Shown in pieces: positions 1 to 40,756 of a stretch of DNA of 40,756 bases (its first letter is position 1; each line of letters begins with the position of its first letter). The notes beneath the pieces were generated by a model. The model ran no database searches, was not told the DNA's origin, and was given only the letters and a program-made list of their open reading frames with translations. The DNA lies in the NCBI RefSeq assembly GCF_021287045.1, contig NZ_JAJTBG010000020.1, positions 1 to 40,756 of the forward strand. The letters run 5' to 3'. This DNA comes from Oryzomicrobium sp. Lineage in GTDB: Bacteria > Pseudomonadota > Gammaproteobacteria > Burkholderiales > Rhodocyclaceae. Position numbers and translations under genes: made by a program.

Positions 1-110
1 AAGGTGGGAAAGAAGGTGGGAAAGAAGGTGGGAAAGAAGGTGGGAAAGAAGGTGGGAAAGAAGGTGGAAGGGGGCGAGAAGGGGGGCGAGAAGGGGGGCG
101 AGAAGGGGGG
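1..110. repeat. Two 12-bp tandem repeat arrays
   Basis: Five exact copies of AAGGTGGGAAAG lie at 1-60, followed by a variant junction and three exact copies of CGAGAAGGGGGG at 75-110. All units are 12 bp, so copy-number changes keep the frame of the tail they encode. The array may extend left of the window. Confidence 0.9.
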
Positions 111-183
111 GACGGCGAAAGGCGCGTCGCGGGGGGGTAAGCGCCCAGGTGCCGCTGCCGTTAGAACTGACCCCGATACTTGA
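1..183 (+). CDS. C-terminal tail of a truncated gene, Lys/Gly-rich repeats
   Basis: Frame 1 is open from the first base to a TGA at 181-183, giving 60 residues with no start, so this is the 3' end of a gene that begins outside the window. The tail has KVGK repeated five times, then GGEK three times, and ends in a basic, Gly/Ala-rich segment. Each protein repeat equals one 12-bp DNA unit. Tails of this kind occur on RNA- or DNA-binding proteins such as DEAD-box helicases, RNase R and RluB-type pseudouridine synthases. The fragment alone cannot say which, so no function is assigned. A real coding tail is favoured because every repeat keeps the frame and the stop is followed by an AT-rich stretch with a small hairpin and T-run. 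Confidence 0.6.
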   Translation, partial: KVGKKVGKKVGKKVGKKVGKKVEGGEKGGEKGGEKGGTAKGASRGGKRPGAAAVRTDPDT

Positions 184-199
184 ATTTTTTTAATGTTTT

Positions 200-215
200 A
201 CGCCGGGCGTTTTTT
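200..215 (+). terminator. Small hairpin plus T-run after the first gene
   Basis: A 4-bp stem ACGC/GCGT with loop CGG (200-210) runs straight into five or six T residues. It sits 17 bases after the TGA at 183. The stem is short, so this is a weak intrinsic terminator candidate. Confidence 0.35.
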
Positions 216-240
216 GAAACTCGGCTACTGGCGCGGACAT
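216..240 (+). repeat. REP-like element copy 1
   Basis: Contains CTACTGGCGCGGACA, the core of a repeat family found about ten more times between genes in this window. It lies in the AT-rich gap 184-404, which otherwise holds only short 10-bp direct repeats (CGCCAGACCA at 352-375 and TCAGGCCG-type units at 385-411) next to the stop of the following gene. Confidence 0.6.
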
Positions 241-404
241 TTGATTTTTTTCTGTAGAAACGTATTAATTTTTTTCATGTATCGCCTGCGTGGCAGCCTC
301 AAGCTGCGAGTTTCCCCGTCCCGCAGCTGCACCGAGAGGCGGTGCCCGGTTGCGCCAGACCACGCCAGACCACGCCGAACCCCATCAGGCCGGATCAGGC
401 CGCG

Positions 405-1610
405 TCAGGCCGTGGCGTGGGCGGTGCCGGCCTCACCCTCGCGCAGGGCCAGTTGTTGGCGCAGGTGCTTGAGCGAGGGGGTGACGATGGCCACGAAGTA
501 GGCTTCGCGCAGGCGGCGCTGGGCGGTGGCGTTGCGCAGGTAGCCCCGGGCGCCCTGGTGCAGCATGGCGGCCTGGGCGGCGCGCAGGGACAGTTCGCCG
601 CCGGCCAGGCGCAGGCGCAGGATGTCGGTGAGCAGCTCGGCCTGGGCCGCGCCGTCGGGCACCGTGTCGGCAAGCTCGGCCAGGCGGCGGGTTTCGCTAC
701 GGGCGGCGGCCAGCACCCGGCGCAGGTCGTCGGCCTGGTCGTCCTCGAAGCGGTTGATGTGCTGGTGGGTGCGGGCGGTGCCGTCCACCAGGCGGATGCA
801 GTCTTCCACCAGTCCCAGGCCCATGCCCAGCTGGGCCAGGATCATGCCGGGCTGGATGCGTTTGAGGTAGTCGGCGGCGCAGTCCGGGTGGGCCAGCACC
901 CGGGCGTCGTCGATGCGCACGTTGCGGAACTGGCAGGCGAAGGTGCGGGTGCCCTCCAGGGCGGTGAAGTTGGCCCCGTCGGCGAGCTTGAAGCCGGGCT
1001 GGCCGCAGTCCACGGCGAAGAAGACCAGCCCGCCGTCCCCATCGTCGCCCTCCACCGGGCAGCCGGTGACGAAGACGTGGTCCGGCCCCAGGTTGGACAC
1101 CCAGGGCAGGGTGCCGTTGATCTCGTAGCCGCCTTCGACGCGCCGGGCGCCGAGCAGGAAGCGCTCGATCCGGCAGCAGGCCTTGAAGGTGTTGGACAGC
1201 CCGGTGCCGCCCAGGCGCCGGCCTGCCGCCAGGTCCGGCAGCAGTTCGGCTTGCAGGGCGGCGTTGTCGCAAAGCTGGAGGTAGCGCACGCAGGCGGTCT
1301 GGCACCACACGGCGAAGGCGGTGGACAAACAGGTTTCGCCCACCCGGGCCATGATGGCGATGGTCTCGGCCAGGCCGCTGCCGCCCTGCCGCCAGGCGCC
1401 GCCCCAGGCCGGCGCCGCCACCCGGGCGTAGCCGCCCAGGCGGCCCAGTTCGCGCAGGAAGTCTTCCGGGTATTCCCCGTCCTGGTCGATCCGGTTGACC
1501 CGGGGCGCCAGCTGGCGGGCGATCAGGGCGTCGAGGGCGTTCAGATCGACGCCGGGGATTGCCGTGGGCAGGTCGGTGGCACGGGTGGAAGAGGCGGCGG
1601 AGGCGGTCAT
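405..1610 (-). CDS. Acyl-CoA dehydrogenase-like flavoprotein
   Basis: A 401-residue protein of the acyl-CoA dehydrogenase fold. It has an N-terminal helical domain, a middle beta domain (about 120-240, with TGLSN and a hydrophobic strand pattern around VFFAVD) and a C-terminal helical domain with the ARGYLRNATAQRRLREAYF segment near 360. Relatives next to sulfonate/nitrate-type ABC importers include the SfnB/DszC-like group, flavin-dependent enzymes acting on organosulfur compounds rather than acyl-CoA. It is the last gene of an operon whose first genes include a regulator and importer, 43 bp after the permease stop. A flavin reductase gene lies upstream of the operon and could supply reduced flavin. 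Family is secure; the substrate is unknown and sulfur scavenging is inferred from context only. Confidence 0.8.
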   Translation of the reverse strand: MTASAASSTRATDLPTAIPGVDLNALDALIARQLAPRVNRIDQDGEYPEDFLRELGRLGGYARVAAPAWGGAWRQGGSGLAETIAIMARVGETCLSTAFAVWCQTACVRYLQLCDNAALQAELLPDLAAGRRLGGTGLSNTFKACCRIERFLLGARRVEGGYEINGTLPWVSNLGPDHVFVTGCPVEGDDGDGGLVFFAVDCGQPGFKLADGANFTALEGTRTFACQFRNVRIDDARVLAHPDCAADYLKRIQPGMILAQLGMGLGLVEDCIRLVDGTARTHQHINRFEDDQADDLRRVLAAARSETRRLAELADTVPDGAAQAELLTDILRLRLAGGELSLRAAQAAMLHQGARGYLRNATAQRRLREAYFVAIVTPSLKHLRQQLALREGEAGTAHATA

Positions 1611-1653
1611 GGCGGGTCTTTCGTGAAACGGGGGAGGGCGGGAAGGGCGAAGC

Positions 1654-2484
1654 TCAGGCCCCGGCCCAGCGCCGGTGGGCCTGGCGGGCCAGGCAATCGA
1701 GCAGGAAGCCGAGCAGGCCGATGAACAGGATGGTGGCCATCAGCTCGCCGTAGGCCAGCCGGTCCCGGGTGTCGAGGATGAAGTAGCCCAGGCCCGCGTC
1801 CACGCCGAGCATTTCGGCAGGCACCAGTACCACCCAGATCAGGCCGATGGCCAGGCGGATGCCGGTGAGCAGGTGGCTGGCGATGGCCGGGGCCACCACC
1901 CGCCACAGCCGCTCGCGGCGGTTGGCTCCAAGGCTGTCGGCCAGGGTCAGCCATTGGGGGTCGATGGCGGCGATGCCGGCGGCCACGTTGAGCACGATGG
2001 GCCACACCGCGGCGCACACCAGCAGGAAGACCACCGGGGCGTCCCCCACCCCCAGGGCCATCACCGCCAGGGGCATCCAGGACAGCGGCGAGATCATGCG
2101 CAGGAACTGGAAGACCACCGAGGTGGCCTGCTCGAAGCGGCGCAGGGTGCCCACCAGTAGGCCCAGGGGCACCCCAGCCAGCAGGGCGAGCAGCAGCCCC
2201 AGGCCGACCCGTTGCAGGCTGACCCGGGCGTGGTGCCAGATCTCGCCGCCGTGCCACAGGGACTGGGCGGCGCGCCAGGTGTTTTCCGGCGAGAAGCGCC
2301 CGGCCATCAGGCCGAGGGGCGTGTCCCGCCCCAGGCTGTGGACCGCCAGCCACCACAGGGCGCCGCTGGCGGCCAGCCCCAGGAGGGGCCAGCCGGCCAG
2401 GCGGATGCCCTGTGCGGCGAGGCGGATGGCGGCCGTGGTCGCGGCCGGGGCCGCGCCGCCGTCCGCCGGAGCGAAGCGGCTCAT
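1654..2484 (-). CDS. ABC transporter permease, SsuC/NrtB/TauC type
   Basis: A 276-residue inner-membrane permease of the nitrate/sulfonate/taurine importer family, with several hydrophobic segments (around 25-50, 95-115, 130-185, 210-230 and 250-265). The EAA-like loop conserved in binding-protein-dependent permeases reads DSLGANRRERLWRVVAPA near residue 190. The ATG at 2484 is preferred over a much longer open frame because it overlaps the stop of the binding-protein gene as ATGA, the usual sign of translational coupling. It works with the ATPase at 3721-4548 and the binding protein at 2481-3710. Confidence 0.9.
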   Translation of the reverse strand: MSRFAPADGGAAPAATTAAIRLAAQGIRLAGWPLLGLAASGALWWLAVHSLGRDTPLGLMAGRFSPENTWRAAQSLWHGGEIWHHARVSLQRVGLGLLLALLAGVPLGLLVGTLRRFEQATSVVFQFLRMISPLSWMPLAVMALGVGDAPVVFLLVCAAVWPIVLNVAAGIAAIDPQWLTLADSLGANRRERLWRVVAPAIASHLLTGIRLAIGLIWVVLVPAEMLGVDAGLGYFILDTRDRLAYGELMATILFIGLLGFLLDCLARQAHRRWAGA

Positions 2485-3710
2485 GCCTGGAGGGTCTCGC
2501 TGCGCACGTACTTCTCGGGCAGGCCGAAGGCCTTCAGGCCGCCCACCGAGGCCACCGCCTTGCGCACGAAGCGGTCGTCCACCAGGTCCTTGGCCACGGC
2601 GGCCGGGTCCAGGGTGGCGAGGAAGCCGTTGTCGCCTTCGAGCTGGGTGTGCTTGAGCAGCTTCACCAGTTGCTCGGTGTAGGAGGGGAAGGGGTAGGGC
2701 TGGAAGTCGATGCGCGCTTCCTTCCACTCCTTGTGGCGGATGGCCCCCTCGGCGATGTAGCGCTGCTCTAGCTCCGGGTTGTTCACCAGCACCCGCTCCA
2801 GCACCGGCAGGGGGAAGGGGGTGTATTTGCCCGGGCCGTCCTTGGCCAGCAGCTGGGCGCCTTCCTGGCGGTGGTCGCGCAGCCAGTGCTGGGCCTTGAC
2901 CACGGCGTTGACCACCTTCTGGGACCACTCGGGCCGGTCGTTCAGGTCCCGCTCGTGCATGGTCACCACGCAGCAGGCGTGGTCGCGCCACACGTCGCCG
3001 GTAAAGCGCAGGATGCGACCAATGCCGTTAGTCTCGGCGGCGGCGTTGAAGGGCTCGGCGACGATGAAGCCGGCGATCGCCCCGTTGGCCAGGGCCGGCC
3101 CCATGTCTGCCGGGGCCATTACCGCCAGGGCCACCTCGTTGGGCTTGAGGGCGCCGGTGGGCTTGGTCGCCACGGTCAGGCCGTTCTCGCGCAGCAGGTG
3201 TTGCAGCACCACGTTGTGGATCGAATACCAGAAAGGCACGCCGACCTTCTTGCCGCCCAGGTCCTTCACCTGCTGGATGCCCGGGGCCACGGTCAGGGCC
3301 GAGCCGGCCATGTGGTTCCAGGCCACCACCTTGGCCGGGAAGCGGCTGCCGTAGCGGGCCCACACGGTCATGGGCGAGAGCAGGTGCACCACGTTCACCT
3401 GGCCGGCCATGAAGGCTTCGACGATCTGGGCCCAGGAGCGGAACAGGCGCGGCGCCTCGACCTTGAGTCCTTCGGCCTCGAACAGCTGGCGGGCGTGGGC
3501 GATCAGCAGGGGGGCGCCGTCGGTGATGGGCAGGTAGCCGATGCGCACCGGGTCGTCCGGATTGGCCGCCCGGGCCAGGCCGGGCAGGGCCACGGCGCCG
3601 GTGAGCAGGGCGGAGAGACGCAGGAAGTCGCGGCGGGAGAGGGACTGGCGGTCGAAGGCGGCGTCGGGGTCGGCGGCGTGGGCCGGGGCGGTCGGGTCGA
3701 GATCGAGCAT
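2481..3710 (-). CDS. Tat-exported ABC substrate-binding protein, NrtA/SsuA-like
   Basis: A 409-residue periplasmic binding protein. The N-terminus carries a twin-arginine signal, SRRDFLRL at about 25-32, followed by a hydrophobic stretch ending in LARA. The mature part starts near VRIGYLPITDGAPLLIA, typical of NMT1/NrtA/SsuA-like proteins that bind nitrate, sulfonates, taurine or related small ligands. Export in folded form by Tat is unusual for these proteins but known in NrtA relatives. The gene starts 10 bases after the ATPase stop and overlaps the permease start by 4 bases, so it is translated within the same operon. The ligand cannot be read from the sequence. Confidence 0.88.
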   Translation of the reverse strand: MLDLDPTAPAHAADPDAAFDRQSLSRRDFLRLSALLTGAVALPGLARAANPDDPVRIGYLPITDGAPLLIAHARQLFEAEGLKVEAPRLFRSWAQIVEAFMAGQVNVVHLLSPMTVWARYGSRFPAKVVAWNHMAGSALTVAPGIQQVKDLGGKKVGVPFWYSIHNVVLQHLLRENGLTVATKPTGALKPNEVALAVMAPADMGPALANGAIAGFIVAEPFNAAAETNGIGRILRFTGDVWRDHACCVVTMHERDLNDRPEWSQKVVNAVVKAQHWLRDHRQEGAQLLAKDGPGKYTPFPLPVLERVLVNNPELEQRYIAEGAIRHKEWKEARIDFQPYPFPSYTEQLVKLLKHTQLEGDNGFLATLDPAAVAKDLVDDRFVRKAVASVGGLKAFGLPEKYVRSETLQA

Positions 3711-3720
3711 GGAGCGGGCC

Positions 3721-4548
3721 TCAAGTGGAGTGGATACAGGGGCGGGCGGCGGCCGGGGCCGCCAGGGTGTCGAGGATTTCCTCGCGCAGGGCGTTGAGGG
3801 CGGCGGAGCGGTGCAGGCGCGGCGCCCGGCCGTCCGGGCGCCATTCGCCGACGATGCGCGCCGGGTGGCCGGCGAGCAGCAGCACCCGGTCGCCGATGCG
3901 CAGGGCCTCGTCGATGTCGTGGGTAACCAGCAGGGCGGCGGCCTGGCGCTGGTGCGCCAGTTCCACCAGCAGGTCCTGCATGGCCTCCCGGGTTACCGCG
4001 TCGAGGGCCGAGAAGGGCTCGTCCAGGTAGACGATTTCCGGGTCCCGGGCCAGGGCGCGGGCCAGGGCGACGCGCTGAGCCATGCCGCCGGAAAGGGCCT
4101 GAGGGCGCTTGGCGGCGTGGCCAGCCAGGCCCACCTGGGCCAGGGCCTTGTTCACCCGGGCGGCCTGGACTGTGCGGGATTCCTTGGCGCGGCAGGCGAA
4201 ATCCAGGCCGAAGGCCACGTTGCCGGCCACGGTCAGCCAGGGCAGCAGGGCCGGGGACTGGAACACCACGCTGGCCGCCGCCGCCCGGGCCTTGCCGCTG
4301 CTATTACCGGTGGCCTCGCCGTGCAGGCGCACCTCGCCGGCCCCGGGCTCGGCCAGGCCGGCCAGCAGGCGCAGCAGGGTCGATTTGCCGCAGCCCGAAG
4401 CGCCGATCAGGCAGACGATCTCCCGCCGCCCGATGGTCAGGTCCACCCCGGCGAACACCGGCTGGGGGCCGTAGGCGAAGGACAGCCCCCGGGCGTCGAG
4501 CAGGGGGGCGTCGTCCAGGGGGAAAGGGGCGGGGGCGGCGGCGCGCAT
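3721..4548 (-). CDS. ABC transporter ATPase, SsuB/NrtD/TauB type
   Basis: A 275-residue ATPase subunit. Walker A is GASGCGKST, the Q-loop region reads VVFQSPALLPW, the signature is LSGGMAQRVALARAL, and Walker B is IVYLDEPFSALD, with the switch His in LLVTHDIDEAL. Order and spacing are those of the sulfonate/nitrate importer family. I chose the ATG at 4548 rather than an upstream one at 4644, which would overlap the previous gene by about 94 bases. With 4548 the gap to the preceding stop is 2 bases. It energises the permease at 1654-2484. Confidence 0.9.
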   Translation of the reverse strand: MRAAAPAPFPLDDAPLLDARGLSFAYGPQPVFAGVDLTIGRREIVCLIGASGCGKSTLLRLLAGLAEPGAGEVRLHGEATGNSSGKARAAAASVVFQSPALLPWLTVAGNVAFGLDFACRAKESRTVQAARVNKALAQVGLAGHAAKRPQALSGGMAQRVALARALARDPEIVYLDEPFSALDAVTREAMQDLLVELAHQRQAAALLVTHDIDEALRIGDRVLLLAGHPARIVGEWRPDGRAPRLHRSAALNALREEILDTLAAPAAARPCIHST

Positions 4549-4550
4549 GG

Positions 4551-5123
4551 TCAGGCGGCGCCGTTCTCGCCCGGCGGCTGCCAGCGGTAGGCCGCCAGCT
4601 CCGGGTTGAGTTCGGTTTGGGCCAGGGAATTGCTGAAGTTGCACAGGGTGGCCAGACTGACGCCGAGGATCACTTCGAGCACCTGCTGCTCGCCATAGCC
4701 GGCGGAGAGGAAGGCGTCCAGCTCGGCGCCGGTGACGGCGCCGCGGCGGGCGATCACCGCCCGGGTGAACACGGCCAGGGCGTCGAGTTTGGCGTCGGGC
4801 AGGGGCTGTTGCCGGCGCAGGGCCTCCACCAGGTCCTCGGCCAGCTTGCCCTGCTTGTAGGCGATGGCGGTGTGGCCGGCGACGCAGAAGGTGCAGCCGT
4901 GGATGACGGCGGCGGTGATCTGCACGGTTTCCCGCTCGGCCAGGGTGAGGCTGCTGCGGCTGTTGATCTCGCCCACGGTCAGGTAGGTTTCCAGGGCCGT
5001 CGGGGCGTTGGCCAGCATCCCCAGCAGGTTGGGGATGAAGCCGTTCTTGGCCAGGGCCTTTTCCAGATAGGGGCGGCTGGCTTCCGGGGCCGATTCGAGG
5101 GTTTGCAGGGTGAGGCGGGACAT
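4551..5123 (-). CDS. Carboxymuconolactone decarboxylase/AhpD-like protein
   Basis: A 190-residue protein of the AhpD-like family with the redox pair in HGCTFCVAGHT (about 75-85), where two Cys flanking two residues and a following His form the peroxidase or disulfide centre of AhpD. The upper start at 5207 is rejected. The ATG at 5123 has a Shine-Dalgarno-like AAAGGAAGC just before it and fits the family length. It is the first gene of the importer operon proper, followed 2 bases later by the ATPase. AhpD-like proteins commonly accompany such importers together with flavoenzymes. A role in handling peroxide or a reactive intermediate from the flavoenzyme is inference. Confidence 0.85.
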   Translation of the reverse strand: MSRLTLQTLESAPEASRPYLEKALAKNGFIPNLLGMLANAPTALETYLTVGEINSRSSLTLAERETVQITAAVIHGCTFCVAGHTAIAYKQGKLAEDLVEALRRQQPLPDAKLDALAVFTRAVIARRGAVTGAELDAFLSAGYGEQQVLEVILGVSLATLCNFSNSLAQTELNPELAAYRWQPPGENGAA

Positions 5124-5262
5124 GGGGCTTCCTTTGTGGAGTGCGGACGGTGGGCAGGGCGTCGATACGCTACGGGGATTGTCCCGGCCGGGCCGGGATG
5201 GCCTCAATGCGTGGCCGTCCGCATCTTTTGCTCGTTCGTCTCGCCCGGCCGTGGCCGGGCGC

Positions 5263-6198
5263 TCAGGCCGCCTGGGGCGTTGCGGCCTCGGGCTGGCAGC
5301 GGCGCCGGTAGGCCCCGGGGAGCACGCCGGTGGCCTTCTTGAAGGCCCGGGAGAAGGCGGCGTCCGATTGGTAGCCGACCTGTTCCGCCGCCCGGGACAG
5401 GCTCGTGCCTTGACGGATCAACTGGCTCGCCACCTTCATGCGCAGTTGCAGCAGGAACTGGCTGGGGGAGGTGCCGCACACGTGCTGGAAGCGCTTGAAG
5501 AAGGTGGCCCGGGACATGTGGGTCAGATCGGCCATGGCTTCCACGGTCCACTCCCGTTCCGGGGCGGCGATCAGGGCGTCGAGCAGGGGGGCGAAGCCGG
5601 GCTGGGCGAGCAGCGCCCACAGCCCGGCGCTCACTTCCCGGCGCCGGCACAGGTGGCGGACGACGTAGAAGAAGAGCAGCTCCACCAGCCGCGCCACCAG
5701 GGGCGAGGGGGCGTCGCCGGCCCGTTCCGCCTCGGCCAGGATCAGGTCGAAGAGGGGCCGGGCCTCGGCCAGTTCGCCGTCCCCGTCGGGAATCACCACG
5801 TAGTCGGGGAAGGAGCCGAGCAGCAGGTCGGTGAGCCGAGTGCGGAATTCGAAGAAGCCGCAGGCCAGGGCCACGCTGCCGGGGACGGAGCGGTCCAGGG
5901 GCGCCATGGCCGCGCGGGGCGCGTCGGCGGCCCGGGCCGGGTCGGCCTCGGGGCTGAGCACGTGGGGCACGTCGCGCAGAAAGAACACCGCGTCGCCGGC
6001 CTGGAGGGGGCGGCGCTCGCCGGTTTCGGGCAGGTGCAGCCAGCACCGGCCGTTGAGCACCACGTGGAAGCCGGCCCGGGAAAGGCCGGTGATCGAAGCC
6101 TTCCAGGTGCCGCAATACTGGCCCAGGTGAAACAGGGTGGTATCCAGGTCCAGGCTGCCGAGCAGCCAGTGGATGAGCCGGTCCTGACGTGACGACAT
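5263..6198 (-). CDS. AraC family transcriptional regulator
   Basis: A 311-residue regulator with an N-terminal cupin-type sensing domain (AraC_binding_2/cupin_6-like, with HVVLNGRCWLHLP and GDAVFFLRDVPHVL at about 45-85) and a C-terminal pair of helix-turn-helix motifs (about 205-300; the second has SRAAEQVGYQSDAAFSRAFKK). The ATG at 6198 is chosen over a TTG at 6210 because GGGGAG lies 3 bases before it. It precedes the AhpD-like and ABC genes on the same strand with a 139-bp gap, so it is probably the local activator. No operator repeat was identified in the gap. Confidence 0.9.
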   Translation of the reverse strand: MSSRQDRLIHWLLGSLDLDTTLFHLGQYCGTWKASITGLSRAGFHVVLNGRCWLHLPETGERRPLQAGDAVFFLRDVPHVLSPEADPARAADAPRAAMAPLDRSVPGSVALACGFFEFRTRLTDLLLGSFPDYVVIPDGDGELAEARPLFDLILAEAERAGDAPSPLVARLVELLFFYVVRHLCRRREVSAGLWALLAQPGFAPLLDALIAAPEREWTVEAMADLTHMSRATFFKRFQHVCGTSPSQFLLQLRMKVASQLIRQGTSLSRAAEQVGYQSDAAFSRAFKKATGVLPGAYRRRCQPEAATPQAA

Positions 6199-6313
6199 GG
6201 CGCTCCCCAAAGCCGGAGGGCCCGCGCGGCGGAGCGGCGGGCGGCGGTTGAACAGGGGGGCATGGTAGGCAGGGGCGGCCCGGGGGTTAAGGAAGAAAAA
6301 CCGATATGGTTAT

Positions 6314-6347
6314 GCCCGCCTGGAAAATGGGTTGTGAGCAGGCGGGC
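6314..6347. other. Hairpin between flavin reductase and AraC genes
   Basis: Inverted arms GCCCGCCTG (6314-6322) and CAGGCGGGC (6339-6347) enclose a 16-base loop. On the minus strand they are followed by a short AACC/GGTT stem and a run of T (about 6295-6310). It follows the flavin reductase stop (6424) in that gene's direction, so it may end that transcript. Confidence 0.35.
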
Positions 6348-6423
6348 AGGTGAGTAGAGGCTGCGGGGCGTCGGCCGGGTGGGCAGCCTAGGGGATGGAT
6401 GCCGGCGCCCGGGGGGGGCTGCC

Positions 6424-6960
6424 TCACTTCATGCGCGAGCGCAGCTTGACGATCTCCCCGTCCACCGCAAAGGTGCCGTGGCCCCGGTGGTGCAGGGTGC
6501 GTGGGTCCTTCACCGCCGGGTCGATCCAGGCCTGGATCACTTCGAGGACGAAGAAGTTGTAGCGCTCCACCAGGGCGGTGTCGGCCACGGTGCATTCCAG
6601 GTTGGCGTAGCACTCGGCGATGAGCGGTGCCGCAACCTGGCCGGCCGGGACCGGAGTGAGGCCGAAGCGGGCGAACTTGTCGGTGTCGCGGCCGCTACAG
6701 TTGCCACAGCCGACCACCTGGCGGGCCAGGTCGGCGGTGGGGATGTTGATGACGCATTCGCCCTGCTCGGAGAGGGCGGCGAAGGAATGGTCCCGGCCGC
6801 TCATGACGCAGCCGACCAGGGGCGGCTCGAACTCCATCATGGTGTGCCACGACAGGGTCATGACGTTGGGCCGCTCGCCGTCGAAGGTGCTGACCAGCAC
6901 CACCGGGCCGGGTTCGAGCAGGGCGTAGACCTTGCCCAGGGGGAGTTTTCGCTTGGCCAT
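6424..6960 (-). CDS. Flavin reductase family protein
   Basis: A 178-residue protein of the flavin reductase-like (FMN-binding split barrel) domain. It has PVVLVSTFDGERPNVMTLSW near the N-terminus, the usual signature of this family, and CVINIPTADLARQVVGCG in the middle. Members bind FMN and either reduce flavin with NAD(P)H or serve as FMN-bound oxidoreductases. The ATG at 6960 is preferred over 7023 because a GGAGGC ribosome site lies close upstream. The gene lies upstream of the AraC gene on the same strand with a 225-bp gap, so co-transcription is uncertain. It could support the flavoenzyme at 405-1610; this is inference. Confidence 0.85.
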   Translation of the reverse strand: MAKRKLPLGKVYALLEPGPVVLVSTFDGERPNVMTLSWHTMMEFEPPLVGCVMSGRDHSFAALSEQGECVINIPTADLARQVVGCGNCSGRDTDKFARFGLTPVPAGQVAAPLIAECYANLECTVADTALVERYNFFVLEVIQAWIDPAVKDPRTLHHRGHGTFAVDGEIVKLRSRMK

Positions 6961-7116
6961 GGCCGCCTCCGTCGCGTTGTCGGTGCCTGGGGGCATTGTG
7001 GACGGCGGCGGGCACGGCGCCAAGGCGGGCGGCCCGCCGTGGGGGCGGAGCTGGGAGGGGCGAGGCTGGAGCGGGGCTACGGATCAGACCCACGCCAAGC
7101 CCGGATTAGAGGCGAA

Positions 7117-7917
7117 TCAGGCCCCGTCGGGGGCGCTGCCGACGGTGCGGTTGCGGCCGGCTTCCTTGGCCCGGTAGAGGGCGTCGTCGGCGCGCTTGAG
7201 GGTGGCGTCCAGGGATTCGCCGGGCTGGAACTCGGTGACGCCGATGCTCAGGGTGATGGCCGGCGACAGGCCCAGGGCCCGGGTCTGGTCCTCGACCACG
7301 TGGCGCACCCGTTCCGCCAGCCGGAAGGCGTCGTCCTCGGCGCACTGGGGGAAGAGGATGAGGAATTCCTCGCCGCCCCAGCGGGCGCAGACGTCGTAGT
7401 CGCGGATGCTGTCCTGGATGCAGCGGGCGGTGTGAGCCAGCACCGCGTCGCCGGCGGCGTGGCCCCGGGTGTCGTTCACCGACTTGAAGTGGTCGATGTC
7501 GGCCAGGCCCACCGAGAAGGTGCCGCCGTTGCGCGCCACCTGGCTGATCTCGGTGTCCAAGCGCTCCAGCAGGTAGCGGCGGTTGGGCAGGCCGGTCAGC
7601 TCGTCCCGGGTGGAGATCAGGTGCAGCCGGTCGTTCAGCTCCCGCAGCATGGTCTGGTAGCGGTCGCTGATGCGCACGATCTTTTCGATCTGGCGCACCT
7701 TGCGCTGGTAGCGGTCGGCGTAGTTGAGGCCCCGGTCCCGCTCGGCCTGCTGGAAGTGGTCGGAAATGCGGGTCAGCCGATCCAGCAGGCGCTGCTGGGT
7801 CCGGTAACGGTCGAACAGCGCCTCCAGCGCCGGGCGCAACGGGTTGCCGTCGTGCTCCGCGCGCAGCAGGGTCTCGATGCGCTGGTCGAGTTCGTCGTCG
7901 TCGGGTCGGCTGGACAC
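7117..7917 (-). CDS. siaD: SiaD-like diguanylate cyclase
   Basis: A 266-residue cytoplasmic protein with an N-terminal helical stalk (about 1-95) and a GGDEF domain (about 100-260). The active site is GGEEF in CARWGGEEFLILF. An RxxD inhibitory site (RDYD) lies five residues before it, so product feedback by c-di-GMP is expected. It is the last gene of a four-gene run that matches siaABCD of Pseudomonas aeruginosa, where SiaC binding to SiaD controls c-di-GMP synthesis and aggregation. The start is 3 bases after the siaC stop. The symbol rests on gene order plus family matches. Confidence 0.88.
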   Translation of the reverse strand: MSSRPDDDELDQRIETLLRAEHDGNPLRPALEALFDRYRTQQRLLDRLTRISDHFQQAERDRGLNYADRYQRKVRQIEKIVRISDRYQTMLRELNDRLHLISTRDELTGLPNRRYLLERLDTEISQVARNGGTFSVGLADIDHFKSVNDTRGHAAGDAVLAHTARCIQDSIRDYDVCARWGGEEFLILFPQCAEDDAFRLAERVRHVVEDQTRALGLSPAITLSIGVTEFQPGESLDATLKRADDALYRAKEAGRNRTVGSAPDGA

Positions 7918-7920
7918 GGC

Positions 7921-8304
7921 TTACGTCCGGGCGGTGATTTCGAAGGGGAAGGTGCAGTCTTCCTTGAATTCCTCGGCCAGCTGGCCGACCCGCTCGTTGG
8001 CCGCGTCGTAGCGCCACACGGCGCTGATGCCGGTGCCCCGGGTGTGGGCTTCCTCGAGCATGTCGAGGATGTCCATCAGGGCGCGGATGCTGCTGGTGTT
8101 GAGGTAGAGCAGGTCCAGTTCCAGGCGCAGGGGGCGCTTGGCCTCCCGGAGGAAGCGTTCCACCCAGTCGATCACCGGCTGGAACAGCTCGAAGGAATTT
8201 TCCGGGTAGGAATCGCCCTGCATGTGGACGGTGCCGTCCTCCCAGTTGGCCTGGATGGCGGGGGTGGAACTGGTTTCGCTGATGTTCAGGTTGTCGGTTG
8301 TCAT
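7921..8304 (-). CDS. siaC: SiaC regulatory phosphoprotein (DUF1987)
   Basis: A 127-residue protein of the DUF1987/SiaC family. The segment LDLLYLNTSSIRALMDIL around residues 63-80 contains Thr70, which matches the position of the threonine (Thr68) phosphorylated in P. aeruginosa SiaC; that site is established knowledge, the match is by eye. In the known system SiaB phosphorylates SiaC, SiaA removes the phosphate, and unphosphorylated SiaC activates SiaD. I chose the ATG at 8304, two bases after the siaB stop, over an earlier in-frame ATG inside siaB. Confidence 0.9.
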   Translation of the reverse strand: MTTDNLNISETSSTPAIQANWEDGTVHMQGDSYPENSFELFQPVIDWVERFLREAKRPLRLELDLLYLNTSSIRALMDILDMLEEAHTRGTGISAVWRYDAANERVGQLAEEFKEDCTFPFEITART

Positions 8305-8306
8305 TT

Positions 8307-8849
8307 TTATAGGACCACGCGCAGGCTGAAGAAGGACCACTCGCCGTCGATCGGGCGCAGCGAGCAGATCAAAGGCTGGGAGGCCTTGCGCGCCATGTCG
8401 ATCAGGCCGAGGCCCGCACTGTTGTTGTTGAGTTCGTCCCGGGGCTGGCGCAACTGGGCCTTGAAGGCGGCCTTCAATTCGTTCTTGTCCATGCCGGCCA
8501 GGCTGGCGATGCGGGCGGCCAAGGTGGCGCCGTCGCCGGCCCGTACCACGTTGCCGGCGCTGACCACGTGGCGGCCTTCGTCGTCGTGGGAAACCACGAT
8601 GGTCGAGGTGGCGGCATGTTCTTGCAGGTTGTTCAGCACCGTGTAGCGGCGGATGTTCTGGGTCAGTTCGATGTACACCGAGAACACGTCCGACACCGAG
8701 GAGGGCGATTCCTGCAACCCTTCCATGTGCTTGCGCAGGGCCTTGCCGATTTCCTCGATCAAGGTGGCGGTGAACGGCCCGTTGAAGCAGAGCATGATCT
8801 TCTGCCGGTTGAAGACCTCGCGCAGCGAATAAACGTCCAGTTGCTCCAT
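8307..8849 (-). CDS. siaB: SiaB family protein kinase
   Basis: A 180-residue protein with a degenerate histidine-kinase-like ATPase fold. IELTQNIRRYT (about 60-70) looks like an N-box and GLGLIDMARKA (about 145-155) like a glycine-rich ATP lid. This matches SiaB, which in P. aeruginosa phosphorylates SiaC. It sits between siaA (34 bases upstream) and siaC (2 bases downstream) on the same strand. Kinase activity is inferred from the family and position. Confidence 0.88.
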   Translation of the reverse strand: MEQLDVYSLREVFNRQKIMLCFNGPFTATLIEEIGKALRKHMEGLQESPSSVSDVFSVYIELTQNIRRYTVLNNLQEHAATSTIVVSHDDEGRHVVSAGNVVRAGDGATLAARIASLAGMDKNELKAAFKAQLRQPRDELNNNSAGLGLIDMARKASQPLICSLRPIDGEWSFFSLRVVL

Positions 8850-8883
8850 GTATGACTCCCCAGGGGACGCGGTATTTTAATGG

Positions 8884-10926
8884 TTACGGGCGATTGTCGA
8901 AGCGGAACGCCATCACGGTGATGTCGTCGCGCTGGGGCAGGGCGCCCCGGTAGGCTTCCAGATAGGCCGCCAGGCGGTCGCGCTGCTCGGCCAGGGGTGC
9001 CTCGGCGTTGGCCTGGACCCAGTCGCTCAGGCGGCGCTCGCCGAAACCGTAGCCGTGTTCGCCGCCGGCCTGGTCGAGCAGGCCGTCGGTGGCCAGGTAG
9101 AAGGTGCGGCCCGGTTCCAGCCCCACCTCCCGGTTTTCGTAGGTGCCGGGCTTGCGGTCGTTGAGGCCGCGGCGCTGGCCGCGGATCTCGTGGCACTGGG
9201 TGCCGTCGCTCCAGAACAGGGACAGCTTGGCCCCGGCGAAGCGCACCAGGCCGCGGCGCAGGTCCACGTAGCACAGGCCCATGTCCATGTTGGTGGCGAT
9301 CTGGCCGAAGCGGTCGTCGCTGGGCAGCATGGTGCGGGCCACCTCGTCGGTGCGGGCGAGCAGGGCGGCCGGATCGTTCCATGGCGTGTCGGCGGCGGCC
9401 ACGCCGATGGCGGCGTGGGCGATCATGGTCATGAAGGCGCCGGGCACGCCGTGGCCGGCACAGTCCACCACGCCGAACAGGCAGCCGTCGTCGTTGGCCC
9501 GGTACAGGTAGAGGTCGCCCCCCACCACGTCCCGGGGCAGCCACAGGACGAAGTATTCGCCGTGGAAGGCCTGGGACAGGTCCCGGTCGGGCAGGATGGC
9601 GCTCTGGATCAGGCTGGCGTAGCGGATGCTGTCGGTGAGCTTGCGGTGGGTTTCGGCCATCTTGCGGTTGGCGTCGGCCAGGTCGGCGGTGCGTTCCTCC
9701 ACCCGCCGTTCCAGTTCCTCGGTATGGGCCCGCACCTGCTGGGCCATGGCGTCGAAGGCCCGGGTCAGTTCGCCGATCTCGTCGCGGCGGCGCGAGCGCA
9801 GCCGCACGTCGTAGCGGCCGGCGGCGATCTGCCGCACCGAGCCAGTGAGGCGGGCCAGGGGCAGCAGCACCAAGCGGTCGAAGCCGGCGGTGGTGAGGGC
9901 GAAGATGAGCAGCAGCAAAACGGCGCCGCCGATGCCCACGGCGACGATCATCCCCTGGTCGAGGACCTTGCTCGCCGCCAGGTCCACCGCCGTGACCACT
10001 GTCCAGTCCAGGGAGGGGATGTAGGCCAGGGCGAGGAGCCGGTCCTGCCCGTCGAGCCGGGTCTGCAAGGTGACCGCCCGGCCGCTGTCGGCGGCGCTCT
10101 CGGCCAGGGCGGCGCGCAGGGCGTCGCGGGCGTCATCGTCGTCGAGTTGGCGGAAGATGCTCTTGTCCGAATCGGCCTTGCTCACCGCCGCGTATTCGAC
10201 CTTGGACGGGTCCGGGTGGGCGACGATGGTGCCGGTCTGGTTGATGACCAGGGTGGTCAGCCCGGGCTCCGGGGAGGTGACGAAATCCTGGAGGAAGCGG
10301 GAAAACTCGAAGCCGGTGCCGGTCAGGGCGATGGGCCGCCCGGCCCGGTCGTGCACCACCACGTTGGTCCACACCTTGGTGACCCGCAGCTTCTCGTCCG
10401 GGTTCACGTTGACGGCGTGGGTCTTGACCTTGTCCAGGGTGGCGTAGAACCAGGCATCGTCGGGGGAATTCCGGTGCAGGGTGTAGCGGGGCCGATCGCT
10501 CAGGTCGGCGTCCTTGTCGCTCAGGTAATAGTGGCCGCTCAGGGCGCTGGCGAGGAAGAAGTTCTGGTCGGCGAAGCCGCGCCGGTAGCTGTCGCCGTCG
10601 CGGAAGAAGCGCTGACGCTTTTCCGGGTTGTTCTCGTCCTCGATCCATTCGCGCAGCAGGGCCGAATCCGCCAGGCGCTCGGCCAGGGCCAGCTCGCGGC
10701 CGAGGAGGGACAGGATGCGCTGCTGGGTGAGCAGGGCGTTGTTGCGGGCGAAGGCGGCGCCGAAGTGGCCGCGGATGTCGTCGGTGACCTGACGGCCGAC
10801 CAGCAGGCCGGCCACCACCAGCACGGCGGCGAGGCCGAACAGCAGCAGGGCGGTGCGGGCGCGCAGGCCCCAGCGGATGCGGCTTTCACCGGCCTGGGCG
10901 GATTGTTCGGTTTGTTCTTGTGACAA
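8884..10926 (-). CDS. siaA: SiaA membrane sensor PP2C-type phosphatase
   Basis: A 680-residue protein with a transmembrane helix (about 24-45), a large periplasmic sensor region, a second helix (about 325-350), a HAMP domain, a coiled coil and a C-terminal PP2C/SpoIIE phosphatase. Metal-binding motifs visible are VVGGDLYL, VDCAGHGVPGAF, LATDGLLDQ and QRDDITVMAF. In P. aeruginosa SiaA dephosphorylates SiaC and so switches on SiaD. The start is a TTG at 10926, supported by AAGGGGG six bases upstream; no ATG would keep the first membrane helix. It opens the four-gene operon. Confidence 0.88.
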   Translation of the reverse strand: MSQEQTEQSAQAGESRIRWGLRARTALLLFGLAAVLVVAGLLVGRQVTDDIRGHFGAAFARNNALLTQQRILSLLGRELALAERLADSALLREWIEDENNPEKRQRFFRDGDSYRRGFADQNFFLASALSGHYYLSDKDADLSDRPRYTLHRNSPDDAWFYATLDKVKTHAVNVNPDEKLRVTKVWTNVVVHDRAGRPIALTGTGFEFSRFLQDFVTSPEPGLTTLVINQTGTIVAHPDPSKVEYAAVSKADSDKSIFRQLDDDDARDALRAALAESAADSGRAVTLQTRLDGQDRLLALAYIPSLDWTVVTAVDLAASKVLDQGMIVAVGIGGAVLLLLIFALTTAGFDRLVLLPLARLTGSVRQIAAGRYDVRLRSRRRDEIGELTRAFDAMAQQVRAHTEELERRVEERTADLADANRKMAETHRKLTDSIRYASLIQSAILPDRDLSQAFHGEYFVLWLPRDVVGGDLYLYRANDDGCLFGVVDCAGHGVPGAFMTMIAHAAIGVAAADTPWNDPAALLARTDEVARTMLPSDDRFGQIATNMDMGLCYVDLRRGLVRFAGAKLSLFWSDGTQCHEIRGQRRGLNDRKPGTYENREVGLEPGRTFYLATDGLLDQAGGEHGYGFGERRLSDWVQANAEAPLAEQRDRLAAYLEAYRGALPQRDDITVMAFRFDNRP

Positions 10927-10993
10927 CGGAGACCCCCTTGTGGAATGTCGCGGGGCGGCGCTGGGGCTGCATCGGGACAGAGGGCTATCTTAA

Positions 10994-11019
10994 GGGATTT
11001 CGCGGGTGGGGATTTCGCG
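10994..11019. promoter_or_regulatory. Direct repeat upstream of siaA
   Basis: GGGATTTCGCG occurs at 10994-11004 and again at 11009-11019, a 15-bp period, 68 to 93 bases upstream of the siaA start. It could be a regulator binding site. No known consensus is recognised. Confidence 0.35.
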
Positions 11020-11119
11020 AATGGGATTCCAGGGATGCGGGCCGGCGCTGTCCCTGGGATGGCGCCGGCGGCCATGGCGTTTCATTCGCCGCGCCTTGCC
11101 GGGCGCGGCCTGGGCAAGA

Positions 11120-11626
11120 TCAGGGACGGACCGCCCGGGGGGCTTCCAGGCCGTTGCGCCGCAGCCACAGGTGGAAGTCTTCCGCCGCCAGGGAGCCGCT
11201 CACGGCGGTGGCCTGGTGGTCGGCGTCGAACAGGTAGGTGCGGGGCATTTCGCCGTGCCACTGGCGGTCGATCTCGAAGCGCAACCGCTCCGGGGCGGCG
11301 TCGCCGAACACCCAGGTGCGCCGCTCCCCCAGCCCGGCCTGGCGCAGCAGCGGCGCTAGGGCCGCGGCGTCGTCCGGGGTGTCGGTGGCGATCACCACCA
11401 GGTCCAGCTGGCGGTTAGCCTTGGCCGCGGCGCCCAGCATGGCCAGGTTGCCCTTGCAGTAGGGGCAGTCCAGCCCCCACAGGGTGACGATGAAGGGCTT
11501 GCCGCTACGGGCGGACTTGATGCGGGCGTAGTCGCCGGGCTGGAGCGGCGTCAGGGCGCCGGCCAGGGCCGGCAGGGCGGCGCCGAGCAGCAGGAGGGCG
11601 GCGAAGCGGGCGAGCAGGCGGGTCAT
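11120..11626 (-). CDS. TlpA-like thioredoxin-fold protein, exported
   Basis: A 168-residue protein with an N-terminal signal peptide (MTRLLARFAALLLLGAALPA, cleavage after about LAGA) and a thioredoxin fold whose active site is CPYC in LWGLDCPYCKGN (about 50-60). The cis-Pro region reads GEMPRTYLFDAD. Members act in the periplasm on protein disulfides, often for cytochrome or copper-centre assembly. An in-frame ATG at 11671 is an alternative start; neither has a clear ribosome site. It follows the sialidase-like gene with a 65-bp gap on the same strand, so the two are probably co-transcribed. Substrate unknown. Confidence 0.8.
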   Translation of the reverse strand: MTRLLARFAALLLLGAALPALAGALTPLQPGDYARIKSARSGKPFIVTLWGLDCPYCKGNLAMLGAAAKANRQLDLVVIATDTPDDAAALAPLLRQAGLGERRTWVFGDAAPERLRFEIDRQWHGEMPRTYLFDADHQATAVSGSLAAEDFHLWLRRNGLEAPRAVRP

Positions 11627-11691
11627 GGTGTCGAGGCGGCGGAGGGTAGGACGGGAGCGGAGGGCGGACATCGTCGGGGGGCGTGTCGGCG

Positions 11692-13059
11692 TCAGTGGCG
11701 GTGGGGCGCCGGGGCAGCCGGAGGTTCTGGGGATTCCAGGGCGATCAGGCGGTAGCCCTCGGGCTGGCTGTTCCAGGACAGGTAGGGGCGGCCCCGGTCG
11801 CCGATCAGTTGGGGATGGTCCGAGGCGCCGCCGCTTTCGGCCAGGGGGCGGGGGGTGTCCCAGGTGCGGCCGCCGTCCGTGGAGTGCTGGGCGAAGACCC
11901 GGGTTGCCTGGCCGTCGAATTCCTTCCAGGCCAGCCAGACCGCGTCGCCCCGGACGAACAGGGCCGGGTGGGACGCCAGTTCGCCACCGACGCGGCGGGG
12001 CGGCGCCAGGGGGGCGCCGTTGCGATCCAGGGCCTGGTATTGCAGGGACGGGGCCGCGCCCACCAGGTTGAACCAGGCCAGGTGGCGGGTGCCGTCGCCG
12101 GCCACTGCCAGGGCCGGGCCGTGGTGGGGGCAGGCATCCACCTGCCAACGGTCGTCGCTGCCCTTGGGCGGCTCGGTGCCATCGGCGATGCCGCCCAAGG
12201 GCGCCAGGCCGTGGTCCCGGATGCTCTTGCCCTGGGCGTCGGCATAGACGTGGCGCCACAGGGCCAGGGGGCGGCTGCCGGCAGGGGCGGCGGGGTCGTT
12301 GGCCAGGGCGATGCGGCAGCATTCGCAGGTGTGGGCGGCGTGGCGGGCGTTGGCGCCGAAGGTGGCGCCGTCGTCCCGGGATTCGGCGTAGTAGATCGCC
12401 GCGCCCCGGTAGGCCTGTCCCTGGCGCTTGGCCGCCTCGCCCTCGCGCTTGTCGATCCAGGCCAGGTAGAGGCGCCCGTCCGGTCCCCGGGAGAGGGTCT
12501 GGAAGCGGTGGGTGATGGGGGCCGTATCGTCGTTCACCGTGATCGGCGCGGAAAAGCTGTGGCCGCCGTCGGTGGAGCGGGCGAAGCGCACGTGGCCGGC
12601 GTAGGGCACGTTGGCGAGGGGCGAAGTCCAGGCCACCCAGACCTGAGCAGGCGGGGGAGCGGTGCCTGCCGGTGCGTCGGGCAGGGCCGCCAGGATGTCC
12701 GGACGGAGTTCGCCCTCGGCCGCCACCGGCTCGGGCACGGCGTTGACGGCCACCGGCGCCGAGAAGTGGGCGCCCAGGTCGTCGGAGTGGTCCACCACCA
12801 GCCGCCCGCCTTGCTCCGGGGCGACCCGCACCCGCCACAGCCGTCCGCTGCCGTCGAAGGCGGCGCCCACCGCCAGGGGCGGGCGGGGCGCCTTGGCGCC
12901 CTTTGAAGCCGTGGGTGCGCCGTGGCCTTCATGGCCCTCGTGGGCGCGGGCCGGCGGGATGGTTGCCGCGAACAGCGCAGACAGCAGGGGCAGGACGAAG
13001 AGCGCGCTCCCTACGGAAAGAGGGCGTGGAGCGACGATGCGGAACAGGGGAGCGGGCAT
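11692..13059 (-). CDS. Exported sialidase-like BNR beta-propeller protein
   Basis: A 455-residue protein with a signal peptide ending near PPARA, then a His-rich start HEGHEGHG. It carries Asp-box-like motifs STDGGHSF, SRDDGATF and STDGGRTW, typical of the sialidase/BNR propeller fold. Catalytic sialidase residues cannot be confirmed, and activity on sialic acid is doubtful. A CECC cluster lies in HAAHTCECCRIALA near residue 220. The His-rich N-terminus and CECC suggest metal binding. The ATG at 13059 is chosen because the signal peptide starts there; longer frames upstream lack one. It is followed by the TlpA-like gene and is divergent from the TonB receptor at 13410. Confidence 0.75.
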   Translation of the reverse strand: MPAPLFRIVAPRPLSVGSALFVLPLLSALFAATIPPARAHEGHEGHGAPTASKGAKAPRPPLAVGAAFDGSGRLWRVRVAPEQGGRLVVDHSDDLGAHFSAPVAVNAVPEPVAAEGELRPDILAALPDAPAGTAPPPAQVWVAWTSPLANVPYAGHVRFARSTDGGHSFSAPITVNDDTAPITHRFQTLSRGPDGRLYLAWIDKREGEAAKRQGQAYRGAAIYYAESRDDGATFGANARHAAHTCECCRIALANDPAAPAGSRPLALWRHVYADAQGKSIRDHGLAPLGGIADGTEPPKGSDDRWQVDACPHHGPALAVAGDGTRHLAWFNLVGAAPSLQYQALDRNGAPLAPPRRVGGELASHPALFVRGDAVWLAWKEFDGQATRVFAQHSTDGGRTWDTPRPLAESGGASDHPQLIGDRGRPYLSWNSQPEGYRLIALESPEPPAAPAPHRH

Positions 13060-13409
13060 GGCGGTGAAACCGGGTGGCGCGGGAGCGGGAAAAGCACGGG
13101 CGGGAGAAATACGGACAAGCCGGGCGGGGCAAGGAGAGGAGCTGCCGAAGAAGGCAACCCGCAGGCTGCCCGCCGACCAATGCTCCCATGCTAACAGCCG
13201 GGGGGCGGCCTGCCCGCGCGACAAAATGCCACATGTGCGGCCGCGGCGCCGGCGCGCATCATGCGCCCCGCCCGACGTCGCACGGGGTGCGCGGCGGGGG
13301 GAGGGCGCGTCTTGCGCCGCTGCTGCCGCTCCGGCCGGGATTGGTGCCGGAAGCGGGGCAGGCAACACAGCAATTCAGAAATCAGCAGTCGAAAGAATCG
13401 GGGAACAAC
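13060..13409. other. Divergent intergenic region, no gene seen
   Basis: This 350-base GC-rich gap separates the sialidase-like gene from the TonB-dependent receptor and should hold both promoters. No Fur box, clear -35/-10 pair or riboswitch is recognised. Open frames crossing it show no family features and are treated as chance. Confidence 0.4.
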
Positions 13410-15737
13410 GTGGGGAAGCATCTGCAAAAAACGCGGCTGGCCATGGCCGTGGCGGTGGCCTTCGGGCATCTGGGCGCGGCCTGGGCGGCCGATGAGGGCA
13501 TGGAAAAACAGTTGGGCGAGATGGTCGTCCAGGGGGGCAAGGACAGTGCGCCGGCGGTGCCCGCCAACTTGCCGGCCACGGTGGAGAGCGTCACCGCCCG
13601 GCAGATCGACCAGCAGGTGAACGCGGTGACCGCCGCCGAAACCCTTAAGTACCTGCCCAGCATCGTGGTGCGCGAGCGCTACATCGGCGACCGCAACGGC
13701 ATCGTCTCGACCCGCACCAGCGGCACCGTGTCCAGCGCCAACACCATCGTCTATGCCGACGGCCTGCTGCTGTCGAACTTCCTCGGCAACGGTTATAGCA
13801 ACCCGCCGCGCTGGGGCATGGTGTCGCCGGAAGAGATCGACCGGGTGGACATGATCTACGGCCCGTTCTCGGCCCTTTACCCGGGCAACGCCATGGGCGG
13901 GGTGGTGCTGATGAGCACCCGCATGCCGACCAAGTTCGAGGCCCACGCCAGCATCCAGGGCTTCCAGGAACGCTTCAAGCTCTACGGCACCGACGAGACC
14001 AACAACGGCACCCACGCCACCGCCTCCCTGGGCAACAAGGTGGGCGACCTGTCGTTCTGGCTGAGTGCCGACCACCTGAACACCCACGGCCATCCCATGA
14101 GCTTCGGCACCGCCGGCTTCAAGGGCGGCGCCGGCGGCACCACGGTTACCGGCGCCTACCGGGACCTGGACCAGAACGGGGCGCCCCGGGTGGTGACCGG
14201 CGCTTACAGCATCGACCACACCGTCCAGGACAACGGCAAGCTCAAGCTGGCCTACGATTTCTCCCCGACCCTGCGCGCCACCTACACCCTGGGCCTGTGG
14301 CAGAACACCTCGGATACCGCCGCCCAGACCTACCTGCGCGATTCTCACGGCAACGCCTACTACAACACCCCGACCGGCCAGTACGTGAACATCGGCGGGC
14401 AGAACTACACCGTTTCCGGCGTGAACCCGGGCCACAGCGAGAGCGAGCACCTGATGCAGGCCTTCTCGCTCAAGTCCAACACCGGCGGCGAATGGGACGG
14501 CGAGGCGCTCATCAGCACCTACCACTACGACAAGGACGTGTCGCGCACGGCGGCCAACGTGGGTACGGATTCGGGCCTGGGCACGGTGCGTCCGGGCGGC
14601 CAGGCCATCTACATGGACGGCACCGGCTGGGACACCCTCGACCTGCGCGGCGAATGGCGTCCGGGCGGTTCCTTGGCCAGCACCCACCAGGTCAGCTTCG
14701 GCTACCACTACGACCTCTACGCCCTGCGTTCGCGCACCTACAACGTGGCTTCCGACTGGCTGCGCGGCAGCCTGGGCGCCCTGACGTCCTCCTCGTTCGG
14801 CAACACCCGCACCCAGGCCGTCTATCTCCAGGACGCCTGGCGCTTCAAGCCCGACTGGAAGGTGGTGCTGGGCGGCCGGCTGGAAAACTGGAGCGCCTAC
14901 GGCGGCAGCAATTACAGCACCAGTGTCAAGCTCGGCCCCAAGGCGCTGAGCTACGACAACCGGGAGCAGACCAATTTCTCGCCCAAGCTGGCCCTGTTCT
15001 TCCAGGCCACGCCTGATTGGGAGCTGCGCGCCTCCCTGGGCAAAGCCTACCGCTACCCCACGGTCAGCGAGCTGTTCCAGAGCTCCGCGCAGGGGGGGCA
15101 GACCACCTTGCAGAACGATCCCAACCTGAAGCCCGAACAGGTGGTGTCCACCGAACTGACGGCGATGCGCGGGCTGAAAAACGGGCTGTGGCGCGTCTCC
15201 CTGTTCCAGGAGGACAAGCGCGACGCCTTGTATTCCCAGACCGACACCACGGTGTCGCCCAGCGTGACCAGCATCCAGAACATCGACAAGATCCGCACCC
15301 AGGGCGTCGAAACCGCCCTGCAAATGACCGACCTGTGGGTGCGCGGGCTGGACCTGGCGGGCAGCGTCACCTATGCCCACTCGAAAATCCTGGAAGACGC
15401 CCGCAACCCGGCGGTGGCGGGCAACATCCAGCCCCGCATCCCCAACTGGCGGGCCACCCTGGTGGGCACCTACCGGCCTTCGGCGCGGCTGTCCTACACC
15501 CTGGCCGCCCGCTACAGCGGCCGCCAGTACAACTCCCTGGGCAATACCGACGGCAATCCCGACACTTACGGCGGCGCTAGCCGCTTCCTGGTGGTGGACG
15601 CCAAGGTCAATTACCAGCTGGCCCGGCAGTGGAGCGCCTCGGTAGGCGTGGACAACCTGAACAACTACAAGTACTTCGTCAGCCCCCACCCCTACCCGCA
15701 GCGCACCTTCTTCGCCAAGCTCAAGTTTGACTACTGA
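13410..15737 (+). CDS. TonB-dependent outer-membrane receptor
   Basis: A protein of about 775 residues with a signal peptide ([20 protein letters not shown], ending near AWAAD), a plug domain (about 40-160, with [22 protein letters not shown]) and a C-terminal beta-barrel ending in an aromatic residue (FFAKLKFDY). I use the GTG at 13410 because it gives a full signal peptide and lies after a GGGGAA stretch; an ATG at 13443 would remove the basic start. The gene is divergent from the sialidase-like and TlpA-like genes, and the three may form an uptake set. No siderophore-type plug motif is obvious, so the ligand may be a metal chelate or other small molecule. Confidence 0.85.
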
Positions 15738-15754
15738 GCGCACGATCGCTCGGC

Positions 15755-15787
15755 GGGACGGCGGCAAAGGCCGCTGTCCCTTACAAT
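15755..15787 (+). promoter_or_regulatory. Hairpin and -10-like TACAAT before exonuclease gene
   Basis: An 11-bp stem with one mismatch (15755-15765 with 15770-15780, loop AAAG) follows the receptor stop and may end its transcript, though only two T follow. TACAAT at 15782-15787 could be the -10 of the next gene, whose start is 43 bases further on. Confidence 0.4.
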
Positions 15788-15829
15788 GCGCCCTTGTCGT
15801 CGCTTCAAACGATTCAAGGGCGTTTTTTC

Positions 15830-16540
15830 ATGGCAGAGATTTTCGTCAGTACCGACGTGGAGGCGGACGGCCCCATCCCCGGTCCCCATTCCATGTTGTC
15901 CTTCGCCTCGGCGGTCTACACCCAGGAGAAGGAGCTGATCGCCACCTACAGCGCCAACCTGGAACTGCTCCCCGGCGCCGCCGGCCATCCAGAGACCATG
16001 CGCTGGTGGAAGAGCGAGCCGGCCGCCTGGGCCGCCCACCGGGAGAACGTCCGGCCGCCGGAAGAGGTGATGCCCGAGTACGCCAAGTGGGTCGAGGCGC
16101 TGCCGGGCAAGCCGGTGTTCGTCGCCTACCCGGCCGGTTTCGACTTCACCTACATGTTCTGGTACCTGATGCGCTTCGCCGGATGCTGCCCGTTCTCCTG
16201 GTCGGCCCTGGACATCAAGACCTTCGCCATGAGCCTGACCGGGCTGCCCTACCGCAAGACGGTCAAGCCGCGCCTGCCCCAAGCCTGGTTCGAGGACTTT
16301 CCCCACACCCACGTGGCCCTGGACGACGCCCTGGAGCAGGGCGCCCTGTTCTGCAACATGTGGACCTTCTGGAAGGAACAGCGCGAGCGCCTGGGCATCG
16401 GCGAGGATCTGGCCGCTTATGTGGAGGCCTGGAAGGCCGAGCGGGCCGCGGCCCGGGCCGCCGAAGAGGCGGAAGCCGAAGCCCTGGCGGCGGCTGCCGC
16501 GGTGGCGGACGGCCCCGCCGTTACGTCCGGCGACAAATAG
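15830..16540 (+). CDS. DnaQ-like 3'-5' exonuclease (DEDD family)
   Basis: A 236-residue protein of the RNase H-like exonuclease fold. The first metal-binding motif is [11 protein letters not shown] (Asp8, Glu10), later acidic motifs lie in [13 protein letters not shown], and [14 protein letters not shown] supplies the His and Asp of motif III. The C-terminus is an Ala/Glu-rich helix. The ATG at 15830 begins right at the conserved first strand; an upstream ATG at 15794 adds 12 residues without support. It may act on RNA or DNA ends; the substrate is not determinable. It stands alone between the receptor and the two small genes. Confidence 0.8.
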
Positions 16541-16658
16541 GCACACTTTTCCTCACGGCGGCCCGGCACTTTTTCCCGGTGGAAAAGTCCGAACCCTTGA
16601 AAACGACCCTCTGCGCCCCATCTTGGAGACTGAGCAGTCGTTTCGGAAAGGAGCCGTC

Positions 16659-16895
16659 ATGAAAGTGGTCTTCAACAGCGAGCACTATGCAGTGGTGTCC
16701 TACGTGGCCCAGCACGGTTACGAGCTGGTGGAGAAGGACTCCGGCCGCATGCTGTTCATCCAGGGAGCGCGGGCGGATCACTTCCATGCCGCCATGCGCC
16801 AGGTTGTCACCGAACAGCAGGGCGACAGCGACGAGATTGACGCTTTCCTTGCCGACTATTGCGAAGGCACGACCCAACCGATCAGTTTCCATTGA
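16659..16895 (+). CDS. DUF3567 family small protein
   Basis: A 78-residue protein matching the betaproteobacterial DUF3567 family (BTH_I0359-like), with MKVVFNSEHYAVVSYVAQHG at the start and an acidic helical C-terminus. A strong ribosome site, AAAGGAG, lies 6 bases before the ATG. No function is known. It is a lineage marker for Betaproteobacteria and lies upstream of the DUF3460 gene. Confidence 0.85.
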   Translation: MKVVFNSEHYAVVSYVAQHGYELVEKDSGRMLFIQGARADHFHAAMRQVVTEQQGDSDEIDAFLADYCEGTTQPISFH

Positions 16896-16952
16896 ATCCG
16901 GCGCCGGGGCTTATGCTCCTGCCCAATTGCCGGAAAAGCAGCGCGGAGCCGG

Positions 16953-16958
16953 TATAAT
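16953..16958 (+). promoter_or_regulatory. Perfect -10 box before the DUF3460 gene
   Basis: TATAAT, 33 bases before the ATG at 16991. A TTGCCG at 16927-16932 is a possible -35 but with a long 20-bp spacer. Confidence 0.5.
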
Positions 16959-16990
16959 TCCGCTTTTTTCGACGATCGAGGGGACAATCG

Positions 16991-17194
16991 ATGGGACGCG
17001 TCATTTCCGACTACGTGTCTGACCACACCAAGTTCATCGACGAGGCGCTGGCCGAGAACCCGGCCTGGGTCGAGGATCAGGCCAAGGGCCGCGCCCTGTG
17101 GTGGGACCGCCCGCAGACCCTGGATGAGCTGAAGCGCAGCGACGAATCCAAGGTGGCGCAGAAGTCCTACCCCTACGACGTGACCACCAAGTAA
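16991..17194 (+). CDS. DUF3460 family small protein
   Basis: A 67-residue protein with VSDHTKFIDEALAENP and RALWWDRPQTLDEL, the pattern of the betaproteobacterial DUF3460 family. A GAGGGG ribosome site precedes the ATG. Function unknown. It has its own promoter-like TATAAT upstream and a strong terminator 33 bases after its stop, so it is probably a single-gene transcript. Confidence 0.85.
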   Translation: MGRVISDYVSDHTKFIDEALAENPAWVEDQAKGRALWWDRPQTLDELKRSDESKVAQKSYPYDVTTK

Positions 17195-17227
17195 GCCCAC
17201 CAAGTTCCACAGCGGGTTTGCAGCGAG

Positions 17228-17260
17228 AACGGCAAGGTTTCGACCTTGCCGTTTTTCTTT
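17228..17260 (+). terminator. Rho-independent terminator with UUCG loop
   Basis: An 11-bp perfect stem AACGGCAAGGT / ACCTTGCCGTT (17228-17238 and 17243-17253) closes on a TTCG tetraloop and runs into a T-rich tract. It ends the DUF3460 transcript. The same ACGGCAAGG stem recurs in the terminator at 21241-21275. Confidence 0.9.
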
Positions 17261-17280
17261 TGCCGGTGACGTGTTTTTTT

Positions 17281-17317
17281 GAGAACGATTCCTGTTTGCG
17301 AATTGTTCTCGTATAAT
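17281..17317 (+). promoter_or_regulatory. Fur-box-like inverted repeat overlapping a promoter
   Basis: GAGAACGATTC (17281-17291) and GAATTGTTCTC (17300-17310) form an inverted repeat with one mismatch and an 8-base spacer. Both halves resemble Fur half-sites (GAGAAnnATT). A perfect TATAAT lies right after, at 17312-17317. Fur bound here would cover the promoter, which fits iron-repressed expression of the siderophore receptor starting at 17439. Confidence 0.7.
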
Positions 17318-17438
17318 GCTCACCCTCGGGCTTTACGCCCGGCCTACACCACAACACAACGCCACCGCGTCACGCCAGCCACCCACGCACCCGCCAGGCC
17401 GCTCGCCAGATCGCATTCGCTATCTCTCGGGAGTCTTC

Positions 17439-19583
17439 ATGGCCTTGGCCGATGCGCTGCCGCGCGCCTTTGCGCGGCGTCCTGTTTCCATTCTGCTTGC
17501 CGCTTCCTGGGCTGCCCTGGCTGCGCAAGCCCACGCCGACACCGCCGCCGGGGACCGCACCCTGGGCGAAGTGGTGGTCACCGATGCCCAGGGGGGCGAC
17601 GTTTCGTCGGAAAAAACCGGCGCTTACACGGTGCGCAAGAGCCGCGCCTCGTCCGGGCTGGACCTGTCCCTGCGCGAAACGCCCCAGTCCGTGTCGGTGG
17701 TGACCCGGGCGAAGATGGACGACTTCAAGCTCGACAGCGTGAACGATGTGCTTGAGAGCACCACCGGGGTGACGGTGGAACGGGTCGAGACCGATCGCAC
17801 CTACTACACTTCCCGGGGCTTCGACATCACCAACTTCCAGGTGGACGGCATCGGCGTCCCCTTCGTCTATGGCAACCTCTATGGCGACCTGGATACGGCG
17901 ATCTACGACCGGGTCGAGGTGGTGCGCGGCGCCAACGGCCTGATGTCGGCCACCGGCAACCCCTCGGCCACCGTCAACTTCGTGCGCAAGCGCCCGACCC
18001 TGGGCTTCCAGGGGGCGGCCACTGCCACCGTGGGTTCCTGGAACCAGCGCCGTTTGGATGCGGACGTGTCCGGCGCCCTCAACGAGGCGGGCACCCTGCG
18101 CGCCCGCTTGGTGGGGGCCGTGTCCGACCGGGATTCCTACCTGGCTCGCTACTCCCTGGCCAAGAACGTGTTCTACGGCGTGCTGGAAGCCGACCTGAGC
18201 GACAGCACCACTCTGGCCTTCGGCCACAGCATCCAGGACGGCTACGCCAAGCGTCCCCTGTGGGGCGCCCTGCCGCTCTACTACACCGACGGCACGCCGA
18301 CCAATTATTCCCGCTCCACCAGCACCGCCGCCGACTGGTCCTACTGGAACAACCGCACCACCACCACCTTCACCGAGCTCGCCCAGCAGCTCGGCGAGAG
18401 CTGGCAGGCCCGTTTCGTCCTGACCCACACCGTGCAGACCTCGTCGAGCAAGATGTTCTATGTGTACGGTACCCCCGACCGGGCCACCGGCCTGGGGCTC
18501 TACAGCTATCCGTCCAGCTACCAGTCGGACAGCAACCAGACCATCGCCGACCTCTACGCCAGCGGCAAATTCACCCTGGGCGGGCGGCGTCACGACCTGA
18601 CCCTGGGGGTGAGCTGGTCCCGGGCCTCCCTGAGCGACTTGTCGGGCTACGGCGTGGGCATCGGCACCGCCCTGCCGCCCCTGCAAGGCTGGAACGGCAG
18701 CTACCCGGAACCGTCCTTCGACGCCGCCACGGACGGCAGTTCGTTCGTGGACCGGCGCCGCAGCGCCTACGCGGCGGCCCGCTTCAATCTGGCGGACGAC
18801 TGGAAGCTGGTTGCCGGGGCCCGTTCCACCAGCGCCCAGGGCAGCGGCGCCAGCTACGGCGTCAGCCGCCAGACCAGCGCCCACGACGTGACCCCCTACG
18901 TGGGGCTGATCTACGACCTGACGCCCAACGTCTCGGCCTACGTCAGCTACACCGACATCTTCAATCCCCAAAGCCAGATCGACAGCCAGGGCCAGCCCCT
19001 CAAGCCCCTCACCGGCCGCAGCTACGAGGCCGGCGTCAAGGGCGAGCTGTTCGACAAGAAGCTCAACGCCTCCCTGGCCGTGTTCAAGACCAAGCAGCAC
19101 AACGCCGCCGAGCAGGCCGGCTACCTGGGGCCGAAGGCCTACTACCGGGGCGTGGACGCCAATTCGGAAGGCTACGAACTCGACGCCTCGGGCAGCATCA
19201 CCTCCCGCCTCCAGGGCAGCGCCGGCTTCACCCACCTGCGCATCAAGGACGACCAGGGCAACGACAGCCGCACCTACGTGCCGCGCAACCTGCTGCGCCT
19301 GTCCACCACCTACCGGCTGCCATTCGCCGATCAGGTCAAGGTGGGGGCCAGCATCAACTGGCAGGGCGCCATCTACCGCAACCAGGGCAACGGCATCGTC
19401 ACCCGCCAGCCCGGCTACGCCCTGGTCAACCTGATGGCCCGCTACGACGTGAGCCGGGACGTGAGCGTGTCCGCCAACCTGTACAACGTGACCAACGAGA
19501 AGTACCTGACCAGCCTGTACTGGGACCAGGCCTACTACGGCGCGCCGATCAACGGCAGCGTGTCGGTCACGGTCAAGTTCTAA
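17439..19583 (+). CDS. TonB-dependent siderophore receptor
   Basis: A 714-residue outer-membrane receptor. It has a signal peptide ending near AAQAHA, a TonB-box-like TLGEVVVTDAQ, a plug domain with SLRETPQSVSVVTRAKMDD and YDRVEVVRGANGLM (typical of the TIGR01783 siderophore receptor group, FhuE/FpvA-like), and a barrel ending in VSVTVKF with the expected terminal Phe. The ATG at 17439 has GGGAG upstream and starts the signal peptide. Upstream lies a Fur-box-like repeat, and a PepSY membrane protein follows 12 bases after the stop. A ferric hydroxamate or similar chelate is likely, but the specific ligand is not determinable. Confidence 0.9.
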   Translation: MALADALPRAFARRPVSILLAASWAALAAQAHADTAAGDRTLGEVVVTDAQGGDVSSEKTGAYTVRKSRASSGLDLSLRETPQSVSVVTRAKMDDFKLDSVNDVLESTTGVTVERVETDRTYYTSRGFDITNFQVDGIGVPFVYGNLYGDLDTAIYDRVEVVRGANGLMSATGNPSATVNFVRKRPTLGFQGAATATVGSWNQRRLDADVSGALNEAGTLRARLVGAVSDRDSYLARYSLAKNVFYGVLEADLSDSTTLAFGHSIQDGYAKRPLWGALPLYYTDGTPTNYSRSTSTAADWSYWNNRTTTTFTELAQQLGESWQARFVLTHTVQTSSSKMFYVYGTPDRATGLGLYSYPSSYQSDSNQTIADLYASGKFTLGGRRHDLTLGVSWSRASLSDLSGYGVGIGTALPPLQGWNGSYPEPSFDAATDGSSFVDRRRSAYAAARFNLADDWKLVAGARSTSAQGSGASYGVSRQTSAHDVTPYVGLIYDLTPNVSAYVSYTDIFNPQSQIDSQGQPLKPLTGRSYEAGVKGELFDKKLNASLAVFKTKQHNAAEQAGYLGPKAYYRGVDANSEGYELDASGSITSRLQGSAGFTHLRIKDDQGNDSRTYVPRNLLRLSTTYRLPFADQVKVGASINWQGAIYRNQGNGIVTRQPGYALVNLMARYDVSRDVSVSANLYNVTNEKYLTSLYWDQAYYGAPINGSVSVTVKF

Positions 19584-19595
19584 GGCTTGCCGCCG

Positions 19596-20864
19596 ATGCG
19601 TCCCCTGCTCGTCCGTCTGCACCGCTGGTTCGGCCTGGCCGCCGCCCTGTTCCTGTTCGTCGCCGGGGCCACCGGCGCGGTCATCTCCTGGGACCACGAG
19701 CTGGACGAGTGGCTCAATCCCCACCTGTTCCACGCCGCCACGCCGGGCCAGCCCCAGTCGGCCTACGCCCTGGCCCGGGCGGTGGAGACGGCGGACCCCC
19801 GGGTGCGGGTGCGCTTCATGCCCCTGAATATCGAACCCGGCCACAGCTTCACCGCATCGGTGGAACCCCGGGTCGATCCGTCCACCGGCAAGCTGTTTGC
19901 GCCCGGCTACAACCAGGTGGCGGTGGACCCGGTGACCGGGGCCGTGCTGGGCAAGCGCATGTGGGGCGAGGTGTCCCTGACCCGGGAAAATCTGCTGCCC
20001 TTTCTCTACAAGCTGCACTACAGCATGCACATACCCGATGGGGCAGGCATCCGCTGGGGCATCTGGTTGATGGGCCTGATCGCCCTGGGCTGGGCCGTGG
20101 ACTGCCTGGTGGCTCTGTGGCTGTCGTTTCCCAATCCGGCCCAGTGGCGCAAGTCGTTCGCCTTTCGCTGGCGCCAGGGCGGCTACAAGCTGGCCTTCGA
20201 CCTGCACCGTTCCGGCGGGGTATGGCTGTGGCTGCTATTGCTGATCCTGGCGGTCACCTCGGTGTCGATGAACCTGGAACGGGAAGTGGTGCGGCCCCTG
20301 GTGGCGGTGCTATCGCCCCTCTCGCCGTCGCCCTTCGCCAGCCGCACGCCATTGCCGCCGGAACAGGCCCGGGAACCGCGCCTGACCATGGCCGAGGCCG
20401 TGACCCGGGCCGAGGCCGAAGCCCGCCGCCTGGGCTGGACCCGCCCCGCCGGCGGGGTATTCGCGGCGCCGGAATTCGGCGTGATCGGAGTGGGCTTCTT
20501 CGCCCCGGGCAACAGCCATGGCGACGGCGGCCTGGGCAACCCCTGGCTGTACTTCGACGTCGAGGACGGCAGCCTGGTGGGCCGCCAGGTGCCGGGGGAG
20601 GGCAGTGCCGGCGATATCTTCCTGCAAGCCCAGTTCCCCCTGCACTCGGGGCGCATCCTGGGCGTGCCGGGGCGCATCCTGGTGTCCCTGCTCGGAGCGG
20701 CGGTGGCCCTCTTGTGCGTCACCGGCCTGATCATCTGGCTGAAGAAGCGCCGTGCCCGGGTGGGCAAGGCGGCGCGCCGGGCAGGGATGGGGGGCGGCGA
20801 TGAATTTACCGTATCCGTCGAATCCTGCGGACCCGGCGCCCAACCGAAAACCGAGGCGGCCTGA
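19596..20864 (+). CDS. PepSY-associated membrane protein
   Basis: A 422-residue inner-membrane protein of the PepSY/PiuB family, with a first helix in WFGLAAALFLFVAGATGAVI, further helices around 150-175, 205-225 and 365-390, and His-containing motifs RLHRWFG, KLHYSMHIP and DLHRSGGVW. Such proteins are encoded beside siderophore receptors and are thought to act as ferric-siderophore reductases. The ATG at 19596 follows the receptor stop by 12 bases; a TTG at 19587 is possible. It is probably co-transcribed with the receptor and so under the same Fur control. Confidence 0.88.
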   Translation: MRPLLVRLHRWFGLAAALFLFVAGATGAVISWDHELDEWLNPHLFHAATPGQPQSAYALARAVETADPRVRVRFMPLNIEPGHSFTASVEPRVDPSTGKLFAPGYNQVAVDPVTGAVLGKRMWGEVSLTRENLLPFLYKLHYSMHIPDGAGIRWGIWLMGLIALGWAVDCLVALWLSFPNPAQWRKSFAFRWRQGGYKLAFDLHRSGGVWLWLLLLILAVTSVSMNLEREVVRPLVAVLSPLSPSPFASRTPLPPEQAREPRLTMAEAVTRAEAEARRLGWTRPAGGVFAAPEFGVIGVGFFAPGNSHGDGGLGNPWLYFDVEDGSLVGRQVPGEGSAGDIFLQAQFPLHSGRILGVPGRILVSLLGAAVALLCVTGLIIWLKKRRARVGKAARRAGMGGGDEFTVSVESCGPGAQPKTEAA

Positions 20865-20996
20865 ATGCCCTGGGGGGGCTGGCCAACCAGGGCCACCCTC
20901 GGCCCCCCGTTCCCGGGGGATAATGCCGGCCGTGGCGCCCGCCGTCGTTTGCGGGGGCGCCTTGCCCATCATCCCCATTATTTTCCGAGCGCTGCC

Positions 20997-21221
20997 ATGC
21001 CCCCACGCCCGATGACCTACGAAGAGTTCCTGGACGAAGTGACCACCCTGATCACCGAGAAGTACGACCTGAGCGACGAGGCGGCGATTGCCCTGGTGAT
21101 GGCCGCCCAGGACAAGGAATACTTCAGCCCCCACGACGACGATCCGTCTCTGCGCAACCTGGACCAGGCCCACAGCGACGCGCGCAAGCTGTTCAAGGAG
21201 CAGAAGACCTTTCTTGCCTGA
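20997..21221 (+). CDS. Small acidic protein, family not recognised
   Basis: A 74-residue acidic, mostly helical protein (MTYEEFLDEVTTLITEKYDL and many Asp/Glu later). I do not recognise a domain. The ATG at 20997 is used; 21012 is an alternative. It is likely real because codon positions are GC-biased as in neighbours and a strong terminator lies 20 bases after the stop. A single-gene transcript is likely, 132 bases after the PepSY gene. Confidence 0.65.
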   Translation: MPPRPMTYEEFLDEVTTLITEKYDLSDEAAIALVMAAQDKEYFSPHDDDPSLRNLDQAHSDARKLFKEQKTFLA

Positions 21222-21240
21222 ACCCACGGTGGCACGACGA

Positions 21241-21275
21241 AAAACGGCAAGGCGCTCGGCCTTGCCGTTTTTTTT
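21241..21275 (+). terminator. Rho-independent terminator
   Basis: A 13-bp stem AAAACGGCAAGGC / GCCTTGCCGTTTT (21241-21253 and 21259-21271) with loop GCTCG, followed by a run of T to 21275. It ends the small acidic gene. Confidence 0.9.
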
Positions 21276-21362
21276 GTGCCGGGCTTCGGGCTGCCGTGCC
21301 GCCGGGTCGGGGTCGGGAGGCCGGTGCGGCGGTAGCGATGTTCGTCGCTGTCATGACCGGCT

Positions 21363-21433
21363 GCCCGGAAACCCAATACTGGCGCGGACCTTCACTATAT
21401 GCCCATGAAAGTCCGCGCCAGTCCTTGGGTTTG
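21363..21433. repeat. REP-like inverted pair
   Basis: A left copy with AACCCAATACTGGCGCGG (from 21370) and a right, inverted copy (AAAGTCCGCGCCAGT, 21408-21422, continuing to 21432) form a long imperfect hairpin with about 23-bp arms and a 15-base loop. The arms share ACTGGCGCGGAC with the other copies in this window. Confidence 0.8.
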
Positions 21434-21440
21434 GCCCTGC

Positions 21441-21474
21441 CTGCCCGAAGATGCCCTACTGGCGCGGGGTTTGG
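21441..21474 (+). repeat. REP-like element
   Basis: CTGCCCGAAGATGCCCTACT followed by GGCGCGGGGTTTGG. It shares a GAAGATGCCCTACTGGCGCG block with the copy at 26451-26482 and lies just after the inverted pair, in the 297-base gap between the terminator and the AhpD-like gene. Confidence 0.8.
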
Positions 21475-21518
21475 CCGGGATGCTGGAAAATCGGCGGCAC
21501 CCAATGCGACTTATGCCT

Positions 21519-21956
21519 TTATTCCGGCACCTTGCGGAAGGCCACGGCGAAGCGGTTCCAGGCGTTGATCGTGCCCACCAGCAGGGTCAGGTCCACGATC
21601 TCTTCCGGGGTGAAGTGGGGCAGCATGGCCTCCCAGGTGGCGTCGGGCACCCGGTCGGTGGCCACCAGGGTCAGGGATTCGGTCCAGGCCAGGGCGGCCC
21701 GTTCCCGTTCGCTGAAAAACGGCGTCTCGCGCCAGACGCACACCGTGGCCAGGCGGCGGTCGTCCTCGCCGCCCTTGCGGGCGTCGCTGGTGTGCAGATC
21801 CACGCAGTAGGCGCAGCCGTTGATCTGGGAGGCGCGCAGCCGCACCAGCTCCTTGAGCGGGGCTTCCAGGGGGCTCTTGGCCAGGTGGGTCTCCAGGCCG
21901 CGCATGGCCTGGATGGCGCCGGGGCTGGCCTGGTAGAAGTTGAGACGATGTTCCAT
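21519..21956 (-). CDS. AhpD-like carboxymuconolactone decarboxylase family protein
   Basis: A 145-residue alkylhydroperoxidase-like protein. The redox pair lies in INGCAYCVDLHTSDARKGGE (about 45-65), with two Cys and a His spaced as in AhpD-like enzymes (MNGCAYCxxxH type). The ATG at 21956 has AGGAA upstream and the usual start for this family; a longer frame reaching 22025 would run through the regulatory gap. It is divergent from a MocR regulator at 22062, which is the most likely controller. Thiol-dependent peroxide removal is the family expectation. Confidence 0.85.
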   Translation of the reverse strand: MEHRLNFYQASPGAIQAMRGLETHLAKSPLEAPLKELVRLRASQINGCAYCVDLHTSDARKGGEDDRRLATVCVWRETPFFSERERAALAWTESLTLVATDRVPDATWEAMLPHFTPEEIVDLTLLVGTINAWNRFAVAFRKVPE

Positions 21957-22029
21957 GGTGGTTCCTCGTGAGCGGTCCCGCAGCGGGACGATGGATGGAG
22001 CATAGGCCGTCAACCGGTCTGGCAAAATT

Positions 22030-22062
22030 ACCAGTTCACGTGTTTTTCAGGTGACCAGTTCA
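22030..22062. promoter_or_regulatory. Direct-repeat operator candidate for the MocR regulator
   Basis: ACCAGTTCA occurs twice in the same orientation, at 22030-22038 and 22054-22062, with a 24-bp period. MocR/PdxR proteins are known to bind direct repeats near their own promoter and a divergent target. The repeat lies in the 105-base gap between the AhpD-like gene and the MocR gene and overlaps the MocR start codon, so self-repression and control of the divergent gene are both plausible. Confidence 0.6.
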
Positions 22063-23495
22063 TGGACCTGCACCTCATCCTCGAAGGCCGCCGCGACCTG
22101 GCCGGCCAGCTCTTCCGCCAGTTACGCGAGGCCATCCTGGCCGGCCGCCTGGCCGCCGGGGCCAAGCTGCCCTCCACCCGGGAACTGGCCGCCCAGCTCG
22201 GCGTGTCGCGCAAGACCACCCTGGACGCCTTCGACCGGCTGATCGCCGAGGGCTACCTGGCCACCCGCCCCGGGGGCGGCACCTACGTCGCCGCCGGCCT
22301 GGCCCGGGAAGCGGGACCGGCCCGCGCCGCCGTCGTCCGGCCCCTGGCCCCGTCTCCATTCTGGGCCGGCTTGCCCGAGGCCCTGGCCCTGCCCGCCGGC
22401 GAGGCCCTGGCCCCCTACGACTTTCGCGGCGGCGTCACCGACAAGCGCCTCTTTCCCTTCGCCGCCTGGCGGCGCTGCCTGGAAACGGCCCTGGCCGCCC
22501 AAGTGCGGCGGCGCAGCGGCTACCTGGATCCGGCCGGCGACCCCTCCCTGCGCAGCGAGATCGCCCGCTACCTGGCCTTCAGCCGGGCCGTGGCCTGCGC
22601 CCGGGACGAGGTGGTGGTCACCCAGGGGGCCCAGCAGGCCATCGACCTGCTCGCCCGGGTGATGCTGCGCCCCGGCGACGTGGTGGCCCTGGAATCCCCC
22701 GGCTACCCGCCGGTGCGGGCCAGCTTTGCCGCCCAGGGCGCGGTGCTGGTGGACGTGCCGGTGGACGGGAAGGGCCTGGTGGTGGAGCGTCTGCCGGACA
22801 ACGCCCGGCTGGTCTATGTCACCCCCTCGCACCAGTTCCCCTGGGGCATGTCGATGAGCCTGGAACGGCGCCTGGCCCTGCTCGACTGGGCCGGCCGGCG
22901 CGACGCCCTGGTGATCGAGGACGACTACGACGGTGAATTCCGCTTCGCCGGCCGCCCCCTGGACGCCCTCAAGAGCCTGGACAGGGCCGGCCGGGTGGCC
23001 TACGTGGGCACCTTCTCCAAGACCCTCTTCCCCGACCTGCGCATCGGCTACGCGGTGCCGCCGCCCTCCCTGGTCGGCGCCCTGCGCAAGGCCCGCCAGG
23101 TGGGGGACTGGCACGGCTGCGCCCTGACCCAGGCCGCCCTGGCCGCCTTCATGGCCGAAGGCCACTTCGCCCGCCACCTGCGCCGGGCCCGCAAACACTA
23201 CGCCGACCGCCGCGCCCGCCTACTCACCCACCTGCACGGCCCCCTTTCTCCTTGGCTGGAAGCCCTGGAACCCGCCGCCGGCATCCACCTCGCCGCCCGC
23301 CTAGCCCCGGGCCATGACGAAGCCACCCTGATCGCCGCCGCCCGCCCCGCCGGTATCGGCCTCTACGGCGTCTCGGCCTTTTACGCCGGCCAGCCCCCGG
23401 TGCCAGGGTTGCTGTTCGGGTATGGGGGGATTACAGCGGCGGAGATCGATACCGCTCTGGCGCAATTGGCGGAGGTGTGGGGGCGGTTGGGGTGA
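22062..23495 (+). CDS. MocR/PdxR-type regulator (GntR HTH plus aminotransferase)
   Basis: A 477-residue regulator with an N-terminal GntR winged helix (about 10-75: LPSTRELAAQLGVSRKTTLD and GYLATRPGGGTYV) and a fold-type I aminotransferase domain (about 120-475). The PLP lysine is Lys320 in VGTFSKTLFPDLRIGY, and the PLP-ring Asp lies in IEDDYDGEFRF. MocR proteins sense PLP or an amino compound bound to it. The divergent gene is an AhpD-like protein rather than the usual PLP synthase or GABA gene. A direct repeat operator candidate precedes and overlaps the start. Confidence 0.9.
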   Translation: MDLHLILEGRRDLAGQLFRQLREAILAGRLAAGAKLPSTRELAAQLGVSRKTTLDAFDRLIAEGYLATRPGGGTYVAAGLAREAGPARAAVVRPLAPSPFWAGLPEALALPAGEALAPYDFRGGVTDKRLFPFAAWRRCLETALAAQVRRRSGYLDPAGDPSLRSEIARYLAFSRAVACARDEVVVTQGAQQAIDLLARVMLRPGDVVALESPGYPPVRASFAAQGAVLVDVPVDGKGLVVERLPDNARLVYVTPSHQFPWGMSMSLERRLALLDWAGRRDALVIEDDYDGEFRFAGRPLDALKSLDRAGRVAYVGTFSKTLFPDLRIGYAVPPPSLVGALRKARQVGDWHGCALTQAALAAFMAEGHFARHLRRARKHYADRRARLLTHLHGPLSPWLEALEPAAGIHLAARLAPGHDEATLIAAARPAGIGLYGVSAFYAGQPPVPGLLFGYGGITAAEIDTALAQLAEVWGRLG

Positions 23496-23510
23496 GGTGG
23501 GGAAGGTGGC

Positions 23511-23542
23511 TGTCTGGAAAGCCACGACTGGCGCGGGGTTTG
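23511..23542 (+). repeat. REP-like element
   Basis: TGTCTGGAAAGCCACGACTG then GCGCGGGGTTTG, 16 bases after the MocR stop. It matches the inverted copy at 34111-34146 over about 26 of 27 bases. Confidence 0.8.
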
Positions 23543-23628
23543 CTAGCCAACGTGGTGTATCACCATCTCAAAAGAACATGAATGCTGATACCTGGGAACC
23601 TAGAGGGCGCCGAAATCCATCAGTAGCA

Positions 23629-23652
23629 GGCTGCTCTTGGCCAAGAGCAGCC
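23629..23652. repeat. Perfect 24-bp palindrome
   Basis: GGCTGCTCTTGG followed directly by its reverse complement, with no spacer. It lies in the 392-base gap after the MocR gene (23496-23887), between the REP-like copy and a TATAAT at 23680-23685. It could be a dimer binding site. Confidence 0.7.
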
Positions 23653-23679
23653 AGAGATCGAATCGCCGGAAAACAGCCG

Positions 23680-23685
23680 TATAAT
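23680..23685 (+). promoter_or_regulatory. Perfect -10 box before the cassette island
   Basis: TATAAT, about 200 bases before the first cassette gene. No good -35 is visible at the right spacing. It could drive the cassettes from outside. Confidence 0.35.
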
Positions 23686-23862
23686 GCCATTGGCACTTTT
23701 TGAGCGTTTTCAGGGTTTTGGGGAATGTTTAGTACTGGATGCGGGCTGGCAGCACCAAAAAATGCACTTTTAAAACAATTTATTGAACCAATGAAAGCCG
23801 CCAAGTTATCCGTCACGAGTCCGAGAAATCTTGCAAAATTGACGTCTACTTTACGTTGGGCA

Positions 23863-23869
23863 TCATCAA
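23863..23869 (+). other. Integron-type recombination core GTTGGGC
   Basis: GTTGGGC fits the GTTRRRY core at which gene cassettes join. It lies about 20 bases before the nuclease start and marks the left end of the first cassette. No partner RYYYAAC box was found upstream, so it could be an attI-like or a degraded attC end. The AT-rich stretch 23693-23862 before it holds no gene I can support. Confidence 0.45.
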
Positions 23870-23887
23870 TAGCGATCGAGGGACACC

Positions 23888-25117
23888 ATGCGTGACCGTA
23901 ACTATCTATTCAATAATTTGGATTGGTACTCGGTAGATCAGAATCAGTGCCAGGAACTTGCAAAGGAAATCGATAGCATCAACGGCGACAGATTGTTAAA
24001 CACTTCTGTTGACGATTTATGCGACTACTTCGAGAAGAAGTACAAAATCGAGATTCCTACGCTAAAACAAGAAGATATCGTCGCAGATCAGCGCGAAACG
24101 AAGATAGACGTAAGTGGTGACCCGAGGCGCTATTTCAGCAATTCTGGGCAGCCGTCTTATGTGAACGGGACGATAGTTGAAATATCCGTACCGTTTGAAG
24201 GTGATGGGAGAGCATTCAAGGTGCAACCTACCACCTACACGATGAGTCCCCCTCGAGCGGACATCATGAACAATAACCTCGTCATAAAGATTGAGGGCGT
24301 AGACTTGGCAGCTGATCAGGTCAGAAATGAAGTAAAAAGAATCATCGCCGAGATTGAGGAATACCTTGTTACATTGCGTTCCAACGCTCAGGGTTTGAAC
24401 TCCAAAATACGATCCCTCGCTCGTTCGGCAATTGAGCAACGGCGTGGGAAGTTGCTGAAGGATAGGAATCTACTCGGAGACCTTGGTTTCAAGATAAAAG
24501 AACGGGAAGGTGAGTTCCGCACCTATGCAGCACCTGAAGTACGGCGAAAGCTTACTCCCACACTCCCGCCGGCAAGTTCAACCCCCTATAAACCCGAGCC
24601 AGTGCTGGCGGATGCTGATTATGAACACATTCTGAGCGTCATCCAGAATATGGTTCATGTAATGGAAAGAAGCCCTTCGGCATTTACGTCGATGGATGAA
24701 GAGTCAATTCGCTCCCACTTCCTTGTGCAGCTTAACGGCCACTACGAAGGCCAAGCGACGGGCGAAACTTTCAACTATCAAGGCAAGACTGACATTCTCA
24801 TTCGCTCAGAAGGAAAAAACATCTTCATTGCTGAGTGCAAGTTTTGGTCTGGCCCAAAGAGGCTTACCGAAACGATAGACCAGCTGCTCGGCTACAGCTC
24901 ATGGCGAGACACCAAGGTTGCAGTGATCGTATTCAACCGCAACAAAAATTTCTCTAAGGTATTGGAGTCGATTCAAGAAATGAGCAAGGCACACGGCAAC
25001 TTCAAACGCCAGGTTGAATCTTCGTCAGAAACCATGTTCCGCTATGTATTTGCGCACCGTGATGACTCCAACCGCGAATTGCTACTTACTGTTATGGCAT
25101 TTGACGTTCCAGCCTAG
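23888..25117 (+). CDS. Orphan PD-(D/E)XK nuclease-like protein in a gene cassette
   Basis: A 409-residue protein. Residues 1-235 have no domain I recognise, including a helical, charged stretch near 140-195. The C-terminal region (about 270-409) has the restriction-endonuclease fold core: YQGKTDILIRSEGKNIFIAE continuing CKFW, giving Asp302, Glu316 and Lys318 as the D-ExK triad. The gene is markedly richer in A/T than its neighbours, which indicates transfer. A GAGGG ribosome site lies before the ATG. It is bounded by GTTGGGC on the left and an attC-like site on the right, so it appears to be a mobile cassette. No methyltransferase is beside it. A defence role, for example cutting foreign or modified DNA, is inference. 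Confidence 0.75.
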   Translation: MRDRNYLFNNLDWYSVDQNQCQELAKEIDSINGDRLLNTSVDDLCDYFEKKYKIEIPTLKQEDIVADQRETKIDVSGDPRRYFSNSGQPSYVNGTIVEISVPFEGDGRAFKVQPTTYTMSPPRADIMNNNLVIKIEGVDLAADQVRNEVKRIIAEIEEYLVTLRSNAQGLNSKIRSLARSAIEQRRGKLLKDRNLLGDLGFKIKEREGEFRTYAAPEVRRKLTPTLPPASSTPYKPEPVLADADYEHILSVIQNMVHVMERSPSAFTSMDEESIRSHFLVQLNGHYEGQATGETFNYQGKTDILIRSEGKNIFIAECKFWSGPKRLTETIDQLLGYSSWRDTKVAVIVFNRNKNFSKVLESIQEMSKAHGNFKRQVESSSETMFRYVFAHRDDSNRELLLTVMAFDVPA

Positions 25118-25129
25118 TCCAGTGGATAT

Positions 25130-25197
25130 GCCCAACCTATAATTCCACCAGATCTTGCAAATAAAGCTGCACAAGTCCGGTTTTTTCAACGTTAGGC
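25130..25197 (+). other. attC-like site 1 (68 bp)
   Basis: Starts with GCCCAAC (RYYYAAC box, 25130-25136) and ends with GTTAGGC (GTTRRRY box, 25191-25197); these pair at six of seven positions. Inside, CCAGATCTTGCA and TGCACAAGTCCGG form the second imperfect arm pair. This is the layout of an integron attC site. The next cassette gene starts 4 bases after it, as is usual. Confidence 0.65.
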
Positions 25198-25201
25198 GTA
25201 T

Positions 25202-25486
25202 ATGTCCCGCGACGTACTTTTTGAATCTTTGCAGACGGTGAAAGACGAGTCTTCCTTTCTCTGTTTTGTTGGCTTACTGGCGGAAGATTGTGCTACATCA
25301 GAGAAGGCCGCACTTAGTACAGATGGGTTGCAGGGTGAATGGGAAAATCAAACGATTCAAGACTTTCTACTTACTGCAAAGTCTTGGGCTGATGATTCCG
25401 ACTTTGGCGTGCGTCCCGGGCCAAAACCTGAAAACCCTTGGGTGCTTATGGCTTTTTTTCTTTGGGCTGGACGTGGTTATGAGTAA
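25202..25486 (+). CDS. DUF7660 family small protein in a gene cassette
   Basis: A 94-residue protein with WENQTIQDFLLTAKSWADDS, then ENPWVLMAFFLWAGRGYE, the conserved pattern of the DUF7660 family. Function unknown; such small proteins are often found in gene cassettes. The ATG comes 4 bases after the attC-like core and has no ribosome site, which is common for cassette genes. The AT-rich composition matches the preceding cassette. An immunity or stress role would be speculation. Confidence 0.75.
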   Translation: MSRDVLFESLQTVKDESSFLCFVGLLAEDCATSEKAALSTDGLQGEWENQTIQDFLLTAKSWADDSDFGVRPGPKPENPWVLMAFFLWAGRGYE

Positions 25487-25489
25487 AGC

Positions 25490-25543
25490 ACCTAACAGTG
25501 CGGTCAAGGTCGCTCCCTTTGGTCGGTGACCTCCACGTTAAAG
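25490..25543 (+). other. attC-like site 2 (54 bp)
   Basis: ACCTAAC (25490-25496) fits RYYYAAC; after it GCGGTCAAGGTCGCTCC and GGTCGGTGACC form inner arms around CTTT. It ends with GTTAAAG (25537-25543), which differs from GTTRRRY in its last base, as could happen at the edge of the cassette run. The inner sequence resembles attC sites of chromosomal integrons. Confidence 0.6.
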
Positions 25544-25594
25544 GTCTGCTTTCTCAGAGAGCTTTTGGTAAATTGCAGTCACTCGAATCAGTAT

Positions 25595-25632
25595 GAGAAA
25601 TGGCCACTCGCAAAAGTGGCCATTTCTCTTTT
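25595..25632 (+). terminator. Strong hairpin after the cassette island
   Basis: A perfect 14-bp stem GAGAAATGGCCACT / AGTGGCCATTTCTC (25595-25608 and 25615-25628) with a CGCAAA loop, then TTTTG. It would end transcripts from the cassettes. Confidence 0.8.
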
Positions 25633-25723
25633 GCGGAAACGTATGCCACAGCTACCTATCGCCAGTTCTCAGTTCCTCCCAATCCCCACCGTATAAATCG
25701 CCCCGCCATCAAATCGATCACCA

Positions 25724-26203
25724 TCAGCCGCGCCGAGCCGCTTCAATCGTTGCGATGTCGATCTTGCCCATTTGCATCATCGCCTCGAAAGCGCGTTTGG
25801 CCGCTGCGCGGTCGGGGTCGGTGTAGGTGGCGATCAGGGCGCGGGGCGTGATCTGCCACGACAGGCCCCATTTGTCCTTGCACCAGCCGCAGGCGCTGGC
25901 CTGGCCGCCGTTGGTGACGATTGCATCCCATAGGCGGTCGGTTTCGGCCTGGTTATCGGTGGCCACCTGGAAGGAGAACGCTTCGCTGTGGGGGCATCCC
26001 GGCCCGCCGTTCAGGCCGATGCAGGGAATGCCCATCACGGTGAATTCAACCACCAGGACGTCGCCCTCCTTGCCGGCGGGGTAGTCGCCGGGGGCGCGGT
26101 GGATGGCGCCCACGGCGCTGTCCGGAAAGGTCTTGGCGTAGAACTGGGCGGCGTCCAAGGCGGTGCCGTCGAACCACAGACAGATCGTGTTTTTGCTGAC
26201 CAT
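25724..26203 (-). CDS. VOC/PhnB-like protein
   Basis: A 159-residue protein of the PhnB/3-demethylubiquinone methyltransferase-like branch of the vicinal oxygen chelate superfamily. It has CLWFDGTALDAAQFYAKTFP at the start and WGLSWQITPRAL near residue 115, both typical of this branch. The ATG at 26203 has GAGAAAGG upstream. Reaction unknown; these small enzymes are often annotated only by fold. It stands alone, facing away from the cassette island with normal GC content. Confidence 0.85.
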   Translation of the reverse strand: MVSKNTICLWFDGTALDAAQFYAKTFPDSAVGAIHRAPGDYPAGKEGDVLVVEFTVMGIPCIGLNGGPGCPHSEAFSFQVATDNQAETDRLWDAIVTNGGQASACGWCKDKWGLSWQITPRALIATYTDPDRAAAKRAFEAMMQMGKIDIATIEAARRG

Positions 26204-26410
26204 TGCCTTTCTCCACGGGATGGAACGTTGGGCCCCGCTGCGGCGGTGTCCAATGGGTTGGGCAATGGGATCGCTGCCGGGTTGCGCCCGGTGGGGCGGC
26301 TGTATTGTCGGCAATGGCGATGTCGTGGGCAGCTACCGGGGGCACGGTATCTATGCGGCACTGAAAGGGGATGGCCAAACCCCAGGATTGGCGGGGTGCT
26401 TCAGGCCATG

Positions 26411-26482
26411 GTGCTGGAACGCCAGATTCGGCGCGGTATTCGGAAGGGGATGCCTGAAGATGCCCTACTGGCGCGGTGTTCC
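26411..26482 (+). repeat. Two REP-like elements in tandem
   Basis: Copy one, 26411-26441, has CTGGAACGCCAGATTCGGCG; copy two, 26451-26482, has GAAGATGCCCTACTGGCGCG. A degenerate third stretch (CCAGGATTGGCGGGG) lies near 26380. They occupy the 478-base gap 26204-26681, which otherwise holds no gene I can support. Confidence 0.75.
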
Positions 26483-26681
26483 AAAGAACGGGGCGTAGCC
26501 GCCGGTCGCTACGGTGCAAGGCCGTAACCGGGCCCGGCGTTGCACCGGGCTGTAGCACAGGGCCTGAAAATGGCGGGGGCGGGATGCTTGGTACCGGACG
26601 GTCATGCCGGCCGGGCCCGATCCCGCCCCCTATACACGGAGTGCCGCGGGGACGGCGCCCCGCGGGTGGTTGCGCTGGACG

Positions 26682-29369
26682 TCAGTTCTGCAACGGCTTG
26701 ATCACGCGCTTCACCGCCGGGTCTTCGGGGTGGGGGTGGATGGTGAAGCCCAGGCTGGTCATCAGCTTGAACATCTTGGAGTTGAGGGCCAGCACGTCGC
26801 CGACCACGGCCCGGTAGCCCTTGAGGCGGGCGGCTTCGATCAGGGCGCTCATCAGCTTGCGGCCGACGCCGCGCTTCTGCCAGGCGTCGGCCACGGCCAG
26901 GGCGAATTCCACGGTCTCGCCGTCCGGGTTGAGCACGTAGCGCGAGACGCCCACCTGGACCTCCTTGCCGTCTTCCTCGGTGACGGCGACGAAGGCCATT
27001 TCCCGGTCGTAGTCGATCTGGGTGAAGCGCACCAGCATGGACTGGGTCAGTTCGCGGATGGTGTCCATGAAGCGGTAGTACTTGGATTCGTCGGACATGT
27101 GGGCGACGAAATCCTTTTCCATCTCCGCGTCTTCGGGCCGGATCGGGCGGATGTGAACCACCTGGCCGTCGGGCAGCACCCATTCCTCCACCATGTGGCT
27201 GGGGTAGGGGTGGATGGCCATGTGGGAGTAGCGGTCGCCGGTGACCGGGGCGAAGTCGATGACGATGCGGGCGTCGGCGGCGATGGCGCCGTTCTCGTCG
27301 ATGATCAGCGGGTTGAGGTCCAGCTCCTGGAGCCAGGGCAGTTCGCAGACCATCTCGGAGATGCGCAGCAGCACGTCCTCCAGGGCGTCCATGTTCACCG
27401 CCGGCTGGTTGCGGTATTCGCCGAGCAGGGCATGGACCTTGGTGGAGCGGATCAGGTCCTCGGCCAGCACCGCGTTGAGCGGCGGCAGGGCCACGGCGCG
27501 GTCGGAGAAGATCTCGCATTCCTGGCCGCCGGCGCCGAAGGTGATGACCGGGCCGAAGGTCGGGTCGCGCACCACGCCCACCATCAGCTCGCGGCCGTTG
27601 GGGCGGGCGACGAAGGGCTCGATGGAAACGCCGTTGATGCGGGCGTTGGGATGGTTGCGCGCCACCGTGTCGAGAATGTCCAGGTAGGCGTTGCGCACTG
27701 CCCCGGCATTGGTGACGTTGAGGCGCACGCCGCCGGCCTCGGTCTTGCGCTGGATGTCCGGGGAATCGACCTTCATCGCCACCGGGAAGCCGATCTGCTC
27801 GGCGAGCAGCAGGGCCTCGGTGGCGGTGCGGGCGACCATGGTCTGGGCCACGGGAATCTTGAAGGCGCGCAGCACCGACTTGGATTCCATTTCCGAGAGC
27901 ACCTTGCGCCGTTCCGCGAGCACCGCCTCGATCAGCATCTTGGCGCCTTCGGTCTCGGTCTTGGCCTGGCGGGAGACGGGTTCCGGGGTTTGCAGCAGCA
28001 GCTTCTGGTGCTTGTAGTAGGTGGAGATGTGATAGAACAGTTCCACCGCCGTCTCGGGCATGCGGAAGGCGGGAATGCCGGCCTCGGTGAGCACCTTGCG
28101 CGCCTCGAAGGTCTGGGCCTCGCCCATCCAGCAGGCGACGATGGGCTTGCTGCCCGCGTCCATGGCGGCGATCACCGCCTTGGCCACGCCCATCGGGTCG
28201 GTCATGGCCTGGGGGGTGAGCATCACCAGCAGGCCGTCGATGCCCGGGTCGTCCATGCAGGCGGCGATGGCGGCCTGGTAGCGTTCCGGCGTGGCGTCGC
28301 CGACGATGTCCACCGGGTTGGCCCGGGACCAGTTGGCGGGCAGACAGCCGTTGAGGGCGCCGAGGGTGTTCTGGGACAGCTCGGCGAGGGGAATCTTCAG
28401 CTCGGCGGCGTGGTCCGCGGCCATGGCGCCGGGGCCGCCGCCGTTGGTCATGATCAGCAGACGGTTGCCCTGGGGGCGGAACTTGGTGGCCATGCCCTTG
28501 GCGGCGTAGAACAGCTGGCCGATGTTGGACACCCGCACCACGCCGGCGCGTTTGATGGCGGCCTCGAACACGGCGTCGGAGCCGGCCTTGACGCCGGAGT
28601 GGAGCAGGGCGGCGGCGGAGCCCGATTCGTAGCGGCCGGCCTTGAGCAGCACGATGGGCTTGATGCGGGCGGCGGAACGCACCGCGCTCATGAAGCGGCG
28701 GGCGTTACGGATGCCTTCCACGTACAGCAGGATGTAGTGGGTGCGGTTGTCGTAGACCAGGTAATCGAGGATCTCGCCGAACTCGATGTCCGACGAGCTG
28801 CCCAGGGACACCACCGAGGAAAAGCCCACGTCGTTGACCTTGGCCCAGTCGAGAATGGCCGCGCATAGGGCGCCGGACTGGGACACCAGGGCCAGGTTGC
28901 CGGGCTTGGCATTGACGTTGGCGAAGGTGGAGTTGAGGCCCAGGGTGGGGCGGATCAGGCCCAGACAGTTGGGGCCGAGGATGCGCACGCCGTAGCTGCG
29001 GGCGATCTCCAGCATCTTGCGCTCCAGGGCGGCGCCCTGGTGGCCCGCCTCGGAGAAGCCGGCGGTGATGATTACCACGAACTTCACCCCGGCGCGGCCG
29101 CACTGCTCGATGATGCCCGGCACGGTCTGGGGCCGGGTGGCGATCACCGCCAGGTCCACCCGCACGCCCACGTCCTCGATGGTCTTGTAGCACGGGGTGC
29201 CGTGCACCTCGGCGTGTTTGGGATTGACGGCGAACAGGCGTCCCTTGTAACCGGCGCCGATCATGTTGCGGAAGATCACGCTGCCCACCGAGTTTTCCCG
29301 GTCCGAGGCGCCGATCACGGCTACCGATTTGGGTTCGAATAGGGGGGTGAGATAGTGTTCTTCGACCAT
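26682..29369 (-). CDS. Pat-like acyl-CoA synthetase (ADP-forming)/GNAT acetyltransferase fusion
   Basis: An 895-residue protein with an N-terminal CoA-binding domain (about 8-140: FEPKSVAVIGAS), a succinyl-CoA-synthetase-like domain (about 150-300), an ATP-grasp domain (about 480-700) and a C-terminal GNAT domain (about 730-895) with the acetyl-CoA loop QKRGVGRKL. This is the layout of Pat, the protein lysine acetyltransferase that inactivates acetyl-CoA synthetase in Salmonella. His257 in LLHSGVKAGSDAV falls where active ADP-forming synthetases carry their phosphohistidine, so ligase activity may be retained. It is a single gene with REP-like elements beyond its stop. Confidence 0.88.
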   Translation of the reverse strand: MVEEHYLTPLFEPKSVAVIGASDRENSVGSVIFRNMIGAGYKGRLFAVNPKHAEVHGTPCYKTIEDVGVRVDLAVIATRPQTVPGIIEQCGRAGVKFVVIITAGFSEAGHQGAALERKMLEIARSYGVRILGPNCLGLIRPTLGLNSTFANVNAKPGNLALVSQSGALCAAILDWAKVNDVGFSSVVSLGSSSDIEFGEILDYLVYDNRTHYILLYVEGIRNARRFMSAVRSAARIKPIVLLKAGRYESGSAAALLHSGVKAGSDAVFEAAIKRAGVVRVSNIGQLFYAAKGMATKFRPQGNRLLIMTNGGGPGAMAADHAAELKIPLAELSQNTLGALNGCLPANWSRANPVDIVGDATPERYQAAIAACMDDPGIDGLLVMLTPQAMTDPMGVAKAVIAAMDAGSKPIVACWMGEAQTFEARKVLTEAGIPAFRMPETAVELFYHISTYYKHQKLLLQTPEPVSRQAKTETEGAKMLIEAVLAERRKVLSEMESKSVLRAFKIPVAQTMVARTATEALLLAEQIGFPVAMKVDSPDIQRKTEAGGVRLNVTNAGAVRNAYLDILDTVARNHPNARINGVSIEPFVARPNGRELMVGVVRDPTFGPVITFGAGGQECEIFSDRAVALPPLNAVLAEDLIRSTKVHALLGEYRNQPAVNMDALEDVLLRISEMVCELPWLQELDLNPLIIDENGAIAADARIVIDFAPVTGDRYSHMAIHPYPSHMVEEWVLPDGQVVHIRPIRPEDAEMEKDFVAHMSDESKYYRFMDTIRELTQSMLVRFTQIDYDREMAFVAVTEEDGKEVQVGVSRYVLNPDGETVEFALAVADAWQKRGVGRKLMSALIEAARLKGYRAVVGDVLALNSKMFKLMTSLGFTIHPHPEDPAVKRVIKPLQN

Positions 29370-29678
29370 AGCTGAACTCTGAGCTTTTCCACGGAACGCC
29401 CGTCGTGCGAGGGGCGCTGATTATTGTCGGCGCTGCCCGCCCAAGCCCCGGAAAATGGGAATTGTGCGTTGCAGCAATCTACCATAACCGGGGAATAGGG
29501 CAACGGGCCATGACGTCGTTTTGTTTGCGCCAGATCAAGAGGCGCGGGACTGTCATAATCCGCCCCCTGTTTCCGGCGGGTTGGGGTTTCAGTCGTGCTT
29601 CGGGGCGGGGTTCCCGCCGTGGGCCGCTGCCGGGCCCGACCGTCGGCTCGAAAGTGGTTTGAATTTCGGATTGTGCCA
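29370..29678. other. Divergent intergenic region, no gene seen
   Basis: This 309-base gap lies between the Pat-like gene (minus) and a methyltransferase gene (plus) and should hold both promoters. A sequence TTGCG-CCAG-ATCAA near 29526 matches only one half of an FNR-type site. No RNA or repeat is recognised. Confidence 0.4.
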
Positions 29679-30254
29679 ATGATTACGGATAATTTCTCTC
29701 CTGCCGCCGCTACGGCGCCCTCGCCCTGGGTGGCGCGCTTCGCCCCGCTCGTTCCGGCCGGTGGCACCGCCCTCGACCTGGCCTGCGGCGGCGGCCGCCA
29801 CAGCCGCCTCCTGGCCGGCCTGGGCCACCCGGTGCTGGCGGTGGATCGGGACGCCGCAGCCCTGGCGTCCCTGGCCGGCGTGGCGGGGGTGACGACCCTG
29901 GCCGCCGACCTGGAAGGCCCGCTGGATGCGCCCTGGCCCCTGGCCGGGCGGCGCTTTGCCGGCATCGTCGTCGCCAACTACCTGCACCGTCCGCGCCTGC
30001 CGGACCTGGCGGCCCTGCTCGACGCCACCGGGGTACTCATCTACGAAACCTTCATGGTAGGCAACGAGCGCCACGGCAAGCCGTCCCGCCCCGATTTCCT
30101 GCTGCGCTCCCAGGAACTGCTGGCCTGGGCCCAGGCCCTGGGCTGGCGGGTGGTGGCCTTCGAGGAGGGGGAGGTAGGAGGCGCGGCGGGCCAGCGCCCG
30201 GCCGTGGTGCAGCGCCTGTGCGCCGTGGCCGGCGAGGTGGCGGTGCGGCTGTAG
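29679..30254 (+). CDS. Class I SAM-dependent methyltransferase (TehB-like)
   Basis: A 191-residue methyltransferase. Motif I is ALDLACGGGRHSRLLAGLGH (about 27-46), the acidic residue ending the second strand is in VLAVDRD, and GIVVANYLHRPRLPDL gives motif IV. The form resembles TehB/YeeZ-type small methyltransferases. The ATG at 29679 starts just before the fold; an upstream ATG at 29595 would add an Arg-rich stretch without support. Substrate unknown. Confidence 0.8.
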   Translation: MITDNFSPAAATAPSPWVARFAPLVPAGGTALDLACGGGRHSRLLAGLGHPVLAVDRDAAALASLAGVAGVTTLAADLEGPLDAPWPLAGRRFAGIVVANYLHRPRLPDLAALLDATGVLIYETFMVGNERHGKPSRPDFLLRSQELLAWAQALGWRVVAFEEGEVGGAAGQRPAVVQRLCAVAGEVAVRL

Positions 30255-30515
30255 CCTGCCCACCGGTTCCGTAGCCACGGGGCGGGACGATAGCGCTTCC
30301 CGGCGGGCCCGCCTATCCGGGAAACCCCTCGGCGCGGCATCCCGCCGCCCCCCGCTTGCTTCGCCCGTCCCGGTTGCTCTGGTCGTTCCCGTTGCCCACG
30401 TTGCTCCCCGGCAAGGACGGCCTGCCAGAAGGAGGATAATGGCCGGCTTTGCTCCGGCCGGCGCCTGCACCTCGGCCTCCACTCGGTCTCCACTCGGCCT
30501 CCATCGTCTGCCGCC

Positions 30516-31391
30516 ATGCCTTACCTGATCTTCATCACCTTCGTCTGGGCCCTGTCCTTCAACCTGATCGGCGAATTCATCGCCGGGCGCGTGGACAGCG
30601 ACTTCGCCGTGCTCACCCGGGTGGTGCTGGCCGGCGCCGCCTTCCTGCCCTTCACCCGCTGGCGCGGCGTGCCGGCGCCCCTGCTGTGGGGCACCGTGGC
30701 CGCCGGGGCGCTCCAGTTCGGCGTCACCTACCTGTGTCTGTACCGTTCCTACGGCTACCTGACGGTGCCCGAGGTACTGCTGTTCACCATCTTCACCCCG
30801 GTCTACGTGACCCTGCTCGACGACCTGCTGGCACGGCGCTTCAACCCTTGGGCCAGCCTCGCCGCCCTGGTGGCGGTGGGCGGAGCGCTGATCATCCGTT
30901 ACGGTGGCCTGAGCGGCCACTTCCTCACCGGCTTCTTCCTGCTGCAACTGGCCAACCTGACCTTCGCCGCCGGCCAGGTGGGCTACCGCCGGGTGGTGGC
31001 GCGCTATCCGAGCCCCTGGCCGGCCTACCGCACCTTCGGCTTCTTCTTCCTTGGCGCCCTGGCGGTGGCCCTGCCGTCGTTCCTGATCTTCGGCAATCCG
31101 GCCAAACTGCCCGCCACCGGCCTGCAATGGGGCGTGCTCGCCTTCATGGGACTGGGCGCCTCGGCCCTGGGCTTCTACTTCTGGAACAAGGGCGCCTGCC
31201 AGGTGGATGCGGGCACCCTGGGCATCATGAACAACATGCACATCCCCGCCGGCCTGGCCCTGAGCCTGCTGGTGTGGCGCCACGAAACCGACCTGGGCCG
31301 GCTGCTGGCCGGCGGCGCGGTGATGGGGGCGGCCCTGGCGCTCAATGCCTGGGGCCGGCGGCGCCAGGCGGCCCGGCTGGCGGCGGCCTGA
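30516..31391 (+). CDS. EamA/DMT family membrane transporter
   Basis: A 291-residue inner-membrane protein with about ten hydrophobic helices and the two-repeat layout of the drug/metabolite transporter superfamily. Motifs include FVWALSFNLIGEFI at the start and LGASALGFYFWNKGACQVDA in the second half. Members export amino acids or small metabolites. It follows the methyltransferase gene by 261 bases on the same strand. Substrate not determinable. Confidence 0.85.
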   Translation: MPYLIFITFVWALSFNLIGEFIAGRVDSDFAVLTRVVLAGAAFLPFTRWRGVPAPLLWGTVAAGALQFGVTYLCLYRSYGYLTVPEVLLFTIFTPVYVTLLDDLLARRFNPWASLAALVAVGGALIIRYGGLSGHFLTGFFLLQLANLTFAAGQVGYRRVVARYPSPWPAYRTFGFFFLGALAVALPSFLIFGNPAKLPATGLQWGVLAFMGLGASALGFYFWNKGACQVDAGTLGIMNNMHIPAGLALSLLVWRHETDLGRLLAGGAVMGAALALNAWGRRRQAARLAAA

Positions 31392-31459
31392 GGGAAGGGG
31401 GATCGGGCGTGCGGATTGCCTTGATTCTGAAACCCCGCGCCCAGCCTGGCTTTCCGCAT

Positions 31460-31535
31460 GGCATGGCTGGAGAGCCGCGCCAGCTCTTGCGTTCCACGAT
31501 GCCTGCCTGAAAGTCAGCGCCTGGCGCGGACTTTG
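31460..31535. repeat. REP-like inverted pair
   Basis: CCGCGCCAG (31475-31483) and CTGGCGCGG (31521-31529) are the cores of a reverse and a forward copy, 37 bases apart. They lie in the 258-base gap where the EamA gene and mnmH converge. Confidence 0.7.
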
Positions 31536-31649
31536 GCGGGGTGGGCCTGCCGCTCCCCCTGTCCTTCAGGTGAACGTGGGCTGCTGGGCAAGCCACGGTG
31601 GCGGACGCAGCGGCAGCTGGTGGCGCCTGCTAGAACAATCCGACCCGCG

Positions 31650-32729
31650 TCAGGCCGTGACCGTGGCGTCCGCAGCGTCCTGGGTGTCGGCCGCCAGGAT
31701 GCTGGCGGCCAGGGCGGCGATGCCGGTTTCCGACAGGTCGTCGGTGGCGAATTCCCGGGAGGTGGCCAGGCCGGTGTAGTTGCGGTCCTGGGAGGCGGCG
31801 TAGAGGGGGTCGTAGTGGCCGGTGAGCAGTTCTTCCACCAGGGCGCGGAAGTTGCCGGCCCGGGCCAGCTCGCTCCAGCGGGCAATGGTCTCGCCGCCGC
31901 GCAGGGCCTTGAGGCCGCCCAGGCGCTGCACCAGCCATTCCGGATCGGCCAGGAAGTAGTCGTAGTCGCGCAGCAGGAAGTCCACCCGGGCCGGCACGCT
32001 GGCCGACACCACCCGGCAGGCGCCGCCGCGGATGGCGGTGATCAGGGCTTCGGGCACGTGCACCTTGCCGATCTTGCGCGATTCGGCCTCCACGTACACC
32101 GGCCGGGCCGCGTCGAACCCCTGGAGGGCCTGGCGCAGCCCGGTCTCGAACCATTTCTGGCTGGGCTGGGGGGCGCCGGGCAGCACGCCCAGCACCGAGC
32201 CCTTGTGGCAGGCCAGGGCTTCCAGGTCGAGCACCTGGGCGCCGGCGGCGGCCAGGTGGTGCAGCACCCGGCTCTTGCCGCTGCCGGTGGCGCCGGCCAC
32301 CACCTTCCAGGCAAAGCGCGGCGGCAGCGTTTCCAGGTCGGCGACCACCATGTGACGGTAGGCCTTGTAGCCGCCTTCGAGTTGCTGGGCGTTCCAGCCG
32401 ATGGAGCGGAACACGGTGACCATGGCGCCGGAGCGCATTCCGCCCCGCCAGCAGGCGATCAGGGGCTTCCAGCCCTTGGGCCGGTCGAGGAAGCGTTCGC
32501 GCAGGTGGGCGGCGATGTTGGCCGAGATGTAGGCGGCGCCGAGCTTCTTGGCCTCGAAGGGAGACACCTGCTTGTACAGGGTGCCCACCTCGGCCCGCTG
32601 CTCGTCGTTCAGCACAGGACAGTTGATGGCGCCGGGGATGTGGTCTTCGGCGAATTCGAGGGGGGAGCGGACGTCGATGATTTCGTCGAATTCCGCAAGC
32701 TGTGCTACGGTGGCAACCCCGTTTTTCAT
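31650..32729 (-). CDS. mnmH: tRNA 2-selenouridine synthase
   Basis: A 359-residue protein with an N-terminal rhodanese domain (about 1-125) whose catalytic Cys is in IACWRGGMRSGAM, and a P-loop domain with GATGSGKSRVLHHLA (about 147-161). This is MnmH/SelU/YbbB, which geranylates 2-thiouridine at the tRNA wobble position and replaces it with selenium using selenophosphate. The ATG at 32729 is chosen because it begins just before the rhodanese fold; longer frames enter the gap to selD. It is divergent from selD, which makes its selenium donor. Confidence 0.93.
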   Translation of the reverse strand: MKNGVATVAQLAEFDEIIDVRSPLEFAEDHIPGAINCPVLNDEQRAEVGTLYKQVSPFEAKKLGAAYISANIAAHLRERFLDRPKGWKPLIACWRGGMRSGAMVTVFRSIGWNAQQLEGGYKAYRHMVVADLETLPPRFAWKVVAGATGSGKSRVLHHLAAAGAQVLDLEALACHKGSVLGVLPGAPQPSQKWFETGLRQALQGFDAARPVYVEAESRKIGKVHVPEALITAIRGGACRVVSASVPARVDFLLRDYDYFLADPEWLVQRLGGLKALRGGETIARWSELARAGNFRALVEELLTGHYDPLYAASQDRNYTGLATSREFATDDLSETGIAALAASILAADTQDAADATVTA

Positions 32730-32811
32730 GGACTTAGATTCCGTGGCGTGAAGCCCGCCAATTACGTGGCCGACTTGGTTCGGCTCGGTGGGACGCCCGG
32801 GAGAGGACATC

Positions 32812-33864
32812 ATGGAAGTCAAACTGACGCAATTTTCCCATGGCGGCGGCTGCGGCTGCAAAATCGCCCCCGCCGTCCTGCAAAAAATCCTCGCCACCAT
32901 GCCTCCCGGGGTGATTCCCCCGGACCTGCTGGTGGGCACCGAATCGAGCGACGACGCGGCGGTGTACCGGCTCAACGACAGCCAGGCCCTGGTGGCCACC
33001 ACCGACTTCTTCACGCCGATCGTCGATGACCCCTACGACTTCGGCCGCATCGCCGCCACCAACGCCCTGTCCGACGTCTACGCTATGGGCGGCACCCCGG
33101 TGCTGGCCCTGGCCCTGGTGGGCATGCCCCTCGACAAACTGCCCCTGGACGTGATCGGGCGCATCCTCGAAGGTGGCGCCAGCATCTGCCGCGAGGCCGG
33201 CATTCCCGTGGCCGGCGGCCACTCCATCGACGTGCTGGAACCGATCTACGGTCTGGTCGGCCTGGGTGTGGTCCATCCCGAGCGGGTCAAGCGCAACGAC
33301 CGGGCCCAAGCCGGCGACGTGCTGATCCTGGGCAAGCCCCTGGGCGTGGGCATCCTCTCGGCTGCGCTGAAGAAGGGCAAGCTGACTCCCGAGGGCTACC
33401 AGACCATGGTGCGCTGGACCACCACTCTCAACAAGGTGGGCGCCACCCTGGCCGGGCTGGACGCGGTCCATGCCATGACCGACGTCACCGGCTTCGGCCT
33501 GGCCGGCCACCTGTTGGAAATCTGCCGCGGCTCGACGCTGGATGCCCGGGTACGCTTCGCCGACCTGCCCCTGATCGACGAGGCCGTGACCCACGTCAAG
33601 GACGGCATTGCCACCGGCGCTTCCACCCGCAACTGGGCCGGCTACGGCGACCAGGTGGAACTGGCCCCGGGCATGGACGCCAACGGCTGGGAACAGAAGC
33701 TGGTGACCGATCCCCAGACCTCCGGCGGCCTGCTGGTGGCCTGCGCGCCGGACCAGGTCGAAGCGGTGCTGGCAACCTTCCGCGAGGCCGGCTTCGCCGA
33801 GGCCGCCGCCATCGGCGAGCTGGCCGCTACGGCAAGCGACGCGCCGCGGCTGCGGCTTGTTTGA
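32812..33864 (+). CDS. selD: Selenophosphate synthetase
   Basis: A 350-residue enzyme that makes selenophosphate from selenide and ATP. HGGGCGCKIAP (about 8-18) holds the catalytic Cys and Lys; this copy uses Cys, not selenocysteine. TESSDDAAVYRL and TDVTGFGLAGHLLE are further family motifs. The ATG at 32812 has GAGAGG upstream. The divergent mnmH 82 bases away is the likely user of the product. No selA, selB or selC is in the window. Confidence 0.95.
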   Translation: MEVKLTQFSHGGGCGCKIAPAVLQKILATMPPGVIPPDLLVGTESSDDAAVYRLNDSQALVATTDFFTPIVDDPYDFGRIAATNALSDVYAMGGTPVLALALVGMPLDKLPLDVIGRILEGGASICREAGIPVAGGHSIDVLEPIYGLVGLGVVHPERVKRNDRAQAGDVLILGKPLGVGILSAALKKGKLTPEGYQTMVRWTTTLNKVGATLAGLDAVHAMTDVTGFGLAGHLLEICRGSTLDARVRFADLPLIDEAVTHVKDGIATGASTRNWAGYGDQVELAPGMDANGWEQKLVTDPQTSGGLLVACAPDQVEAVLATFREAGFAEAAAIGELAATASDAPRLRLV

Positions 33865-34110
33865 CTGAGGGAAGCCTCTGCTGGACGTGCCCAGCGCTGA
33901 AAAGCGCGCCACCAGAGCACCCAGGACGCCAAGGGGGCACCAGGGAAACCGGCTGAACCGCGAGCAACCAGCGTTGCAGAGGCGCGGCGGGAAGGCAGGT
34001 GTCTATGCAGTGGTCAGTTTTTGTGCCCGGCCTGGAAAGGCGCGCCAATACTCGATCTACAAGGCACCTTCCCGCTAAGCCAATACCGGCGAGGCTCTCG
34101 GCCGGCATAC

Positions 34111-34146
34111 CTTCAAACGCCGCGCCAGTCGTGGCTTTCCGGGCAG
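34111..34146 (-). repeat. REP-like element, reverse orientation
   Basis: On the minus strand it reads CCGGAAAGCCACGACTGGCG followed by CGGCGTTTG, almost the same as the copy at 23511-23542. A degenerate stretch with GGCGCGCCAATACT lies about 60 bases before it. Confidence 0.8.
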
Positions 34147-34280
34147 TGCCTCAACCCAGGCGCCCCCATGTGCCCTTCTCCCCCGCCGAGCAACGCAGGC
34201 CGGGACGGAAAAGGGCGAGGACTGTTTGAGGCCGCAGGCCGAGTTCCGCAGCCCCCGTCCCGGGCGAGTAGCGCAGGGGA

Positions 34281-34302
34281 CCCCCAGCGCTTTTGCTGGG
34301 GG
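34281..34302. other. Hairpin with 8-bp perfect arms
   Basis: CCCCCAGC and GCTGGGGG with a GCTTTT loop, inside the mosaic repeat region. It is not followed by a T-run. Confidence 0.7.
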
Positions 34303-34328
34303 CGGGGAAGCGGGCACGGCGTTCTTTG

Positions 34329-34358
34329 GCTACTTTCTGTCGCCGGACAGAAAGTAGC
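34329..34358. other. Hairpin with 13-bp perfect arms
   Basis: GCTACTTTCTGTC (34329-34341) and GACAGAAAGTAGC (34346-34358) with loop GCCG. The perfect pairing in otherwise non-coding DNA suggests a structured repeat or RNA rather than chance. Confidence 0.8.
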
Positions 34359-34543
34359 TCGCCGTCAGGCGAAACCCGGCGGTTCAGATTGTGCCGGCGC
34401 CAGGTGAGGGCAACGCTGAAAAGCGAACCACTAGGGCACCACGGGACACCAAGGAAAGCCGATTCGCCGTTCGACGTGGTACCCCTCGGTGTCCTGGCGG
34501 TTCGCCTCGCCTTTACCTCGCCCGAGGCAAGGATGTCGTTCCC

Positions 34544-35296
34544 TTATTTGAGCAGGGGCGCCAGCGCCGGCCAGACGTTGTCGAGCAGCCGGCCCTGGGC
34601 CTCGGCCACCGGGTGCAGGCCGTCGGCCTGGAACAGGCGGCGGTCGCTCGCCACCTGATCGAGCAAGAAGGGCGGCACCGGCAATTTTTCCGCCTTGGCC
34701 ACCTCATCGAAGGCCGCCCCCACGGTGCGGGCGTAGGCCCCGTAGTTGGGCGGCAGCTCGATGCGCACCAGCAGCACCTTGGCGCCGGCGGCCTTGGCCG
34801 CCCGGGTCATGGTCACCAGGTTCTTCTTCATCTCGCCCACTGGCAGGCCGCGCAGGCCGTCGTTGGCGCCCAGCTCGATCACCACCACCGCCGGCTTGTG
34901 TTTCGCCAGCAGCGGCGGCAGACGCGATACGCCGCCGGCCGTGGTCTCGCCGGAAATGCTGGCGTTGAGCACGGTGTAGCCCGGCGCCTTGGTTTTCAGC
35001 CGCTTGGCCAACAGGGACGGCCAGGCCGCATCTTGGCGGATACCGTAGCCGGCGGACAGGGAATCGCCGAACACCAGCACGGTGCGCGGCGCGGCCCCCG
35101 TCGCCAGGGCGGGGGCGGGCAGGGCGATTCCGATCAGGGGCAGGGCCGCCAGCAGGATCAGGCGCAGCGCGGCGCGGCGGGCGGAATGGCCCGGCCTGGG
35201 GCGCTCGGCCTCGTCTGCCAGCCGGCGCCCGATCCGGGCGATAATGCCGGGGTTCCGCCCGCTCCGGGCCGAGGGGCGATCCGCCCCGCCGTTCAT
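34544..35296 (-). CDS. tesA: GDSL-type arylesterase/thioesterase (TesA-like), exported
   Basis: A 250-residue SGNH hydrolase. An N-terminal membrane-targeting segment (LILLAALPLIGIALPAPALA) is followed by block I VLVFGDSLSAGYGI (Ser), block II SGETTAGG, block III ELGANDGLRG and block V DGLHPVAEAQ (Asp, His). This is the E. coli TesA type, a periplasmic esterase with lysophospholipase and thioesterase activity. The start is uncertain: ATGs at 35296, 35305 and 35317 are possible; 35296 has AAGGA at the best distance. The divergent neighbour is a YbbA-like ATPase, the same arrangement as tesA-ybbA in E. coli. Confidence 0.88.
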   Translation of the reverse strand: MNGGADRPSARSGRNPGIIARIGRRLADEAERPRPGHSARRAALRLILLAALPLIGIALPAPALATGAAPRTVLVFGDSLSAGYGIRQDAAWPSLLAKRLKTKAPGYTVLNASISGETTAGGVSRLPPLLAKHKPAVVVIELGANDGLRGLPVGEMKKNLVTMTRAAKAAGAKVLLVRIELPPNYGAYARTVGAAFDEVAKAEKLPVPPFLLDQVASDRRLFQADGLHPVAEAQGRLLDNVWPALAPLLK

Positions 35297-35315
35297 CCTC
35301 TTCATGTCCTTATCC

Positions 35316-36056
35316 ATGGTTACTGCCAGTTCCCTGTTGGAAGCCGCCACGCCTTCCGGCGCGGCTGAAGCATCGGCGTCGGCGCCGGCCCCGGTGATCG
35401 AGGCGGTGGTGTTGTCGAAGACCGTGACCACCGCCGAAGGCGCGCCGTTGCCCATTCTGCACGAGATCAGCTTTGCCGTGAGGCCGGGGGAAACGGTGGC
35501 GGTGGTGGGGGCGAGCGGCTCGGGCAAGTCCACCCTGCTCGGCCTGCTGGCCGGCCTGGACACCCCCAGCGGCGGCCAGGTGCGCCTGGCCGGCACCGAC
35601 CTGGCGCCCTTGTCCGAGGACCGCCGGGCGATCCTGCGCGGCCAGCATCTGGGCTTTGTTTTCCAGTCGTTCCAGCTGCTGCCGGCCCTGTCGGCCCTGG
35701 AGAACGTGATGCTGCCCCTGGAGCTGGCCGGCCGGCGCGACGCCGCGGCGGTGGCCCGGGGCTGGCTGGCCCGGGTGGGGCTGGAGCAGCGCCTTTCCCA
35801 CACCCCCAAGCACCTGTCCGGCGGCGAGCAGCAGCGCGTCGCCATCGCCCGGGCCTTCGCCACCTCGCCCCGGCTGGTGCTGGCCGACGAGCCCACCGGC
35901 AACCTGGACGCGGCCACCGGCGAGAAGATCATCGACCTGATGTTCGCCCTCAACGCCGACGAGGGCACTACCCTGATCCTGGTGACCCATGACGAACACC
36001 TGGCGGCCCGCTGCTCCCGGGTGTTGAAGCTCAACGCCGGGCGGCTGGAAGGCTGA
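35316..36056 (+). CDS. ybbA: YbbA/LolD-like ABC transporter ATPase
   Basis: A 246-residue ATPase with Walker A VGASGSGKST, Q-loop FQSFQLLPALSALENVMLPL, signature LSGGEQQRVAIARAF and Walker B LVLADEPTGNLD. These belong to the MacB/LolD class, and its place opposite tesA points to YbbA. The ATG at 35316 lies within the same 25 bases as the candidate esterase starts, so the two promoters must lie inside the 5' ends or one start is further in. The usual large permease partner (YbbP) does not follow; the next 404 bases have no gene. Confidence 0.85.
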   Translation: MVTASSLLEAATPSGAAEASASAPAPVIEAVVLSKTVTTAEGAPLPILHEISFAVRPGETVAVVGASGSGKSTLLGLLAGLDTPSGGQVRLAGTDLAPLSEDRRAILRGQHLGFVFQSFQLLPALSALENVMLPLELAGRRDAAAVARGWLARVGLEQRLSHTPKHLSGGEQQRVAIARAFATSPRLVLADEPTGNLDAATGEKIIDLMFALNADEGTTLILVTHDEHLAARCSRVLKLNAGRLEG

Positions 36057-36105
36057 ACCGGGGCGGGCTTTCGTTGCCTCCGCCCGCTGTTCCCCCAATT
36101 TGCCG

Positions 36106-36219
36106 CTGCCCGGAAACCTAGGCGGGGCGCGGACCTTCGGGCATGGCATTCGGAAAGTGGCGCCGATGCTCGATGCGCAGAGCGGTTGCCTGGAGATCGG
36201 CTACTGGCGCGGGGTTTGA
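36106..36219 (+). repeat. Two REP-like elements
   Basis: The first (36106-36138) has CTGCCCGGAAACCTAGG then GGGCGCGGACCTTC, close to the left arm at 21363. The second (36187-36219) has GCCTGGAGATCGGCTACTGG then CGCGGGGTTTGA. They sit in the 404-base gap (36057-36460) between ybbA and ackA. Confidence 0.75.
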
Positions 36220-36396
36220 CGATGAGGCTCGCCCTTCCTCGCGTCGCAATGCGCCGTCGTGGGGCCCGGTTCGGCAGCGCTGCCCGGATGGGCTTTACCA
36301 TGCGCGACAGCCGAAAGCGTTCCGAGTCCCCCCAATCCGCTGAATCCCCCGGTGCATCGGGCCCGCCGCCAGCCCGCCCCACTTCCTGTAAACGAC

Positions 36397-36433
36397 GCGG
36401 GGGCCGCCGGCTGATTGCGCCGGCGGCCCCCGC
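36397..36433 (-). terminator. Long GC-rich hairpin after ackA
   Basis: A perfect 15-bp stem GCGGGGGCCGCCGGC / GCCGGCGGCCCCCGC with a 7-base loop, 28 bases after the ackA stop. On the minus strand only a short T-run (GTCGTTTA) follows, so it is a likely but atypical terminator. Confidence 0.65.
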
Positions 36434-36460
36434 GGTGCGTCCCCAACGGGGGCGCTGCCC

Positions 36461-37678
36461 TTACAGCCCGAGCAGGTGCTGGGTGTGGTGGGCGATCATC
36501 CATTCCTCGTCGGTGGGCAGCACCAGCACCTCCACTGCGCTGTCCGGTGCGCTGATGCGGCGCGGCAGCTTGGAGGGGGCGTTGTTGGCCTCTCGGTCGA
36601 GTTTGATGCCCAGCCAGCCGGCCTGGGCGCAGACTTGCTCGCGCACCGGGGCGGCGTGCTCGCCGATGCCGGCGGTGAACACCAGCACGTCCAGGCCGCC
36701 GGCCGCCGCCGCCAGGGAACCCAGTTCCCGGGAGATGCGGTAGCAGAACAGGTCCACCGCCTCCTTGGCGTGGGGGTGGTCCGAGGCCAGCAGCTCGCGC
36801 ATGTCCTGGGAGATGCCGGAAACCCCGAGCAGCCCGGACTGTTTGTAGAGCAGCTTGGTGATGGCGGCGGCGTCCATCTTCTTTTCTTCGAGCAGGTAGA
36901 GCACTACGCCCGGGTCCAGGTTACCGGTGCGGGTGCCCATCATCAGGCCGTCCACCGCGGTGAAGCCCATGGTCGAGGCGACGCTCTTGCGCCCGACCAT
37001 GGCGGCCATGCTGGAGCCGTTGCCCAGGTGGGCCACCGCCACCCGGCCGTCGGCCCGGTCGGTGTGGGCAGGCAGGCTGCGGGCGATGTACTCGTAGGAG
37101 AGGCCGTGGAAACCGTAGCGCTTGACCCCCTCGTCGGTCAGCGCCCGGGGCAGGGCGAAGGTCTGGGCCAGCACCGGCTGGCTGCGGTGGAAGGCGGTGT
37201 CGAAGCAGGCGATCTGGGGCACGTCCGGCAGGATCTCGCCGATGGCGTCGATGCCGTCCAGGTTGTGGGGCTGGTGCAAGGGCGCCAGGGACACGAAGGA
37301 GGCCAGTTCGCGGCGGATTTCCGGGGTGAGCAGCACCGGGGCGGCGTACTTTTCGCCGCCGTGCACCACCCGGTGGCCGACGCCCTTGGCCTTCCAGCCT
37401 TCGCCGTGGCTGCGCAGCCACTTCACCAGGTAGAGCAGGGCCTGGTGGTGCTGGCGCTCCTGGGAGCCGGTGATGTCCAGGTCCACATCGTCGAGCTTGT
37501 TGCCGGCGCCGTCCTTGGCCTTGATGTGGGGCTGGGCGCCGATGCCGTCGATCTGGCCGACCAGGGCCGGGGCGGTGGCGTTGAGTTCGAACAGGGAGAA
37601 CTTGATCGACGAGGAGCCGGCGTTGAGGGTCAGGACGCAGGGCTTCTCGTTGTCGGGATAGTACGGGGGCAGGCTCAT
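36461..37678 (-). CDS. ackA: Acetate kinase family enzyme
   Basis: A 405-residue acetokinase family protein that makes acyl phosphate and ADP into acid and ATP, or the reverse. Motifs are VLTLNAGSSSIKFSLFE at the start, GHRVVHGGEKY (about 110-120), HLGNGSSMAAM and FTAGIGEHAAPVR (about 335). The start overlaps the stop of the MaoC-Pta gene as ATGA, so the two are coupled. Substrate could be acetate, propionate or butyrate; the family match favours acetate kinase, while context allows longer acids. Confidence 0.93.
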   Translation of the reverse strand: MSLPPYYPDNEKPCVLTLNAGSSSIKFSLFELNATAPALVGQIDGIGAQPHIKAKDGAGNKLDDVDLDITGSQERQHHQALLYLVKWLRSHGEGWKAKGVGHRVVHGGEKYAAPVLLTPEIRRELASFVSLAPLHQPHNLDGIDAIGEILPDVPQIACFDTAFHRSQPVLAQTFALPRALTDEGVKRYGFHGLSYEYIARSLPAHTDRADGRVAVAHLGNGSSMAAMVGRKSVASTMGFTAVDGLMMGTRTGNLDPGVVLYLLEEKKMDAAAITKLLYKQSGLLGVSGISQDMRELLASDHPHAKEAVDLFCYRISRELGSLAAAAGGLDVLVFTAGIGEHAAPVREQVCAQAGWLGIKLDREANNAPSKLPRRISAPDSAVEVLVLPTDEEWMIAHHTQHLLGL

Positions 37679-39093
37679 GCAGCGTCTCCCTTCTTGCGGG
37701 CGGCCTGGGCCATCAGGGCCATGATGGCGCAGGAGGCGGTGCGGGTCTCGGCGGTGTCGGCCCGGGAGGTGAGCACGATGGGTACCCGGGCGCCCAGCAC
37801 GATGCCGGCGGACAGGGCGTTGGCCAGGTATTCGAGCTGCTTGGCCACCATGTTGCCGGACTCCAGGTCGGGCATCATCAGGATGTCGGCGTCGCCGGCC
37901 ACCGCGGACTTGATGCCCTTGGTCTTGGCGGCGACGATCGACACGGCGTTGTCGAAGGCCAGGGGGCCGTCGAGCAGACCACCCTTGATCTGGCCCCGGT
38001 CGGCCATCTTGCACAGGGCGGCGGCCTCCAGGGTGGACTGGATCTTGGGATTGACCGTTTCCACCGCCGACATGATCGCCACCTTGGGCTGCTCGATGCC
38101 GAGCACGTGGGCCAGGTCGATGGCGTTCTGGGTGATGTGGACCTTGTCTTCCAGGGTCGGGGCGATGTTGATCGCCGCGTCGGTGATCATGATCGGCTTG
38201 TGGTAGGTCGGCACGTCCATGTAGAAGACGTGGGAGATGCGCCGCTCGGTGCGCAGCCCGGTGGTGCGCGCCACCACCTCGCCCATCAACTCGTCGGTGT
38301 GCAGGCTGCCCTTCATCAGCGCCTCGGCGTCGCCGTTGCGCACCAGGGTCACCGCCAGGGCGGCGGATTCGTGGCTGTGGCGGGTGTTGACGATGCGGTA
38401 GGGCGAAATGTCCAGGCCCAGTTCTTCGGCCAGCTGGCGGATCTTGGCTTCGGGGCCGACCAGGATCGGGTCGATCAGCCCTTCCCGGGCGGCCTGGATC
38501 GGGCCTTTCAGGGATTCGGGGTCACAGGGGTGGGCCACCGCCACCTCCACCGGTTTGTCGCCCCGGGCCCGGGCGATCAGGGCCTGGTAGCGGGCTTCCT
38601 TGTCGGCGATGGTGATCTGCGGCAGGTGCATGCGCGGCCGGCGGATCTTTTCGGTGGGGGCCAGCACCTCGGCGGTGCCGCGCACCACTTGCAGGCCTTC
38701 CTGGTTGATGCAGACGCAGTCGAACAGGATGTGCTTGTTGTGATCGAACTTCTGCTGGGCGGTGATGGTGATGGTGATGGTGTCGCCAATGGTCACCGGC
38801 CGGGAGAAGTGCAGGGTCTGGTCGATGTAGATGGTGCCCGGGCCGGGGAACTGGGTGCCGAGCACGGTGGAAATGAGTGCTCCCGACCACATGCCGTGGG
38901 CCACCACTTCGCGGAACAGGCCGCTGGCGGCGAATTCCGGGTCCACCACCGAGGGGTTCACGTCGCCGGACATCACGGCGAAGAGCTGGATGTCCTCGGG
39001 ACGCAGGGTCCGCACCAGGTGGGAGGAATCTCCCACCTTGATCTCGTCGTACGTGCGGTTCTCGATGAAGTCGTCTTGGTTCTGGCTGTGCAT
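37675..39093 (-). CDS. MaoC hydratase-phosphate acyltransferase fusion
   Basis: A 472-residue two-domain protein. The N-terminus (about 15-150) is a MaoC-like hot-dog enoyl-CoA hydratase: FAVMSGDVNPSVVDPEFA holds the catalytic Asp-His region, with GMWSGALISTVLGTQFPGPG after it. Residues about 165-470 form a phosphate acetyl/butyryltransferase (PTA_PTB) domain with SAVAGDADILMMPDLESGNM and VLTSRADTAETR. Such bifunctional proteins are annotated in many Proteobacteria; the acyl group used is not settled. A GGAGG ribosome site precedes the ATG. It is coupled to ackA and lies 43 bases after the fabI stop. Confidence 0.92.
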   Translation of the reverse strand: MHSQNQDDFIENRTYDEIKVGDSSHLVRTLRPEDIQLFAVMSGDVNPSVVDPEFAASGLFREVVAHGMWSGALISTVLGTQFPGPGTIYIDQTLHFSRPVTIGDTITITITAQQKFDHNKHILFDCVCINQEGLQVVRGTAEVLAPTEKIRRPRMHLPQITIADKEARYQALIARARGDKPVEVAVAHPCDPESLKGPIQAAREGLIDPILVGPEAKIRQLAEELGLDISPYRIVNTRHSHESAALAVTLVRNGDAEALMKGSLHTDELMGEVVARTTGLRTERRISHVFYMDVPTYHKPIMITDAAINIAPTLEDKVHITQNAIDLAHVLGIEQPKVAIMSAVETVNPKIQSTLEAAALCKMADRGQIKGGLLDGPLAFDNAVSIVAAKTKGIKSAVAGDADILMMPDLESGNMVAKQLEYLANALSAGIVLGARVPIVLTSRADTAETRTASCAIMALMAQAARKKGDAA

Positions 39094-39136
39094 GGGGCCT
39101 CCGGGTCAGGGGGTCGGGAGCGGGTGCTGTGCGGCG

Positions 39137-39904
39137 TCAGCCGCCGACGATGTTGTAACCGCCATCAATATAGATGGTGCCGCCGGTCAGGGTGGTGGCC
39201 ACGTCGCTGACCAGGTAGGCCGCCAGGGCGCCCACGTCGTCGATCGACACCAGGCGGTGCAGGGGCGAGCGCTCGATGGCGTCCTGCATCAGGTGGTCGA
39301 AGTGGGCGATGCCGGAGGCGGCCCGGGTCAGCAGGGGACCCGGGGAGATGGCGTGCACGCGGATGCCCTGGGGGCCCAGCTCCGAGGCCAGGTAACGGGT
39401 GGCGGACTGCAGGGCGGCCTTGACCGGACCCATGATGCCGTAGTTTTCGACCACTTCGTCGGCGCCCAGGTAGCTCATGGTCAGCAGGCAGCCGCCGTCC
39501 TTCATCAGGGGCTCGGCCAGCTTGGCCATGCGCACGAAGGAGTGGGCGGAGATGTCGATGGCGCGCAGGAAGCCCTCGCGGCTGGAGTCCACCACGCGGC
39601 CGTGCAGGTCGTTTTGCGGGGCGAAGGCGATGGAGTGGACGAGAAAGTCGAGTTTCCCCCAGCTTTCTTCGAGGGCTGCGAAAACCGCCTCCATCTGCTC
39701 GGGTTGTTCCACGTCGAGGGGCAGGAAATGGCTTGCGCCCAGGGATTCGGCCAGGGGGCGAACATGGGGTTCGGCCTTGGCGTTCAGGTAGGTCAGGGCA
39801 ATTTCGGCGCCGCAGCTCCGAAAGGCCTTGGCGCAGCCGTAGGCGATGCTTTTATCGTTGGCGACGCCAACCACGAGGCCTTTTTTTCCGTTCAGGTTAA
39901 ACAT
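39137..39904 (-). CDS. fabI: Enoyl-ACP reductase-like SDR
   Basis: A 255-residue FabI-type short-chain reductase. VGVANDKSIAYGCAKAF is the nucleotide-binding loop, HSIAFAPQNDL follows, and the catalytic Tyr and Lys are in ENYGIMGPVKAAL (Tyr-6-Lys). An AAGGG ribosome site precedes the ATG. It is the first gene of the fabI/MaoC-Pta/ackA operon, so it may serve a dedicated CoA-linked pathway rather than general fatty acid synthesis; a second fabI could be elsewhere in the genome. An FNR box lies upstream. Confidence 0.9.
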   Translation of the reverse strand: MFNLNGKKGLVVGVANDKSIAYGCAKAFRSCGAEIALTYLNAKAEPHVRPLAESLGASHFLPLDVEQPEQMEAVFAALEESWGKLDFLVHSIAFAPQNDLHGRVVDSSREGFLRAIDISAHSFVRMAKLAEPLMKDGGCLLTMSYLGADEVVENYGIMGPVKAALQSATRYLASELGPQGIRVHAISPGPLLTRAASGIAHFDHLMQDAIERSPLHRLVSIDDVGALAAYLVSDVATTLTGGTIYIDGGYNIVGG

Positions 39905-39944
39905 GGAGTATCCCTTATGAAAATGGTCCGGGGGTTATTCGGCT

Positions 39945-39986
39945 ACTTTAGTTGCAGTGCAACATGACCGGTTTGATATTGATCAA
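39945..39986 (-). promoter_or_regulatory. FNR/Anr box and class II promoter for the fabI operon
   Basis: TTGAT-ATTG-ATCAA at 39973-39986 is an exact match to the FNR/Anr/Dnr consensus. Reading toward fabI, TAAAGT (39945-39950) lies 22 bases beyond it, the right place for a -10 box. This puts the box centre at -41.5 from a start near 39938, the geometry of a class II FNR-activated promoter. The leader would be 33-34 bases. Confidence 0.75.
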
Positions 39987-40192
39987 GGCACATTCCACAT
40001 CGAAGTTTGCAATGCAGAATAACTTGATCATAAGCGATTACGGTGACAAGGGCATGAAGTCGGTTGGCAAAGAAACGCGATACGGTGTTTTTGCCCGTCC
40101 CGCTTTTCGATTTCAACAAAAGTCAGGCAGAGGGAAGCGAGGGCGGTGGGGGAGGGTGTAAAATATTTCTTTTTTATTTCACGACACCCCCC

Positions 40193-40756
40193 ATGTTCGG
40201 TCGCTTCATGCCCCAAGAGGGCAAATTTTTTGACCTGTTCAATGCCCACGCCGAGCTGATCGTCCAGGGCGGCCAAGCGCTGGTCGGGCTGATGACCCAG
40301 CTCGGCAAGTCCGAAGAGGAAACCCGGGCCAACGCCGAGGCGGTGGACATCGCCGAGACCCGGGCCGACAAGATCACCCACGAGACGGTCTCGCTGCTGC
40401 ACAAGACCTTCATCACCCCCCTGGACCGGGACGAGATCCACCAGCTGATCACCCGCATGGACGACATCCTCGATCTGATCCAGGACGCCGCCCAGACCCT
40501 GACCCTCTACGACATCCGCCGCGGCACGCCGGAAGCCAAGCAGCTGGCCGAGATCTGCCTGTCCTGTTGCGAGCGGGTGCGCCACGCCGTGTCGCTTCTG
40601 CCCACCCTCGACCAGGGCCAGGCCATTCTCAAGACCTGCCAGGAAATCGACCGGCTCGAATCCGACGCCGACCGGGTCATGCGCGGCGCCATCTCGCGGC
40701 TGTTCCGCGACGAGCCGGACGTGCGCCAGCTGATCAAGCTCAAGGCCATCTACGAA
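40193..40756 (+). CDS. DUF47/PhoU-like phosphate transport accessory protein (partial)
   Basis: The frame is open from the ATG at 40193 to the last base, 188 residues so far. It is an all-helical, acidic PhoU-like protein of the DUF47 family (TIGR00153), with MFGRFMPQEGKFFDLFNAHA at the start and ITRMDDILDLIQDAAQTLTL near residue 85. DUF47 proteins usually precede a Pit phosphate transporter gene and modulate it; that gene would lie outside the window. TAAAAT at 40159-40164 could be its -10, without a clear -35. Confidence 0.88.
   Translation, partial: MFGRFMPQEGKFFDLFNAHAELIVQGGQALVGLMTQLGKSEEETRANAEAVDIAETRADKITHETVSLLHKTFITPLDRDEIHQLITRMDDILDLIQDAAQTLTLYDIRRGTPEAKQLAEICLSCCERVRHAVSLLPTLDQGQAILKTCQEIDRLESDADRVMRGAISRLFRDEPDVRQLIKLKAIYE

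Follow-up and report, generated by a model that had tools for sequence, protein, structure and literature searches.

Bacterial intergenic repeats of high copy number are usually regarded as parasites driven by RAYTs that may or may not serve the host, and a role past gene ends has been proposed for the topological-insulator or gyrase-binding BIMEs of Escherichia coli. The REPs and BIMEs of the GTAG and CGTC superfamilies are described as high-copy, intergenic and gathered in mixed-orientation clusters (PMC3733652, PMC2817692), with the majority of GTAG REP dimers lying 20-100 bp apart (PMC3733652). BRE, a betaproteobacterial repeat of about 90 bp found with bprJ of Bordetella, is described as usually intergenic and sometimes clustered, with up to 8 units in a tandem row, directly adjoining or separated by a few bases (Hot et al. 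2011, PMC3110155). Spaced intergenic motif pairs have been reported with a fixed length, variable spacers and unknown function; for one of them, GCTTAT(N)5AAGCG of Acidovorax ebreus, 44 convergent, 4 divergent and 59 co-oriented cases are given (PMC5217627).

The family reported here was found in a 40,756-nucleotide stretch of an Oryzomicrobium sp. genome (the window). Its sites are short and variable and occur in hundreds, mostly beyond gene ends, in this bacterium and in a sister species. Like BIMEs and REPs it is high-copy, intergenic and arranged in mixed-orientation clusters, but it has no tag, no covarying unit hairpin and no fitting RAYT, and its modules, at most three together, keep an exact 40-bp pitch whatever their orientation. 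BRE is similarly betaproteobacterial, usually intergenic and sometimes clustered, and is set apart, as described, by its ~90-bp unit and near-contiguous tandem rows. The spaced motif pairs share fixed spacing, variable letters between and a preference for convergent gaps; in their published description, however, they consist of two short half-motifs and form no multi-module lattice.

A short module in hundreds of copies

A module was present at every place where a first-pass annotation of the window had listed a repeat copy: 216-240, 21363-21474, 23511-23542, 26411-26482, 31460-31535, 34111-34146 and 36106-36219. The consensus proposed there, GGAAA-CC, proved too narrow: column counts of aligned modules give a left half of GGARA followed by a variable word, within a 27-29-bp pattern of GGARA-nC-NNNN-ACTGGCGCGG-nGTTTG. 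Five false training units were removed from 80 when the module set was built. Genome-wide counting bore out the existence of a numerous family, far above chance. The source genome (G000) contains 164 matches with at most two mismatches, against 11 for the reversed pattern, and the near-exact core (at most one mismatch) occurs 88 times in it and 94 times in the complete sister genome (G001), against 0 in either control. Modules of at least 10 bits numbered 258-261 in 480 kb of stretches, the majority of them fetched for module content, and 0 in the reversed sequence. A model search at E≤10, in which 150 of 4370 and 3830 candidates were scored, returned at least 168 and at least 180 matches. The copy number exceeds 100 per genome, as in REP families.

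Modules occupy three places on a 40-bp grid

Scoring of the window with a PSSM gave seven element sites (a-g), all carrying modules. The singles and pairs annotated earlier are real copies, but five of the seven sites are complete triples on an exact 40-bp grid. Element a (215..243, + strand, centre 229, PSSM 27.3, at the 99.97th percentile of the window) and element c (23515..23543, +, centre 23529, PSSM 38.6) are single modules without a lattice partner. Element b comprises modules at 21366..21394 (+, centre 21380, PSSM 28.7), 21406..21434 (-, centre 21420, PSSM 29.3) and 21446..21474 (+, centre 21460, PSSM 36.7), and all three modules of element d lie on the + strand, at 26375..26403 (centre 26389, PSSM 18.3), 26415..26443 (centre 26429, PSSM 13.6) and 26455..26483 (centre 26469, PSSM 33.1). 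Element e starts with a module at 31428..31456 (-, centre 31442, PSSM 28.0), followed by two that are also modules in G001, at 31468..31496 (-, centre 31482, PSSM 19.8) and 31508..31536 (+, centre 31522, PSSM 28.7). In element f, a degenerate module at 34073..34101 (+, centre 34087, PSSM 9.2, 99.96th percentile) stands between those at 34033..34061 (-, centre 34047, PSSM 27.4) and 34113..34141 (-, centre 34127, PSSM 38.9), the latter being the same module in G001. Element g likewise has a degenerate middle module, at 36151..36179 (-, centre 36165, PSSM 8.2), in whose place a module was detected in G001; it is flanked by 36111..36139 (+, centre 36125, PSSM 14.2) and 36191..36219 (+, centre 36205, PSSM 42.3), the best-scoring module of the window and again the same in G001. 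Five of these modules, centred at 26389, 31442, 34047, 34087 and 36165 (the last two degenerate), had been missed in the earlier list of copies. The three-place lattice does not appear in that annotation.

The same geometry was found in the wider sample. After removal from 140 neighbour pairs of 5 in which one module had been seen on both strands, 134 of the 135 neighbours within 100 bp lay 40 bp apart centre to centre, in any orientation, the exception being one pair at 51 bp; modules in 5 pairs with a distance above 100 bp were assigned to separate elements. The 134 on-lattice neighbours (56 -+, 22 +- and 56 tandem) form a mosaic of both orientations as in BIMEs. No more than three places are spanned by 143 of 144 elements, and five by the remaining one; a single place was detected in 47 elements and two in 60. 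Around 211 strong modules, extra modules stood out only at ±40 and ±80, with no signal at ±120, and 36 seemingly solitary strong modules turned out to have degenerate partners at -40 (z 9.0) and -80 (z 6.4). The outer right side ends in G (the GTTTG type) in 102 of 191 cases, against 12 of 78 at inner junctions. A 40-bp pitch does not correspond to an integral number of helical turns, which makes simple same-face contacts unlikely. A different hairpin motif is found at both outer positions of this 40-bp grid, with a spacing of 80 bp in all four G001 pairs and of 80, 81 and 82 bp in three G000 pairs; a fourth place in G000 (C19) stands without a listed partner.

Elements lie mostly past the 3' ends of genes

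The location outside genes noted earlier agrees with the genes called in the window. Of 163 elements in the wider sample, however, 19 overlap a predicted CDS, 142 are intergenic and 2 lie at stretch edges, a largely extragenic location as in REPs. Genes were called with a simple hexamer caller, and the one called at about 34544-35533 in the window is probably a miscall. Element density is biased upward in 13 G001 stretches that were chosen by synteny to face G000 elements, and in the window, whose choice followed from the finding itself; the comparison of gap types is less affected. In that comparison an element was present in 17 of 33 convergent, 12 of 114 tandem and 3 of 38 divergent gaps. 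This convergent preference, together with the 60 of 77 tandem-gap elements that lie nearer the 3' end of the upstream gene, agrees with the position, mostly past 3' ends, described in the first-pass annotation. Intrinsic terminators were detected in 12 of 58 convergent gaps with an element and in 17 of 29 without (p = 0.0007), in counts that pool two related species. At the strictest T-run setting the numbers were 7 of 58 and 8 of 29 (p = 0.13), in G000 alone the depletion was not significant at three of five settings, and tandem gaps showed none (8 of 76 with an element, 19 of 168 without).

Relationship to RAYT-driven repeats

The REP/BIME behaviour recognized earlier holds for the high copy number, the intergenic 3'-end location and the mosaic orientations, but not for the hairpin, the tag or a fitting RAYT; the family is only superficially REP-like. 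The unit is not an imperfect palindrome, and the clusters, lacking REP units, are not BIMEs in composition. Inspection of column counts, the alignment and the end consensus of 75-269 modules revealed no GTAG/GTGG or CGTC tag as defined in PMC3733652. An ordinary REP/BIME family that has since lost or broken its RAYT transposase, with the lattice as inherited BIME geometry, would nevertheless be high-copy, intergenic, mixed in orientation and genus-restricted, and G000 contains one stop-split RAYT relative (NF047646, 66.8 bits, below the cut-off of 80) that could be such a remnant. We consider this origin unlikely. The 3.3-kb locus of the relative is module-free, and G001, despite its near-exact copies, has no match to PF01797 (Y1_Tnp) or NF047646 (RAYT). 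No module of at least 8 bits was found in 15 distinct Y1_Tnp loci (16 records), mostly loci of genomes that lack the repeat. A RAYT gene flanked by the repeat, as expected of a REP family, was thus found in neither genome, and a RAYT partner was rejected. Also against a lost transposase, the 34 complete triples fall into four orientation classes (15, 14, 4 and 1) that share one pitch. Among 42 G000 elements without an earlier partner, 11 were open to an empty-site test by synteny; no empty site was seen in these (11/11) or in the testable window loci (3/3). For comparison with MITEs, which have terminal inverted repeats, target duplications and empty sites, the outer ends of the elements are distinct and no empty site was seen at these loci.

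Folding of modules and elements

Structures acting in RNA, in which inverted modules would fold in the transcript and terminate it or protect the mRNA, are suggested by the position of the elements past 3' ends and by the good folding of those with inverted neighbours (mean z -3.1 to -6.2 in eight of nine orientation classes). Several results make this explanation improbable. Folding is weak in tandem and in single elements (mean z -0.3 to -2.2), and hairpins would neither need a fixed 40-bp pitch nor permit any orientation. The inverted pairs, thought earlier to be able to fold, showed no surplus complementarity: their words matched no better than shuffled ones, both for -+ (150 versus 152 expected, 59 pairs) and for +- (99 versus 94.6, 30 pairs, P 0.22), and a selected hairpin is unsupported. 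Within single modules, some dyad symmetry exists between the invariant arm letters (70.6% of named pairs are standard, versus 29-64% when slid), but column shuffles gave 71.8% and a covariation of 0.230 versus the observed 0.215. RNAalifold predicted 0 pairs on aligned modules, and a single-unit hairpin was rejected for want of covariation. A known RNA family was rejected as well, the window having 0 Rfam matches at gathering scores.

Spacing is kept while sequence drifts

Of 32 orthologous module spacings, 30 are the same in both species; in the remaining two the difference is exactly 40 bp and exactly 80 bp. The set for spacings and indels consisted of 37 pairs, for most of which the G001 side had been retrieved because of its modules, and 12 added pairs, 11 chosen by synteny and one (L062/L292) picked by a listed hit; four of 41 ortholog pairs were left out for lack of two-sided synteny. 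Neighbouring intergenic DNA accumulated 4.0 indel events per 100 aligned bp, and the compared spans total 1560 bp. Within elements the pairwise alignments contain 60 indel events (1.8 per 100 bp), most of which are probably alignment noise that cancels out, given that the distances from module to module do not change. Identity within elements (0.840) is close to that of neighbouring intergenic DNA (0.836). Spacing preserved between sites whose intervening letters have changed points to a functional element bound by protein, as opposed to a usual repeat driven by a transposase.

Across 83 orthologous modules, the GGCGCGG positions are 96-100% identical and none is flipped. The left-half words of 10 modules differ at three or four letters, versus 3.0 expected, and 42 are unchanged, versus 27.5 expected. 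Word swapping is only suggested by these numbers because the independent-site expectation ignores rate differences between modules; part of the excess of strongly changed words may be rate variation. Copies within one genome are far diverged (mean identity 0.60-0.64) with their spacing intact. An origin of the lattice by recent block duplication was rejected, since an identity of 80% or more was found in only 5 of 1344 pairs of 69-nt stretches, and the 11-nt linkers exceed by a small margin what composition alone would give (0.31-0.40 versus 0.27-0.31).

Ancient non-autonomous mobile elements, now inert and with a geometry that has not yet decayed, could explain the defined outer ends, the 120-bp size and the unexceptional letter identity inside elements, as well as one locus duplicated in G001, where two three-module arrays lie 204 bp apart in place of one in G000. 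Such relics seem a poor fit all the same: at the indel rate of the flanks, neutral decay predicts many spacing changes, whereas the 32 spans changed only by 40 or 80 bp, and it would hardly leave the pitch intact in copies as diverged as those within one genome.

A putative multi-site binding element

We tentatively favour, short of an even chance, a DNA-level multi-site element at gene 3' ends that would be bound by a protein, function like a BIME or insulator and stand outside the RAYT-REP families. The genus-level copy number, the lattice with its three-place limit, the kept spacing and the 3'-end preference were observed directly, as were the lack of any sign of hairpin selection and of a fitting RAYT. 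The bounded chromosomal elements, of up to three modules at 40-bp pitch, would act as DNA. A putative protein with sequence specificity, probably dimeric and indifferent to module orientation, would bind two or three neighbouring modules, and contacts between the bound units would fix the spacing. From its position past 3' ends, in most cases where genes converge, this complex may stop or insulate transcription from both sides, as a roadblock or a topological insulator, a role that would be analogous to that proposed for the gyrase-binding BIMEs of E. coli. A bolder version, which we think rather doubtful, has an undescribed chromosomal protein of the genus assembling at hundreds of gene ends, on as many as three sites with a rigid 40-bp pitch, and taking the place of hairpin terminators by terminating or insulating transcription in both directions, with modules evolving by swaps of left-half words. 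Since both species have retained the spacing although their sequences drift and no transposase fits, the function of the repeat is directly testable; a binder, if there is one, would count as a new factor acting at the gene ends of a bacterial chromosome.

Distribution in other genomes

The comparison with relatives that the first-pass annotation had proposed sets the genus apart: 35 other genera of the family Rhodocyclaceae have core matches at background level only, in contrast to the copies in G001. A species collection, from which records of or near the source genome may be left out, gave 52 stretches with one hit each, many of them probably chance; 20 of the 52 were inspected. The letters GAG-ATC-GGC-TAC-TGG-CGC (EIGYWRG) are used as codons in several Burkholderiales loci and, by eye, in some loci of one further genome (G148), so that some database hits are chance. 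A coding origin of the module was rejected: a pitch of 40 bp is not divisible by three, third positions show no concentration of orthologous change, and stops occur among the words.

In an order sample of 399 genomes, one genus of another family (g97) stands out. Two of its genomes, G148 and G313, have at least 16 and at least 15 matches (16 candidates scored in each), and the extended core is repeated in g97 genomes (15 and 9 times, versus 0 in the control), with no lattice among 25 modules. Similar modules occur in one MAG (L107, L114, L135), and kinship of the g97 and MAG modules to the present family is likely.

Copy number and distribution

The repeat was present at every place in the window listed by the first-pass annotation, and the genome-wide count requested there, made with the core, proved it to be numerous. 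The core ACTGGCGCGGNGTTTG gave 164 matches in the 3.91-Mb source genome (G000) with up to two mismatches versus 11 for the reversed pattern, and 88 versus 0 with up to one mismatch. At the latter stringency 94 matches (control 0) were found in G001, a single 3.53-Mb contig rated 100% complete and the sole congener in the search of 60 relatives. In contrast, counts were 0 to 3 in each of 35 other genera of the family, similar to their controls, and 0 to 5 in another 24 genomes of the order. These near-background counts show that the family is genus-restricted at this core stringency. The sampled stretches (480 kb in all, most of them retrieved because of the modules in them) yielded 288 modules of at least 7 bits compared with 4 in the reversed sequence.

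Each module consists of GGARA, two bases of which the second is usually C, a variable four-letter word, ACTGGCGCGG, one base, and GTTTG or TTTC; the consensus was built on 75 aligned modules, later 269, and GGCGCGG within ACTGGCGCGG is almost invariant. The words are drawn from a limited vocabulary (29 distinct in 184 exact-core modules versus 72 on average in column-shuffled sets). GTTTG-type right ends were seen at 102 of 191 outer ends but at only 12 of 78 inner junctions, which sets outer ends apart.

Modules occupy a 40-bp lattice

Neighbours less than 100 bp apart were spaced by 40 or 80 bp when in the same orientation (++ or −−), by 26 or 66 bp for +−, and by 54 or 94 bp for −+. Module centres thus fall on one 40-bp lattice in any orientation for 134 of 135 neighbours within 100 bp, five double hits on the same module being excluded. 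The sole off-lattice pair, 51 bp apart, is at L225 (G000 contig C9, about 350.5 kb). Around 211 strong modules, extra modules were frequent only at −80 (38%), −40 (61%), +40 (25%) and +80 (10%), with no excess at ±120, and 36 strong modules without a detected neighbour were accompanied by degenerate modules at −40 (z 9.0) and −80 (z 6.4). An element therefore has up to three places. One place was detected in 47, two in 60 and three in 36 of 144 elements, and all three are filled in five of the seven elements of the window. The only element beyond three places, L277 (G001, about 32.6-32.8 kb), has four modules over five lattice places.

A few loci are composite, with a different motif, GCCATCGTCAACSGCGATGGC, at both outer places and one module in the middle. 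These modules between hairpins about 80 bp apart are at L009, L021 and L199 in G000 and at L279, L284 and L289 in G001. The hairpin copies are separated by exactly 80 bp in all four G001 pairs. In G000 three pairs show separations of 80, 81 and 82 bp, and for a fourth place no partner is among the matches listed.

Spacing is retained while letters drift

The window is partly syntenic with G001, in which the places of elements e, f and g are also occupied. For all 11 G000 elements with an anchor on either side, the G001 stretch picked by synteny contained modules, two of these sites having weak modules only (12.8 and 7.2 bits). In the set of 49 anchored elements, the distance from module to module was unchanged in 30 of 32 spans and off by exactly 40 and 80 bp in the remaining two, whereas neighbouring intergenic DNA had 4.0 indel events per 100 aligned bases. 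Weighing against this, letter identity was no higher inside elements (0.840) than in that intergenic DNA (0.836), and the alignments put 60 indel events inside elements (1.8 per 100), which must mostly cancel because the module-to-module lengths are equal. If spacing is under selection, constant length combined with drifting letters is what one would expect to see.

Across 83 orthologous modules, the GGCGCGG positions were 96-100% identical and no orientation flips were found. Ten of the 83 words differed at three or four letters versus 3.0 expected under independent sites; words thus seem to change in blocks, but part of this excess may come from rate variation between modules. Where G000 has the word CCCT, G001 has CCCG at L010, L016, L019 and L030 and GGCT at L015. 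Within one genome, mean identity between elements was 0.60-0.64 and reached at least 80% in 5 of 1344 pairs, so these elements are not recent copies of one another; linkers were slightly above the composition null. L251 (G001, about 2055.5-2055.8 kb) contains two arrays of three modules, identically ordered and separated by 204 bp; the G000 counterpart has a single array.

Hairpins and RAYT genes

Selection of the unit or of inverted pairs as a hairpin found no support, covariation being absent and word matching at shuffle level. The consensus fold of single modules predicted zero pairs, and covariation in the drawable arm pairing was not beyond shuffles, although pairing exceeded slid versions. 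Words of inverted neighbours matched 150 times versus 152 in shuffled pairs for −+ (59 pairs) and 99 versus 94.6 for +− (30 pairs), and foldability therefore looks incidental. The first-pass annotation had also called for a RAYT (REP-associated tyrosine transposase) gene flanked by the same repeat, and none was found in either genome. A search of the complete G001 gave neither a Y1_Tnp nor a RAYT match at E ≤0.001. G000 encodes one relative (L031:1465-1881; contig C9, about 130.2 kb) that scored 66.8 bits, below the cut-off of 80; its frame is interrupted by a stop after 138 codons and then stays open for about 100 more, and its 3.3-kb locus contains no modules. Fifteen distinct Y1_Tnp loci, most from repeat-less genomes, had no module of at least 8 bits.

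Genomic context and a possible role

The description of all copies as lying outside genes held in the window, but predicted coding sequence is overlapped by 19 of the 163 elements in the wider sample, several of them in matching positions in the two species. Among gaps of at least 60 bp in stretches picked for reasons other than their own modules, an element was present in 17 of 33 between convergent genes, 12 of 114 between tandem genes and 3 of 38 between divergent genes; in tandem gaps the element was closer to the 3′ end of the upstream gene in 60 of 77. With the two species pooled, intrinsic terminators were detected in 12 of 58 convergent gaps with an element versus 17 of 29 without (p = 0.0007); with this crude finder, the pooled p was below 0.05 at four of five settings and 0.13 at the strictest. 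Tandem gaps with and without an element showed no terminator difference. The contig opens with tandem 12-bp repeats, AAGGTGGGAAAG then GAGAAGGGGGGC (window 1-115).

A putative DNA-binding assembly on the element would account for the orientation freedom, fixed pitch and three-place limit, and also for length kept without linker conservation and for the absent hairpin selection. The location of elements beyond 3′ ends, together with the scarcity of intrinsic terminators, hints that its role could be roadblock termination or topological insulation. We put this proposal forward tentatively, at slightly less than an even chance.

Known systems and look-alikes

We recognised no description of this family in the open-access papers searched, as judged by titles and abstract openings. 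Judging from partial texts, BIMEs (PMC3733652, PMC2817692) and motifs spaced at a fixed length (PMC5217627) are among the closest in kind; the BRE repeat found with bprJ of Bordetella (PMC3110155) was also compared. The extended core is repeated in g97, a genus of another family of the order (15 in G148 and 9 in G313, control 0), with no lattice found among its 25 modules, and three modules of a similar kind occur in one MAG of the species collection. Some database matches are plain codons: a coding stretch with the letters of the module reads EIGNWRG at L087, L093, L118, L129, L131, L137 and L138, from several Burkholderiales including Comamonas, Acidovorax and Hydrogenophaga, and its resemblance is probably chance. 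Genome G328 has sixteen equal weak matches (19.2 bits) among those listed, for example C10:73-101 and C80:38712-38740 (stretches L293-L295), the majority near contig ends, as if within a repeated mobile element.
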